From the NCBI GenBank assembly GCA_002118135.1, contig BDIU01000136.1, positions 310,001 through 374,000 on the forward strand: DNA of 64,000 nucleotides, given 5' to 3'. The position numbers and the translations under genes are program-made. A model generated the notes under the pieces. That model made no database searches and had not been told where the DNA came from. It saw only the letters and a list, made by a program, of their open reading frames with translations. Positions 1 through 64,000 of this stretch are shown here, piece after piece; the first letter of the stretch is position 1; each line of letters opens with the position of its first letter. This DNA comes from Trebouxia sp. TZW2008 (taxonomy: Eukaryota; Chlorophyta; Trebouxiophyceae; Trebouxiales; Trebouxiaceae).

Positions 1-64
1 TTCTGGGCAAGGCTGCATGATCTATACCCGAGACTCGTATCTGAATGCTGCCAACAATCAAGAA

Positions 65-145
65 GGGTATCAAAATGTGATGTGTTGCGGTGTGGGGTGG
101 TGTGATGTTGTGTGGCGTGGCATGGTGTGATGTGGTGTGGTGATG
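65..145. repeat. GTG/TGG-rich low-complexity tract
   Basis: This stretch is a degenerate run of tgtgg, ggtgtg and gatgtg units. A similar tract occurs at 35092-35120, next to one arm of a dispersed inverted repeat. It probably lies in an intron of the partial gene on the left. Confidence 0.5.
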
Positions 146-213
146 GACACTTGGCCCAAAGACAGTCAGGAATTTGGCTTGACATGCTGCAACAATTGTG
201 CTAATTGCTGCAG

Positions 214-429
214 GCAGTGATCAAAGCATCACAGGGTCTTGAGGATGATCTGCTGAAGCTGAATCAGGAGAAGGCTGAGCTTGAAGCTGAATTTGCGAGG
301 ATGCCAAGTCATGCAGGCCGCAACTTGCAGGAGCGAAGGCGCAAAACTGAAATTGAGCAGCGCTTTGAAGCCCTAGATCGCAGTGCTAGTGGAATCAAGC
401 TGCAACTCAGGAAACTTGGTCTCAAATGA
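214..429 (+). CDS. C-terminal exon of a coiled-coil protein (5' part outside or unresolved)
   Basis: An exon begins after a clean acceptor (attgctgcag) at 214 and runs in frame to a TGA at 427-429, giving about 71 residues. The product is rich in Glu, Lys, Leu and Arg with heptad-like spacing (LEDDLLKLNQEKAELEAEF, then an ERRRKTEIEQRFEAL stretch), so it is predicted to be a charged coiled coil ending in LRKLGLK. I do not recognise the family with confidence; such C-termini occur in ciliary or centrosomal coiled-coil proteins, but that is a weak guess. Upstream exons would lie left of the window. The sequence just before it (about 65-145) is a GTG/TGG-rich low-complexity tract, probably intron. 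Confidence 0.5.
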   Translation, partial: AVIKASQGLEDDLLKLNQEKAELEAEFARMPSHAGRNLQERRRKTEIEQRFEALDRSASGIKLQLRKLGLK

Positions 430-1222
430 GAGCGCTGATGGGCGATGTGGAGGTGCATTTGTGTTTGGTGGTTGTGTGTCAGATGCAGCGACAACAAAGT
501 TTTGCAACACCAGTGAGTCATCATTTTATCGAGTGAGAACTTGCTAATTTTGTCAAGCCTGAGTCTTGGTCTCAGTTCCCAGTCCAACTATGACGCTGGG
601 ATCCTGCCACCGGATCTAGTTTGGCATCGACCACGATGCTGTCCACTCAGTCGGCACATCTGATTCAGCTCGCAAATGGGTTCCAGCTTGGAGCTGGAAT
701 GGACAACTTCCCTTTCACAAGTTTTAAGCTTGCAGATGCAATGTGCATTGGACTCCAACAGCAGCAGGAATCAAGAGCTGCTCAATTTGAAGAATGGCCT
801 TCATTCGGGTTTGGCTGCACTGCATGCAGCAAGCAAGCTCTTGAAACCTATTGTGGTACTGCATTGGATTTGTTGCTGTCCAAATGATACAGCACTCACT
901 GACGTCACTCTGAGGATTGTGTTTTGACTCGAATGCCCGCAGGCTCGTGAGTCATCCTTGCTCGCGACTTGTGTGACGACTTGCGTCTCGAGGCATCCTT
1001 GCTGTATGCACGGAACGGGGGCGGCCGATCCCCGTTTACATTGCGGCTAGGAATGCTGCTGACTTGATACACTCGACTGTGGCACATGCTGGCGACTTCA
1101 AAATCTCTGCAAGCGGTGTCACGCACACCGGGACTGTGTCAACGACACGACAGGGACACGAAAAGCTGCATCGCAGTGGCTGGCGCGAACTTGGATTTTG
1201 AGCAAGGTTATTACATAGCGCA
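430..1222. other. Intergenic stretch before the phosphate transporter homologue
   Basis: Two short overlapping plus-strand ORFs (621-887 and 676-927) and one minus ORF (905-1126) have no recognisable domain, and I treat them as chance. The part from about 900 to 1220 is richer in CpG than its surroundings and probably holds the promoter and 5' UTR of the next gene. No discrete motif could be supported. Confidence 0.5.
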
Positions 1223-4200
1223 ATGCCGGCTGCAGTGTGGACTGTAGTCGTCAGCGGTGTTGCAGCCGAGCTGCACTCGGTGTTGTACGGTGAGACTGAC
1301 TCGGCAAGCGCAAACTGCCTATTGAGCTAGACGTGTGAGGGTCAATCATGGACTGGCAACACGGCTGCGGTCAAGTTCTTGACGCGCTTGCGGGCTCGCT
1401 GCAGGAGCTAACATGCCTGTGAATTGCTGGGGACCAAGTGTTGGCGCAAAAGCAGTTTCTTATAGAACAGCTGTCATCCTGGGCTTGCTGGGCCAGGCGA
1501 TTGGTGTGCTTGCTTTTGGACCAGAAACACACAAGGCATTTGGAGAACTTTTGGATCAACGAGATCGACTGCCTTCTCATCCAACACAGACCATGTATGC
1601 ACTCATGTGGAGCTTGGTTGTTCCTGTAGTATGGCAAATTGCGGCCATAAAGCACAACATAATGGTGCCTATATATCTTTTCTCAGGTGAGGCACACTTG
1701 CTCTGAACGGCAGGAGCATCAGTACATCTCCTGTCTGAGCATTCATATCCATCAGTCTGCAATACATCACAGGGTGAAAACGACGCTGAGCCCTTGCCAG
1801 GAGCTGATGCTGTGCATTGCATGCATGACCTGCTTTTCTGACATCGTACACCATGCTACAGTTTTACTGTCAGCAACCTGCATCTGCCTAAGCAAGCCAG
1901 GTTGTGCAACAGCACAAGCGTGAGCCACAGATTGCTGCCATCATTAGAATCACATTTGTTTTCCAACTCAATTAGGTGATCTTCTGATCTCGTGTAAGTT
2001 CCAGGAAGGCTTGCACAAAAGAACATTAGCACCCCAGGCTGCCTCTGTAGACAGAGGCTCCTGTTGTGACGCTTAATGGCGTAGAGTTTTCTTTTCTTTT
2101 TGAAACCATTGAAATTTCAATGTGTACTCAGATCAAGCCTTCTTTTTGTTTGCAGTGGCCGGCACAGTCGGAGCCATTGTGGTGTTCCCAGGCATTCCTG
2201 CACTTAATTTTGGCTACTTTGCCTCAATCAACCAGACTGGTGGTTTGGCAGCTGTCTTACTCATATGGGTCCTTGCTCTCCCAACAACAGCTCTTGTCAC
2301 GGCTGTCGCTTTTCTGTGGGCTAGAAACAATGTCTTCCGTGGTAAAGATTGCCTTCATCAAACACTCTGGGTATGTTTCTCCATTCAGTGGCATACATGC
2401 ACGCGCCATTTCTGAATGCTGAAGGTCAAACGGATCGCTTGGATTCAGGGCATGCTTCAATCTGCATTGCCAGTCTGATTGCATGCTGATTGCGAGTTTC
2501 AGATGTGTCAAGAATTTTTTCGAATACTGAATGAAAGGTTCAGCTCACGGTTCAAGAGACATGTCAGTCTACTTGCAAGATGTGTTGAGAGCTTTTGCAG
2601 CATCCTCATGTCACATCTGCTGTCAAAATCGTGTTCTTCCTTTTGCTGATTTTGCTGACAAGGTCACTTTGACACATATTCTGCAAAGTGACCTGTAACA
2701 TGCAGTTCTGGCCAGGGACGGCTTATTGGGCTGTCGTCATGTGTGGCCTGCTGCTTCTGTATGGCATCAATGACCCAGGAGGTGTCTTGCCCACATCTCG
2801 TCAGAGCATCTGCATCAGCCTTGCTGCAGTGCGCTCTGTAATCACCGTTGTGTTGTCATCTCTTCCGCAAACTCACAGGGTGACCTGTCACATGCAGTGC
2901 TGGCCTGGGACGGCCAGCTGGGCTGTCATCATGTGTGGCCTGCTGCTACTGTATGGCATCGACACACCAGGAGGCGTCTTGCCCAGATCACTGCAGGGTA
3001 TCTGCATCAGTCTTGCTGCAGCTGGCTCCGTAACCACCATCATTACCACCCTTGCAATCAAACAGGTCGCGTACCACCTCCGGACAGTTGTGAGGGAACC
3101 TGGTCCTGTCAACAGAATGAACCTGCTGGGCCTGGTAAGGCATTCGCCTCTTACAATGTTTTTCATTGCAGTACGTGGTAGGTTCAAAATTGACTTAGCT
3201 TAGCGGGCTCAGAAGCCACTATCACTACCACCCTTGCAATCAAGCAGGTGACAAACCTTCTCAGGGCGGTTGTGAGGTAACCTGGCGCTGTCAACGATAT
3301 GAACCTGCTGACCCTGGAATGCTAACATGCCTTTGTTTGACTGTGTAAACTATGTATGTGTACATGGTACATATGTATATATCATGAGTTTGACGTGCAT
3401 CCTGCAGGTTAATGTTGCATATTGTATCATATTATACATGTCACTCAGTTCTTGTTGGGGGAGCGCATGCCTGTCTTGCTGCTTGAAAGCATGACCTGTT
3501 GCCTGTCTGTGTTTGTGAACGGCTTGTCTTGCAGTGATCTGACCTGCATCACGTGGCTACTGCAGGCTTGGACCCAATTGATGGTACAGACCACACCAGA
3601 CCTCATATTGTAAAAATTTTCGGCATTTGCATAATGCTGGCGTCGGTGCTATGTCGCAGACATTACCACACCAGGGCAACCTTTGAGTCAAAGACCCATT
3701 TGATGATTTGTGCAGCAATGAGCAATACCCGCTGTGCACTCGTGAGGTCACATTGTTAATCTTCACGCTGTGCCGCTCAATTGCATTACTTGTTTGTCGA
3801 GATGTGGCGCTGCCTGGCAGCATCAATGCTTGCAAGCCGTGCAGATTGTATCAACTAAATTGAAGTCACCGTGCAGAATGAGGTCGTGCTCAGAGATCTC
3901 AGAGCGGTTGATCTGGAGCTAGACTTCAGGGAATCTCTCAGCGTCTGTACTCCCTCAACTTTGAGCTTGGATTGCACCGCAATTGTGTTTCACAGGATGA
4001 GGCTGTCCTGAAAGAGCTCAAGGCAGTTGACCTGGAGCTGGACTTCAGGGGACTCTCTCAGCGTCTCTACTCCCACTGCTTTGAGGTTGACTGCACTGCC
4101 ATTGTGAACTCCGACGAAGCCCTTCGCAACATGCACAGCTCCGCTGAGGAATTTGCAGCAACCGCAGAAAGAGCTTTCATACCATTTCAGGTCTTGCAGC

Positions 4201-7200
4201 TTTCTGCTGTGCTATCGTTGGAGCACTTTAGCTGCATGACTTTCATGCCTGGCTTATGCACACCTTGATGCTGAAAACGCCTTGATACAGTTTCATCTTG
4301 GACACACAAGCTGCTTGTGTGCTGCCTTGACATGTTCAAGTACTGCTACTAGAAAGCTCATGATGCAGTTGCACGGACACGCGTGCTTATGAGTATGGAT
4401 GGCCTGTACGATGACATGATTGGGTTTTGTGTACTACAATGCAGCTTCATGTGGGCTTTCCAAGCTCCTGCATTGTTTCCCTGTTGCCAGCCTTTGAAGT
4501 ACAAACGTAGGCATGAGGGATTGCAGTTGCTGTGATATGCCTCACCTGCTTTGTAGTGTCTGAAATATGGCAGCCAGTAGAACTCAAGAGGCATGTGAGC
4601 AATCTCAGAACAGCAATGTTTAGGCCAAACATGCAAGCAGGTCACTGTTACTGTTGACTTGCACGCACTCTGCCTGATCACAATTTGGGTCTGTGTTGCT
4701 CACTCATGCAGTGTCTGCAGCAGCAGATCTTGACCACAATCTCATGCGTGCTGCATGCAGGTCATGTTCAACTTCTTCCTGTCCATCGCCTGGGGTGCCA
4801 ATCATGGCCATCTGTCCATGCCTGTCTTTCAGATGATCTACGACATCTATATGTCAGATGCGGTTCCTGACACCATCACCATGGCATACTCCTTGCATGC
4901 TGCCAGCCTCATGGGAATGACGCTTGGCACTTTACTTTGGGGTGCTAGGCTGACTCCCATTACAGGTGAGCATCCTGACAGATCCTGACAATGTCGCCAT
5001 GGCATACTCCTTGCATGCTGCCAGCCTGATAGGAATGACGCTTTGGACTTTGCTTTTGGGTGCTAGGCTATTTCTCATACCAGGTGAGCATCTTAACAGT
5101 TTGTGATACTGTGACAATGGCATACGCCTTGAATGCTGCTAGCCTGATCGGATGACGCGTGGCATTTTGCTGTGGGGCGCTAGGCTCACTCCCATTACAG
5201 GCGAGCATCCTGTCAATTCCTGACAGTGTTACCATTGCATAATCATGCATGCTGCCCACCTAGTTGGAATGCTGCCTTGGCCTTTAGTTTGGGGGAGAGG
5301 GAGGGGGGTGGAAGGTCAGGCTGACACCAGTTACATCATGACTTGATCCGCCCTTCAGCATCACTTGGTGGCTTTGTATTGATGGACATTACAGCTGAGA
5401 TCAGGGTCCACCCTTGACATCATTTGGTAGCTTCTCTGCTGATGGGCATTCCAGCTAAACTCAGACAGAGATAGCAGACACATGGCAGACACATGGCATA
5501 GGCATAGGCTGAGGCACACCTGAACTAGTTATCTGCTCTGAGTTGTGCTGCCTGTGAGAATGCAACCTGCGTATCCTATGCACTCAGACCATATTGCAGA
5601 CTTTAATGTGCAGCTGATGTGGTCATAGCAACATATGTCGCCATACCAAAGGGCTGTTTATGTGGCTGATCAGTCAATGCAAGTATAGCTTGCTTGCATA
5701 AGGTTGTGCCATCACATGCAGTCCTCTGTCTGAAAGCCCTTTGGTCAAGCCATATGGCAATTCTCCCTAGGTGACTCATGTCTTGCCAGGTTGCGGACTG
5801 CTGCATTCATGCTTTTTCCAAGTGCAGTGCTCATCTTCAAGCATTGCATGTCATTTTACCTTCATCAACACTGTGTGCATGCTTTTGTCAGGTGTGGCAC
5901 TGGCTAAGATGAGTCCCTTCCGTAGCTTGATTGGCGTAGGCATGGCAGTGGAGGTCACAGCCTTCCTGGGGACCATCGAGCTCAAGGGAGCCGCCATCAC
6001 CTACTGCATAGTAAGCTGTGCTGTGCTGTGCTGTGCTGTGCTGTGCTGTGCTGTGCTGTGCTGTGCTGTGCTGTCAGTTTCATATTGACCTGACCAAAGC
6101 AGCGCACCGTGTTCTAGAGGCATCTGACTGTACCAACACTTCTGCAACAAGCTGTCCCTGATTGAAGTCAAGGGCGCTGCTTTCACCTACGGCGTAGTAA
6201 GGTGTGCTGTTGTCATCATGAGGTTCTGACAGTGACCAAGTCAGCTCACTCTGCATCAGTTGCAAGGTAGTTGAGTTTGTTGCCTTCCTGGGCATCATTG
6301 AGCTTCAAGGCGCTGCCATCACCTGATGCATGGTAAGCTTTGCTGTTCTGACTGTCTGACAGTAATCAAGGCAGCTATCTTGATGCTGTAGAGCACATTC
6401 TAGCTATGTCTGTACAAGTCTTGTCTTGCCATTTGATGGTGATCTTGATCAAGCTAGTTATGAAGCACTCTAGGCATATGGCTGTCCCAAAGACTGTGCA
6501 ACAAGGTGTGTTGCATTGAGCTGAAAGGCGCTGCCAAGACCTACTGCATAGTAAGCTATGCTGTTTCTTTGCTTACAACGCAACAGTACTGAGTCCTGGG
6601 TGGTCTGTACTCCTTATGATGTTGGTGGTCTGTTTTCGTTTTGATGTTGGCCAAGTCAGCTCATCTTGCATCAAACGCCTCTAGCTATGACTGTAGTCAT
6701 GCAGCAAGTCATCCATTAATTGCAAGCCTAGCAGCCAAGCAACTCATGCCTGGCAGAAACCTTCACTGTGCTATCAAGTTCACTGTTGGGCTTGTCAACA
6801 ATGCATGTTTGTTGCATGGCATTTGTTTGCAAGCTGGGTGCTGACACCAGCAGCCCTTTGTCCCTCTTGTTGCTGATGTGCAAGCCCCTGCGCTGCGCAG
6901 CATGGTTGTGATTGAGCAACAATGCTGAGCATGTGACTGTTGCCTTGACGCACAAGTCCTGCTTTCAGCAAGGTGCATGTGTGCTGTCTAAGTCCAATCC
7001 AACTTGTCTGTGAACAGCTGTGATGCTGATGTGAAAGCATGTGCCCCAGTGTGGACCACCCTGTTGTGGCAGGGCGTCTTGCAATCTTGGCAGGTGCGTG
7101 AGTGCTGGGCAGCTGTTCTGTTAATCACTACCCAGGACTGTGCAGGTGTCATCTGTTGTTGCAATTGGCATGGTGGAGGGTATAACACACGTGAACTGGA

Positions 7201-8260
7201 AGCTGCTGTTTACCATGCTGCTGTGGTGGGGCCTTGGCTTCTTCCTCATCATTGCCTTCACTTCTGCTTGTGCTGCGCAAGGTCAGCTATCGTTTGCTTT
7301 CTTTCCCTCCCTTTTTGCTCTGCCCTGCTCTGTTCTGCTTTGCTCTGCTCTGCTCTGCTCTGCTCTGGTGGGTGTGAACAGCGATTTTAGCATTATTCCA
7401 CAGCCTGACCTCACGCCTTCTGTTCTGTTCTGTTCTGTTCTGTTCTGTTCTGTTCTGTTCTGTTCTGTTCTGTTCTGTTTTGCACCACACTGGTTTCTCT
7501 GCTGCATCCTGTCATTTGCTGCTGCACTGTGCAGTTTTGAGATTTGTTCATGCTGTTCCAGACTGTTGCTACATCGTCTCTGATTGGGGCATTGTGCACT
7601 TTGATAGGCATGGCCTTGTCTGAAAGCTTGGTCCCAGCCAACCACCACCAATCTTTTGCAGACTGCACGACTGCATGAGCTTCATGCACATTCTGCATCA
7701 GCTGCAAGCTCAGATCAAGCTAGCCTGGCAAAACAGAACATGGGCCACATGGAATTTGCACTGGACAATATGATATATATTGTCTCCACAAAAGCTTGCC
7801 CTGCCAGTTTGCCTTTGTAATACAATGTAAAGGGTCATCGTCACTACAGTGATCAGATGCAATCGGGCATGCTGCTAGTGCAGGCTTGTACTCGCCCTCC
7901 TTCAGGATTGCGAATTCAGAGTCTGGAGGGTCCGCAGGTTGAAGGCAGCAATGCTGAGCGAAACAAAATGAGCTCATAAGCAGATAAATGTTTGATGTCC
8001 GCCTTCTGCTCAGATAGCGTCAGTGCCGCCCTTCTGTCAGTCGACTGTCCACTTGTGTGCTAAGTGTACACTGTCTGCAATGCTCTGCCTTTCAGCCCTG
8101 TCTTCAGCCTTTAGATGCTCCCTGTCTGTTGTTTCTTATGAGCAATCAAGAACATAGCATGTGTCTGCCCCTTGACCAAGTATATAGCGTGTATCTGCCC
8201 TTTTTTCAACTTTCAGATTGTCGACGCATTGTCAAAGGGCCTTCCATACAGCCGGACTAG
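1223..8260 (+). CDS. PiT/SLC20-type phosphate transporter homologue (PTB-like), probably decaying or non-transporting
   Basis: Multi-exon gene. Exon 1 (1223-1289, MPAAVWTVVVSGVAA) joins exon 2 (from 1404) in phase, giving GANMPVNCWGPSVGAKA, which matches the PiT signature GANDVANxxGxSVGxKA. Exon 3 (2156-2341) carries VFPGIPALNFGYFASINQTG and membrane segments. Later coding blocks lie at about 2690-3130, 3995-4190 and 4757-4965 (second signature, SIAWGANHGHLS), then 5890-6008 and 7146-7281 (NWKLLFTMLLWWGLGFFLII). PiT proteins are Na+- or H+-coupled phosphate symporters with an essential Asp in each of two G-A-N-D repeats; here they read GANM and GANH. Several exons have tandem decayed copies in neighbouring introns. 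The last exon (8217-8260) is chosen only because its phase fits after the donor at 7281 and it soon reaches a stop, so it is tentative. This may be a pseudogene or a diverged paralogue. Confidence 0.75.
2032..2100. repeat. Dispersed double-hairpin element, copy 1
   Basis: The element has an 8-bp palindromic stem GCCTCTGT/ACAGAGGC (2041-2048 and 2051-2058) inside an outer CAGG/CCTG pair. A second small hairpin ACGCT-TAAT-GGCGT (2069-2082) and a T-rich tail follow. Related copies lie at 35981-36045 and 61144-61205 in the same plus-coordinate orientation. This copy sits in an intron of the phosphate transporter homologue. Confidence 0.6.
2688..3330 (+). repeat. Tandem duplication of a membrane-segment exon in the PiT homologue (192-bp period, plus a later partial copy)
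   Basis: The segment starting gtgacctgtaacatgcag at 2688 recurs at 2880 with strong similarity. Both copies encode a WAVxMCGLLLLYGI membrane segment and lie 192 bp apart, so the frame stays open through both (ORF 2688-3203). The 3' part of the second copy (about 3030-3140, encoding TLAIKQV) is repeated again at about 3212-3318 with a different, non-coding outcome. Only one copy is expected in a working transporter. Confidence 0.75.
3586..3690 (+). repeat. Dispersed repeat, arm 1 (inverted partner at about 34985-35100)
   Basis: The segment around ggcgtcggtgctatgtcgc and gcaacctttgagtcaaag matches the reverse complement of 34985-35100 at high identity over roughly 60 bp and more weakly over about 100 bp. 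This copy is in an intron of the PiT homologue and the other is upstream of XPB. Confidence 0.6.
3870..4190 (+). repeat. Exon and upstream partial copy in the PiT homologue
   Basis: The coding block at about 3995-4190 (KELKAVDLELDFRGLSQRLY) is preceded at about 3875-3985 by a diverged copy. The copy shares the gttgatctggagctagactt core, the following tctctcagcgtc and the gattgcaccgcaattgtg end. Its frame is not maintained. Confidence 0.6.
4860..5330 (+). repeat. 118-bp tandem repeat of an exon end plus donor, about 4 copies
   Basis: The 3' half of the exon encoding MAYSLHAASLMGMTLGTLLW, with its donor, recurs at 118-bp spacing. The atggcatac core is at 4881, 4999 and 5117, and a degraded fourth copy starts near 5234. 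Copies keep the ctgactcccattacagg/gtgagcat junction to varying degrees, but copy 3 has a 1-bp change that shifts the frame. Confidence 0.75.
5890..6560 (+). repeat. Exon with three decayed copies of its 3' end
   Basis: The exon ending TIELKGAAITYCI at about 6008 is followed by fragments at about 6160-6200, 6270-6345 and 6515-6560. Each resembles the attgagctcaagggagccgcc...acctactgcatagtaagc end including the GTAAG donor. Substitutions and indels break the frame in the copies. Confidence 0.65.
6013..6073 (+). repeat. Pentanucleotide microsatellite (GCTGT)n
   Basis: About twelve near-perfect units of gctgt follow directly after the exon donor gtaagctgtg. The tract lies at the 5' end of an intron of the PiT homologue. 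Confidence 0.9.
7317..7481 (+). repeat. Two pentanucleotide microsatellites, (GCTCT)n and (GTTCT)n
   Basis: A run of ctctg units ends near 7370, and a run of ttctg units spans about 7420-7480. Both lie in the intron after the 7146-7281 exon. With the 6013 tract and a short agagc run at 29435-29458, the local microsatellites are pentamers. Confidence 0.9.
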
Positions 8261-8649
8261 CCTCAAGACTGTCTGTATTGGTTTCTCTGTTTGTTTCCTT
8301 CTGACTCGCAGTCTGCTCAGTTCAGCCTCTGACTTGAATCTGACAGCAATCATCCCGCAGTGCAGAATTGCCATTCAATTGTCTGAGATCTGCCTATGAT
8401 GACATATGTCTCTCTGGAATGTCATTCCCTTTTTCATGGACGTTGCCTTGTTTGGCCCGTTGACATCAGATCATCAAAGCAAAGCCAAATTGGCTGCAGC
8501 TGTGAGCGGCGTGACTCATGATCAACAACGGCATTTACAGTGAAACTATTGTTTGCAAACAATGGCTGCTCATTTGTGTTGGTCTACTTATGGGCATCAG
8601 CACTACCACAAAGCAGCCAGAGTGAGACCGAGGCAAAATGACTAAAATG

Positions 8650-9720
8650 TCACAATAGCTGAAGCAGCACTACATGTAACGCCAAAAAGCACAACATGTA
8701 CAGCGTACCATATGTCACTACATACGCTTCTAACCATAGCAAAGCATGCATGACAAGCAGCATGACCGACATGAGCACTACTGCGACCAGCAACAGCGGC
8801 AAAACAGCAGCTGCTACCAAAAATTTTCCTAACAGAACAACTGGTATGACAGGCGGGGCCCACACATCAACCTTGACATTGTAACATGCAGCCTGGACAA
8901 GCTGCACTGCTGCCTTTCTTGGTACACTCACAACTGGAAGAGGCGCTGCAAGTTCGTTTCTGGTGACCTTGACTTTGAAGCGTTCGCAGCCTGCAGTTAG
9001 CGATGGACTCAAGCATGTGACAATCAACATGAGCGGTATCCAAGTCCAGCGGACAGTTTGCATGACGTCCATTACAAGCATTGCTGACTGAACGTTACCG
9101 TTGCTATATCGACTTTCAAGAAGGATGACTGCAACGTTTGCAGCCTGTAGGTGCTGTAGTTGCACACTGAGCGTGCACGAATTGCTGGACAGAGCTGGTG
9201 TTGACCACATGTACTTCTTCTCAGGACGCCCGTGGAGCAGTACAGCACTTCCTGCATAGCACAGTCCAACTAGACAGGACTGGGGTTGCACACACCCACA
9301 GCTGACTGGCGAAGTATCATGACAAAGGCTACAGAGACTGTGAGCAAATAGCAGTGCTGCACCTGTTAAGTTCGTGCCTAAAGGTGCACAGGCACGCTGA
9401 GAATCTACCAGCCTGAGCGGCAGCTCCCATTTCTGTTCTGGTGCAGGAGGCAGCGCAGCAATGCTTGGGTTCCTTTGGAGTGCTGAAAATGTTTGACTGC
9501 CGTTTACGCTCCTGTTCAACTGGATTCTGGCCTAGCAGGAACAGCTATACGTATAGAATATGGCAAGCTTACAATCTCGGCAGCTGAGCAGCCCTCAGTC
9601 CAACTGAGACAGGAGGGAAGCACCTACCTTGTCAACCTCTTCAAAGTCGCAAAGGTCGAAAGCTTGGCAGCATGTAATCAGAAGAAAAGTGATTGCGAGC
9701 CACGGCAAACGTCCCTGCAT
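8650..9720 (-). CDS. Secretory-pathway PA-domain-like membrane protein, tandem copy A
   Basis: Exon 1 (9720 down to 9628) encodes a signal peptide, MQGRLPWLAITFLLITCCQA, then CDFEEVDK and a GTAGGT donor. The second part starts near 9531 after ttcctgctag and is open to a stop at 8650. It contains a segment resembling the core of a protease-associated domain (AGSAVLLHG, then LSVQLQHLQAANVAVILLE) and a typical PA ending (LPVVSVPRKAAVQLVQAA, then VKVDVW). Two or three hydrophobic segments follow at the C-terminus. PA domains occur in SPPL proteases, vacuolar sorting receptors and PA-TM-RING ligases; no catalytic YD/GxGD or RING motif is visible, so the function is open. A TTACA at 8535-8539 could be the minus-strand polyadenylation signal. 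Internal introns inside the 9519-8650 frame cannot be excluded. A neighbouring copy B has the same plan. Confidence 0.5.
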
Positions 9721-10494
9721 CCTGCCGGACGCGGCAATCTTGCCGCGTTGACCAGCCAGGCAGGTGAAGGGGGTCGGTTTTAATGCTGAAATTGTATGTA
9801 TGCATGGAGCGTTACTTTGGGTAGGGGGAGGGGGAGGGGTTGGCTGAGGGGTTATGGTGCAGCCGAGGAGTTGCTCTTGCTCTTATTGCACGTAGCTGGA
9901 GAAGTTTGGATTGCAGTGTGCTGCCCTCCAGCCTTCACACTGAGTTGTGACGCACATCTACAGTTGCACATGAGTAATGCATGATTATGCTTGCCCTCTG
10001 AGTTGCAATGTCAACACTTGACTAGCAACATTGGTATATGCATATATTGCCATATGGCACTGGTGCATGCCAGGAACACCAGCCGCATGCGGAAGAGTTT
10101 GATGCCCTCTGCTCCTCAGACAACTGCCGACTGTGCTCCGAAGGCTTCTGTCAAAGCAGTCCCTAAGCACCTTCATAGGCAGCACCAATACTGCCTGTTG
10201 AAATTGCCTTTAGACTTGTAGAGCATCATCTTGATTTGATATGTGTTTAACAGTTGGAACTGTCGATAGTGCAGGTCTGCAATAGCCATCAAGTAATGCA
10301 CGTCAGCTGCAAAAGCAATGCCTTGCCTCCAGCCAAGGATGCTGGAACGGTCATTTCCATATTGATTTGACATGTCAAGATCTTGAGGTCTAAAGCCAAC
10401 GATATGCTCAGCAACTGGGATCAAAGCCATTGCGCTGTGAGCTGCATGACATCAGTGGCAACTTCCGAGAGCAAACATCATAGAATCGTTGCAT
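9721..10494. other. Spacer between the tandem PA-domain copies
   Basis: The spacer holds a G-rich run (gtagggggagggggaggggt at about 9820-9840). It also holds a minus-strand ORF (10173-10430) with no recognised domain that could be an extra 3' exon of copy B. The presumed promoter of copy A lies at about 9730-9900. I see no other feature. Confidence 0.4.
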
Positions 10495-10520
10495 GCTTAC
10501 TTGTGTTGGTCTGCTGACTA

Positions 10521-11675
10521 TCACGAGCACAACAACATAGCAGCCAGGACAACAGCGAGGCAAACTGACCACAACATCACAACAGCGGACAAAGCTCTGT
10601 GAAATGGCCCTGCCTGGTACTTGTATTTTGACAGCAACCATGCATACAGCGTCTCAAGATAATGCAAGCACACAGAGACATTAACATCAGGTACTAAAAC
10701 ATCAGGGACAAATGCAATGACCAAAATGTGCACTATCAAGATCATTGTCAGTAACAGAAAACCAAGAACTGCCAACAAATGTATTAGCAGGGCATCTGAT
10801 ACAATAGGTGGTGCCCATATAGCAACCTTAACATTATAATGTGCAGCCTTCTCAAGATGCATCGCAGTGTAGGTGGAGACAGTCATGATTGGAAGGGGCG
10901 CTGCGTGTCTGGTTCTGGTGATGTTGGTTCTGAAATGGTCACAACCTGCAGCTGTACCCGAGCAGATGACAGTTTAATATTGCTTGTCAACAGTTTCAGC
11001 ACACAGTCCAACATGACAAGCGCTTTGACTGAGGCTTACCAGAACTGCTTTCAGTGCTGGCGATGATGATGGCTGCAGCATTTGCAGCCTGCAAGTGCTG
11101 TAGCTGCACACTGAGCATGCAAGAGTCGCTGGGCAGGGTCTATGCTTTTGACCCCATGCCAGATGGCCCCTGAAAACATGTGTGCAGCAGCGCGGCACTC
11201 CCTGCATTACACACCTTGTCTGAAAAGGGCTGAGATTGCCCACATCTGAATTTGACTAGCCAGCACAGGTGGCAGAGATTTTCAGCAACTTGATTAAAGT
11301 ACTTTGCATCACCTGTTAGGTTCACCTATAGGGTGAACAGGCAAGCTGAGAATGTACAAGCTTGAACGGCAGCTCCCATGTCGGGTCCGGGGCAGGAGGC
11401 AGCGCAGTGACGTTTGGATTGCTTTGAAGTGCGGCAAACGTGTGCCTGCCGACCACGTTCTTGTTTAACTGGATTCTGACCTAGCAGGAACAGCTGTGCA
11501 CATAGGTTGCGACTCTTACAGGCTTGCAGATCCGCCAGCTGAGAAACTCCAGGCGGAGCTCGTACAGCAGAGCAGCGCCTACCTTGTCAACCTCTTCGAG
11601 GCCGCAGAAATAGAAAGCCTGGCAGCGTGCAATAATGACAAAAGCTGTTGCAATCCAAGCCAACAGCCCCTGCAT
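10521..11675 (-). pseudogene. PA-domain-like membrane protein, tandem copy B, probably degenerate
   Basis: This is a second copy of the 8650-9720 unit. Exon 1 from 11675 encodes MQGLLAWIATAFVIIARCQA, then CGLEEVDK and the same GTAGGT donor. The next block (about 11482-11320) encodes the shared ALPPAP-WELPFKLVHSQLACS region, where copy B runs into a stop soon after ACSPY. The PA-like core (NAGSAALLH, then LSVQLQHLQAANAAAI) is interrupted by an in-frame TAG unless an intron removes it. The C-terminal part (10886-10521) has two or three hydrophobic segments. Sequence similarity continues past the stop, so the duplicated unit is about 1.2 kb. I call it a probable pseudogene, but unrecognised introns could rescue it. 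Confidence 0.45.
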
Positions 11676-12267
11676 TCTGTCGGACGCGGCAATTCTGCCG
11701 CGTCAGTTGGCCAGGCAAGTCAATGCGGAACCCTCTGCGGAGCCTGCACCGTTTGCAGACTGGTCTGCAGATTGCAATTGCAGAGTCTATGGCTCGGGGG
11801 CGACCCCAGGGGAGTCAGGGGTCGCCCCCGACTCCCCTGGGGTCGGCCCCCCAACACGAATGAAGTAACGCCAGCAGGAGGAGGTGATTCTTGCTTTCGA
11901 GCTTGTGCCTGACGCGCACTCGGATCTCGGGAGCTGGAGTGTTGCCTTCTGTTCTAGAATGCGCTGCATGCAGCAGAAACGAGCTGGCTGTTGTCTCAAG
12001 CAAGCTGCCGCTTCAGGCGGTTAGATCAACCCCGTCTTGGACGCAACACCAGTGACCGGTCAGCGCGCATTGTGCATGCGACTTGTCCGGTTCAAGCAAG
12101 TGTACTTGCATTCATTGCTTTCTTTGAGTGTACAATACAGATATCAAATATTTGTCAAAAGCCGCTTTTCTGGCGTGATCCTCAGCACTGCGTCGAAGTC
12201 AAGGCGCGCACAAGGGCTTCCTCCTGCTTGCAAGCAACGTGCATCTTGCCTTACCCGGCTCAGGGCA
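11676..12267. promoter_or_regulatory. Divergent promoter region between PA copy B (-) and the raffinose-synthase-like gene (+)
   Basis: The two presumed starts are about 590 bp apart and face away from each other. The region is CpG-richer than the introns. It contains the perfect GC-rich hairpin at 11796-11851. No core promoter element could be named. Confidence 0.4.
11796..11851. repeat. GC-rich inverted repeat with 16-bp perfect arms
   Basis: CGACCCCAGGGGAGTC (11801-11816) is exactly complementary to GACTCCCCTGGGGTCG (11830-11845). The loop is 13 nt and is itself G- then C-rich. The stem extends outward through GGGGG (11796-11800) and CCCCC with one bulged base. Confidence 0.9.
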
Positions 12268-15200
12268 ATGGGCGAGCAGCAGTATCAAGTGCTGGAGCCG
12301 GTGCAAGCGACCAAAACAGGCTTGACAGTGTACTCTGGCGACAGCATACTAACAGACTGCTTCAAAACAGCTTCAGTAACAGAGAAAGACTCGGATGGAA
12401 TTGTGCTGGGTCTAGCAACGACTGGAGCACCATTGGCCATTCAGGATATCAGTCTTGGCAAGGTGTGTTGTCTGCACTACCCTGTAGACAAAGTGCTTTG
12501 TCCCTACAATCAGAAGCTCTCTCAAAGCTGGGATGAGTCGCGCAGACAATAGAGCTATATCATCACCCGACTCATTTTAAAGCTGAAGGCTGGGATGTAC
12601 TGCAGCTACGTTGCAGCAACTTTGTGAGCTCAGCACGCAACAAGATCTGGTGGATGACACCACACTGGGGCTCACAAGCATGTGACATCCTTCCAGGTTT
12701 GTACCTGACTGCTGGATTCTGCAGGACTGTCAGCACTCAGCCTATGTCTGCCTCATGCTACACCGTGATGCGTGTCACATGTTGTATTCAGTCTGGCATC
12801 ATGGGAGGGCCCCTGCCTTCACGAATGCCTGTGCAGCATGCATATGCTCTGATGACGCATTGACTGTCACATGCGTATCCCCAAGCAAAACGGCCAACTT
12901 GACTGACTGTGTGACATGCATGCAGAGACACAGTTCCTGCTGATGCAAACAAGAGAGGATGGTCCATATGTGGTGCTCCTGCCTTTGATAGACAGCGGCA
13001 CCTTCAGAGCTACTCTGAGACCACCACGCAAAGGCATTGATCAAGACAATGACTTGCGGCTGCGCATAGAGAGTGGGGATGCTTCTGTCAAAGCTAACAA
13101 ATGGGAGCGCGCCCTGTATGTGGCTGCTGGTAGTGATCCCTTTGTCTTGCTGGACAATGCCATAGCCAGAGCAGCAGCTTTGTCAGGAGGAGCTAAGCCA
13201 CTGTAAGTTTGCGTTTTGTGCCGTGCGTTTTGTCAATCTCATGTGCTATTTAAGCTATATCATCTCACACAAGGTGCAAATTTTTGTTGGACCCAAGCAA
13301 TCCGTTTCATACTGAAGTATATGCATGGTATCCTCGCTGTAAAGCATTGCATACCATGCATGTGGAACCACAACTGACTTAGTGATATCAAGCAAGGGTC
13401 CAGCCTGCAGCCCACACATGCTCATGCAGCATAAGTAGATGAGAACCACAACTCAACAACAGCCCAAGCTGCATGACGGTGAGCAGGGTTTCCCATGCAG
13501 GTCCCAGAAACGAGTGCCAGCCTCTTTGGATGTGTTTGGCTGGTGCACATGGGATGCCTTCTACTTTCGTGTCTCTGCCAAAGGCATCATGAGCGGCTTA
13601 CAGAGCCTCAGAGATGGCGGGATTACACCCAAGCTCCTTGTCATTGATGATGGTCATAGCCTACCCTCTCCTGTTCTGTTACTCATCAGCCTGTGAATAA
13701 CAGCAATTGTCCGATCTGTTCTCTTCCCACCACTTTGCTGTAGTCTGCCTGTGTAGTATGCAAGGTCCAGCTGATCCTTTTGACAATCTTTGGCCCATCC
13801 TTTTTTTCTGCTGCTACGTGACAACACCCACACCAGATTGTACACATGATGCAGCTAACATTTGGCATTCACATGTAGACAGCAAGAAGTGTTGTGCCTC
13901 AAAACCCTTGTGCCAGCTGCTCACAATCTCAGACCCTGTGGCATTGGTGCAGGCTGGCAGCTAACACAGGTAGATGAGCCCTACCAGCAGGCAGCTGCAG
14001 CAGCACGTCAGGAACAAGCCAAAATCATACAACAGCCTGCTGTCGCACAAGCCATCACTGGTGGTGACTCAGCCGCTGTGTCACACCCATCAGAAGCCAC
14101 CGCAACCCAAGCCACCTCAGAATCACGCCATACCATGCTGTCTCAGGACGCAGCCCGCAGAACCAACAACACCCACAAGCACAAGAACCTGCTGCAGTCA
14201 CTGCAGAGCACACTGCAGTATCTCTTCCTTTTCCTGCTGGGGCTGATCAGCCGCTCGGTGTCCAAGCTTCTGTATGCCCTGAATGATATCCTGTCCAGCA
14301 ATGAGATTCCGCCGTGGGTGCTGAATGCCATGTCTGGCCTGGCACAAGGGCCCATGAAGCCAAAGCTGCTGCAGCTGTATGCAGAGGGCGGGGACCACAG
14401 CCGCCGCTTGTCCTCTGTGGTGGCCAATGGCAAATTCTCATCCATTTCAGCTGGACCTGATGAACCCTGGGAGGTATGCACTGCCTCCAGAAGCAATGAG
14501 CAAAAGGCCAAAGTGACATTTGATGACACTTGCAACCTCTCCATCTACTATTCCTTCAATCAAAACATGACCCCAGGCAGGTTGTCATGCAGCATTGATG
14601 GCACTGTCTGACAGACTGTTTGCCTGTTGCAGCTTGTGTTTGGCGAGACACAACGCATATCAATCATGGCACGCCTGTTGCTTCCATCTAAGCTGCTACC
14701 ATGCAAACATGCAGTTGCTTTGCCCATCTCTAGACAAAGTTGGACAAAATTGCTGAGATGCTTGACCTATCAGACCACTTCAACGTCTCATCTTCAAACT
14801 GGTCCCTGATGCAGGGCCCCAACAGCAAAACAGAGGACATGGCAGCAGTGGTTCAGCATGTCAAAAAGGAGCTTGGCATCCAGTATGTGTACTGCTGGCA
14901 TGCACTGCACGCCTACTGGAGTGGAGTCAGCCCAGCTGCTGCTGGCACAAGCGCTTATGGCAGCCAGGTTACCCATCCTGTGCCAACACCAGGTGGCCCT
15001 GACTGCCCATCATCAATTTGCTCTTGTCTGGTGATGTCTTCCAAAGGCTGAATGTTCTTGCATTTGAGCATTGTGGTGTTAGCCAAAGTTGGTGACAGGC
15101 TGCATGAGAATCGCACTGCAATGCACAGCGATTGGCTGGCTGCTGGCTGCGCATCTGCTGATGAATGCGCTGACTCATTCACCAGACCTTTCAGACTGAG

Positions 15201-18200
15201 TGTGAGCGTGCTGCGCATGCGCCAGCACAGTCGTCAGCAGATGCGCACTTAGCAGCCAATCATGTGCAGATCAGCCACTTTACGACTCACTTCTTGGACT
15301 CGCTGTCCTCAGCCTGTACAGTCCCAGAGCTCAGTAGCAAAGTGGCTGATCTGCACACTATCGGCTGCTGAAAGCGCATCTGCTGACATCTGACATCAGA
15401 GGATCGTGACCTACTGTTTGGCACGTACATGATTCACATTCTGTCATGGCTGCAATCCTGCTCAGCTTTTCGTGATTGTGCTCACTTTTGCCATGAGCTG
15501 AGTCTTGCTGACACACTGTGCATCATCAGTTACGCCTTGTGCACAGGTGTGGTTGAGCTTGAGCCCTCCATGCTGTGGAATCCTCAAGTTGTGGCTGGCA
15601 TTGGTGCAGTGCCCAACCCTACACAGCTTCACAAGGATATGCACACGTACCTGGCAGGTCAGCTTGCTGGCAATTGCAGCATAGCACAGCCGCCTCATAA
15701 CCTGTGCCATGCCCAACACTGCCACAGGAGTCATTGCTGCAGGCAGTGGTCTGTGAGGATGCAGCAGTGTGTCATGTCATATCGATGCATGCCAGCAGAG
15801 AAACTGCATGCAGAGTTGAGTTACACACCGTCAGCAAATCAATCAACACAGCCAGAGGATGCATCCACTGCTTGTTATTACATAACATGGCTATCCAAAG
15901 ACTGTGTGTGTGCTACCTGATCAAGCTGTACTGCAACAGCAAGGTCCAGTGTGCCAATGGTGATGCAGATAGTGGGGTCGATGGTGTGAAGGTAGATGTG
16001 CAAGCCACAGTGGGGCTGATGGGCTCCAAGCTGGGAGGGGGACCTGCCATGACTTCTGCATACCATCGCTCTCTGGAAACCTCAGTCAAAGCAGCCTTTC
16101 CCGGCAATCACTGCATCAACTGCATGTGCCACTCAACAGAGAACCTGTACAGGTATGGTCTGGCCACAACAGCATTAACTGCGTGGACCACTGCACAGAG
16201 AAGTGATACAGATACAGTGTGCTGTGATGCTGAGGCGACTCATGTCAGTTGTGTATGATGCACATAGACAGTCAAGGACAGTCTCATAGGCAAGCATGCT
16301 TTGGTCTAGTTCAACTGCATAGCATGTATTGTTCAGGTAATGTCTGGATTTGTATGCTTTTGACATGAGCACAGCCATACACTCACTTGGGTTGCCAACA
16401 GCAATCTAGTTGCAAATAAAGCCGTGTGTTGAATTTGTCTTGTTGGAATCCACACAGTGCATGCTTGGTGGATCCGCAATCACAGGGTGCATTGCAGCAA
16501 TTGTGTGGAAGCAGGCATGTGCAGGTTCTTCTGCAGCCATTAACGCAAAAGGGTTTTGGATCTTGCTATCGTCAGGATGGAGCACACTGTTGTAGCCAGG
16601 GTGTCTGATGGTTTCTCACCTGCACAGAGCACAATTGTGCAGCAAAGCAAGAGTAGCCAAGTATGGGTTTTGCGTGTTTCAGGATGGAGGACACAGCTGT
16701 AGCCAGGGTGTCTGATGACTTCTACCCCACAGACGCGGCCTCTTGGACCAGCCACCTGGGCATCTGTGCTTACAACTCCCTGTTCATGTCACCTCTCATT
16801 CAGGTGCAGACTACCCCACGCACAGTCTGTGCTGCTGTCGTTCTTCACGTTGTCAACAAATGTATCTTGGGCAGAAATTAGCTCTGTGCAGCTGGGCACA
16901 CAGTGACACAGAAGCACATCACCCCTGCTTTCCAAGTGTCTCCATGCCAACTGACAGCCAGCAACAGCACAGCAGACAGCACAATATATGCCAGCACAAA
17001 TTCACTTGCAGCCTCAGATCCACCACTTTCACCAACAGGCGCTTTACAGCCGCTTGCATTTTGCGTCCTGGGACACAAACAAAGAGTCCCATGCTGTTCA
17101 CCCTTTCTGTTTGACTCAATGACTTTTGTGTGGTTGCAGCCTGACTGGGCCATGTTCCATTCCAAGTACTCAGCACCGCAGCTTTGCTCTGTGCAGCACT
17201 CTTCTTGATTGCTTTTCTTGTTGTGGCTGCAGCCTGACTGGGACATGTTCCATTCCAAGCACCCAGCAGCGCTGCTGCATGCCACAGCCAGAGTCATATC
17301 AGGCTCAGGAATCTATGTCAGTGACAAGCCGGGCGCACACGACTTTGACCTGCTCAGGCGCCTGGTCCTGCCTGACGGCTCCGTCTTGAGACCCAAGCTG
17401 CCTGGCCGACCCACCAAAGACATCCTGTTTTCTGACGTGCTCAAGGACAACAAGACTTTGCTGAAGGTCGGCGGACTGTTGTCTTATTGATGTGCAGCAA
17501 TGTCTGGTGCAGGATGTTGCAAACAGCATGTAAGTGCATACACGATGTCAGACTGCTGCAAGAGAGTCAATGCCAGCGCTGGGTGTCTTCACTGCCCTGC
17601 CCGTGGTGTAGGCGCTGCTTGACACTTGAAAGCCATGTGCATCCACATTGACGATGAGCCATTATTGAGCCAAAATGTCACATGAAACCTCAAATGGCTT
17701 AAGCAGTTTGGTTTTCACACTTGGTAAGCATTTTGCACGGCTCTCACCGGAAGGCCATTGGGTGCAGATATGGAACATGAACCCAGTCAACGGTGTGATG
17801 GGTGTCTTCAATGTGCAAGGCTCCTCTTGGAGCCGCAAGAAGCGCCAATTCCACACACATGATTCTACACCGCCCACACTTCAGACCCTAGTCAGACCAG
17901 CAGATATCCAGGGCTTGACACACCCTAGCGCCACAGTCATCTCAACCCATACATTTGTCATCTACAGTGACCTCACCCAACAGCTGACCGTAGCCACCCA
18001 TGATGATGGCGTGACTGTCAGACTGGCTGCCAAGCAAAGTGATGTGCTTACAGTAGCACCTTTGTTAGGTGCTGGTAGTGATGTTCAGCTTGCTTGCATT
18101 GGCTTGGTGAACATGCTGAACGCTGGAGGTGCCATGCTGGAGGTGCACATGAATGCTGGAAGGGAGAGCAGGAAAGCAGCATCTTGTCAGGCACTTGTCA

Positions 18201-18361
18201 AGGGATGTGGTGAGCTGCTGGTATATGCCAGTGCACCACCTTCTGAGGTTTCAAGCAAAGGGGCTGCTCTGCTTTTCACATATGATGCCCAGCAGAAGAA
18301 ACTGGTGATACACGTGCCTGAGTCCTCTGATCTGAAAACAATAGTGCAGATTCTGTTTTGA
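12268..18361 (+). CDS. Raffinose synthase / galactinol-sucrose galactosyltransferase-like (GH36) enzyme
   Basis: Start ATG is at 12268 ([11 protein letters not shown]), with about eleven exons: 12268-12462, ~12617-12695, ~12924-13201, ~13501-13652, 13953-14471, ~14732-14966, ~15546-15656, ~15966-16152, ~16682-16803, ~17232-17466 and ~17769-18361. Landmarks are [28 protein letters not shown], the hallmark [16 protein letters not shown] joined in phase across an intron to WQ (DDGWQ), [25 protein letters not shown] with the expected nucleophile Asp, [31 protein letters not shown] and GVFNVQG near the C-terminus. The family transfers galactose from galactinol to sucrose or acts as an alkaline alpha-galactosidase; these cannot be separated here. 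Unusual is a long, low-complexity stretch with a hydrophobic helix ([10 protein letters not shown]) between DDGWQ and the next conserved block. Two exons have partial upstream copies. Convergent with the minus gene at 18731. Confidence 0.88.
15130..15385. repeat. 47-bp inverted repeat with a third partial arm, in an intron
   Basis: 15235-15281 (cagcagatgcgc...gatcagccacttt) and 15339-15385 are reverse complements at close to 90 percent identity, with a 57-bp loop. 15130-15160 carries another partial inverted copy of the outer part of the arm. This resembles a foldback or MITE-like remnant inside the raffinose-synthase-like gene. No coding capacity is visible. Confidence 0.8.
16574..16740 (+). 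repeat. Partial copy of an exon start, 107-bp period
   Basis: The exon beginning (tttc)ag-gatggaggacacagctgtag at about 16681 is preceded at 16574 by a close copy of its first 40 bases, including the preceding cag acceptor. The copy lies in the intron of the raffinose-synthase-like gene. Confidence 0.75.
17136..17260 (+). repeat. Partial copy of an exon start, 93-bp period
   Basis: The block gcagcctgactgggacatgt followed by tccattccaag at 17229 (PDWDMFHSK) has a near-identical copy at 17136 (PDWAMFHSK). Both have a possible acceptor (ttgcag and ctgcag). Use of either would put an intact conserved motif in frame. Confidence 0.75.
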
Positions 18362-18730
18362 GACTTTGTGCAAGTATGAGATAGGCTAGATCATTCTGCG
18401 TAGTGCTGCTTTTTGAGAGCTTTTTCTCTCAGCTTTTCTGAGAGGTGCTGTGAGCTAGATCTGCTTGCCTTTTGGCTTGTATGTGCACACATTTGCCACG
18501 AAGCTTCCAAGCCGCACATCATGGTGAGAACAGAGAATAAGGCACACAAGTCAAGCAGTGGTGAAGTGTCCTGAATGCTGGTAAAGTGTTCCTGCAAATA
18601 CAGATGTCCATGAAACGATCAGATGATATAACAAGAATGTGAAAACAGACTTGACGTAAGCAGCATTGCTAGACTAAACCAAGTCTGAACCAAATTACAG
18701 CACAGAGTCTGACACACAAGGGTCACTGAA
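18362..18730. other. Convergent 3' spacer
   Basis: The spacer lies between the raffinose-synthase-like stop (18361) and the stop of the minus-strand gene (18731). A TTACA at 18695-18699 is a good minus-strand polyadenylation signal, 32 nt past that stop. I see nothing else. Confidence 0.5.
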
Positions 18731-21700
18731 TCAAGATTGACAGCTGAAATTTCCAGAACTGCCGAGTGAACCTGCTATGCTTGGCACAATGCTCAAAGCC
18801 TGGCCATGCTGCTGTTGGTAGCGTATCGACAACTTGACTGCAGGAGGCTGCCATACAGCCTTGACCTTAGGCTGCATTGACACAGTTGCGCGCACCGCTG
18901 ACATGACTACATCTTCTGCTGAAAGTCCATCATGATTTGCAGTGCCTTTCACAACACTAGCTGCAGCATTCTGCATAAAGTCAGCCTTTGCTTGAGCTTC
19001 AGAAGGGCGCGGCATAATGACTTGGGTGAGGTCAAGCATGGTTGTCATAGCGCTATGCATCCAGCAGGCTTTGGTCTCGAAGTCTTTGGCTTTTGTGGTT
19101 TGTAGCTGCGCAGGAGAGCTTCCTGCAAGCACCCACACAGCTTTTCAGCTCTTAACAGCATGATGCAAAACAATCTGAAGATGTGCAGGACCCTGCAGAC
19201 CTATGCAACAGTACACAGAACGCAGTCATAGATGTACTATCACGCCTTAACTCAGTGCGGTCATTGTGGCGGCATGCTGGGATTGCTGTGCTTCAAGACA
19301 GAGTGTACAAAGCCCAGTGTACCTGCTTGCCCCATAAAGCTGTGAACATGACCTGTTGATGCCTCATACTTCAGGCCACATATCTGCTGTTCATGCTGCT
19401 TGGCTAGTCCTGCATGTCAGAAGCAGGTAGTTATGCTGTTGTCTGGCCTGGTGTCTGCACAGCACATTCAGGCTCAAACAGCTCGACGGTTACTGACAGA
19501 AAACAGGGCGTGCAGCATCACCATACGCTCGACGCAAATGAGGCCATGCAAAGCTCTAGTCAGATTGGAATTGATGCAATCAGCAAAAGCTTCATTCAAA
19601 GTTGAGTTGTTTTGCATGGAACTGAAACTCACCTGCCGTCTGCTTGCTTGTATGACCTGCTTCAGGGGCTATGATGTCCGTTTGACTCTGGACATGATCA
19701 AGCCTTTGACCCAGCTCTTGCAAGCAATCGACAGTACTTGTAATTGCAGCGCAGCCTGCAAGCACAGCCTGCCCAAGTATCACAGCAGAAACAGCTGCAA
19801 CATCACAATCAGTTACAATTGTTACAGGCTCGGATTGATGTCATCTATGGCATCATTGTGGTAGGCAGAGCTTGGGCTGCACCAACATTCAACGTACATC
19901 GTGACACCACATGTTTGCATATCAAGAGTGCACCAAAGTGCACCAGCTGTCAAAACACGCCATATGCCTTTTGTAAATACAGAGTCAAAGCGCAGAGTCA
20001 GCTTGGATGACATCTGCAGGTCATGCTAGCTTATAAGCATGCTCAACGCATGCCTGTGCGGCGTCGTGATGCGGCACACATTCAATTCACAAATTGTGTC
20101 AAAGTAGGTGCATCAGAATTGTCTCAGATCACCGGTCAGGTCGTTTGATATTGCTCCAGAGCCAGGCCAGAAGGTCAAACAGAGCGTTGACTGCCCGAGG
20201 GCCGCCACAAGCACACATGCATGGATAGGTAGCTGCTGCGTGTGACTTGGCAGTTGCAGATCTTGCAACGTCACCAGAGGCGGGTGACTAGGGGTACGCT
20301 GCAACAGAGACAAGCCCCAGCATAGAGTCCAAACAATCTTGGTGGCTGTCTGATGCAGGTTGCTGTGAACGACGGCATCCCTGCAGTGAGCAGAAATGGG
20401 TGCCTTTACAGGAATTTGCATTTGTCATTTGCAAAGCTGCATCATTTAGCTGCATACAGGCTGGAGCGGTTGCAATACTCGACAAGCTGACACTCTGGCC
20501 TTGCACCTCTCAATGCAGCTTGCACGAGTGGAAATGTGGTGCACGCCAGATTTTAAATATACAGCGTGTTGATAAAGATAATACATCAGAAGTGTATGCA
20601 GAGCCTGGCATTCATTGTGTTGATGAGATGTGACAAGCCTGCCAATCCATGCAAGTTCTCTTCAAGGAGAAGTTCACCTTGCATGAAAGGGACAACTGCT
20701 TGACAAACACGCATCCCTGTGGGTCTGTAAAACATGCAGACACATAGACCAAGAACATATGCAGTCAGCCAGCATCACAGAACATGGAGCGGCAGTTGCA
20801 CTACCTGTGCATGAAACAAGCTCGAGGGGTGCCACAAAAAGTTGCAGGCTGCTGTGCCGCTGCTGCAGCCTCCAGCTTTTGCAGTCTTACCCTGACAGCT
20901 TCTGACACCTGCTTGACAACCATCCGTTTTGACACGTCACCATGCTGTAAAGCTGCAGTGCCAAGCTTGATACGATGCATGATGAGAGTGCACAGAGACT
21001 GAGGTCAGATTTGCAATCTATAGCACACAAGATTAGCAGGCTGTGCAGCAGTTTCACTAGCACCAGAGCACAGTGCTGTCTGCATCTCACATTGCATGCA
21101 TAGTCTTGAAGAATGCATGCATACTTGTCTCGCGCATGCTCTATTGGGCCTTCGTTGCTGCTGCTGATGGATGCATCCATGCGATTGTATCATATAGAGC
21201 AGTAGACGCAGTAGCCATTGACAAATGCAGGGTCTGCAGTTGTGCCTGATGTGAAGTTGTGATGGATAGCACACCACTAGGGAACATTGCGTCCACTGTG
21301 AGCGCTGGCCAGCCCTTCTTGCTAAGCTGATGATGTAGGGATCTCATGATGAAGTCAAAGTGGTGGCCAGCAGTTGTGCTGAGAGAGCTTCCGATAGTGT
21401 CATCAGCGCCAGCTTGAGCAGTGCTATTCTGCTGTCCCTGTTGAATGTGCACATAATGATGTGTACATGCTGTGGTCACTTTTGGTTGAATAGCCAAGCG
21501 AATTCCGTAGCAGACTTTGGAAATTGGGAAGCAAGTAAATAGGGTGATCAGCTTCAGACTTTCATCAGCCTGCTTTCTGGGCGCGGTGGTATTGCTGAAC
21601 AGAGAAGGGATGCAGCCTTGCTATTTGCTGCATTCTGGCGCCTATGTGCAGGCCTGATCTGGAACTGTGGTTGCATCAGAGCATGCAAGTCATCATGACA

Positions 21701-22443
21701 TGACAGAAGTAAGTGCCGACAACATAGCTAGATGGCAGTGGACAGACGCTCGACACGTGTATAGGACATCACACCTGTGGTGCCTGTTTATTGTCTGCAG
21801 GGGACGCATCAATTGAAAGCCAGCAGTGTCCTGGTCCCATGATGCTGATCAGCAGGTTGTTGACAATGCTGGCCAACTGTATAGCAGGCTTGTCAGGCAT
21901 GTCAAGTTGCCAGCAATGTACTAGCAACAAACCATCCTGAACAGGCACATTGACTCTTCAGAAGATTGAATTATAGTGCTTGCTGTGCTGTCACTGACAC
22001 ACAATTGTGATGCACTGATGCTAAGCCTGTCAATATGGAAGTGATTTGCGGGCAGTGCAGGCACAGTCTCTTGGACAGCTCTGGCGACTGTGGTGACCTG
22101 ACAGTCTGTGTACACCGCCTTGTAGCCAGGGTGAGGATCTGGAAAGGTCACACAACGCACCTGGAGCGGCAAGCACTATGTTATCACCAGCATCAAAATG
22201 AGCCAGCAGTGCTTGCTGCATGCATTCGTGAGAATTGCGACATACCGCATCCCCGGTCACCCTCCGTGCGACACCCCAAAGAGCTATCAGCAAAGGTCCA
22301 AGAGCGCGTGCGCGCGTTACGTGCACTGTGGTACTTGGACACACGTGTAAAATCTGAGGTCTTGATGTGTCGTCCACTGCCGCATTTAGAACGATCGCAC
22401 AGGGCTTCAGCGCAGGATCTGGGGACATGCTAGGCGTGATCAT
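18731..22443 (-). CDS. Unrecognised multi-exon gene
   Basis: I do not recognise this protein. Likely coding blocks on the minus strand are 22443-22161 (PQILHVCPSTTVHVTRARAL, then LLIALWGVARRVTGDAV); 22138-22030 (PDPHPGYKAVYTDCQVTTVA); about 21420-21190 (HHFDFIMRSLHHQLSKKGWP); about 21005-20800 (IMHRIKLGTAALQHGDVSKR, then an Ala-rich coiled stretch); perhaps 20380-20113 and 20010-19830; and a last exon about 19110-18731 (KACWMHSAMTTMLDLTQVIM) ending in TGA 32 nt before a TGTAA signal. The blocks are mixed alpha/beta in character with no membrane helix or known motif. Exon joins are not proven and the start is uncertain. It is convergent with the raffinose-synthase-like gene and divergent from the E2 gene. 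Confidence 0.4.
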
Positions 22444-22900
22444 AGATCGCTTTTGTATCTGAGCTGTGTCAGCATCCTGTTAATTCCGCATAGTTTCAAA
22501 ACCAAATCACCTCTCCGTTGTGACGCAACAGAGTGAGTTTGATGGCAGAGGTGATGCGTAGGTGGCGCAAGGATGATGTCTGCAAACCTGATAGCTTGCA
22601 AAAAAGATTTGACAGTCAACGGAATTCTCAACGAAACCAGTCAGCACCGATTAGGCAAAGCAGGTCTGTCGATTGAGACACTGACGACACTGCCTCAGCT
22701 AACGCGCGTCAGCCAGCACCTGCAACAGGTTCCAAGCAGTCAGAGCCTTGGAGCTGCATCTGCTGTGGGCACTGGCATTGGGTCGCTGCTGTTCCTTGCT
22801 GCCTAGCCTGTGACCGTTCTCTTCGTTGCTTTGCGTCGCTCAACTGCCCGTCGCACCAGCAGTCTCTGCGGATCTCATCAGTTTGTGAGCCTGGATCGAC
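22444..22900. promoter_or_regulatory. Divergent promoter region before the E2 gene
   Basis: This is about 450 bp between two presumed divergent starts. It contains a 77-codon plus ORF (22573-22806) that ends in an Ala/Gly-rich hydrophobic stretch and has no known relative; I do not annotate it as a gene. Confidence 0.35.
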
Positions 22901-24154
22901 ATGGCATCCCCGAGCAAGCGCAGGGAGATGGACGTCATGAAACTGTAAGCCGTTCGAGTCAGTTGCTCCTTCTCATGCTTGTCTCGCTGTTCTCGGACTG
23001 CAATCTTCGCCTTATTGCCTTGCAGGATGATGAGCGACTGGAAAGTAGATCTTGTAAACGATAACATCAGCGAGCTGTACGTAGAATTCAAGGGTCCTCC
23101 TGACAGTGAGTCCAAGATTGCTAAGACACTTCAGTGCCTGCACTATCTGTGTGAGTGAAGTGGCTGGATCATATCCAGTTGTGTTGCTTCAGGTCCATAC
23201 ACTGGGGGCCACTGGAGAGTCCACGTTGAGCTACCTGAGGCATATCCTTACAAGTCTCCATCCATTGGCTTTTGTAACAGAATATACCACCCAAATGTAG
23301 ACGAGACGTGAGTGCTGTTTGCCAATGCGCATGCAAACTTGAGCGTCCCTGACAAGCTTGCATGGCTAATGCCTTGCCAATCTTGTTTCGTCACATGCTA
23401 AAGTAAGGCAGCAGCTAAGTCATGTGCACATATGTCACAGTGCAGGCAGCGTGTGTCTGGATGTCATCAACCAAACTTGGAGTCCCATGTTTGGTAAGCA
23501 GCCCTTGTCACCCACGCTCAAACACATGCAGGCCTGCACTTACAGTTGAGCTCTACATCTGCGGCTGCAGACTTGTTAAACATATTTGAGACATTCTTGC
23601 CACAGCTGCTGCTGTACCCAAACCCAACTGATCCTTTGAATGGTGAGGCAGCTGCTTTGCTTATGCGGGAGCCTGAGGCTTACAGCACCAAGGTCAAGGG
23701 TAAGTTCCTCACTTCTTTGACTGTCAGAGCCACACTTAGTCACTCTCAGGTCAGGAGCATCCATGTTGCTGTCTTGCACTACTGTACAGGGTGTTTGACT
23801 CAACGCCATTACTGGTGCTACCATGCATTGTTGCTGTCATTCATTGTTGCTGCCCTTAGACTATGCAGCTTTATTGCTCGCAGCAGCTGCTTTTGCCAGA
23901 ATTATGCTCCAGTATGCTCTTCATGATTCGCCAAAGCTTTGGCAAGACGTCTACGTTGGTGTGATATCTGGCCTGCTGATAGCCCTTGTATTGCGTGTTA
24001 TTCAGAATATGTCAAGAGGTTTGCCAAGAAGACAGACGCAGAGGACACAGCAGCCAAGGAGGGCAGCGATGGCACAGGCAGTGATGGTTTTCTGTCTAGC
24101 AGTGATGACGAAGAAGATCTACCAGCAACCGGCGGCGGTGGCGGCATGACATGA
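22901..24154 (+). CDS. Ubiquitin-conjugating enzyme E2, UBE2H / plant UBC4-5-6 class
   Basis: Six exons join with matching phases: 22901-22944, 23026-23105, 23193-23307, 23441-23493, 23571-23699 and 24006-24154, totalling 570 nt (189 residues). The N-terminus [20 protein letters not shown] and the core [18 protein letters not shown] and IYHPNVDE are E2 hallmarks. The active-site Cys is C85 in [25 protein letters not shown] and EYVKRFAKK follow. The acidic tail ([10 protein letters not shown] then a Gly run) is typical of UBE2H and a plausible CK2 target. The enzyme accepts ubiquitin from E1 as a thioester and passes it on with an E3; the yeast relative UBC8 acts in fructose-bisphosphatase degradation. 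A TGTAA signal lies at 24197-24201, 43 nt after the stop. This gene shows no exon copies. Confidence 0.95.
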
Positions 24155-24196
24155 CGCGTCACATGACGTGGTCGGCATGTATTGCCAACCTTTCTG

Positions 24197-24201
24197 TGTA
24201 A
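24197..24201 (+). terminator. TGTAA polyadenylation signal of the E2 gene
   Basis: TGTAA, the green-algal consensus polyadenylation signal, occurs 43 nt downstream of the E2 stop codon. Confidence 0.6.
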
Positions 24202-25344
24202 TAGCTAGTTGACAGCTTGCACTCGTGGACATGTGCATAAGTGCTTAGTAACATAGTGTAGCTGTTGTGACTACCCCTGTACCAACAGACTTTGCCCAAG
24301 GAACTACACATCTAGATCTGCGCACTTCACCTGCAGCTTGCTTATGACAGGTTGTACATCAAGTACATTGAGTTTATCTGTGTCATCAGCTCCGCACACC
24401 GTACTTGTTTTCATATGTGGTACTTTGTCATTATTTCGAAAGCAAATGCTTGTAATGCAGACGCTTTCTACACGCTGCATGTCATAAGGGTCAAAAACGG
24501 TAGAGACCCCAGCCTGTGGTATATAAGTGGTACTGCAATCGTGCATGGTGCAGTGCGCTCAAGCACAGATATATTCAGCTGTCTTTCAATACTATCAGTC
24601 TGGCTCTGTCTGCTGCATGCACGGTTTGCAGCCTCAGTGCCATGAGGAATAGCTGCACCAAACATGCTGTCACTGCATTGCAATTCGCTGTAGAAGCTGT
24701 TGTGGGCGATGGTATACATGCAGTGTAAACATTACAGTTCAGGTTTGTACGCTGTTCAATTGCCAGTTTCAGAGAACAGAGCCCTGGGTCTGATATCCTG
24801 AAAGGACACCGTACATGGAAAGCCTAATGTGTTCAAGTTGTATGGCAATGCCAAGCTTCTAGCACACGTCAGCCCCACTTGCAGCACAACGGCAAAAGAC
24901 TCACTAAATTGTACAGAGGGCACACAACAAACTGAGACATCGAATGCAACCCACAGTGGCGTGTTACATCAGCCAGACAACACAACATGGCAAGGCTATG
25001 TGACAACCAACGGCCAGCCCTTTGTTTGTACTGCTGCTGCAGTGTAAGCAATATGTCGCAGTGTAAGCAATATATCTCTGGGGGCAGGACTTGCACAAAG
25101 CAACGACTTGAACCCATGGCTACTTGCTTCACCGGGCGAAGACTTACTCATTGGGGCAAAAATTCGAACTGGCCGTTCAAGTTAGCCAATTGTTGTAGCA
25201 CGTCACCTGATCAGGCCAGCTCCATGTAGGGCACATGGTGTTACTTATAATTATCAAGCTGGTCTTACATCATGCCTGGCCCATTTTGGCACATGCACCA
25301 TGTGGGGCACATGATTCCCAGCAAGGCAAGTAATTGCTTAAGCA

Positions 25345-25383
25345 GCCGCCCTCCAGACCTCCTTTGGGGTCCCTCCGGGCGGC
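25345..25383. repeat. GC-rich imperfect hairpin
   Basis: GCCGCCC (25345-25351) pairs with GGGCGGC (25377-25383), and an inner GACC/GGTC pair is also present. The hairpin lies in the convergent spacer downstream of both E2 and XPB. Confidence 0.7.
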
Positions 25384-25535
25384 AAATTAAGTCAGCCCCT
25401 GCTTTATGGCAATGCCCCTGCTTTGGTGGCAATGTGTGGCCAGGCTATGTTACAACCAACAACCATCCCTTTGCTGAAGTGTTCATTCTGCTGCTGCTGA
25501 CTCAAGCTATCTATGCTATGCATGCTATCTATTGT

Positions 25536-25800
25536 AGGTCAGGCTCTGCTTGTTGATTGGCTTAGGCTTAGGGACATCAGGCCTGCCCTGTTTGCTGCCC
25601 TGCCCTCTTCAATATTGTGCAATAGCCTTCTTGCCAGTCCCAGACTGCCCCATGCTATCTGTTGTATTTGTAAGTCAGGCTCTGCTTGTTGATCGGCTTA
25701 GGCTTAGGGGCGTCAGGCCTGCCCCGTTTGCTGCCCTGCCCTCGTCCATACTGTGCAATAGCCTTCTCACCAGTCCCAAACTCCATGTAGTAGTTGCCTG
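25536..25800 (-). repeat. 136-bp tandem copy of the XPB 3' exon end
   Basis: The last-exon segment around aggctctgcttgttgatcgg (25677) recurs at 25541 with about 90 percent identity over some 110 bp. The copy includes the complement of the [16 protein letters not shown] coding segment and lies downstream of the stop codon. Confidence 0.8.
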
Positions 25801-28800
25801 TCGCTCCTGAGATCTTGGACATAGACCCAGCCGCGCGGCGTGCAACTGCCTTAGCGGTTTTGCCAACATCATCTGCCACCGCATCAACCTCCTCAGCAGC
25901 TTCATCTTCGCCAGCCATCAGTACTTCAGCTAGGAGGTTTAATTGATCAGCCCTTTTGCTGAAGTACAGGTTGTCTCCCTCTGCATATTGCAGCAAGGGC
26001 TGGGATGAGCTCAAATATGAAAATTTGCTGAGCAGCACGCAAATTTTCATGATTGACGAAGACTAAAGCAATAAGGAATAAAAGTCTACACTGTTAGGCA
26101 TCATGACAGGAGCCTCTGACTGATGAGGCAGCCCAAATGACAATAACTATACACACATATTTGACATGAGACATGCGCACAATCCAGTCAACTGAAGATT
26201 ATCTCCCTCTGCATGCCACAGCAAGAATGAGCCAGAGTTTGCATGAAGCAAACTTGCTAGATACAGGCTTGCCTTGGTTATAGCCACCTAAAAGTGTTGC
26301 ATGTTTCGTATTTGTCTGGACTAGTCATAACAGATGATGTTTGAAAAGGCTTAGTTTTGTGAAAAGTGCTGTCTAGGAATGCTGCTTGTTTACACTCAAG
26401 CCAGCTGCATTGCCTGGTGTCTGACACTGCTGTTGCTGAGCAGGTGATTCACAAAGCACCCATGCATGCAAGCGATGCGCCTTTTTGGACATCTGCGCAT
26501 GCAAATTGCACTCACAAATCAAGCTATCTTAACTGCTCCGGCAATGCCGGTATAAATTCGCTCAGACAACGCAATGATGCATTTCAGAACTAATCATCAA
26601 AGCACCTGTGCCCTCCAGCAGGTTGGGTGTAGCCCAAGCTGTAGCCCTGCTGATGCTGTTGTTGGTTCATTTATTATGGGAAGGTTTGGGAATGCCTTTA
26701 TTCAAACTTGACCAACCTGCTTAAATTTACATGACATGCCTTATAGCCTCAAGACAATGTTAGCTCCAGTGGAGGCGAGGATGCAAGGCAGATACATCAT
26801 ACAAGCAGCACAGTGGAAGCACCTGTCCCCTCCAGCAGGTTGGTGATGACTTTGAAGCTGTAGCCCTGGTCTATGAGGAACTGCTGGCGCTTGGTGCTGT
26901 AGTACATCTCCTGAGTGTCCTTGGAAACCAGCGTGTAGAAGAAAGCATTGTACTCCTCTGCTCCTGGTGCACCTGCACCATCGTCATCATCATCATAATC
27001 ATTGTCACCACCACCACCATGACCACCATCATCATCAGTACCATCGCCACCATGATCATCATCATCGTCATCTTTATCATCAGTATCATCGCCATCATGA
27101 TCATGATCAGCATCATGTTCACATGGCACATGCAAGCAGTCTTTTTGGCTGGCTAAAGCCTGTCAGATGATATTCTTCTTCTTCCTTTTCCTGATTGTTG
27201 TCATTGTCATCATCATCATCATGAGCGCCGTTGTCATCATTCACATGCTTGCTGTTGAGTTGACATGACCATGCAAGGTGCATACAGGCAGTAGCGTGCA
27301 TGTCTCTCTAAAGCATCCGGGGGCAAAGGCAACATTCATCATCTGCTTGACGTGCTTGCTAGCAGGGTGAATAATCCTGTCAGGGGCATACAGGCAGGGC
27401 ACGTATGCCTCTGCAGACGCAGTGGCATTTATGATCACCATGATGTACATGCTAATGTAGTTTTATGCTGCTCCAAGGTGCATACAAGCAAGGGCCTGGA
27501 CTCCGTTTTGACAATCACAAAAAAAAGCAAGGTTGCTGATCACTCCCATGCCAGCAAGACTATCAAAATAGATGTTGTGAAGCCTGATGCATGCTGGGGC
27601 TTGACAAAATATGCCAGAACTAGAATGCATGTATTGAGAAGTGGTCCAAAAACAGGAGGAAAGCAAACTCATCAAGAGGCTTGCCAGGCTTAGCCCTTTT
27701 GGCCAGATCTAACATGCATGTATTGAAATGATCCAAAAACAAGAGGAAAGCACACTATTCTAAAAGCTTACCAGGCTTAGCCTTTTTGGCCCTGAGGATA
27801 CGGCCAAGACGCTGAGCCTCCTGCCGCCGAGACCCAGCATGACTGGATATCTGGATCAGCACATTTGCCTCAGGGATGTCAATGGAGTTGTCCCCTACCT
27901 TGGACAGAAAGACAGTGTTGACCTGCAGTACCACAGACACACCTTTTGTGCCTGTCAACTGCATGAGCTTGTTGCTTTGTGCCAAATCTCTTGCTGCCAT
28001 TTTGTCTATGGGTAAAGTAGGCAAGGTGAAAGGACAGACTGGACCGTTATGCTTGAAGGCATGCAACTCCCTGTTGTGCTCAGCATGAATGGTACAACCA
28101 TAAGGACAAAGTCATCATGCCAATGGAGAAAGTCCATTGTGGGTAGGTCCGGTGTGTTGAAGTAGCAAACCTGAGGGTTGTGCTTGAAGTTGTGTAAAAC
28201 CCTGGTGCGCTCAGCATGGCTGGTGCCTCCATAGATGAAGGCCTTCTTCAGCACCACAGCATAGTTGCGTAGCGCAAAGATGTTGTCTGAGAATACGATG
28301 ATCTTGTCACCACGCACCTGCATTGTATTGCAGCTGAGGACATTTCACAGGAAAGTAGACAAGGGTTGTTTTGAAGAAAAGAAGCCCATTATTGTAGGCC
28401 CTGTGAGTGGGCTCACATCATGCTGAAACAGGACAATGGCAAGCAAATGGAGTTCTGCCAGCAGGCTGCAGTGTGTGCCAGGCACACGACTGTGTCAGCA
28501 TGCGGTGATACAGAACAAGCTGGGCTGGAAGATTATAGTCTCCATTCAAACAGTCCTATACAATCAGATTGCTGCCTGTGCTGAAATGCTTGCTACAAAG
28601 CATGCGAGCTGCAGCAAAAAGTGTTATACAGTCAGATTGCTGCCTTTGTCGGAATGCTTGTCGCAATGATGCAGGCTGCAGCAAAGGATGCCAGAGATTA
28701 TGGCTGCGGTTATGGCTCCAGGCAGAGAGCAGTGGCAAGGTAGGACTTGGGCCACTCACATACACGCATGCTGACTTTTGCAGCTTGTTGTTGTAATCAG

Positions 28801-31800
28801 AAAACAGCATTGGCCTGCGACTGTGTGTCATGTACGCAACAGCCAGCATAGACGACCAGAGTTAATTTAAATCAGCTGGAGCATGGTGATGATCAACAGC
28901 AGTGAAGACACAAAGCAGTTGCCACAGGGCAGAACCAACCTGCTCATGATATTGGATCAGGAACTGGCAAGCCTGAAACTTCTGGGGATTCATGACATAC
29001 AGCAGCTGTCTTCTGGCAGCGTTTGTGGGCCTCAGATACTCTCTGTAGAACTCCTGCACACAAAAGCACGCACTGCCTGTCAGCAGGATGAGGGACTGTG
29101 CAGCACTGGTCAGCCATATCTCTGATTGCCTGCATGCATGTGATGTGCGAATCACAAGCATGGTGATAAGCTGGTACAATCTGATGAGCAGCATGCAGCA
29201 CACTGACCTAGTGCTTCACCATTGCACAAGGTATGTAAGAGCAAAAAAAGCCACTCTTAGGCCTACAACTCATTGCACTTGTCCTGAGTTGGTTAAACCT
29301 GAGCTATACTTTGTGACTGCATGGCCTCAATGCAATATAGCTCGTGAGCAAATGAGGAATTGTTGGGAATAGCTCCATCCATTGACAAGTGTGATGATGA
29401 GGTACCAGGCTTGAGCGTTCTATGGTGGCAAGGCTGTGAAGCAGAGCAGAGCAGAGCAAAGCCATACGCTGCAGAAGCAAATCAGTCATGCCAGTAAGAA
29501 TGCTGGTCACGGAGCACCAGACCTGAGCGTGCTAGCCTGTCATGATGGCATGACGTTAACGCAAGGCAGAGCCAGGCAAGCTCAGGCAAGACAATGGACA
29601 GCAAAGCTAAGTCAAGTCAGTGTCATATGGCACACGAGCCTTGTCCTGTCGTTGCAGACCTTGGTCATGGGGCACCACACTTCAGCGCACTGCACATTGG
29701 CAATGTGGCCAGCCCTTGTCAGGTCTAGCCAGTTAGCCTCGTACAGCTTAGGCCCAATCAGGAAGTTGAGGTCTGCAATGCGCTCATCCTCACGCACCAA
29801 GGTGGCAGTCAACCCCAGCTTGCAGTGAGCCTTCACAATGCCAATGACCTACACCAACAGCCATGCAGGTCTCAGCAGATGTAAGCTGAGCCTGCAGTGA
29901 CCTTCACAAGTCCAATGATTTGTGCAGCCAGCCAGACAGCCTGAGCCCAGCTTGCAATCAGCCTGCACAATGCGCTCGTTTTCTCACACCAAGGTGGCTG
30001 TCAAGCCCAGCTTGTAGTGAGCCTTCACAATGCCAATGACCTGCGCATGCAGCATTTGGGCTGCCACATTTCTGCTTATCATCTTTGCATGCTGACGCAG
30101 GCCACGCTAATGCAAACAATGCTAATTTGGGGCAGCCAGTACAATTTTCTCCTGATGAAAGAGACTCAGTATGTGGATAATCTCACTGGAAGGACAATGT
30201 CAATGAGAACCAGTTCCATGCATGCTGACTGCAGTGGTATTGGATATGAAAATGCAGGGCAGTCAGCACCTTGGAACCCTCGGGCTGGCATGCCAATGTT
30301 AATGACTTCTGTGTGTTGCAGTCATGCTGATACAAGGCAGCCAGTATATTCTGAACATCTGGGCTGGTACCACATGAACTTCATCATGAGCAGCAGGCCC
30401 CACTTGCGGCTGCAAATCTGTGCATCATTCTTCAGTCAACGCAGTCATGCTGAATGCTGCAGGGCAGTCAGTACCTTGGAACCCTTGGGCTGGCATGCCA
30501 TTGTTAATGACTTCTGTGTGTTGCAGTCATGCTGATACAAGGCAGCCAGTACCTTTCTGAACATCTGGGCTGGCACAACGTGGACTTCATCCATGAGCAG
30601 CAGACCCCACTCGCGGCTGCGGATCTGATCCATCACGCGTGCGCTCTCTTCACTGCGCTTGCCACTGAAGGCAATCATGGTGTAGGTGGTGACGGTCACG
30701 CCACTTGCCCCCACAAGGCCCTCCTTCTGATCGGAGGTAAATCTGCATGCACATGTCTCCCCTCACCTCTCGTTTCTGCTTTCTGGTTCAAGATCAAAAA
30801 GAAAAGTAACTGCTGCAGAAAATGTATGATGGGAGTGTTGGTGAGGAGTCTTAGTGAGGAAACGCAACCTGGAACTTAGCAACATGTTAGCGTCTGAGGT
30901 CTGCACTTGACCGATCAACTCTCCTTATGATCAGTTACAAACCTGCATGTATGACTGTTGACTGCACTCCTGACTGGACTTCCTCATTTCAATCCTGAGT
31001 GCTTGACTCAGGTTGCTGCTACTGTCTAAGCCTTTCCCTGACACACAAAGGTGTTTCGAGCAGGTTTCTGTGCAAGACTTTGGTACCAAATTATGCATGG
31101 CAGACTGACCTTGAGATCTGGTGGTCTTGCAGACCAGTCCACAGCTTGAACTGGTGCTTCCACTGGTCCACGCTGACGCTGTTGGTGACCAGGCACAGCA
31201 CGCTCTTCTTGATGCGGGAGGATGCTGCTACACCCACCAAAGACTTGCCTGCCCCACACGGCAGCACAATGATGCCTGCAACCCAAACACATTGGAAAAA
31301 AAGCTGTACAGAGCAGACCAAACGTAATCATAGCGGTTTAGGCTGACTCAGCAGCTGAACTTCAAGACATGTCCATCAAGTCTTCTTGATTTCGATGGCG
31401 GCGCTGTCGTGAATGCGCACCACAGAAGTGACACACCATATCTGCTCAAATCAGCATGGCATGATCAGCCTGCCATGCAGTGTATGCACCACTGAGACCA
31501 ACAGTTGCGCCAGCTCGGTGCAGACTGTTTGCAAGCAGGCAGTCACTGACATTTGATCACAGACATCACATTTGGTCCTGATGCTGTATGTTTATTTGAG
31601 CAAACTGAGCACTACATTGAGACCGACAGCACCTGAGCGAGCACGCCCATTGCCAAACATCTTGCTGAGGCTCTTCTCCTGATACGGCCTCAGGCTCACA
31701 TGGGGCTTCAGGTCAATGCTCAAATCTGGATTCTGAGTGTCGTTACGGAAGTCGTACTCCTCCAGCATGGGGTAGTTCAGACCCCCAGGCAGACACCGCT

Positions 31801-34763
31801 GCTTCACATGTTCCACCTACAGTCAGATCTACAGTCAGACTGTCATTCAGACAGACAGTCACATCAATGCTCAGCTCTGGATTTTGAGTGTCATTGTGGC
31901 AGTCATACTCCTCCAGCATGGGGTACTTCAACCCCCTGGCAGACGTCGCTGCTTCACATGCTCCACCTATAATCGGACAGTGCAGCATGCTGTCAGGGTT
32001 GACATTCATGACAAGTGCTGCAGCTGCAGAAGGGCCCTGGTCATGCGCATTTGACACCTTATGCCCTGTCACATCATGCACAACCAGTGCCTGGTTGAGC
32101 AACAGTCCGACCTGTGTAGAATCAATCTAAAAAGAGTGCAGCATCCTGTCAGAATCAACATCCATGGCAACGGAGTCGATTGCGCATGCATATTTGACGT
32201 TCATTACACTCTCACAATGCACACAACCAGTGCATGCTTTGGCAACAGTCTGACCTGTGAGGAGCCAATCTCAAAGGAGTGCAGCATCCTGTCAGGGTCC
32301 ACATCTATGGCAAGTATGCACTGTCACACTGTGCACCACCAGTGCATGCTTTGGCGACAGTCTGACCTGTGTGGAATCGATCTCAAAGGAGTGCAGCATC
32401 CTGTCAGGATCAACATCCATGGCAAGTGCTGCAGCTGCAGAAGGGCCCTGTCATGTCATGCGGAGAGTTACACGAGTTCAACATCTCTCACACCATCACA
32501 ATCTGCACACTCAGTGCATGTTTGAGTGACATTTTGACCTGTGTGGAGTCAATCTCAAAGGAGTGCAGCATCCTGTCAGGATCCACATCCATGACCATTG
32601 CTGCAGCCGCAGAGGAACCTTGATCAGCAGCTGCCGGCTGACTACCAGACGGCTGCCACTCATGCTTTTGCAGTGCTGCAGGTGTGGCGTCATTGTCTGG
32701 ATCATCTGTTGGATCTGCCGCATCCATGTTGCTCAGGTCTATGGCTGCCTGCTCTCGCGGGGCGTTGGCAATTGTGAAGTGCGGTGCATTGTCCCTGATG
32801 ATGCGTGCCCTGCTGATGATATCATCCTGGCACACAAAAGAAACCTTGCTGATGGGCGTACAGTCACTACGATTGCAAGCAGCCTCGCTGACATGCTTAT
32901 ATATGCAAAATGCTTCTTCTCTTTTGGATGCACTGGCTCATGGTGTAAGGAACGCCACACCATCGTATCAAGACAGTGTTGCAATAGCGCTGACATGACA
33001 GGACTAGATTCTGGCTGCATTACTGCCCCTGTTGGCAGCAGATGGGCCATGCAAGCTCAAAACTTTTGCAAATGGGCAGATTTGGGCTTCATGATGTCAG
33101 TCCCCATCAGCAGTGCATGTGTCCAAAGACATACTGCTAAGCAAATGATGGGTATAATACCTGCAGCAGAGTGTGCAGGACATCAGGGAAGGGGCTTTCC
33201 ACAAAGAAGGCGTTGCGCTGCAGCACCAGCTTCACCTTGCCATAGTTGCCGGTGCTGGCTTGCACAAACTGCCTGATCTCTGGGGGCAGCGAGACCTGCC
33301 AAACCACAGGGTTAAAAGCTCGGTGATGGTGGACTGTGAGAGATGATAATTCCTGGTGACTGCATTAGCGCAACAGCTATAGACCTCTACTATGCTGCTG
33401 CCTCATGACAGCTGTGGTTCCACCAAGAGCAACAGAGCAACAGCAAGAGTAGCAAAGGCAAACAGGCCGTGTAGAACAGCAATGCAGCATGTGTATTTTT
33501 TGCGTTGGCTTCTGCGGCAGGGTGACTGAAAGCACCAAGTAGCAAACAGGATTACACATCAGCGTGCTTGCAAGGACCTCACTTGACCAGTGCAGCTCAG
33601 CTGGTGAAAAGCTGATGAATCATTGGTGCATGTTGCTTGACAGCAGCTAACACAAGCTTTGAGTACAAGAGCAACATCATGAGCATCACATGTGAGAGGG
33701 TGTTCTAGGAAAAGCATCTAGCATGTGTCTTGTGCTGGGTTGTGAGGCATGATGTGTTCACATACCTTGGATAGTCGGTTCAGCACAGACACAATTGTGT
33801 CTGTCTCCAGACCAACAGACACAGCAGCGTACAGCGAGTGCGGTGTCATCACATACTCGTGCACTGCCTCTGGTCGGCATACTGGCTCTGCTACAGCAAT
33901 TAAGAAGTCGTAGGCCTGCTTGTAGATAGGTGAGTATGTCTCCAGGAAGATCCTGCCATCTGGACAGACCCACAGCGGCCTGCACAACGGCAATGTCACT
34001 ATCAAGTGACTGTGCACTTGGCAGGGATGCGCGTGATCAACAGAGAATTTCTTGTGCATCCAACTTGGGACTGCGCAGTGACCTATTGCTGCTGTTTGGT
34101 TTCTGGCGTAAATCGATGTGCCGTACACATAGCTAGCTGTGTGTTGTAGAAGTGAGACTCTGTGAGACTATAGCACATGTGGACTTTGCAGGACATTGAA
34201 GCAACTTGCCAATGCCTAATGATGTGTGATGGCAGCATCAAACCTGTTCTGGTGGTCAGGCTTGAGCTGAAGCTTGGAAAAGTCTGCTTCATGCTCATCC
34301 TCCTGCCCAAGCCTCAAATACTCTTCATCATCTTCCTCAAGCTCTTCAAGGTCGTCAGCGCCAACGCCGACAGTCTCTGCACCAACAGGGATCTGCAAGA
34401 CAAAACTGTTCGTCAGGGCTTCGTGTATCCTGAAAATGCCCAAAGTTTCCAGAAGAAGGTTTGAGGGATGCCTGGAGAGCGAAAGTGCAAGGGCACCACG
34501 CACCTCAGGGTATGGCTCCTCGTAACCCTCTTCCTCACGAAATCTTTTGCGGCTGTTGGTCCGCTTAGCTCGCTTTGGTGCGGAAGCCGCTGCAGATCCC
34601 TGCAACAGCGGATCTGCCTGCTGTTGCCATAGACAGTTGCGGCAAGCACGCAACACAAACCTTAGACTTTGTTGCGTACCTTTTTGACAGTCACGTCGGG
34701 GTCCTCGGCTTTCTTACGCACGGCTCCTTTACCCGCTAGCTTGACGCTGATCTTTGGGGGCAT
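25655..34763 (-). CDS. XPB: XPB/ERCC3 (Rad25) DNA helicase/translocase, TFIIH core subunit
   Basis: This is the largest gene, with about 15 exons on the minus strand. Exon 1 is 34763-34680 ([20 protein letters not shown]). Later blocks encode an acidic linker (about 34390-34248), [40 protein letters not shown], and [20 protein letters not shown] with [13 protein letters not shown]. Walker A is [11 protein letters not shown], then [14 protein letters not shown] and [31 protein letters not shown] and the helicase C part follow ([63 protein letters not shown]), and the end has [12 protein letters not shown] and a last exon ending KYNR. XPB is the ATP-driven DNA translocase of TFIIH, acting in promoter opening and nucleotide excision repair. 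All key motifs are intact. At least seven regions carry tandem copies of exons or exon ends in adjacent introns. Confidence 0.95.
26195..26240 (-). repeat. Copy of the acceptor and start of the XPB last exon
   Basis: tctccctctgcat followed by a cagcaaga segment resembles 25975-26010. On the minus strand this gives a second gcatgcag acceptor followed by AGGGAGATAA, like the true exon start AGGGAGACAA. Confidence 0.55.
26970..27235 (-). repeat. (GAT)n / (CAT)n-rich trinucleotide tracts next to an XPB acceptor
   Basis: Two tracts of cat/atc units (about 26975-27120 and 27195-27240) lie just upstream, on the minus strand, of the acceptor ggtgcag used for the exon encoding [11 protein letters not shown]. 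The phase of the preceding donor (AAGCCTG-GTAAGC at about 27767) fits that acceptor, so the tract is intronic. Read through, it would encode an Asp/Gly/His-rich stretch. Confidence 0.7.
27655..27790 (-). repeat. Tandem copy of an XPB exon end and donor
   Basis: gcatgtattga..gtccaaaaacaggaggaaagca, then ggcttagcccttttggcc at about 27625-27706, is repeated at 27715-27795. The true donor reads GTAAGC after AAGCCTG, while the copy has GCAAGC. Confidence 0.75.
28030..28230 (-). repeat. Partial copy of the [11 protein letters not shown] exon end
   Basis: The segment gttatgcttgaaggcatgca, then ctcagcatga at about 28048-28087, is a diverged copy of ggttgtgcttgaagttgtgt, then ctcagcatgg at about 28176-28220. 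The latter encodes [13 protein letters not shown] on the minus strand. Confidence 0.55.
29740..30050 (-). repeat. Copies of the [16 protein letters not shown] exon start
   Basis: The exon start with its acceptor (cttcacaatgccaatgacct in plus orientation, about 29830-29850) recurs at about 29900-29925 in shortened form and at about 29955-30045. The last copy repeats the complement of the KLGLTATLV coding segment. Confidence 0.7.
30255..30660 (-). repeat. About 205-bp duplication of the XPB DEVH-box exon end and donor
   Basis: The segment beginning ggcagtcagtaccttggaac at 30463 has a copy at 30258 over about 200 bp. Only the 30463 unit continues into the coding complement of [17 protein letters not shown] intact; the other has substitutions through the motif. 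Both keep the minus-strand donor region. Confidence 0.8.
31633..31980 (-). repeat. XPB exon and a frameshifted tandem copy (151-bp period)
   Basis: The exon encoding [20 protein letters not shown] (about 31816-31633) is preceded in transcript order by a copy at about 31975-31868. The copy keeps an acceptor-like boundary and about 85 percent identity but has a 1-nt deletion after CTGCCAGGGGG that produces an immediate stop. Confidence 0.8.
31975..32830 (-). repeat. Five copies of the XPB exon end encoding [15 protein letters not shown]
   Basis: The complete exon spans about 32830-32536 and ends [17 protein letters not shown] before a GTCA donor. Copies of its last 60-80 bases with the donor-like acag-gtc junction start (plus coordinates) at 32364, 32252 and 32109, with a shorter one at about 31975. 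Spacing is irregular (172, 112 and 143 bp). Most copies could be read in frame for the repeated segment. Confidence 0.85.
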
Positions 34764-34984
34764 GCAAAGGACGCTGAGGTCACCGTAGGACCGAGCTGAC
34801 GGATGCCTTGCGAATAGCACGATTTTGGTGCAAAAATGCGTTCTCGTTCGTGCGTCGATCTCGAAAAGGCCGAAGGAAGGAGACTGCTCGGGTGAGTTTA
34901 TGCCAGTTTCGGTGGTTTCAGAGCTATGCCTTTCGAGCACAACTCAGCTTCCTGTTCAGCTGAAGTTCTCTGCAGGACCCAATT

Positions 34985-35120
34985 TTACGCTTGTGATCCT
35001 TCGACTCAAAGGTTGCCTTGATGTGTCGATGTACGCGACATAGCGCCGACGCCATGGTCATGCACATGTCGAATTTCATTGCAAGGTGAAACTGGTGTGG
35101 TGTGGTGTGGTGGTAGTGGT
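34985..35120 (-). repeat. Dispersed repeat, arm 2, with adjoining GGTGT run
   Basis: The reverse complement contains ggcgtcggcgctatgtcgcg and gcaacctttgagtcgaag, matching 3628-3680. A short tggtgtggtgtgg run flanks it at 35093-35115. No coding role is evident, although both copies keep a similar open frame (LCRxHxHxxATFESK). Confidence 0.6.
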
Positions 35121-35611
35121 GTAGCAGGTGGAATGTCATCATGACTGCTCAGACATTTATCATATCTTTGCCGCATGTCCACTTCCACATGGCTTTGCTA
35201 GAGTGTCTGCTTGTCTTGGGAGCTTACTGCAAAAGCCAGACTGCTTGAGCAGCCCTCTTGATCAAGGGTGTGTAGTATCGTGATCACACAGTGACAGTGA
35301 ATCAGGGAATCACACCAGCAAGCACAGCCAGGTCAGCACGTCACGCATACTGATATACCAAGGCAGAAGAGACTTTTGACAACGCCTTGCAATGTTTGCA
35401 ACAGAAAAAAGCTTGTTACACCGTTTTCAGGACAATATTGCCCAAGGTCAAGCTGTCAAAGGCTTGCATTCCTCTACATTGCCGTTGAAAGATAAACTAA
35501 GGTAGGTTCAGAACAAGCTACAAAAATCATTGATTCAAAATAGCACATGGTATCAGATGGCAGTAAAGTGCCCAGACTCAGGGCAATTTCGCAAAGCTGC
35601 CTGTCCACAAG

Positions 35612-35866
35612 CTACTTACTGAACTTACTTCGTAGCAGAACAACCCAGGCTGCGTGTAAGACAGCAATCATAGTAGGACCAAAAGAAAAGAACGATGCAA
35701 GGACCTGCTCTTTCAAACCCTCAGACAACAGGCTAAACGCTGCGTCACATATTGGTCTCTCAAAAGCAAGACCTTGCATCTCACAAACACACAGGTACGC
35801 CAACACCAACAGCGCATCAGTCATATCACAACACGCCTGGAAAGAGTTTGCAAAGGGCAGTACCAA
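35612..35866 (-). CDS. Small hypothetical ORF, possibly membrane-associated
   Basis: An 84-residue ORF with hydrophobic segments (ALLVLAYLCV, ASFFSFGPTMIAVLHAAWVV) ends LRSKFSK. A possible acceptor (ctttccag) precedes ACCDMTDALL near 35848. I recognise no family. It could be the last exon of a short gene, or chance sequence beyond the kinase 3' end. Confidence 0.25.
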   Translation of the reverse strand: MVLPFANSFQACCDMTDALLVLAYLCVCEMQGLAFERPICDAAFSLLSEGLKEQVLASFFSFGPTMIAVLHAAWVVLLRSKFSK

Positions 35867-35980
35867 TTACAGCCATATACAAAATAGGTGTACAGAGAAC
35901 CGCCTGGCGACCTAGCCTACAAATCTGCCAGCCAGCAGCAAAGCTAGACAGATAGCAGATATGGAATTGCACTCAATGCT

Positions 35981-36045
35981 GGGCTGCTTCTGCTGACAGA
36001 AGCTCCCGGCATGACGCCTAAAGGCGTAGCATTTGCTTTCTCTTG
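35981..36045. repeat. Dispersed double-hairpin element, copy 2 (kinase 3' UTR)
   Basis: GCTTCTG (35986-35992) pairs with CAGAAGC (35997-36003) inside a GGG/CCC pair. A perfect ACGCC-TAAA-GGCGT hairpin follows at 36014-36027. It lies 20-85 nt beyond the kinase stop codon, in its presumed 3' UTR. Confidence 0.65.
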
Positions 36046-36063
36046 CACTCAAGCAGTGCAACC

Positions 36064-39000
36064 TCATAGTATGTGCATGGGGTAGCCTTCTGAGATCATG
36101 GCTAATGGGTCTTCAGCAGCCAACTCGTTCAGCTCTTCCAGTGTTGCCAGGATCTGAAGGAAGCTTGGGCGCTCACCTGGGTCTGGGTTCATGCAAGCCA
36201 TGCCCAAGTCCTGCAGGGGTAGCACCTCAGCTCAGCAACAGTGAATGCAACAGCAGAAGTCACAGTGTCTGAGACAGCAGAAGTACGGGAAACAGCAGAG
36301 CTTGTCTGTATCTGGGTGAATGCCAGCCCTGTCCAGGTCCTGCAGAGCCGAAACAGTGATGGTAAGCAAAAGAGCAGAAGTGGCACTAAGTGAAAGAGCA
36401 GAACAGGTTCCAGGGTGGCCATGATCTGAGTGAAGCTTAGGCGCTCATCTGAATCTGAGCGCACACAAGTCCTGCAGGGCGCCAGGTCATCTCAGCAACA
36501 GTACCAACAAGTGCATCAGCAGAAGTGACACCAAGTGATGGGTCTGGGTGCATGCAAGCCATGCCCAAGTCCTGTAGCGGCAGCAGCTCAGCTCAGCAGC
36601 AGCAGCAATTTGCAACACCAGTACAAAGACATACATGCTGTCTGCAGTTTGCCGGGTATATGTCAGTGTCAAGACTGTGTTGAGACCCAACACCTGCCAG
36701 ACAACCTCCCAAGCTGTGTTGGCCACAACTGCAGCGTGTATACTGCTGCCAAAGCAAACAAATCTGATGCTGAGGGGTGGTCAGGTGATGATGAATTTTG
36801 CAATGGTTCCAAGACTGCAAGGTTTCAACATTTGAGGTTGAGTTGCAATGGCAGAAGACTAGGATGCAAGAGAGGTCACCTGATAGCGGGATGGGGACCC
36901 ATAGGTGATTCCAGCTGCTGGCAAACTTCTTTGATGTTTTGGTCATAACGTCAGAGAAGCACAATGATGCAAGAGTATTCACCTCAAAGCGGGATGGGGT
37001 GCCGTAAGGGAATTCTAGCTGCTGTCCAAGGCTGGCCACTGTGTGCACAATCTGTGCCTGGCGCATGCCAGCCCACGGCCGCTGAGCAGTGTACATCTCC
37101 CATAGCACCACTCCAAAGGCATACACATCTACAGCCTGGGACAGGCTACCTGCACACCAACGCACAAGACCATGACGCCTGCTCTTGTGTTGTTGTGAAA
37201 AGTATTGGCGGCCAGCGAGGCGCAAGTGTCTTGCTGGGCGCAGTCATTGGTATGTTGGTACAGTTGCCAGGCAAACTGCATGCTGCTGACTGCCCCGTCA
37301 GCACACAAGGTGTTTGCAGAGAAACGCTCGTGATCACCACAAGGCCAGCCACAAGCTTGGCAGAAGCATGCCAAGCTTGCTTTTGGCACAAAGACAGCCA
37401 GCATGGGACAGCTTACATATCTACACACCTTCCAGCACGAGCACTGCCAAATCGACTGTTGCTGCAAAGACAGAAAACATGAAGCAGCCTTTTTGCATGC
37501 ACAGCTTCCAACATGAGCTCATTTTGAAACAGTCATGCCATGCAACGCGCCAACATGTTGCCTATGCAAACATGTCACACGGCGGCGTGTGTGCTGTGCA
37601 ATTATGCAGGCCGATAAGGAAACAATTTTGAGAGCATGCACGCCTTCCCGCATGAGCTCAGATTGCTTCTGTTGCAAAAACGGCAATCAGGAAACAGCTT
37701 CCAGCTTGATCTCGATTGGCTTTTTATGCACAGACCGCACTTTTGCAACAGCTTGTATGCATGCACACCTTCCAACATAAGCTCTGGGGGCATATGGGTG
37801 ATGGTGCCAATAGCTCTGGTCTGTACAACTTCTCCCTGAGCCAGCATGCGCGCCATGCCAAAGTCAGCCACCTTGGCTGTGAAGCCGCGCTGGTCATCAT
37901 TGTTGCAGGCAAGCAGGATGTTGTTGCCAGACAGGTCACCGTGCAGGATGTCCAGGCTGTGTAGATACGCCATAGCACTGCATGCCACAAGCCAAATGAT
38001 ATTTGGATGACAAATAGCATGACTCAATCACAGTGAGTCAAGGCTGTCATGATACAGCTGCATAGGGATGCCAAAGCATTGCGTGCCACAAGGCAATGAA
38101 TGCCGAGAGCCCGACTGATGATGCAGTTTCATGTATGTGAAGGTAGGCCAAGGCTGTCATAATGATGCAGTGCAAATCACAACATCATCATGGCGAGTGT
38201 ATGTGAATTAATGATGCAAGGGTATGTTGAAGGGTTTGTGTCCTTGACTTTACACCATGATGGCACGTATGACATTTGTGTAGCACGCTGGAGCAATGCC
38301 GACCCAAACACAAAGATGCAGCCCTGCTTTTGTTCCTTGCAGGGTGCTGCTGCGGGCTCAGCATGCACGTGGCTGCTGGTGTACATCAGGAGGAGGATGC
38401 ATGCATGCTTGCTTGCTTGCTGGGTTGCAATACCTGGCAATCTCAATGGCAGTGATGATGATGGCTTCTAGATCTGCTGAGCCATCCATGACAGCCTTCC
38501 TGCTCCGGAACCAGCCCCTGCACACTTCAGCCAATTAGCCACATACAAACACACCAGAAAGTAGCAGTAAAGGAAGTTCTCAGCAATATATGTCATTAGA
38601 CCTCTACTGACATGCATTGGCAAGTCTTATTGCACTTCATGCAGTGTGCTGCATTTTGCTTCATCATGCTGTGCATCATTTGAGTAGATTGCACTGGAAG
38701 GTTTCACAAGGTCATACCTGTCCAAGGCATCTTGCAAAGAGCCCTTGCTGCAGTACTCTAGCACTAGCCATGTCTCTGACACCTTGCGCTGTGAAACTGG
38801 CTCTACAAAGGTCAGTTCCTGCTGCCCATATCCCTGCACAGCACCCACAGATCAGTCTGACCCAGCAACAAGCAAAGACACGCTATTTTCACCCATCAAA
38901 CTGTACCTGCTGCAGAGTCGTTATGTGCATGCATGTGAATCTGCAATTGCGCCTTGCATATCACTCAACCAGGTAGAATGGCAGAGCAAGAGAACAAACT

Positions 39001-42000
39001 CACAGTTTGACAATGCCATTGCTGCCATGCTGAGGTCTGCAAGTTTGCTTCCATACCTGACGTATTCTTGTGTAGAACTTGTAGGTGTGTATGATGTTTG
39101 GGTGCGCCAGGTCAATGCTGAGCATGGCCTCAAGCGGCTTCAAAGGAATGTCGCTGTCATCTTCTCTAGCATGCATTGCCTCTACCACCTGTATGAATAG
39201 CAGTTTGCAGCAAACTGCAGTACAGGCCTGGGTAAATGGACTGCATGCAATAGCTTTGGACAGGGGCAGAATGCCATGCAGGTGTCAGTCAGTGTACGTT
39301 GTTGCATGATGCTTTGTTTGCAGATGTCACGGGCATGCTTGCAAGGACTAGAAGCAATGATGGACTCACAAATCAACGTTCAAACTCCTTCCTGATTCAC
39401 AAAGTGTACTGATGCGTCAGCATGGTTTCTGTCACGACATTAACTTTGGGTTCTGAAGAGTTGCAAGGGACAGTGTCCGGCACAGCAATCCACTGTTGAA
39501 TTTACATACCTTGACTGCCACAGTTGCACCATTCCACGTGCCCCTGTACACATGCCCTGACCCCCCTTGACCCAGCAGGGGGCCCAGACTGACAGTTGAG
39601 AAGGGGTCCAAGTCAGCTGCAGCCCCAGTGGCTGCTGGAAACATCCCCAGGACGGCATCAATGTCAGTACTGTTCCTGAACATGCTGCCTCTGCGCTGCC
39701 TGGGCTCACAAATGGTGGCAAAGTAGAAGCTCTGGGCCACACTGTTGCCGCTGCTGTGCAGTGCAGTTGGCCTGTTATAGCAACAAGACCCAAGTCAGAG
39801 AAATACCTTGACAAACACTGTTGCCGCTGCTCTGCAATGCAGTTGGCCTGATACAGCAATAAGTTCAAATCAGACAGATACCTTGTAGAAACGACTGTTG
39901 GCGCTGCTGTGCAGAACAGTTGGCTTGTCATTGCAATAGTTCAAACTTGACAAGGTGTCTGTCTTGACAAGAAAGGTGCGTGAACACCTTTCCTGGCGCG
40001 TTCATGATATTGTGCTACATGTCATGCAACCCTTATGAAGCTGCCGATATGCAAAGTTCCACAGAACAGAGCAGCCATGAGCTCTATCTGTATCTTCAAA
40101 CATGCAGACTTTGCTCTCCATGCACATCTGACGCAGACAGTGCATGTCAAATATCCCGTGCTGACAGGATAGCTGTGTGAACAAGCTGATACCTGAATCG
40201 AATGTCCATTGTCTTGATGCTAAGCCTGTCCTCCTGGTCCAGTTGGCTGGCCAGGTGCAGACTGAAAGTGCTCTGACGGGCCGCGCTCTCCATGCACATC
40301 TGAGCTGCTGGCTGTGCCCCAATGTCAGGCACATAGAACACATCCCACAGCAGCGACTCCTCTGCATGCTCCCTGCATGAGCTCACACCAGGTCAAAATG
40401 CAAAATAGCAAGCTGCTTTTGCTGAAGAGGCTGCATGCGATTCTGTGTGCAGCTCAAATCAAGGGACAGTACTGATGTTGACATGTACAGTCAACATAAT
40501 CTTGGAGATAGCTGATGATCTGTGGTGATTGTCTAGCTGGCTTGCTGAGTATGCTTGATGACGCACAGAGCATCATTGCAGTGCAATTCATCAAGGGCAG
40601 GTCAACTTCAATTGCTGACTGATATTCTCTGTTGGCAGCCTGTTACTGTGAAATTCACTAAGCTCGCAGTCTCTTGACTAGCTGACTGGCAATGCTCTCA
40701 GACATGCTGTGCCATAGCACGGCTACTGACCTGCAGATGCCTGTGGCCTGCACCCATGCAGAGTTGACAGCCAGGATGCGCCAGTGCTGCTGGTTGCTGA
40801 TGTCACACAGCATGGTCGGCTCCTGATAGCTGTGTGTAGCATTGCACAGCGCCGCTGCATGGCTCTCAATGTAGGCCTGCTGGGCCTGGCTCCTGGCGGC
40901 TGCTGCTAGCTCCAGTTGCCGCGCTGCCATGGCTGCAAACTGCTTCAGCAGGCTGTGCTCCTGTGCTACCAACTGACGTGGCTGCATGTCCGTCACAGCC
41001 CTGCATGACATGCACCTAGCAGGGTCAAGACATCATACTGGCGAGCATGTATCATGAGGATCATGATGCAAACCGCTTTAGCAGACTGTGTTTCATGTTA
41101 CATGAGGTACATGATGCAAACTGCTTTAGCAGATTGTGTTCCTGAGCTACTCACTGGCGCGGCTGCATGACTGTCACAGCTCTGCAATGCCGTCATCTAG
41201 CAGAGTGATCGACTGTAGATTGTAGCCCGCAAATGATTGCCTGGCATGACAGCTGAAAGAACCACACTAGCAACCGTGCAATTGCGGTGAATCTGATGAC
41301 CACCGACCAGTGAACCAACAAGCAGCTGTGTAAGATGCTCAGCAGACAGAATTGAAGCTTAATCTGAAGTTTCCTGCTGTAGTTATGTTTTGATGGGTCT
41401 GACCACAGTCTTTGTTGGGCAAAGCTTGTTGAATAGAGACACACAGAGCAAACTTGACATGCTGTAGCCAGGCAACCAGCCTGATCACATATGCCACACA
41501 GTGGCAGTGACTGTATGTCACATGTGCGCTACTGCATGGGTAATGCACAATGCAGCATGGCAAGAAGATCAAGTATGGGCAAAGCAGCATAACTATTGAG
41601 TGGGCAGTGCGTGATGACAACACAGATGACTTACACTGTGCCGATGCGGAACCCACTGGAGACTACAATGGGAGCTGCAGCATAGAAGCGGATTCCAGGC
41701 TCCTTTGCAACCATTGGGTGATACTGCGACCTGCATGCACCGGCACCATATCAGCAATAAGCCCTTTGAGGTGCCTCTACAGATTTGCGGTGTCAGGCAA
41801 GTCTGCAGTTGCAGTCAAGCTAGCACAGATGTCTTGCCATGTCAAGAAGAAGCTTGCACTGAAAGGCAAGCAAGACATGGGGCATGTTGTGTAATAGCAT
41901 GCTGCACCTGGTACATGTGTCAAATCTGGCATGCAGTGGCAAAGCCATGCATATCATTGCATACCTGAAATCAGTCATGCAGTCTGAGATTTCTAAGACA

Positions 42001-43623
42001 TCTGGTTCTGGAGTGAGCAAAGTCCATGCGCCAAGGCACATCTGCCTGGTTACAAAGCCCGTATGGTCAGATTGTGTCTGCAAAAACTGACAGCACTCAG
42101 CATTTGCAGCATCCAATTTGTTTCCACACACACATGGGGCTATTGCCAGCATGCAAGGCTGAGTTATTGAACGCACTGCATAGGCAACACCAGTAAGGCA
42201 AACTTTGCTTGCATTGTAATGTGTCTCTGGGTTGACTTCGCTGCTTTGCTTGCGTTGAGGTAAACTCAAGGCGTCTTACCTGACACCAGACTGTGCTGTC
42301 ACCAATGAGCGTGATCACAACCACCGGCACTTGAAACGCTACTGCTGCACATGCTGCAATATCATGGAGGGCTGCAGCAGGCGGGTCTTGCATGACATTC
42401 AAAGCATCCACAGCTTCCTGCCTGGCCAGCTCATTGCTAGGCAAAGGGGCTGGACGGTGCTGCCCTGGGCTTTCTGCCCCTTCAGCTTCTGCTGCCTGTA
42501 TCCTTGCTGCTACAGTTGGCGCACTATGAGGCACCATCTGCTGGAAGTTCTTCCTCTTCACTGCCCATGTGGGCGAGCTTGGCATGGGTATGTAGGGCCG
42601 CCGGGGGTCATGGCTGTACGGACCTCGTGCAACATAGTTACGGGCAGAAGCCTGGGGTTTAGTCACATGAGGCGCCTGAGCAACATGGCTGAGTGTCCTG
42701 CGTACCCTATGTCGCATTTTGGAAGGGAACGAGCTGCATTGATGCTGCTTTTCCAGCTTTTGGGAAGCTGCAAGCTGGACCACAGTCTCACCAAACTGAG
42801 CTACATAGTCTGCTGATGTGCGAGTGGAAGAGGTTGACTTGTCCAGTGAAGGACGCTGTGAGTCTGTGCCAGGCTGTTGATGCACAAGCGGCTGATCAAT
42901 CTCAGAGGGAGTGGTGCGTGCAGAGGTGTCTTCACCATAAAGTGCTGAAATGACAGACTGTGGCGTGAGATTCACAGAGCTGTCAAAGGTGTGGCTGTCT
43001 TTGTGTAGACTTGGTTGCTGATGCTGCTGCTCATGGACAGCTTGGCTGACAGTCACATCTGCATAACTCAAGGCTGCAGAATCACTGCTGTCAATTCGCT
43101 GGGACTGGGACGGCATTGACAGTTCTTGGTCGAAGCCAGTCTCGCTGCGCCTGTCACATAGTCTATCAGCTGTTGAGCTACTGGAGAAACGCCTGGCATG
43201 CGCATGGAACATGGCAGCTGTTGTCCTCCACAACACCCTGGGCCCTGTTTCTGAGCCATGCAGCGGGTCCCGCAAGGGTGTGGCACTTGGTGTGTCTGGC
43301 CCTGGTGCTAAGGAGGAGGCACGTCGAGACCTTACATGGCTGGAAATGTATAGAGCACTCATGGCTGACTTATGAGCTGCAGATTGCGAGGGGCTCTGCG
43401 CCTGAGTAGCTGCATCAGCCTGTGCAGGACCCTGCACAGCAGCGACATAGCATCTTTGCTGGCTTGCAGCACAGGAAAACTCATCCAAAACAGGGAAGGC
43501 AACCTTCAGATATGCAACACATGAGACTGTCCGCTATGGTCAGAGAGTGGCAAGTACCTGAAAAGGTGTGCCATCAGACGCGTCTGCCTCAACCTGCTGA
43601 TCTTTGGTAAGGCTGCAGCCCAT
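36064..43623 (-). CDS. GAF/PAS-containing tyrosine-kinase-like (TKL, Raf/MAPKKK-type) protein kinase
   Basis: The ATG at 43623 gives MGCSLTKDQQ, a strong N-myristoylation motif with a palmitoylatable Cys3, suggesting membrane attachment. Exon 2 (to about 42280) encodes a long Ser/Gln-rich linker, then the start of a GAF domain (PPAAALHDIAACAAVAFQVP, DSTVWCQ). GAF continues at about 42090-41963 (LGAWTLLTPEPDVLEISDC) and 41725-41640 (HPMVAKEPGIRFYAAAPIVV). A PAS-like part lies at about 40990-40715 (ILAVNSAWVQATG). The kinase has a Gly loop GQGGSGHVYRG and VAVKV (about 39585-39510), HPNIIHTYKFY, ETWLVLEYCSKGSL, HGDLSGNN in the catalytic loop, DFGMARM, TITHMPPELM, DVYAFGVVLWEM and MNPDPGERPS near the end. 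HGDL in place of HRDL is common in green-algal TKL kinases and still carries the catalytic Asp. A role in light, redox or stress sensing is inference. Several exons have tandem partial copies. Confidence 0.85.
36300..36590 (-). repeat. Three partial copies of the kinase last-exon start
   Basis: The real last exon starts near 36208 (gcag-gacttgggcatggcttgc on the minus strand). Related acceptor-plus-exon-start fragments lie at about 36303-36345, 36410-36478 and 36538-36582. The last is nearly identical for 45 bases. Confidence 0.7.
36880..37010 (-). repeat. Partial copy of a kinase exon end
   Basis: gcgggatggggacccataggtgattccagctgctgg at 36887-36922 resembles gcgggatggggtgccgtaagggaattctagctgctg at 36989-37024. 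The latter encodes LEFPYGTPSRF at the exon end before the donor. Confidence 0.65.
37425..37810 (-). repeat. Four copies of the kinase activation-segment exon end
   Basis: The exon end around accttccaacataagctctggggg (37768-37791, encoding PPELMLEG before the donor) has shorter related fragments at about 37425, 37500 and 37637 (for example ccttcccgcatgagctcag). Each is followed by a ttgctgcaaaaac-like segment. Confidence 0.55.
39740..39945 (-). repeat. 76-77-bp tandem repeat of a kinase exon segment, 3 copies
   Basis: ctgttgccgctgctgtgcag, then gttggcctg, recurs at 39742, 39818 and 39895. Each unit is followed by a caacaagacc/caataagttc-like stretch and cagacagataccttg with a possible minus-strand donor. 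It lies at the junction before the Gly-loop exon. Confidence 0.75.
41040..41200 (-). repeat. Partial copies of the kinase PAS-region exon start
   Basis: The segment ctgctttagcagattgtgtt, then ggctgcatgactgtcacagc at about 41118-41183 copies 40938-41000 (ctgcttcagcaggctgtgct, then ggctgcatgtccgtcacagc). A shorter copy starts at about 41071. Confidence 0.65.
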
Positions 43624-44338
43624 GATGACTGACGGAGTACTATGCCCTGCACCCTACTACGGCCGGTAAAGTGCGGCAAGGATGCGTCTCGCGGTTTGTA
43701 TTGACCGTTTTGACGATGCATGTAGCTGGCATCTTATCAGTCGGGGACAAGCTGCTCAGGGGAGAAAAGAACCCGCACTGCTCGTCATGCAAGCCCAGCA
43801 GCAGAGAGGCACGTTTGGCAGATTTCACTGTCCTGAGGTTGCAACGGCAAGCGCAAGGCAATTTGCAAACAGTGCTTAGCCGCTTGCTGATGTTCAGCGA
43901 ACTCCTGCGCAGATCATTGAGCGCGAGGCGAGGAAGCTTGTGTTTGACTTGCGCACGTGAGAGGAATTTCCTGTCACGTGCGTGGTTTACCCGGGCTTCT
44001 CGTCACCGACACGAAGGAATCGAGACCTGTTCGTTCCATGATCCTGCTTTTATACGCCAGATTCCGAAAAATGTGTCATCAGCTGCAGTAAGGCTGGAAG
44101 GCGTTGACCAGCACTGTGGCTTTTGTGCCCTTTTGCCCTAGCATCATGCGCGAATGGCTTGCTTGCTTGCAATTGGCGCGCTCACATGCAATGCACGAAG
44201 ACATGATGAGCATCCAGATGCCTCAGAGACTGCATGCGTAAGACAGATCAAATATTCAATTTAGTATGAACAACAAAGCGGTTAACGTCAAAGTGCATTT
44301 TACATTTCCAAGTTTTGTCTGGACAGAGAGCGGCTGCT
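43624..44338. other. Spacer between kinase start and ABC transporter stop
   Basis: The spacer holds the presumed kinase promoter, CpG-richer than the introns. A 156-codon plus ORF (43671-44141) has no recognised domain and runs antisense away from the kinase start; I rate it as chance. A TTACA at 44300-44304 is the likely polyadenylation signal of the ABC gene. Confidence 0.4.
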
Positions 44339-47300
44339 TCAACTGGTCTTTGCAGCAGTCTTCTCGACAGGAGCTACCTCCCACTTGACATCTGCTTTGC
44401 CATCACCATTGCTGCTGCCAATTGGCTGCAGTTGAAGCTTTTGCTCATGATATGCAGTCAGGGTAGGTCTATGTCCGACGCTGACAATTGTCACACCTAT
44501 CTGTTTCAGTGCCTTGTACAGCAATTCCTCGTTATGGGTGTCTAGTGCGCTTGTGGCCTCGTCCATGATCACCAACCTGGGCTTGGACACAATGATCCTG
44601 TACAGCAGAATGTAACAACTCGCGTCTACGCAAGCACAGCAAGCAGTGTTGTCTGTACTGTTTGCAGTCAACAAGTGAGTGATCATGCTTGCACTGTCAC
44701 ACAGTGGATGACCAGCAGGAGTGGTTTTGATGCAGCTCTAGCATGAGGCAAAGAGTGCCATGCCAAAAAGGAGAAAGGCCTAAGATTCACCTGGCAAAAG
44801 CCAGGCGCTGTTGTTCGCCCAAGGACAGTATGCTGGCCCAGTCTGCATTTGTGTCCAAACCAGATCCCCCATTGTCAGACACCCGGTCTAGCAACGCTCC
44901 TAGCTGAACTTGCCTCAAGGCATTGCAGATGGCGTCATTTGATGGAACTGCTCTATCACTCCTAGATTCTGTTGCATCTGTGCTACGTTGAGCGCTTGAG
45001 GTCGTGTCCCTGTCAGCAACAGTGACAGGTCACAAGTTGGCTTACATCATTTGTTGAGTGGTCTGTGCACTTGTGCTCATGACAGCCTGCATTTGGTTCC
45101 AGCAGCTGCAAATCGTACTACGTGAGCACAGAGCAAAGCATGTGACTAGGAAAGTGGTTAGATCTGTATTTGGCAACCAGTAACATCTGCTGAATCAGTG
45201 CTGAGACACATTCTGGCTTGTTGAAGGTAATATCAGGAGGCTGACGAGCCTGCCAGGCCAAAATGCAGCAACTAGTGGTTGCTGCAGCATATTTATTTTG
45301 CATGAGGGGACAAGAGGCATTTGTACCCATTATCAGCCTTCTGAGAAGTATCAGGAGCCTAGTGGGTTGGAGTGTCAGAGGAGGTGGCCCAGGTGGGGTA
45401 CAGCATAGCACTACAATGCTACCGGGCATCAGAAGACAAGAGGTGTGCATACCCACTATCAGTCTTCTGAGAAGTGTCAGCCCCCTGGTTGGTGGGAGGG
45501 TCAGAGGAGTTGGCCCAGATGAGATACAGCATAGCACTACAATGCTATTGTGCATCAGAAGACACAAGGCGCGCATACCGACTATCAGCCTTCTGAGAAG
45601 TGCCAGCCCCCTGGTTGAAGGGATGGTCAGAGGAGTTGGCCCAGATGACATACAGCATAGCACTACAATGCTACTGTGCATCAGAAGACACAATGCGTGC
45701 ATACCGACTGTCAGCTGTCTGGGAAGCATCAGGCCCATGAGGAGTGGGAGGGTCAGAGGAGGTGGCCCAGGTAGGGTACAGCATAGCACTACAATGCTAT
45801 CGTGCATCAGAAGACAAGAGGTGTGCATACCCATTGTCAGCGGTCTGGGAAGCGTCAGCCCCCTGATGGGTGTGGGGGTCAGCGGAGGTGGCCCAGGTGG
45901 GGTACAGCACCTGTTCCTTTAGGCTCCCCAGCACCATGTAGGGCCGCTGCGGAACAAACATGATGTCACCATCCTGCCCAGCCGCCACCGTTTGCCCATA
46001 CCTACATGCAATGAAAACATGACGTCATTCCTGGCTGGCAGGAAATTGCTGCATGTAGTGGCTATGCAGTGACTTCATTTTGTAACAACTGCCCGGTTGC
46101 CAAGATATTTGTCCTTGTGTCAAATTGTCCTTGCTCAGAGGTGCCACAGCAGTCAGAGTGCAGTGATTGGTAATCAGTTGCATGGTCCTTGAATCAAATA
46201 TGTCCTTATGTCAAGTGTCCTTACAAAGTGAAGTTGCTGTGGTGGCAGCGTGGGTGCAGAAGTCAGCTCTTTGCAAGTGTCTGCATTGTACTTCGCAAGC
46301 AGTTGAACGCCTCAGCTGGTGACCGAAGTGGATCTGAAGCAATCTGACCAAGCAATGCTGTGAATGAGGCAAAGCGGTGCTTGCATCTGCATTGCAGACA
46401 CGTGGTACAAGCCGAGCCACAACAGTCGGGCAGACTCAGTGAGGATACAGCAGAAACATCCTTGATCTGTACTGAGGAGAGTGCCTGCAGCATCAGTTTT
46501 GAAGTCACCTGGTGATGGTGCCTGTGCCTGTGGACCAGAGCCCTGCAATGGCTCTGAGGACAGAAGTCTTGCCTACGCCGCTAGGCCCCATGACCAGAAG
46601 AGACTGCCCCTGTCGTACCTACAAAAGCCGCAGAAGTGAAGCATGCAAAGCAGGCACTAAGAAGCAGCACGCAGATGCAAGGAGAAGCCTTGCAGCGTCT
46701 GCGTGAATGTCTTATAACTTGCTTTTGCAAGGTCAGACAGCATCTGTGCAGACCATAGCAACAACTTGGTGTCAGCAAAGCATGCAAAGCAGCAGCCTGG
46801 ATGATATGTGTTGACGCCAAACTTGGCAGACAACTGCGGATGGCAAGGGGATTGCAACAGGCAGGAGGCATCACAAGATAGCAATATATGTTGTAATCAC
46901 CTGCACAGACAAGTCCTTCACCAGTGTTGAGGCCCCATCTGGCGTCTGTAATGTGACTCCCTTGAGTTCCAGCAGAACATCATCTTGCCCACTGGAACCT
47001 GAACAAGCAAAACACATAAGTACTGGCATGTTATAGCTTCATGCAATGTTGGCTCTGAATAGCGGCCGGCTGAGACATACTGTTGCAGCAGCAGCATCGT
47101 TTGCATGCTAGTGAGCTTCTGTGACCCTGCTAGGTGTGTACAGAAGCAGAAGCACCTTTGCAGGAGGGTCACATCTGGAGTTAAGTAGGGTACCTGGCTG
47201 ATCTACTAGCTGTATGAGAGATGGCTGTGAATTGCTATCAGGCACAGCTTCTGATGTACTAGTGTCTGCTGGCCTCGAAGCGGCTGATGACTCTAGGACC

Positions 47301-49964
47301 TCCTGGAATTCTCCAAGACGGTCAATGACGGCTCCAAAGTTCGCTATGGACTCAAACTGCATGCAGTGCACCCAAAATCAGTAGCAACGCTCCACAGTGT
47401 CTCTTGATGTATGCATGTCTCAGGCCGTGCTTCATGCTGTCAACAAACCCAGAGCGTCTGCTGATGCTTCTGTCGTCAATTTGCAAGAGCAAGATTAAAA
47501 TATGTGGATGCATGCGCCTTCCATGTGCTTGACGGCATTGTTTTGACACTAGTATCGGAAATGCAGCCTGCTTGGGCTGCAGCAGTACAAAGAGTATCAT
47601 GCTGCTAAGGCAGCATGTACAGACCTGGTATACAACTAGTGACACATCTGAAAGAATGTGGTTGAAGGCTGAGGAGCTCTGATTGATGACTCCAAAGCCA
47701 ATTTTGCCCTGGAAGTAGAGAGGCGCAACAACTGCAGCTGGCAAGATCTGGATCAGAAACCTGTGATCAACACAGTCCATGTGTCAGAACCTTGTGATCA
47801 GCACGGTAGGTGTTATGCATCACACGTGGCTGATGATGTTCCTCATGCACTAGTGTGCTGGTGATGAACAGGAAGCTGCTTGTACATGAACGTGCTGCTG
47901 AAGAATGTGTGCATTGCTGCTGAAAGTGTGTTTTGCTGCAGAAAGTGTGCATTGCTTTTGAAAGCCTGTTATGAACATGGAATTGACAACATGTGCTTCA
48001 TTGGCAAAGGTCTGCTAAGTTTGACAGCTGATCACTAGAGCCTTCTGATCTGGCCGTTGCAGTCAAAGCTTCTGTCAATTGAGGGTGTATCTTTGCTCTG
48101 GCAAGTAATGTAAACTTTGAGGACTTACTTTTTTCTGGCAATTGTAAGTAATAAGTGACTGGGGCATGCTTCATTTCGGCAAGTGATGTCAGAATCGAGA
48201 GCATGCTTCTACCTGTATGAGCTGGTGAAGAATTCAAGATTCCTGCTGGTGCTTAGCAGCTGAGCATAGTTCTTGATGACAGCTGAGAGGCGTTGCCACA
48301 ATAGGCGCTGCTCGCTTGCCTCTCCACCGTAGAAGGCAATGCTTTCTGCATTTTCCCTGACCCTCACCAGCCCATACCTGGCAGCCAAGAAGAGCATTAT
48401 TGAGGAAAAGAGAAGGACCACATCGCAGCTGATGCTGCACATGCTTGTACAGTTGTTCATTGTGCAGCATTTGCTTTTCAGATCACATGCTGTATGTTGG
48501 CTGCAAACAGGACAAGCCTACTGCTGCTCATCAGGGCATGTCGCACTTTTGCACAATTGCACTTCAATGGATAATATTGCTAATCTTGGCAGCAGGGAGA
48601 AGAGCACTGAAGAGAATGCCTTGCCTGAAATTTGCCTCTTGCGCCTCTTGCTGAAAATTTAACCCCACCAGTCTCTGTCCTAGCTTGACTGAGATGGCAG
48701 TGCCCCCCACAGAATACACTACCAAGACCACAAACAATGGAGGGTAGATAGTGTACAGAATCTCTGAGAATGACACCAGGTCAATGATTGCATTCAGTAT
48801 GGTCATTGAGAAGGACAACGCAGTGTCTGTGAAGTTCCTGCAAAGCAGTAAGGACCTTTTTAGCCCAGACAGTGATCTGTAAACATTGGTGTTAATCAAG
48901 CGAATGCGCAGCAGCAGACATTTTGCACATCTATCGGTCTTGCGTCCTAGCCTGTGGTGCCAGTTTGCATAGTGGTCTGGTGAAGTGGAAGTCAATGACT
49001 CTGCACATATTTTGCAGCTGATTTGATGTTACCTGACATCATTTGTGATACGCTGATCAGGATTGTCCAGCAAGGCACCTGCTTGCACTTGGTAAAAAGA
49101 TCTATCTTTGAAGTAGTCTGTTGTGAACTGATTTGTCATCCATTCTCGCCATTCCAAGGAGAGCACACTCAGATAGTAGTCTCTCAAGACATACACCTGA
49201 GTAAACACTCAAGGATCATGCAGTTTGCATGCTGGCCGGCTGTTAATATTGCATCTGTGTTGGGCAAATGGCAGAGTTGGGATGCAGAAAGGCGAGCAGG
49301 CTTACTGGTATACCAACAAACAAGCTGCATAGCCATTTGATGAGCATCTGTGTGAAGCGCTCTGTGTCCTTCTCAGACAGGGCGTTGAAGAAGTCTCGCC
49401 CTAGAAAGTTGAACCAGACACTGCAACATGTACATGCTGATTGCCTCATGCAAGGAAGGTACTAAGCTGAAGGAGCAAGCCATTGCGAGCCTGGTTGCCG
49501 TACCTGACACCTGTTGTGCCCAAAGTGAGCAAGACAACTCCTGCAAGCTTCCACTTGGCTTTGGTTGCATCCTCTGATTTGGTCCAGTACGGCAGCGTCA
49601 ACTGTGCAACACATTAATTTCAGGCACGTGGAAACTGATATGTTCGCTGCTGCCATTCAAGCTGTGCTACCTTCCAAAGCCGGCCAAAGATAACTTTAAA
49701 GTCTGTGCTTGGCCCTTCCTTTTCAGACAACGTAGCCCGCTTTGCTGGAACCAGCTGTGAGCCAGCACTAGAGGCGCTCTTGGCACACAGCACGTTGTCC
49801 TTCCGGTCAGGCTGTTTAAGGCGTCGTAGACATGATTTTCTGATTTGAAGGCAGCCACTACGCCGCGCGCTGAGAACAGGCGTTGAATGAAGGCAACGAT
49901 GCTGAGCGAAGTTTGCTAGGCCAGTCTGGCTGGTTGTAGCTGAGTATGCATGCATGTCTGCCAA
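44339..49964 (-). CDS. ABCD2: ABC half-transporter, ABCD2-like, probably chloroplast-targeted
   Basis: The start is at 49964 with a Ser/Arg-rich, acid-poor N-terminus (about 75 residues) that looks like a chloroplast transit peptide. A membrane domain follows: KWKLAGVVLLTLGTTGV, NALSEKDTERFTQMLIKWLC, QVQAGALLDNPDQRITNDV, LVSFSEILYTIYPPLFVVLV, RVRENAESIAFYGGE, FGVINQSSSAFNHILSDVSL and ANFGAVIDRLGEF. The nucleotide-binding domain has Walker A GPSGVGKTS (about 46590-46565), Q-loop FVPQRPYMVLGSL (about 45960), signature LGEQQR (about 44815), Walker B/D-loop VIMDEATSALDT and switch VGHRPT. It is a half-size transporter that should dimerise. The Arabidopsis chloroplast relative is ABCD2; the substrate is unknown, and peroxisomal relatives carry fatty acyl-CoA. 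All ATP-site motifs are intact. An exon between Q-loop and signature is followed by a 126-bp minisatellite. Confidence 0.92.
45280..45912 (-). repeat. 126-bp minisatellite derived from an exon end plus donor, 5 units
   Basis: The gtacagcatagcac core begins at 45398, 45524, 45650, 45776 and, in the true exon, 45902: four intervals of exactly 126 bp. Each unit holds a copy of the exon end that encodes WATSADPHTHQGADASQTAD and a possible GTATGC donor. A unit upstream of 45398 (about 45290-45397) is more diverged. Because 126 is 42 codons, frames stay open across the array on both strands (45118-45834 minus, 45263-45922 plus). Confidence 0.9.
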
Positions 49965-50254
49965 GTTGGGTTAGGACCACAAATGCACCGTGCAGACCAT
50001 AAGGCTACGCGAACCGAGCACTTGTGGCTGCACCGATGTTGAGGTGTAAGTCACGCGCAACAGATGTCGGGGTCGCTTGACTTTTCTGTGGCCTGTTGGC
50101 AAAAGTCAAACTTGTCAAAACGACACTTCGCTGCTTTATTGCTGTCCTGCCTTGCGCTGCTCGACAAAAGCGCTAGAATGGCAGCGATGCGCATATGAGA
50201 CCTGTCGAAGTTTCTCGTGTCGATCAGAGCCTTCTGAACCCCCTATGACTCGGC
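49965..50254. promoter_or_regulatory. Bidirectional promoter between ABCD2-like (-) and importin-alpha-like (+) genes
   Basis: The two start codons are 290 bp apart in divergent orientation, so the interval must carry both promoters. It is CpG-richer than nearby introns. No named element is visible. Confidence 0.5.
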
Positions 50255-53200
50255 ATGAGTGAAGAGGGTAACAGGCAAGATGCACTGCAGCAAAAGCTCA
50301 AGAAGCTGTCTGTCAGGTGCGTTGTCATCGTTACCTTACCGACAGCCACTCAAAAACAATTAGTTAGTGCCCATAACCTGTGTGCAGAGGTCTTCAATCG
50401 GCCTGACGCAGCACCCATAGTACCCTCTCGTTCAACCCTGCATGCTGTGCCGCAGAGGTGATCAGTACAAGAAAGCGGGCCTCGATGCCGGCAGATCAGC
50501 CTCAGCACGTCGTCATCAAGTCAGCGGCTCCTGCTTCCGTATGCTGCACCAAGCAGCTCTTGCTGTATACCAATGACAAAAGGAGCTTTGATGCTTCTGC
50601 AGGCTCAGGAAGCAAGCAGAGCAACGCGTCATGCAATACTTAGATCCAAGAGATTCAGAAGAACTGCCGATGAACTGGATGAGAGCTTTGATACCACAGA
50701 CACTCAGCCAGAGTCACCACAAACCAAGATACAAAATTTGATGAAAATTGCCAGTTCCTTCACAAATGGCTTAACAGCAAGGGTAGCAGCAATGCGTAAA
50801 CTGAGACAGATGCTCAGCAGAGGTCTGATCTGTATTTCCAGCATTTCAGGCATGCAGCATTACGCCTGATCTGAACGCAGGTCTTCCGAATGAAGTTTGC
50901 AATGCAGATGATGCAGCCTTGCCACAAGCAATACAAGCTAAATTGGTCCAGTGCCTTGCTAAAGCACTTGTACTCAGGTATATCATGGTCATAAGCTGCA
51001 GCAGACTTTATCACCTGTCCAGTATTGTTTAGCTGTGACTGAGCGCCTCTCAGCTGGCGCTTGATTGCAGTGCATGCCAGCAACTTGCATAGCGTTCTCA
51101 TTCAGCTGTTGCAAGGCACGATTATTGTGAACTTTTTGGAGGCATTCAGTGTGTCTCCATGCACCTGGCAGGGGCATGCAATGTCACTGGCAAACATCTA
51201 TAGAAACGCAATGATGATGAAGCGTAGTCTCACGCAGGCAGCACACTAGCCTTGAGCTGAAGCTTGTTTTTGAGGCTGCATGGGCAATCACCAGCATGGC
51301 AGCTGGATCACATGAGAGCGTGCAAGCAGTCCTGCCGTTAGCACCAATGCTGATTGTCCTGGTGCAATCCCGCAGCAGCATGCACATTGCAGAGCAGGCT
51401 GCTTGGGCACTAGGTGAGCCATTGACGTAGCCTGCCAGTGATTGTGTGAGCACTGACAGCTTCTGCCTGCCAATGTATGCTGTCACAGCCTTTCAGCTCC
51501 GTTGCAAAGATGACACGCCGCAGATTTTGTGCTTGAGGTGCTGTCTTGCTGATTGTCCTAGCGCAGTCCCGCAGCAGCATGCACATTGCAGAGCAGGCCG
51601 CTTGGACATTGGGTGAGCCATTGTCACAACCCGGCAATGATCTTGTGAGCACTGACAGCTTCTGCACGCCAAGGCATGCTGTCACAGCCTGTAAGCCGAC
51701 TCGTAAAATGATGTGCAACAGCTTGCCTGCTTAAAGCTTTGCCAGCTTTCCCAAATAAATGTTTGGCAGCTGAGGGCAGACTCCATCTTAGACTGTGGCC
51801 TGTCTACTCATGAAAGACAACAGTCATGGCATAGTCATGTCAGCAAGCATACAAGAGGAGCCATGCTTGCTCCGTGCTGCCAATGAGTCAGCTCAAAATA
51901 AGTTTTGACAGACTGGCATGAAGTCAGCTGATGGCACCTGTATGTGCCCAGCCTGTATGTGCCTGCCTAGCAAACTTTTGTCACGAAAGAACTGTTCATT
52001 GCTGCAGGCAATATGGCTGCAGAGTCGGCAGCAGTTAGAGCTACCTTGCAGGCCAATGGAATCGCGCGACCCCTCATGCGCCTCATCTTGGCTGCTGCTG
52101 TGGACCATATTTGTGACCGCAGCACCCTGTCTGCTGCTTGCACTGCTGCTTGGGCGCTTTCTAACCTGCTTCAAGACAGCGGCAACATAGTAAGGTCACA
52201 ATGTAATGCTCTGATCGCTCATCACTTGTTGGCAATGCATTTGCTCCCGTCTGAGCATCCTCAACAACTAACCACGCAAGTTGTTCGCAAACTAATCTGA
52301 ATACTTATGAAGTGACTATCAGCATGCGCAAGTAGTCCATTTGGGCGTATGCATTATGTAGTGTCAGTTTGATGTAGCTGGCCTGTCTACTTTGGCAACC
52401 TTGCTTCAGGTCAATGAGGTGCTTGCGTTGGACAAAGGCCCAGAAGGCCTGTTGAAGGTCCTTGCTTCCAGCTCAGACACACCGCTGCTTGCTGAAGTTG
52501 CGTGGGTGTTGTGCTATGCAGCCTTCAGCCAGACCAACCTAAACAGGCTAGTGCATCTCGGCCTTATCTCAGCGATGCTTCCTCAAATCAACAGCTGCCT
52601 CCAAGAGGTAGAAGAGCTGTGATCTGTTCCGCTCCTGCGCCTTGTGTTCCGTGCAAGGCAGTGAATCAGCATCCTCTTGCTTTCAGTGCTTGATGAAATA
52701 AACCTGTGTGTATGACGTAATACATTCTGGCACCAATGTCTTGCATGCTCCACAATCTGCACTACTCTCAAACACGCAATGATTCCCTTTTGAATCCCAC
52801 AATGTCCTGTGGCTACTCAGCTTCTGGCCACCATGATTGAATGTGTCAAAGATCCTCAGCTGCCAAGCGAGTTCAAAGCAGCGCAAGCATGCGCAGCATT
52901 GGCTCAGCACCGGTTGGCGCTGAAGCAGATACCCTGAAATGAAATATAGGCAGAGGAGGAGGGTATAGAGGCCCCTTCAGTCTTGCTCAGACCCTTGTTG
53001 AGAATCACAGGCAATATTGCAGCCCTGGGAGGAAAGGAAGCATGCTCTGCTCTGATGGCAGATACTGCAAGTGAGCTGCTTCAGCAATCAAAATTTGAGT
53101 TAGTGTGCAGCACTATGAGCTACAGGGCAGATGTGCATGCATATCTTGTATCATTGGCTTTGTCCATAATTGCCTTTACATGTACGTATCTGTGCATAGC

Positions 53201-54061
53201 AACAGCACACACAACGCGATTGCAAATTCTACTCGCAAGTATGTGTCTGCGCATGGCAGGAGTGCAGCTAGCGCAATTGCAGACTTCATCAACATGTATG
53301 CATCTGTGCATGTCAACAGCACAGCTCACGCAAATGCATTTGTTGGTTGTTGGAGCAAACAAGCATGCTACCCAATTTTCAGCAAGTCCGTGTCTCATGC
53401 TCGATTTGAATCCTGCAGGCGCAACCGTACAAAAGATGATCTGTGCTTGTTTGAAATGCCAAGACCTGGGCTTGCAAGCTGAAGCTGCATGGCTATGTGC
53501 AAATATGATAGCCATGCCCAATATGTGAGTAGTCACCTGCAAGCTTGCTGCAATTTCTGACAAGCTGAAGCTTCATGGCTGTGAGCAAACATGATAGCCA
53601 TGCCCATCATGAGAGCAGCTACCTACAGGTCTGCTGTAGTTATTCACAAGCTGAAGCTGCGTGGCTGTGTGCAAACATGATAGCCATGCCCAATATGCGA
53701 GTGCTTACCTACAGGCTTGCTGCGACTTTTGACAAGCTGAAGCTGCATGGCTGTGTGCAAACATGGTAGCCATGCCTGACATGTGAGTCGCTACCTGCAA
53801 GCTTGCTGCAATTGTTGACAGGTGCATTGCATCTTGCAGCAGCTTTGAACAGGAGGCATGCATGGTTTTGGTGTTACTAATTGCATAAGGTTGTTGTGCA
53901 CTGCGCAGGCTTTCGTTTGAAAATGCGCATCGGCATAGGGGTCAGGAGGCAATTTCACATCTGCTAGAAGATCTGCAAGATGTCGCAGCAAACGGGAGCA
54001 TGTATGCAAAGCGTGAGGCTGCACTTGCCATTGATACTTTGCAGTTGATACGAGAGCACTG
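50255..54061 (+). CDS. Importin-alpha-like armadillo repeat protein with IBB-like N-terminus
   Basis: Exon 1 (50255 to about 50315, MSEEGNRQDALQQKLKKLSV) joins in phase after ccgcag to GDQYKKAGLDAGRSASARR. The next exon (from about 50608) has LRSKRFRRTADELDESF. Together these resemble the basic importin-beta-binding domain. ARM-type exons follow: about 51250-51413 (VFEAAWAITSMAAGSHESVQ, SMHIAEQAAWALG), 52008-52189 (CTAAWALSNLLQDSGNI), 52411-52607 (LLAEVAWVLCYAAFS), about 52816-52910, about 52983-53110 (PLLRITGNIAALGGKEA), about 53418-53525 (LQAEAAWLCANMIAMPN) and a last exon to TGA at 54061. The AAWAL motifs are typical of importin alpha. Such adaptors carry NLS cargo to importin beta; the divergent repeats suggest a specialised relative (TMCO6-like) and not a canonical importin alpha. 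TGTAA at 54428-54432. Confidence 0.7.
51541..51616 (+). repeat. Copy of an ARM exon end and donor
   Basis: ctgattgtcc, then gcagtcccgcagcagcatgc and gcagagcaggccgcttgg, then ggtgagcc at 51541-51616 copies 51348-51418 at about 90 percent identity. The copy includes the GTGAGCC donor. Confidence 0.8.
53474..53830 (+). repeat. 86-bp tandem repeat of an ARM exon end and donor, 4 copies
   Basis: gctgaagctgcatggctatg starts at 53478, and matching cores follow at 53564, 53650 and 53736, three intervals of exactly 86 bp. Each copy repeats EAAWLCANMIAMP-coding sequence and the following boundary (atgtgagt, atgagagc, atgcgagt, atgtgagt). The period is not a multiple of three. Confidence 0.9.
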
Positions 54062-55437
54062 AAGGCATTCACTGCCTGGTTTGAGTGCCCCCAGTGACAG
54101 TCTGTACTGACAAGGAAAATAGGTGCCAATGCTTCAGTTGCAATGCTCAGGATGTGCATCCGGTGGTACTCCAAGGTTATAGTTGGTCACCAAACAAGTA
54201 CATACTTCACAGCATGTGCACTTGATGTTGCCCACAGCGTTTTGAAACATGCACCACATGGTTCACCATCACATCATCTGAGCATGGCATTGAACACATA
54301 GTTCATCAATCTGGTTATCAAGCTAACAAGTATCAACAACACTCGCAGCTGCAGTAGCCATGCCGATGGAAAGAATTGCTGACTGTCTTACACTTATGTC
54401 TATCTGTAATTATCTGGCAACTGCCTGTGTAATGCGAGAGCGGAGCATCTGCATCTTGTTTGCTGACATCAAGTGCTCTTTGCAATTTGAATGCATTCAC
54501 ACATGATTGAAAGCTCGAAGGCTCTGATGCTGTAACCCGAGTGCGTCAAATGCAGAGGGCGCCCAACAGGTGAAAGCAAAAGCCATTAGCTTAGCAGGTG
54601 AGCAATGGTCCAAAGTTGAGCTGTTTGGCAAGCAGCTGCTGACCTCAGCGTGACCAAAACGGGGGTCTAGCAACAGCTGGCAGCTCGTACATTCCGTGTC
54701 CTTCCTCCAAATCGAAGCGGCTTCAGCAGTACAAGGTAATCCCTGCAGCTGCTCAAGAAACTGCTACAACAGCTGCTCAATGCCAAACCCTGCTTTCTTG
54801 GTACGTGTCAGCTGCACACGTCACCTGCCACCTGACTAAGAAAGGCAAATTCGAAGGGTTAGCAGCTGCGTCCTCAGCTTCGAGACGGAAAGGCTGGTGG
54901 AACGTACGAAAGCCAATCCTGCACATCGCTTGGAAGCAGGAACCGCAAACGCTGCATTCTTGTATGTTTTGCGGCCTATCTCAAGAGCGTTCAGAGCGCC
55001 TTCTAGTTTCATTGCACCTGACGTGTGAAGGTCGCCGGCATGGCCATGCTTATCTAGTGCTGCCCTTGGCGCGGGGACCGCAAGCATGTGCGAAGCCCTT
55101 CGACAGCGCTTTGTCTTTGCTGAGGCTGAAAAGTGACGTTCGGCTGTCTCAGGTAAGTCTTGAAGCCAAGCTTTGGCTATCTAGCCATCCAGCCCAGCGT
55201 TGTAGAGCTTGACACTTAGGCCTTGCAGTGCGCGCTCTGACCGCTTCTGCAGTATACAGCAGTACAATCCGCTCGCCGTGAGCAACTCGCACCGCTGACG
55301 CACACCGCCAGGTTGTATCCGGGTTGCTCGCGGCTTGCCGATATACAACCATGGGTCTCCCTAACTGCTTGTGCCTGCTATGCTGACACGTTTCGCGGCT
55401 GCAGCTTGGTGAGAGGCGCTTGAGCTAGCTCAGGCTG
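54062..55437. other. Spacer between importin-alpha-like and bZIP genes
   Basis: The spacer holds the importin 3' UTR with TGTAA at 54428-54432. A CpG-richer stretch from about 54800 to 55430 is probably the bZIP promoter and 5' UTR. A 135-codon plus ORF (54805-55212) and an antisense ORF (54836-55087) carry no recognised motif and are not annotated. Confidence 0.4.
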
Positions 55438-58400
55438 ATGCAATCTTCGTCAGCAGAGACTGCCGGACCCACAGCTATCCCGCAAGTTTGTGAGGTATGT
55501 GCTTTATGCAGCTCAGCTATAGTTCACATAGAGCCTCTCAGCAGCCATGTTGCTAACAGCATGAGACTTGCCATACGACCCTTGCAGCATGTGAGCACGA
55601 CACTGGGCATCTGCCATGCAGACAGCATCACCAGCCCTGCCACAAGTAAGCAGCATGTCACTTTAGGACGCAAAAGCAGACCTGAGTCATGCTACAGCAG
55701 GGCTTAGTGATGCTTTTTGGCAGGACTATGCTGTACCTGTGCCTCTTATGTGTGAGCATAACACGGTGCATCTGTCATGCAGACAGCATCACCAAACCTA
55801 CCCCAAGTCAGCAGCCGCTCAGTCACACCTTCAGATTCAGCTAATCTTGCTCAAGCAGTTGCTGCGCTTGATACCTTCCGTTCAGACTCTGGTGACACCG
55901 GCTTGGACAGACAGAGGGAGTCAGGCACAAGTGGTGGCCGCTCTTCTGACGAGAGGAGGCGTGAAGAAGCTGCGCAGAGTGAGCAGACTCCAAGTCCTTC
56001 ACAGAGCAAGGTAAACATCTTTGCAAAGATGGTCCAGACAGTGACAGCTAGTCTACTCTAAAAAGGTATCGTATCAGTCTCACTGCAGGAGTGCTGCCTA
56101 GTAAGCACAGCCGCCACAGGCGGCGTTCCTCTTTCCCCATGCTTGTCCTGAGTCATCCGCTGCAGCCTTCATCAGTCAGCAATAGACACTGTGAAAGTCC
56201 ACTATCATGCAGATCCTGTTGCAGGCAGTCAAATAGCTTCGTCGCATTGCAATGGCGTATGCCATTAACACATCCGAACACATTGCCAATCATCTGACAT
56301 AGCAGTGACTGTGCAGCACTTTGGCCCATGCAGCCCTGATGTCAACATGCTCAAATTGCTTTGCAGAACAAACGGCTGAAACAAAACCGGCTCGCTGCAA
56401 AGAAGAGCCGGGAGCGGCGCAAGGATTATGTGCTTTCCCTTGAAGATCAGGTGTGTGACTCTTTTGTTGCTGTTCTGAGCTTTGGCTCATGGTGTGATTA
56501 AGCAACACCAGGAGCTGTTGCAGAGCAGCTCGAGCATCAGTTTGTAGCGGCAACCTTGTCTTGGCTAAGACCTTGCTTAACAGCCACTGATATGACAGTG
56601 TCAGCTGTCTCATTGACATTGCTGCACCATAGCCCTACTTTTGTGTGTAGAGCATGCCAGGCTGTATAGCATGGCATCGAGATTATTGTGAATGCCAAGC
56701 ACACAGGACATGCATGAATGGCACATATGATTCAAGTTTGTTTATCCTTGCAGGTAAGGGCACTGCGGGATGAGATGCGGTGGGAGCAGCAAAGCAAGGC
56801 ACCTTTAAGGGGAGAAGGATCAGGATCTGGTTCAGCAGGACCCTCCCTATCACAGCAAATTGTGATTGATTGGTTGATTGATTTCAGGTGAGGGCACTGA
56901 GGGATGAGCTGCGGCGGGAACAGCAGAGCAAGGCCACTCTAAGGGGAGAAGGCTCAGGATCTGGGTCAGCAGGGCCATCCAGAGGCGGCACGGCCCCTGT
57001 CCCGGCCCTTGGCCCTGCCCCTGTTCCCCTTGTTGTTGGCCCTGGTCACACACGCACAGTTTCAGAGCCTCCCAGATTCACTGAGTAAGACCAGCTTTTC
57101 AAGATGCTGACAGCTACTGCTAGCATGTTGCTCGGCGCTACACGCAGATCGACTGAGTGAGACAAGCTCATGTGACGCTGACAGCTCTTGACAGTTTTGT
57201 GCTAAAATGCCACAACCAGTGAGTAAGACAAGCCTGCAAACCATCGGCATTGTTGAAAGCACAGTGCTTAGGTGCACCAATGCGTTCGCCTTTGCTCTGT
57301 ATATGCTTGCCTGATGAATCTGCAGGAGACCTGAAGAAACATGCTTGCATTGCGTCCCAAGCTATCTGAGCTGAGTCCCTTGACAGTGATGTAAGCGGGG
57401 GCATTCTGTATGACAAGACTGCAATCTTCAAGAGTCTTGCACGTTCAAAGTGTTCTGGGAGTAGCAGGTTGGTGTTCAAATTCGAGTTTGCATGCAGGTG
57501 GCTGTCAGCAGCTGAAGTACCAAACCCGTTTCTAGCAGCAAGGGACAGCCAGCAGCAACTGCAAATGATTGCAAGCCCAACAGTCAATATTTCCTCGGAC
57601 GGGCCAAGGCCTTTGGCCCTTCAGATGCCCATCATGCATAGCGCAGTAGATGCAGCCTCTCAAGCGGTAATACTCTCATGCAAGTTGCACAAACTCTGAA
57701 CATTGTCTATGCTATCCTGTGCTCAGGAGTCAACCTGGTATGTAGACTCTGGCTGTTTCTTGAAGAGTTTGTCTGGTAGACAGAGTCAGCGCAACCTTAT
57801 CACTGACTCCTTTGCTAAGCAGTGCACTGTGGCCATCTAAACAGGCAAGACACATGCTGATTGAGCACTTACAGCCTAGACCTGATGTTGAATGGACAGC
57901 ATCTGGCATTCCTGATAGCCCTGTACCGAGCTGGACAGCATCCATTTGTGTGTTCTTTGAGTCGTGCATGCCTCAGAGCACTGGCATATACAGCACCTGA
58001 CGTGCTTCAGACAACTGCGTCAAGCATGCAGTTGCATGGCATACACATGTCTTGACATGCTCAGGGCCTCTAAGACAAGCATGCGCTGGCACAAGTGCAC
58101 ACTGGCAATTGCGTGGTATACACATTGTGACACCTGCAAATAGCGACATTCAGTTGCATGACATGCAGGTGGTGCATGCCTTTGAGCACTGGCATGCCCA
58201 GCATACGGGCTTGGTGCATTCGCTGCTGGCAGTGCGCAACCAGAGCAGCATGGAGGGCCCTCTGGCAGAGCGGCTCATGGCCGTCCTGGCACACCTGAGG
58301 GACTTCTTCCGTCTCAAGGCTGCTGCTGTGTGTTCACATCTGCAAGCTGTTGGACTGTTCTCTCTCAGCTGCTGCCACTGCTTGAGATGCTGTGTCTGGC

Positions 58401-59885
58401 CCGATTGAGCTGCTCTCACTGCTGGACATGCTGCCTCTAACCATCTGAGCTGCCACTGCTTGAGATGCTGTCTCTGTGCTGTTCAACGGCTGCCATGGCT
58501 TGACATGCTCTGTCTGAGCCCGACCCCACCATATCACCTCTGCATGTGGCACATGCTATGGCAGTACACGCCCTTTGCTCCGCCCCTCTGGTAGCACAGC
58601 TCCCAAGCGCTTTTAGACACAGGCAATGCCCACATGCCTGACGGGTACAATCACGCAGACAGAGAATGCACACCACCGACAGTCTGACAGTGCTGATTGT
58701 ATCTGTCAAACAGCTATTACCCCAAGGGATGCACACTACTGGGTTTGACAGCTTTCTTTGTCTGTTAAACAGCTGCAAGGGCCAGATGCGCACCTGGTGC
58801 TGAGCCTGCAGCACCTTCCGCAAGGGCAGCGCCGCTTTGCACCCCTGGGTGTGCTGTCCTGCTCTGACATCTGTGTCGGCCTCCTGGACAAACTAGGGCC
58901 AGGACTCAACATCCAGCAGCGCTTGTTCCTTGAGCAACACAAGGTACCTGATCAGCTGCTGTGCATCAACATTTATTGACTGCATGTCTGGTGCAGATGT
59001 ACCTTGTATACATTCCCCAATTGCAAAGTGTGATGAATCACTGGCATCTTGCAGCAGAATGCAAGTTGAACTGCTGATGTCAAGCATCTCACTACTTCGC
59101 TTTGGTTGCACATAGACTTCTTGCTCTGCCACTCAGGTTCCAGGAACGAAGCTGGCAGCAGTCACTTTTGCATGCATGCATGACTATGCATGATCTTACA
59201 TTTGCTAACAAGCTGTTTCTGCTGCAGCAAGCGTTGATGACTCAAGAAGCGACGTTCCACATGCTGCTGTCAAGGACCATTGCAGAGGTGACTCAGCTGG
59301 TGGCTCAAGCTAGGGTACCTCTAGATCTGCCAGGACCCATATCCTTGCAGCCTGCAGTGGCTGACACTGAGGCCAAGCTTCAAGTCATGTGAGTCTTGCA
59401 CAGGCTTCAAAACAGCGCATGAGCTACACTGTGTGCAGCACAGCATGCTGCGAGTCCAGCCTTTACACTTGGTTTGTTGCAAGCAAGCTGACAACAAGCT
59501 ATCTTGCTATTGCTGCAGAGGACATAGCCTTGAGCATGCATCATGCTACGTGCAGATGTTGAGAAAATTGTGTATCAGCTAGATGGCAAGGTGCTCATAC
59601 TTTACATTGCCTCATTGTGTAAAGTTTTCAAACGAATGCACGTATGGGCTTTGCCCACGCGAATGATGTCTTTGCAGGTGCCAGATCTTTCTGGAAGCTG
59701 ACAGACTGTGGCAGGAATTCCTTCTGCACGCTGAGCACTTCCTGTCCGTGCCTCAATTTGTGACTGTGGTCAGCGCCATGGCTGAAGTTGGTGCTGGTTT
59801 AGAAGCAGTTTGGCAAGGCCAAGAATGTTCACAACTGCTGACACTTGCCTCCCTTACTCAAGCTATGGCAGCCTCCCAAGTCTAA
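55438..59885 (+). CDS. bZIP transcription factor with possible DOG1/TGA-like C-terminal region
   Basis: Exon 1 (from 55438) encodes MQSSSAETAGPTAIPQVCE. A Ser-rich acidic exon from about 55783 ends SEQTPSPSQSK. The exon from about 56365 encodes the basic region, NKRLKQNRLAAKKSRERRKD, which fits the bZIP N-x7-R pattern, then YVLSLEDQ at the start of the zipper. The zipper continues in the exon at 56888 (VRALRDELRREQQ) followed by a Gly/Pro-rich linker. Further exons encode PNPFLAARDSQQQLQMIASP (about 57495), VHAFEHWHAQHTGLVHSLLA (about 58140-58325), HLVLSLQHLPQGQRRF (about 58772-58945), an exon to 59390 and the last exon (59687-59885, CQIFLEADRLWQEFL). The helical C-terminal part is reminiscent of the DOG1 region of plant TGA factors; that assignment is tentative. 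It should bind DNA as a dimer in the nucleus. TGTAA at 60316-60320. Confidence 0.7.
55619..55830 (+). repeat. Copy of a bZIP-gene exon start with acceptor
   Basis: catctgccatgcag-acagcatcaccagccctgcc at 55609-55640 closely matches catctgtcatgcag-acagcatcaccaaacctacc at 55768-55800. Both have an acceptor, and the second continues into the exon. Confidence 0.75.
56754..57020 (+). repeat. Duplicated zipper exon start, 134-bp period
   Basis: gtaagggcactgcgggatga at 56754 and gtgagggcactgagggatga at 56888 each follow a cag acceptor. Both encode VRALRDExRxEQQSKAxLRG and then GEGSGSGSAGPS. They diverge after GPS. Either could serve as the zipper exon start. Confidence 0.85.
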
Positions 59886-60010
59886 GGGCATAAGTCTATG
59901 ACTCCCAAGTCTAAGGGCGCAAATTTATGAGGGTATAAGCTTACCAGGCCATAGGCTTCCAAGGGCGTAAACTTACAAGAGCATAAGCTTACAAGTGCAT
60001 AAGCTTGTGC
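59885..60010 (+). repeat. Short direct repeats straddling the bZIP stop codon
   Basis: cccaagtctaaggg, which includes the TAA stop, is repeated 29 bp later, with weaker copies after it. Then acttacaagagcataag and gcttacaagtgcataag form a 16-17-bp tandem. The tract makes the first 120 nt of the 3' UTR. Confidence 0.75.
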
Positions 60011-61230
60011 AAGTAAATTGGCATGTCCATATGGATCCATGCCAAATGTTTGTTTGTTTGTTGATGCAATTTTACAGCTGTCTGGGACTGTGCAATCACG
60101 GCCGATGCGGTTCTCTATGGTGGCAATTCTGCAGCTGCTAAGCCTGTGCACATCGTGACTGATGTGGCGTCACATGGCGGCAACATGGGGCATAGTTACT
60201 ATTGGTGAGGGATTAGCTGATCATGAAGATGTTGGCCATGTTGATGAAGCTAATGAGAAGTTGATGGCCAACATGGTCATCGTGACAAATTGATGGCGAT
60301 GTGTTGTCTGTGCATTGTAAGCACAGCATGTGATAGACTATTTGTTTGATCTTAAACAATTTGGATCAACTGGCCTTTGCCTGTGATGGCAAATCTGAGA
60401 ATCCAAGTCAAAATAAAGCCCCTGTGTGTCTGTGTCTTTGGTCTTTTATTTTTTTGTCTTGCCACACACTCTGGTGAGGGTACCCAAAACTGTTAAGGGT
60501 CACTGCTGGGTCTGCAAGTTTACTGATAGCCATACATAGGTGCAATGTGCTAGGAGCGTGCAGGCGGGGTGTGCGATGCAAATTTTTTTTGTGATGCATG
60601 TTGTTGAGGCCAAGCTTAGTTAGGAAGCAATTGCCTCAGAACTGCTTCATAAGCTGATGAGAATGAGGAAGAGCTATTTTTCCATTTGAGTTGCTGCACA
60701 CTCAATCATAGACCAGCTATACTAAGATCTCTGGCCAAATATCCAATTCATCATGCCCAAGGGTTGCTAGATTGACATGATGTGATGATGCCTGACGCTC
60801 AGGACGACTGGACGATGTCAAGAAGACAATACAATGTGACCTGAATTGTGCGATGATCTCAAACAGTAGATATAGCTTGCAACTCCCAGCGATCTTATTT
60901 GTCATGTGAACAATTGAGCTGTTCCAACTGTTGATGTCAAAGTTCTCAGCAGCCTCAAACTCAGTCTGAGTGTCTGTGCTCATGATCCCAAACATGCATG
61001 GACGAAGTTACCCCTGGCTGCTGCTGGGCATCAAACAATCAAGTTCTGTCAGTTTCAAATGATGCAGTGTTGTACTCCAATCTGGAAGCATTGTATAGAC
61101 AGGTATGCTTGCAGACATGTCGCTTGGCAGAATGACTTGGGCTACTGAGCTGCTCCTGTTCACAGAGGCTACAGTTATGACGCCTGAAGGCAAGAAGTTT
61201 GCTTGTTCCCTCCGTCTCCTTTTCCCTTTT
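59886..61230. other. Convergent spacer between bZIP and SOD genes
   Basis: Apart from the 3' UTR repeats of the bZIP gene there is an 11-bp inverted repeat (ATGTTGGCCAT at about 60229 with ATGGCCAACAT at about 60265), the bZIP TGTAA signal and the double-hairpin element copy at 61144-61205. No gene could be supported. Confidence 0.45.
61144..61205. repeat. Dispersed double-hairpin element, copy 3 (SOD 3' UTR)
   Basis: GCTCCTGT (61152-61159) pairs imperfectly with ACAGAGGC (61162-61169) inside a CTG/CAG pair. GCC-TGAA-GGC follows at 61182-61191. It lies about 25-85 nt beyond the Mn-SOD stop codon. Confidence 0.55.
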
Positions 61231-63285
61231 TCATTGGGTAGCTGGGGGCTGACCAGCTTTTGCCAGCTCCAAATTCTTGCTGACTTGACTCCAGTTGACA
61301 ACATTCCACCAGCTTTTCAAGTAGTCTGGCCTCTTGTTCTGGTACTTGAGGTAGTAGGCATGCTCCCAAACATCAAGCCCGAGAATGGGTGTGTGTGCGT
61401 CCTTGACAACAGCTTGCATCAAGGGGTTGTCTTGATTGCCTGCATGCAACCTCCAGCATTGCACAATGCGTGCCGTGGGAAAGGTTCTGAATGCTTGTGA
61501 CATTTGCCAAGCATCTCGTTTTATGACTGCAAAAGGTGCTGGCTATTTGTTGTGGACACACAGTCTCTGCCACAAATCATGCTGTGACTGCAGCATGTCT
61601 GTGTTGGACAAAGTATGCATTGGCATTTGATGGCGTACCACTGTGCTCCCTTCTGACAGCAAGATCGTGGTGCGGCACTCTGCACTTTGCTTTGCTACAC
61701 TATCAACCTCACATAATATGCACACTATATGCAGCAGACATCATCATGATGTCCGCCACACTTGCACAACATTGCCAGGAGACCGTCGACATCAGGCTTC
61801 AGAGCATAGGAGTTGCACACAAGACCAGTAGCATTTCTTCAGAAGAGGCATAGTTAGTGCAGTTGATACAGTTGTAGGGGACCACAACTTACTTGTGGTA
61901 GAAATGACCAACTTGCCAGAGCCATCAACACCCAGCCAGGCCCAACCAGAGCCAAAGACTGCTGCTGCCGCCTCATTAAACTTAGCCTGAAAGGCATTCA
62001 AGGAGCCCCACGCATCTTCGATGCCTTTTTTCAGTTCATCTGATGCTGCTGCCTGGTAGTCTGCCTCCTTGGACTGTGCTGGTGCAAGCACCTTCCAGAA
62101 GAAGGAGTGGTTCCAGTGACCCCCACCATTGTTTCTGACTGCTGTTGTGACGTCAGAGGGAATGTCTCTCGTGCCTACTCCTCTGTTTAGATCCTCCTGA
62201 ATACAGCAACTTGTTGAGGCACAAGATTATGCGGCGTTTATGTTGTGGACATCACAGCAAAGGAGAGGTTGCAGTGACTGCCCCTGTTGTTTCTGACTGC
62301 TGTTGTGACGTCGGAGGGGACGTCCCTTGTGCCTCCTGCCTTGTTGAGGTCCTCCTAGAAGTAGCAGTGTTGGGTTTCATTGATGTTGGACACAGCACTG
62401 CCAGCGTGATGTAGATGCCACCACTGCTCCTGAATACTGTTGAATTAACAGAAGAGTCATGACTTGCCAACTACAGCCTGAAGTCAAGGCGCCTTGCGAT
62501 GACGCCGGCGATTGTGTGCATCATTGCAACATGCACCAAGCTATTCAGCAAGCCAGGCATCAATGCCAGCAATTTATGACATTCTGCCTGTTTCTCACAA
62601 GGCAGTTTTGGGGACTGTGAAGCTAGTCAAGCCATGCAGATTGTCTCATGCGATGCTTGTGGGTCAACATGGCAGAAGGGCATCAGCAAAGGGCTAGATG
62701 ATGCCTGAAGTGCGCACCAGACTTTTGCCTTTCAAGGTAGGAGCTTGACTCAGCGCAGTCTGCAGCTTAGTCACATACGTTTGGTGGTGCTTGTCATGAT
62801 GGATCTGCATAGTGGTGGTGTCAATGTAAGGCTCCAGCGCATCCGGAGCATAAGGCAGTGGTGGCAGCTTGGAGGCGAGAGACGAGAGCTTGTCTGTGAT
62901 ACTTTCAGCATGTGCCTCGTTAACCGATGGACTGCCCTGCAGCACCCTGATTGTGATGGGCTCTGCAGTATGAGGTGCTGCGTCGGTAGTGCTTGCACAC
63001 GCTGTATGCAGGCTGGCAACAGGTCACACGGACCAGCCAGACTCCTGCTGCTAGGGTCGATGCCGCCAAAAGGCTCACGGTACGACCCATGCTGGACTGC
63101 CCCTGGGGTTGTCCGGATGGTCGATCAGCATTGGCTTTCAACGTGGCGCCTGCCGCTGACGATGCACGAAGCACGGAGGCGTTGTGGAGTCTGGAGCAAG
63201 CGGAGGACTGCGATGCAACCGTCAGCGGACTCCCGCGGAGGGCTGTCGAGGAGCCCAATCTAGAGATTGTATGCATGCTAAACAC
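61231..63285 (-). CDS. Manganese superoxide dismutase with N-terminal membrane segment
   Basis: Exon 1 (63285 to about 63020) encodes a Ser/Ala/Arg-rich presequence and a hydrophobic stretch [16 protein letters not shown]. Exon 2 (about 62941-62724) has [20 protein letters not shown] and the ligand-bearing [11 protein letters not shown]. Exon 3 (about 62202-61894) has [14 protein letters not shown] and [15 protein letters not shown]. The last exon has NQDNPLM, then [20 protein letters not shown] and WNVVNW, ending at 61231. The metal ligands (two His, then Asp and His in DVWEH) are present, and the Gly in [10 protein letters not shown] with the Gln in NQD marks the Mn type over the Fe type. 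It dismutates superoxide to oxygen and peroxide. The N-terminal hydrophobic segment recalls thylakoid-anchored Mn-SODs of cyanobacteria and suggests a plastid membrane location, which is inference. Confidence 0.9.
62186..62360 (-). repeat. Copy of the Mn-SOD exon 3 start and acceptor, 158-bp period
   Basis: The exon start (complement of [20 protein letters not shown], 62202-62143) has a diverged copy at about 62263-62356, sharing tttctgactgctgttgtgacgtc and tcctcct. The copy lies in the preceding intron and lacks a clean acceptor. Confidence 0.75.
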
Positions 63286-63868
63286 TACCGTGGCAAGTCT
63301 GCAGGCTGATCCCTTCCGACGCAGGTGAGCTCTCGATGCTTGTTACTGACTTTGAAATGTCAGACGGTGTCTACTCCTGCAGATGTCCGTGCTTCAGACC
63401 CGTTCTCGCATGCAGCGCATGCGCATTTCAAAACGCAAGATAGCATGCAGCACGTGCTCTAGGGCTGTGCCTGTTCACATACGTGAACTTCTTCTTCTGC
63501 TGCCAGAGTTCAGCTTGATAGTTTTGAAAGAAGCAGGCGATGTTTGGCATCAATGAAAATGTTAAGTGTCATGCACTGCTCAGCTAGGCGTCCTTGAAGA
63601 TGGTACTTTGGTAGCAAGAAATGGGGTAGTACACATTTGAGAGCGGCAGGGAGAAAGTAAAGTGGGTGCCAGGCAGCAGCTAACACGTAGATTTGGACTG
63701 TAGCTAGCAGCCATCCTGCACATATGCACCCGGAGTAACAGTACAGGTCTAATCTTATTCAAGTCCAGTACCCGATGGCATGCACCAGACACAACATCCA
63801 GCTGCAGCTTGCTAAATCACACAAAACTGACGACATCTATTGACTTCCTATAGCCTAGCTACTATGCT
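63286..63868. other. Spacer between SOD and the USP-like gene
   Basis: This is the presumed SOD promoter and the 3' UTR of the next minus gene. A minus ORF (63580-63792) has no recognised domain. Nothing else could be supported. Confidence 0.4.
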
Positions 63869-64000
63869 CTACATGTGCTCAAAGAACAGAACTGAGGCCT
63901 GGGTACGTCCCACAGCACACTTGTTGACGACATTGGCCCAGGTGCCCACTCTTTGCATGCTTGCGTCATCAAACATGCACCAGCTGTTGTCTGGCATGAG
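63869..64000 (-). CDS. C-terminal end of a ubiquitin carboxyl-terminal hydrolase (USP)-like protein, cut by the window edge
   Basis: On the minus strand from 64000 the frame reads MPDNSWCMFDDASMQRVGTW, then ANVVNKCAVGRTQASVLFFE and a stop at 63869-63871. This matches the last two strands of the USP catalytic fold in the USP53/54 group and plant USP-related proteins (W-x-x-F-D-D-x-x-V, then W-x-x-V-x-x-C-x-x-G-x-x-Q-P-x-x-L-x-F/Y). USPs remove ubiquitin from substrates; members of this subgroup are often catalytically weak. The catalytic Cys box would lie beyond the window, so activity cannot be judged. Confidence 0.65.
   Translation of the reverse strand, partial: LMPDNSWCMFDDASMQRVGTWANVVNKCAVGRTQASVLFFEHM

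What the first reader, a model, noticed from the sequence alone, without database searches (positions are those of the whole stretch)
2688..62360. Window-wide tandem duplication of splice junctions: exon ends with donors, or exon starts with acceptors, copied into neighbouring introns
Seen directly: in eight genes on both strands (phosphate transporter homologue, raffinose-synthase-like, XPB, TKL kinase, ABC transporter, importin-alpha-like, bZIP, Mn-SOD) a piece of an exon together with its splice junction is repeated one to four times next to the original. Periods range from 76 to 205 bp, and some arrays have an exactly constant period (86, 118, 126 bp). Copies are diverged, some frameshifted, many still with a splice-site consensus. 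Established: segmental duplication of an AGGT-containing exon stretch is a proposed route of intron gain, and exon duplication can make mutually exclusive exons. Inference: this lineage has a high rate of short tandem duplication that we can see at all decay stages, feeding intron growth, cryptic splice sites and minisatellites. I know of no description of such density.
Basis: partly seen in the sequence, partly recalled or inferred. Interest (0 to 1): 0.85.

Follow-up and report, generated by a model that had tools for sequence, protein, structure and literature searches.

The report
Ghost exon edges trapped in introns
In this alga-like genome many introns hold one or more dead, decaying copies of the neighbouring exon's end together with its splice site, which seem to have been made at roughly one time in the past and lengthen the introns without changing the protein.

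Summary
With self-trained gene models, 51 of 89 duplications pair an exon edge with a copy in the adjacent intron (25.7 expected by random shifts); 13 are purely intronic or intergenic (33.2 expected). Simulated uniform duplication with neutral decay gives 34-55% exon-involving pairs; 76 of 89 are seen. The intronic copies are dead: stops and frameshifts come as at random. Not all decay stages are present: divergence is nearly uniform and young pairs are almost absent, so this looks like a past pulse. AGGT intron gain is not seen: 1 of 367 introns has the signature, inside a ghost array. About half of the pairs are displaced copies with spacers that mostly show no homology, not head-to-tail repeats; multi-copy arrays show no edge bias. 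I propose short-range copying repair at exon edges, with splicing at the outermost junction trapping the inner copy. No RNA data were available, and the cause of the edge preference is unknown.

The parts
4761..4965 (+). PHO4-family transporter exon, parent of the 118-bp array; donor at 4965|4966
   Evidence: weak PHO4 Pfam match of this exon, 17.9 bits, under the cut-off; parent of copies
4983..5294 (+). three decaying copies of that exon end (4983-5083, 5099-5200, 5217-5294), inside the intron
   Evidence: 84.2, 81.6, 74.7% identity to the exon
5892..6010 (+). PHO4 exon, parent of scattered copies; donor at 6010|6011
6161..6550 (+). three decaying copies of the exon end (6161-6196, 6262-6331, 6514-6550); weak matches
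   Evidence: 30, 54, 37 bits; longer repeats
3874..3987 (+). acceptor-side ghost of PHO4 exon 3993-4190, upstream of the likely true acceptor, frameshifted
   Evidence: 80% identity; two frameshifts
17140..17183 (+). acceptor-side ghost of the raffinose-synthase-like exon that starts at 17233
   Evidence: 88.6% over 44 bp
25532..25646 (-). ghost of the XPB C-terminal coding end (parent 25668-25782), outside the predicted last exon
   Evidence: 90.4%; one stop in the copy
27680..27704 (-). donor-side ghost of XPB exon 27767-27922 (whole repeat 27613-27791, offset 89)
29660..29848 (-). XPB exon, acceptor side at 29848; parent of ghost 29968-30040
29968..30040 (-). acceptor-side ghost of exon 29660-29848
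   Evidence: 89.0% over 73 bp
30553..30744 (-). XPB exon ending ..VVPAQMFRK, donor at 30552|30553
   Evidence: joined protein aligns without a gap to Ssl2/RAD25 across this junction
30253..30427 (-). donor-side ghost (exon end 30349-30427, then intron part), three frameshifts, donor GT changed to AT; shares one intron with 29968-30040
32539..32826 (-). XPB exon, parent of four donor-side ghosts
31817..32538 (-). XPB intron holding four ghosts of the upstream exon end (32367-32450, 32255-32309, 32112-32166, 31979-32043) and one of the downstream exon start (31859-31966)
   Evidence: 367 of 722 bp exon-derived
36880..36925 (-). donor-side ghost of kinase exon 36983-37149
   Evidence: 76.6% over 47 bp
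39815..39924 (-). two acceptor-side ghosts (39815-39847, 39894-39924) of kinase exon 39507-39771
   Evidence: 93.9 and 90.3% over 33 and 31 bp
45831..46001 (-). ABC transporter exon (..FVPQRPYMVLGSLKEQVLYPTW..), parent of the 126-bp array
45327..45783 (-). four copies in the 126-bp array (each about 84 bp exon-like + 42 bp intron-like)
   Evidence: 75.3-86.7% identity; offsets 126/252/378/504
51547..51608 (+). donor-side ghost of the HMM exon 51238-51413
   Evidence: 91.9% over 62 bp
53475..53820 (+). 86-bp x4 array: exon end with donor (first copy 53475-53526 the likely parent) and three copies
   Evidence: 88-94% over 51-52 bp; the HMM did not label this exon
62260..62354 (-). acceptor-side ghost of the Fe/Mn-SOD exon 61894-62196
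   Evidence: 81.1% over 95 bp; SOD Pfam match

Best explanation
In one past period this lineage underwent a pulse of short-range copying at exon edges: a stretch of roughly 50-180 bp that starts inside an exon and runs a little past its splice site was copied in direct orientation, mostly 100-210 bp away, either head-to-tail or with unrelated filler between. The protein survives because splicing that uses the outermost junction (the first donor, or the last acceptor) removes the inner copy with the intron. The inner copy is then a dead 'ghost' that decays neutrally and leaves the intron longer. Shown: position, orientation, decay without coding constraint, near-uniform divergence, exon-edge excess. 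Inferred: that the copying was DNA repair or template switching, that splicing uses the outer sites (no RNA data), that it was one pulse, and the reason for the exon-edge preference.
For: One copy exonic and touching an exon edge: 51 of 89, 25.7 +/- 4.0 expected; purely intronic/intergenic 13, 33.2 +/- 4.3 expected (two of the 13, at 6118 and 53475, are exon-derived). In the 45 pairs with a spacer over 35 bp: 31 against 13.4, intron-only 1 against 16.4, exon-interior 2 against 9.9. Easier detection of pairs with one conserved copy does not explain it: simulated exon-involving fractions are 43% (444 of 1027) and 34-55% over five settings of large-indel turnover; observed 76 of 89. With gene models trained on the window alone, 58 of 65 pairs in the other stretches involve an exon. 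Copies are dead: 12 stops against 12.9 expected, 17 frameshifts against 2 indels of a multiple of three, in 50 pairs; splice dinucleotide intact in 41 of 49, about what a decay of 0.1 per site gives. The exonic copy is upstream for 18 of 19 donors and downstream for 20 of 20 acceptors (partly definitional). One pulse: implied true CV of exon-part divergence 0.17, codon position 3 homogeneous (chi2 41.4, df 38, p 0.32). Direct orientation only: 146 direct and 0 inverted pairs within 4 kb at 50 bits or more, 7 self-palindromes apart.
Against: Gene models outside the window are ab initio, without RNA evidence; the HMM calls some ghosts exons and misses at least one exon. The copying process proposed has no reason to prefer exon edges. 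Fourfold sites differ more (JC 0.334) than twice the zerofold value (0.113) allows, so some synonymous divergence seems to predate the copying or the decay. Divergence is not perfectly uniform (positions 1/2 p 0.035, all exon sites p 0.036), and the detection limit trims the old end. Multi-copy arrays show no edge bias, and close pairs a weaker one (14 vs 7.5; intron-only 6 vs 10.7), so not all duplications here are one thing. Intron overhangs in some pairs are long (up to 164 bp). The assembly's sequencing method is unknown, so near-identical young copies could have been collapsed.
Confidence: 0.5

Rival explanations
1. Uniform tandem duplication along genes plus visibility bias: duplications inside exons are purged, intron-only ones decay in both copies and are lost to sight, and edge-spanning ones stay visible because the exon copy is constrained.
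For: Exon copies are constrained and ghosts are not; exon parts of pairs differ less than intron parts (0.147 vs 0.192; in 23 of 32 pairs); random segments often span a junction anyway (42.6 of 89 expected). It explains why exon-interior copies are rare.
Against: Simulated with these biases it gives 43% exon-involving pairs, and 41-46% where the share of spaced pairs (0.58-0.65) matches the observed 33 of 50, 55% at most, against 85% observed. Introns show no extra instability: small-indel ratio intron-intron to exon-intron 1.64, equal sequence complexity. Spacers show homology in only 7 of 46 pairs, although simulated tandem copies do in 95-100% up to 0.2 divergence per lineage.
Confidence: 0.22
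2. Unequal exchange or gap repair between diverged alleles in a hybrid or hyperdiverse ancestor: the ghost was copied from the other parent's exon edge, where alone the two were alike.
For: Would explain one age, the excess at fourfold sites, non-homologous spacers and exon specificity at once.
Against: About 21,700 events genome-wide (extrapolated from 89 in 281 kb) seem too many for one hybrid episode; the parental divergence inferred from fourfold sites (about 0.1) would leave introns alignable; whole-genome searches with three loci found no second copy (the tool warns that a miss is not proof).
Confidence: 0.12
3. Duplicated exons serve as alternative or mutually exclusive exons.
For: Some copies are whole and open, for example the 126-bp ABC array with in-frame 84-bp units and the 192-bp PHO4-region repeat.
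Against: As a class ghosts carry stops and frameshifts at the random rate, and the matched stretch usually reaches only one exon edge.
Confidence: 0.04
4. Intron gain by tandem duplication of an AGGT-containing exon stretch (Rogers model).
For: One intron, 32112-32254, has donor and acceptor contexts alike (0.74).
Against: 1 of 367 introns of at least 120 bp, and that one is an HMM artefact inside the XPB ghost array. Older gains whose similarity has faded would not be seen.
Confidence: 0.02
5. Assembly artefact: two haplotypes or strains stitched together.
For: Uniform divergence and the lack of young pairs could reflect two haplotypes; raw reads were not available.
Against: Functional alleles would not carry stops and frameshifts or position 1/2 divergence near 0.1; differences are mostly substitutions, not read-error indels; no N in 281 kb.
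Confidence: 0.05

Closest known systems
[quoted passage not shown] not held; recalled, and seen only as cited in PMC4974935)
   Same: Short duplications inside genes that include exon and intron sequence and can alter gene structure
   Different: From memory, 8-17% of genes carry one in the six genomes studied; here about 1.7 loci per gene if there is one gene per 5.4 kb (69.1 Mb and 12,820 genes in Trebouxia 'A48'). Here they are edge-anchored, of nearly one age, often displaced, and no intron gain was detected
[quoted passage not shown] potato RdRp, PMC4974935, abstract and passages read; Drosophila cases, PMC2891723, passages read)
   Same: In potato the duplicated stretch crosses an intron-exon boundary, as here
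   Different: There a new intron arises; here the existing intron grows and the copy dies
Tandem exon duplication / mutually exclusive exons (PMC9013439, listing only; Exonize PMC12343006, passages read)
   Same: Exon-derived matches in introns, including degenerate ones, are a known class that Exonize labels intronic or inter-boundary
   Different: Partial exon edges rather than whole exons, without coding constraint; density compared only through the recalled figure above
Introners (PMC9860276, search listing and one passage read)
   Same: Genome-wide remodelling of introns; that paper reports them mainly in fast-evolving groups such as green algae
   Different: No shared element found: spacers match other places no more often than control intron pieces
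Minisatellites / short tandem arrays
   Same: The multi-copy arrays of 86, 118 and 126 bp
   Different: 18 arrays show no edge bias, unlike the single, often displaced copies

Membership tests
Internal (partial) gene duplication | two similar segments in the same orientation within one gene | tested here: met
   146 direct, 0 inverted near pairs; 51 of 89 with one exonic copy at an edge
Strict tandem duplication | copies adjoin head-to-tail; any spacer is itself repeated | tested here: inconclusive
   met for arrays and close pairs; spacer homology seen in only 7 of 46 spaced pairs
AGGT tandem-duplication intron gain | donor and acceptor contexts of an intron are duplicates of each other | tested here: not met
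   1 of 367 introns, within a ghost array
Mutually exclusive exons | both copies keep an open frame and coding constraint | tested here: not met
   12 stops vs 12.9 expected; 17 frameshifts vs 2 three-fold indels in 50 pairs
Mutually exclusive exons | either copy is spliced into mRNA | not testable with these tools
   no RNA data
Introner | introns related in sequence across genes | tested here: not met
   46 spacers: far hits for 4, near hits for 6; 46 control intron pieces: far hits for 5, near for 2 (281 kb searched). A separate dispersed family at 46107-46274 exists
Neutral pseudo-copy | copy evolves at equal rate at all codon positions while the parent is constrained | tested here: inconclusive
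   positions 1/2/3 differ 0.097/0.094/0.18 in pairs of 84% or more, as predicted; but fourfold sites exceed twice the zerofold value

The most novel reading that the evidence does not exclude
A copying process that acts specifically on exon edges: it took a splice junction with about 60-70 bp of exon and about 20 bp of intron and placed the copy about one nucleosome repeat away (offset median 161 bp, middle half 134-195; the nucleosome spacing is recalled, not measured here), at one epoch and, by extrapolation, thousands of times. Candidate causes are repair between the entry and exit points of a nucleosome positioned on the exon, or repair templated by the nascent pre-mRNA (which would also explain why all near copies are direct). 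Either would be a new, exon-directed route of intron growth.
Probability: 0.2. Interest if true: 0.85.

Novelty: new variant of a known kind. Interest (0 to 1): 0.62.

Why it matters
How introns grow without transposons is an open question. Here a visible share of some introns can be traced to the neighbouring exons (367 of 722 bp in one XPB intron), with a built-in molecular clock (constrained exon against free copy). If the density holds genome-wide, the genome offers thousands of natural tests of which of two similar splice sites is used, and of whether mutation targets exon edges.

Tried and rejected
AGGT intron gain, a shared mobile element in the spacers, extra intron instability, ghosts as used exons and read or haplotype errors (reasoned) were each tested or weighed and rejected or put low. 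Pure visibility bias was simulated twice and found insufficient; the simulation assumes one indel spectrum, ages uniform over 0-0.5 or 0.03-0.28, and my gene models. In one search multi-copy arrays were aligned at a fixed offset and gave meaningless divergences, which also enter its lowest identity bin; arrays were left out (50 of 89 pairs kept: spacing at least -5, length at least 45, exonic share differing by at least 0.2). Exons have higher GC than introns (0.547 vs 0.481); I did not test GC as the cause of the edge bias. Rfam (gathering) and tRNA scans of the window found nothing. HMM recall of 95% is not independent: the seed exons trained it. The HMM also calls some ghosts as exons (for example 29902-30040 and the 45453-45788 units) and misses the exon at 53475.
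Full report
What was given. The window is G000:C132:310001-374000 of a 68.5-Mb genome in 527 contigs; its GC is 50%. Its ABC transporter pieces match best a protein labelled jgi/Astpho2 (78% over 59% of the query); that this label means Asterochloris is recalled. The XPB pieces match moss and other green-plant proteins at up to 78%. Genome size and GC resemble those printed for Trebouxia (63-74 Mb, 49.6-51%; PMC11523091 and PMC12712428, passages). I therefore take it to be a Trebouxiales alga; this is inference. XPB, raffinose synthase, kinase and Fe/Mn-SOD are supported, PHO4 by a match just under Pfam's cut-off; importin-like and bZIP are unconfirmed.

Observation. The repeats exist where stated. 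They are not peculiar to the window: with one threshold (offset 20-600, 60 bits) the window has 21 loci in 64 kb and 22 other stretches have 57 in 217 kb, 4 of the 22 having none. Near pairs are all direct: 146 direct and 0 inverted within 4 kb at 50 bits, with 7 self-palindromes. Nonredundant loci with offset 40-400 and at least 50 bits, after masking of microsatellites, number 89 in 281 kb; later pair counts start from these.

Gene models. I trained a two-strand HMM on 2423 codons of exons recognised in the window and let it re-estimate itself on 281 kb. It gives 433 donors and 431 acceptors (introns of 45 bp or more), median exon 136, median intron 302, donor consensus [CA]AG|GT[AG]AG and acceptor TGCAG|G. 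Seed recall is 95%, but the seeds trained it. As a check, a model trained on the window alone labels 58 of 65 pairs in the other stretches as exon-involving.

Exon-edge excess. A splice junction lies in a copy in 60 of 89 loci; circular shifts give 42.6 +/- 4.0. Classified more finely, 51 of 89 have one exonic copy touching an exon edge (25.7 +/- 4.0), 5 are exon-interior (14.3), 20 both exonic (15.8) and 13 intronic/intergenic (33.2 +/- 4.3). Two of these 13 (6118, 53475) are exon-derived by homology. The effect is strongest in the 45 pairs with a spacer over 35 bp (31 vs 13.4; intron-only 1 vs 16.4), weaker in 26 close pairs (14 vs 7.5; 6 vs 10.7) and absent in 18 arrays (6 vs 5.0; 6 vs 6.3).

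Is it only visibility? A pair with one constrained copy stays recognisable longer. I simulated uniform placement, purging of duplications inside exons, neutral decay with constrained exons, the same BLAST scoring and the same HMM. 444 of 1027 detected pairs involve an exon, against 76 of 89 observed; at 84% identity or more, 151 of 358 against 23 of 26. With large insertions and deletions the fraction is 41-46% where the share of spaced pairs matches the observed one, and 55% at the most extreme setting. Intron parts show no excess instability.

The copies are dead. In 50 asymmetric pairs, copies hold 12 stops (12.9 expected if changes were random) and 17 frameshifts against 2 indels of a multiple of three. 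Codon positions differ 0.108 at 1/2 and 0.240 at 3, and intron parts 0.220. Splice dinucleotides are intact in 41 of 49 copies. The exonic copy is upstream of the ghost for 18 of 19 donors and downstream for 20 of 20 acceptors, as expected if only the outermost junction keeps the protein; part of this follows from how copies were labelled. Against a fully simple picture, fourfold sites (JC 0.334) exceed twice the zerofold value (0.113); pairs with and without stops or frameshifts show the same pattern.

One pulse. Among exon-involving pairs at 75% identity or more, 1 of 54 reaches 92%, while a constant rate gives 74 of 293 (Fisher p 1.8e-5). Exon-part divergence averages 0.152 with an implied true CV of 0.17. 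Position 3 is homogeneous (p 0.32); positions 1/2 (p 0.035) and all exon sites (p 0.036) are mildly uneven. Detection trims the old end, and collapsed near-identical repeats in the assembly could hide the youngest, though there is no N in 281 kb and perfect microsatellites are present.

Not simple tandem repeats. In 46 pairs with a spacer of at least 35 bp, only 7 spacers resemble the sequence beside the other copy; simulated tandem copies do so in 95-100% at divergences up to 0.2 per lineage and 75% at 0.25. In spaced pairs, copies end a median of 19 bp (donors, 15) or 22.5 bp (acceptors, 18) beyond the splice site and reach a median of 60 and 72 bp into the exon. Offsets of 64 exon-involving single pairs have median 161 and middle half 134-195. 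Fillers are not a shared element as far as 281 kb shows, and three loci searched in the whole genome found only themselves.

No intron gain detected. Only 1 of 367 introns has similar donor and acceptor surroundings. It lies in the XPB intron 31817-32538, which holds four ghosts of the upstream exon end and one of the downstream exon start, 367 of 722 bp. Another XPB intron, 29849-30552, holds ghosts of both neighbouring exons (204 of 704 bp). Introns with a trapped copy have median length 518 (42) against 295.5 (384).

Interpretation and standing. Shown within these gene models: dense, local, direct copies anchored at exon edges, without coding constraint, of nearly one age, in longer introns. 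Inferred: copying by repair or template switching, outermost-site splicing, a single historical pulse, Trebouxiales identity. Unknown: why exon edges. The kind (internal gene duplication) is known; density, edge anchoring, single age and displaced copies make this a new variant. I saw no description of it in the listings of eight literature searches (each lists at most 15 papers). The two Trebouxia genome papers have no 'tandem' and 0 and 1 'intron' in the main text; the Asterochloris genome paper has no 'tandem dupl' and gives 9 introns per gene. The library lacks most subscription papers, Gao & Lynch 2009 among them, so absence from print is not shown.

Noticed in passing
window 46107-46274: Intronic piece of a dispersed repeat family: matches in L022, L016, L010, L003, L018, L006, L023 at 67-79%; perhaps an old short transposon.
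   Followed up: no
window 8567-11728 (minus): Two adjacent 66%-identical gene-like stretches (8741-9773 and 10696-11728); the tested 293-aa frame has no Pfam match.
   Followed up: no
window 11796-11850, 15137-15258, 15228-15392, 39149-39268: Self-palindromes; 7 of at least 50 bits in 281 kb.
   Followed up: no
window 6015-6074 and 7418-7479: Perfect 5-bp microsatellites (GCTGT x12; TTCTG x12.4) in PHO4 introns, a few and about 140 bp after the predicted donors.
   Followed up: no
window 45327-45909: Each 126-bp unit reads as an 84-bp exon-like piece, in frame by eye, plus a 42-bp GT..AG stretch, so this array might be partly spliced in, unlike most other ghosts.
   Followed up: partly
50 asymmetric pairs in 281 kb: Fourfold divergence between exons and ghosts is about three times the zerofold one, more than a neutral copy of the same exon allows.
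   Followed up: partly
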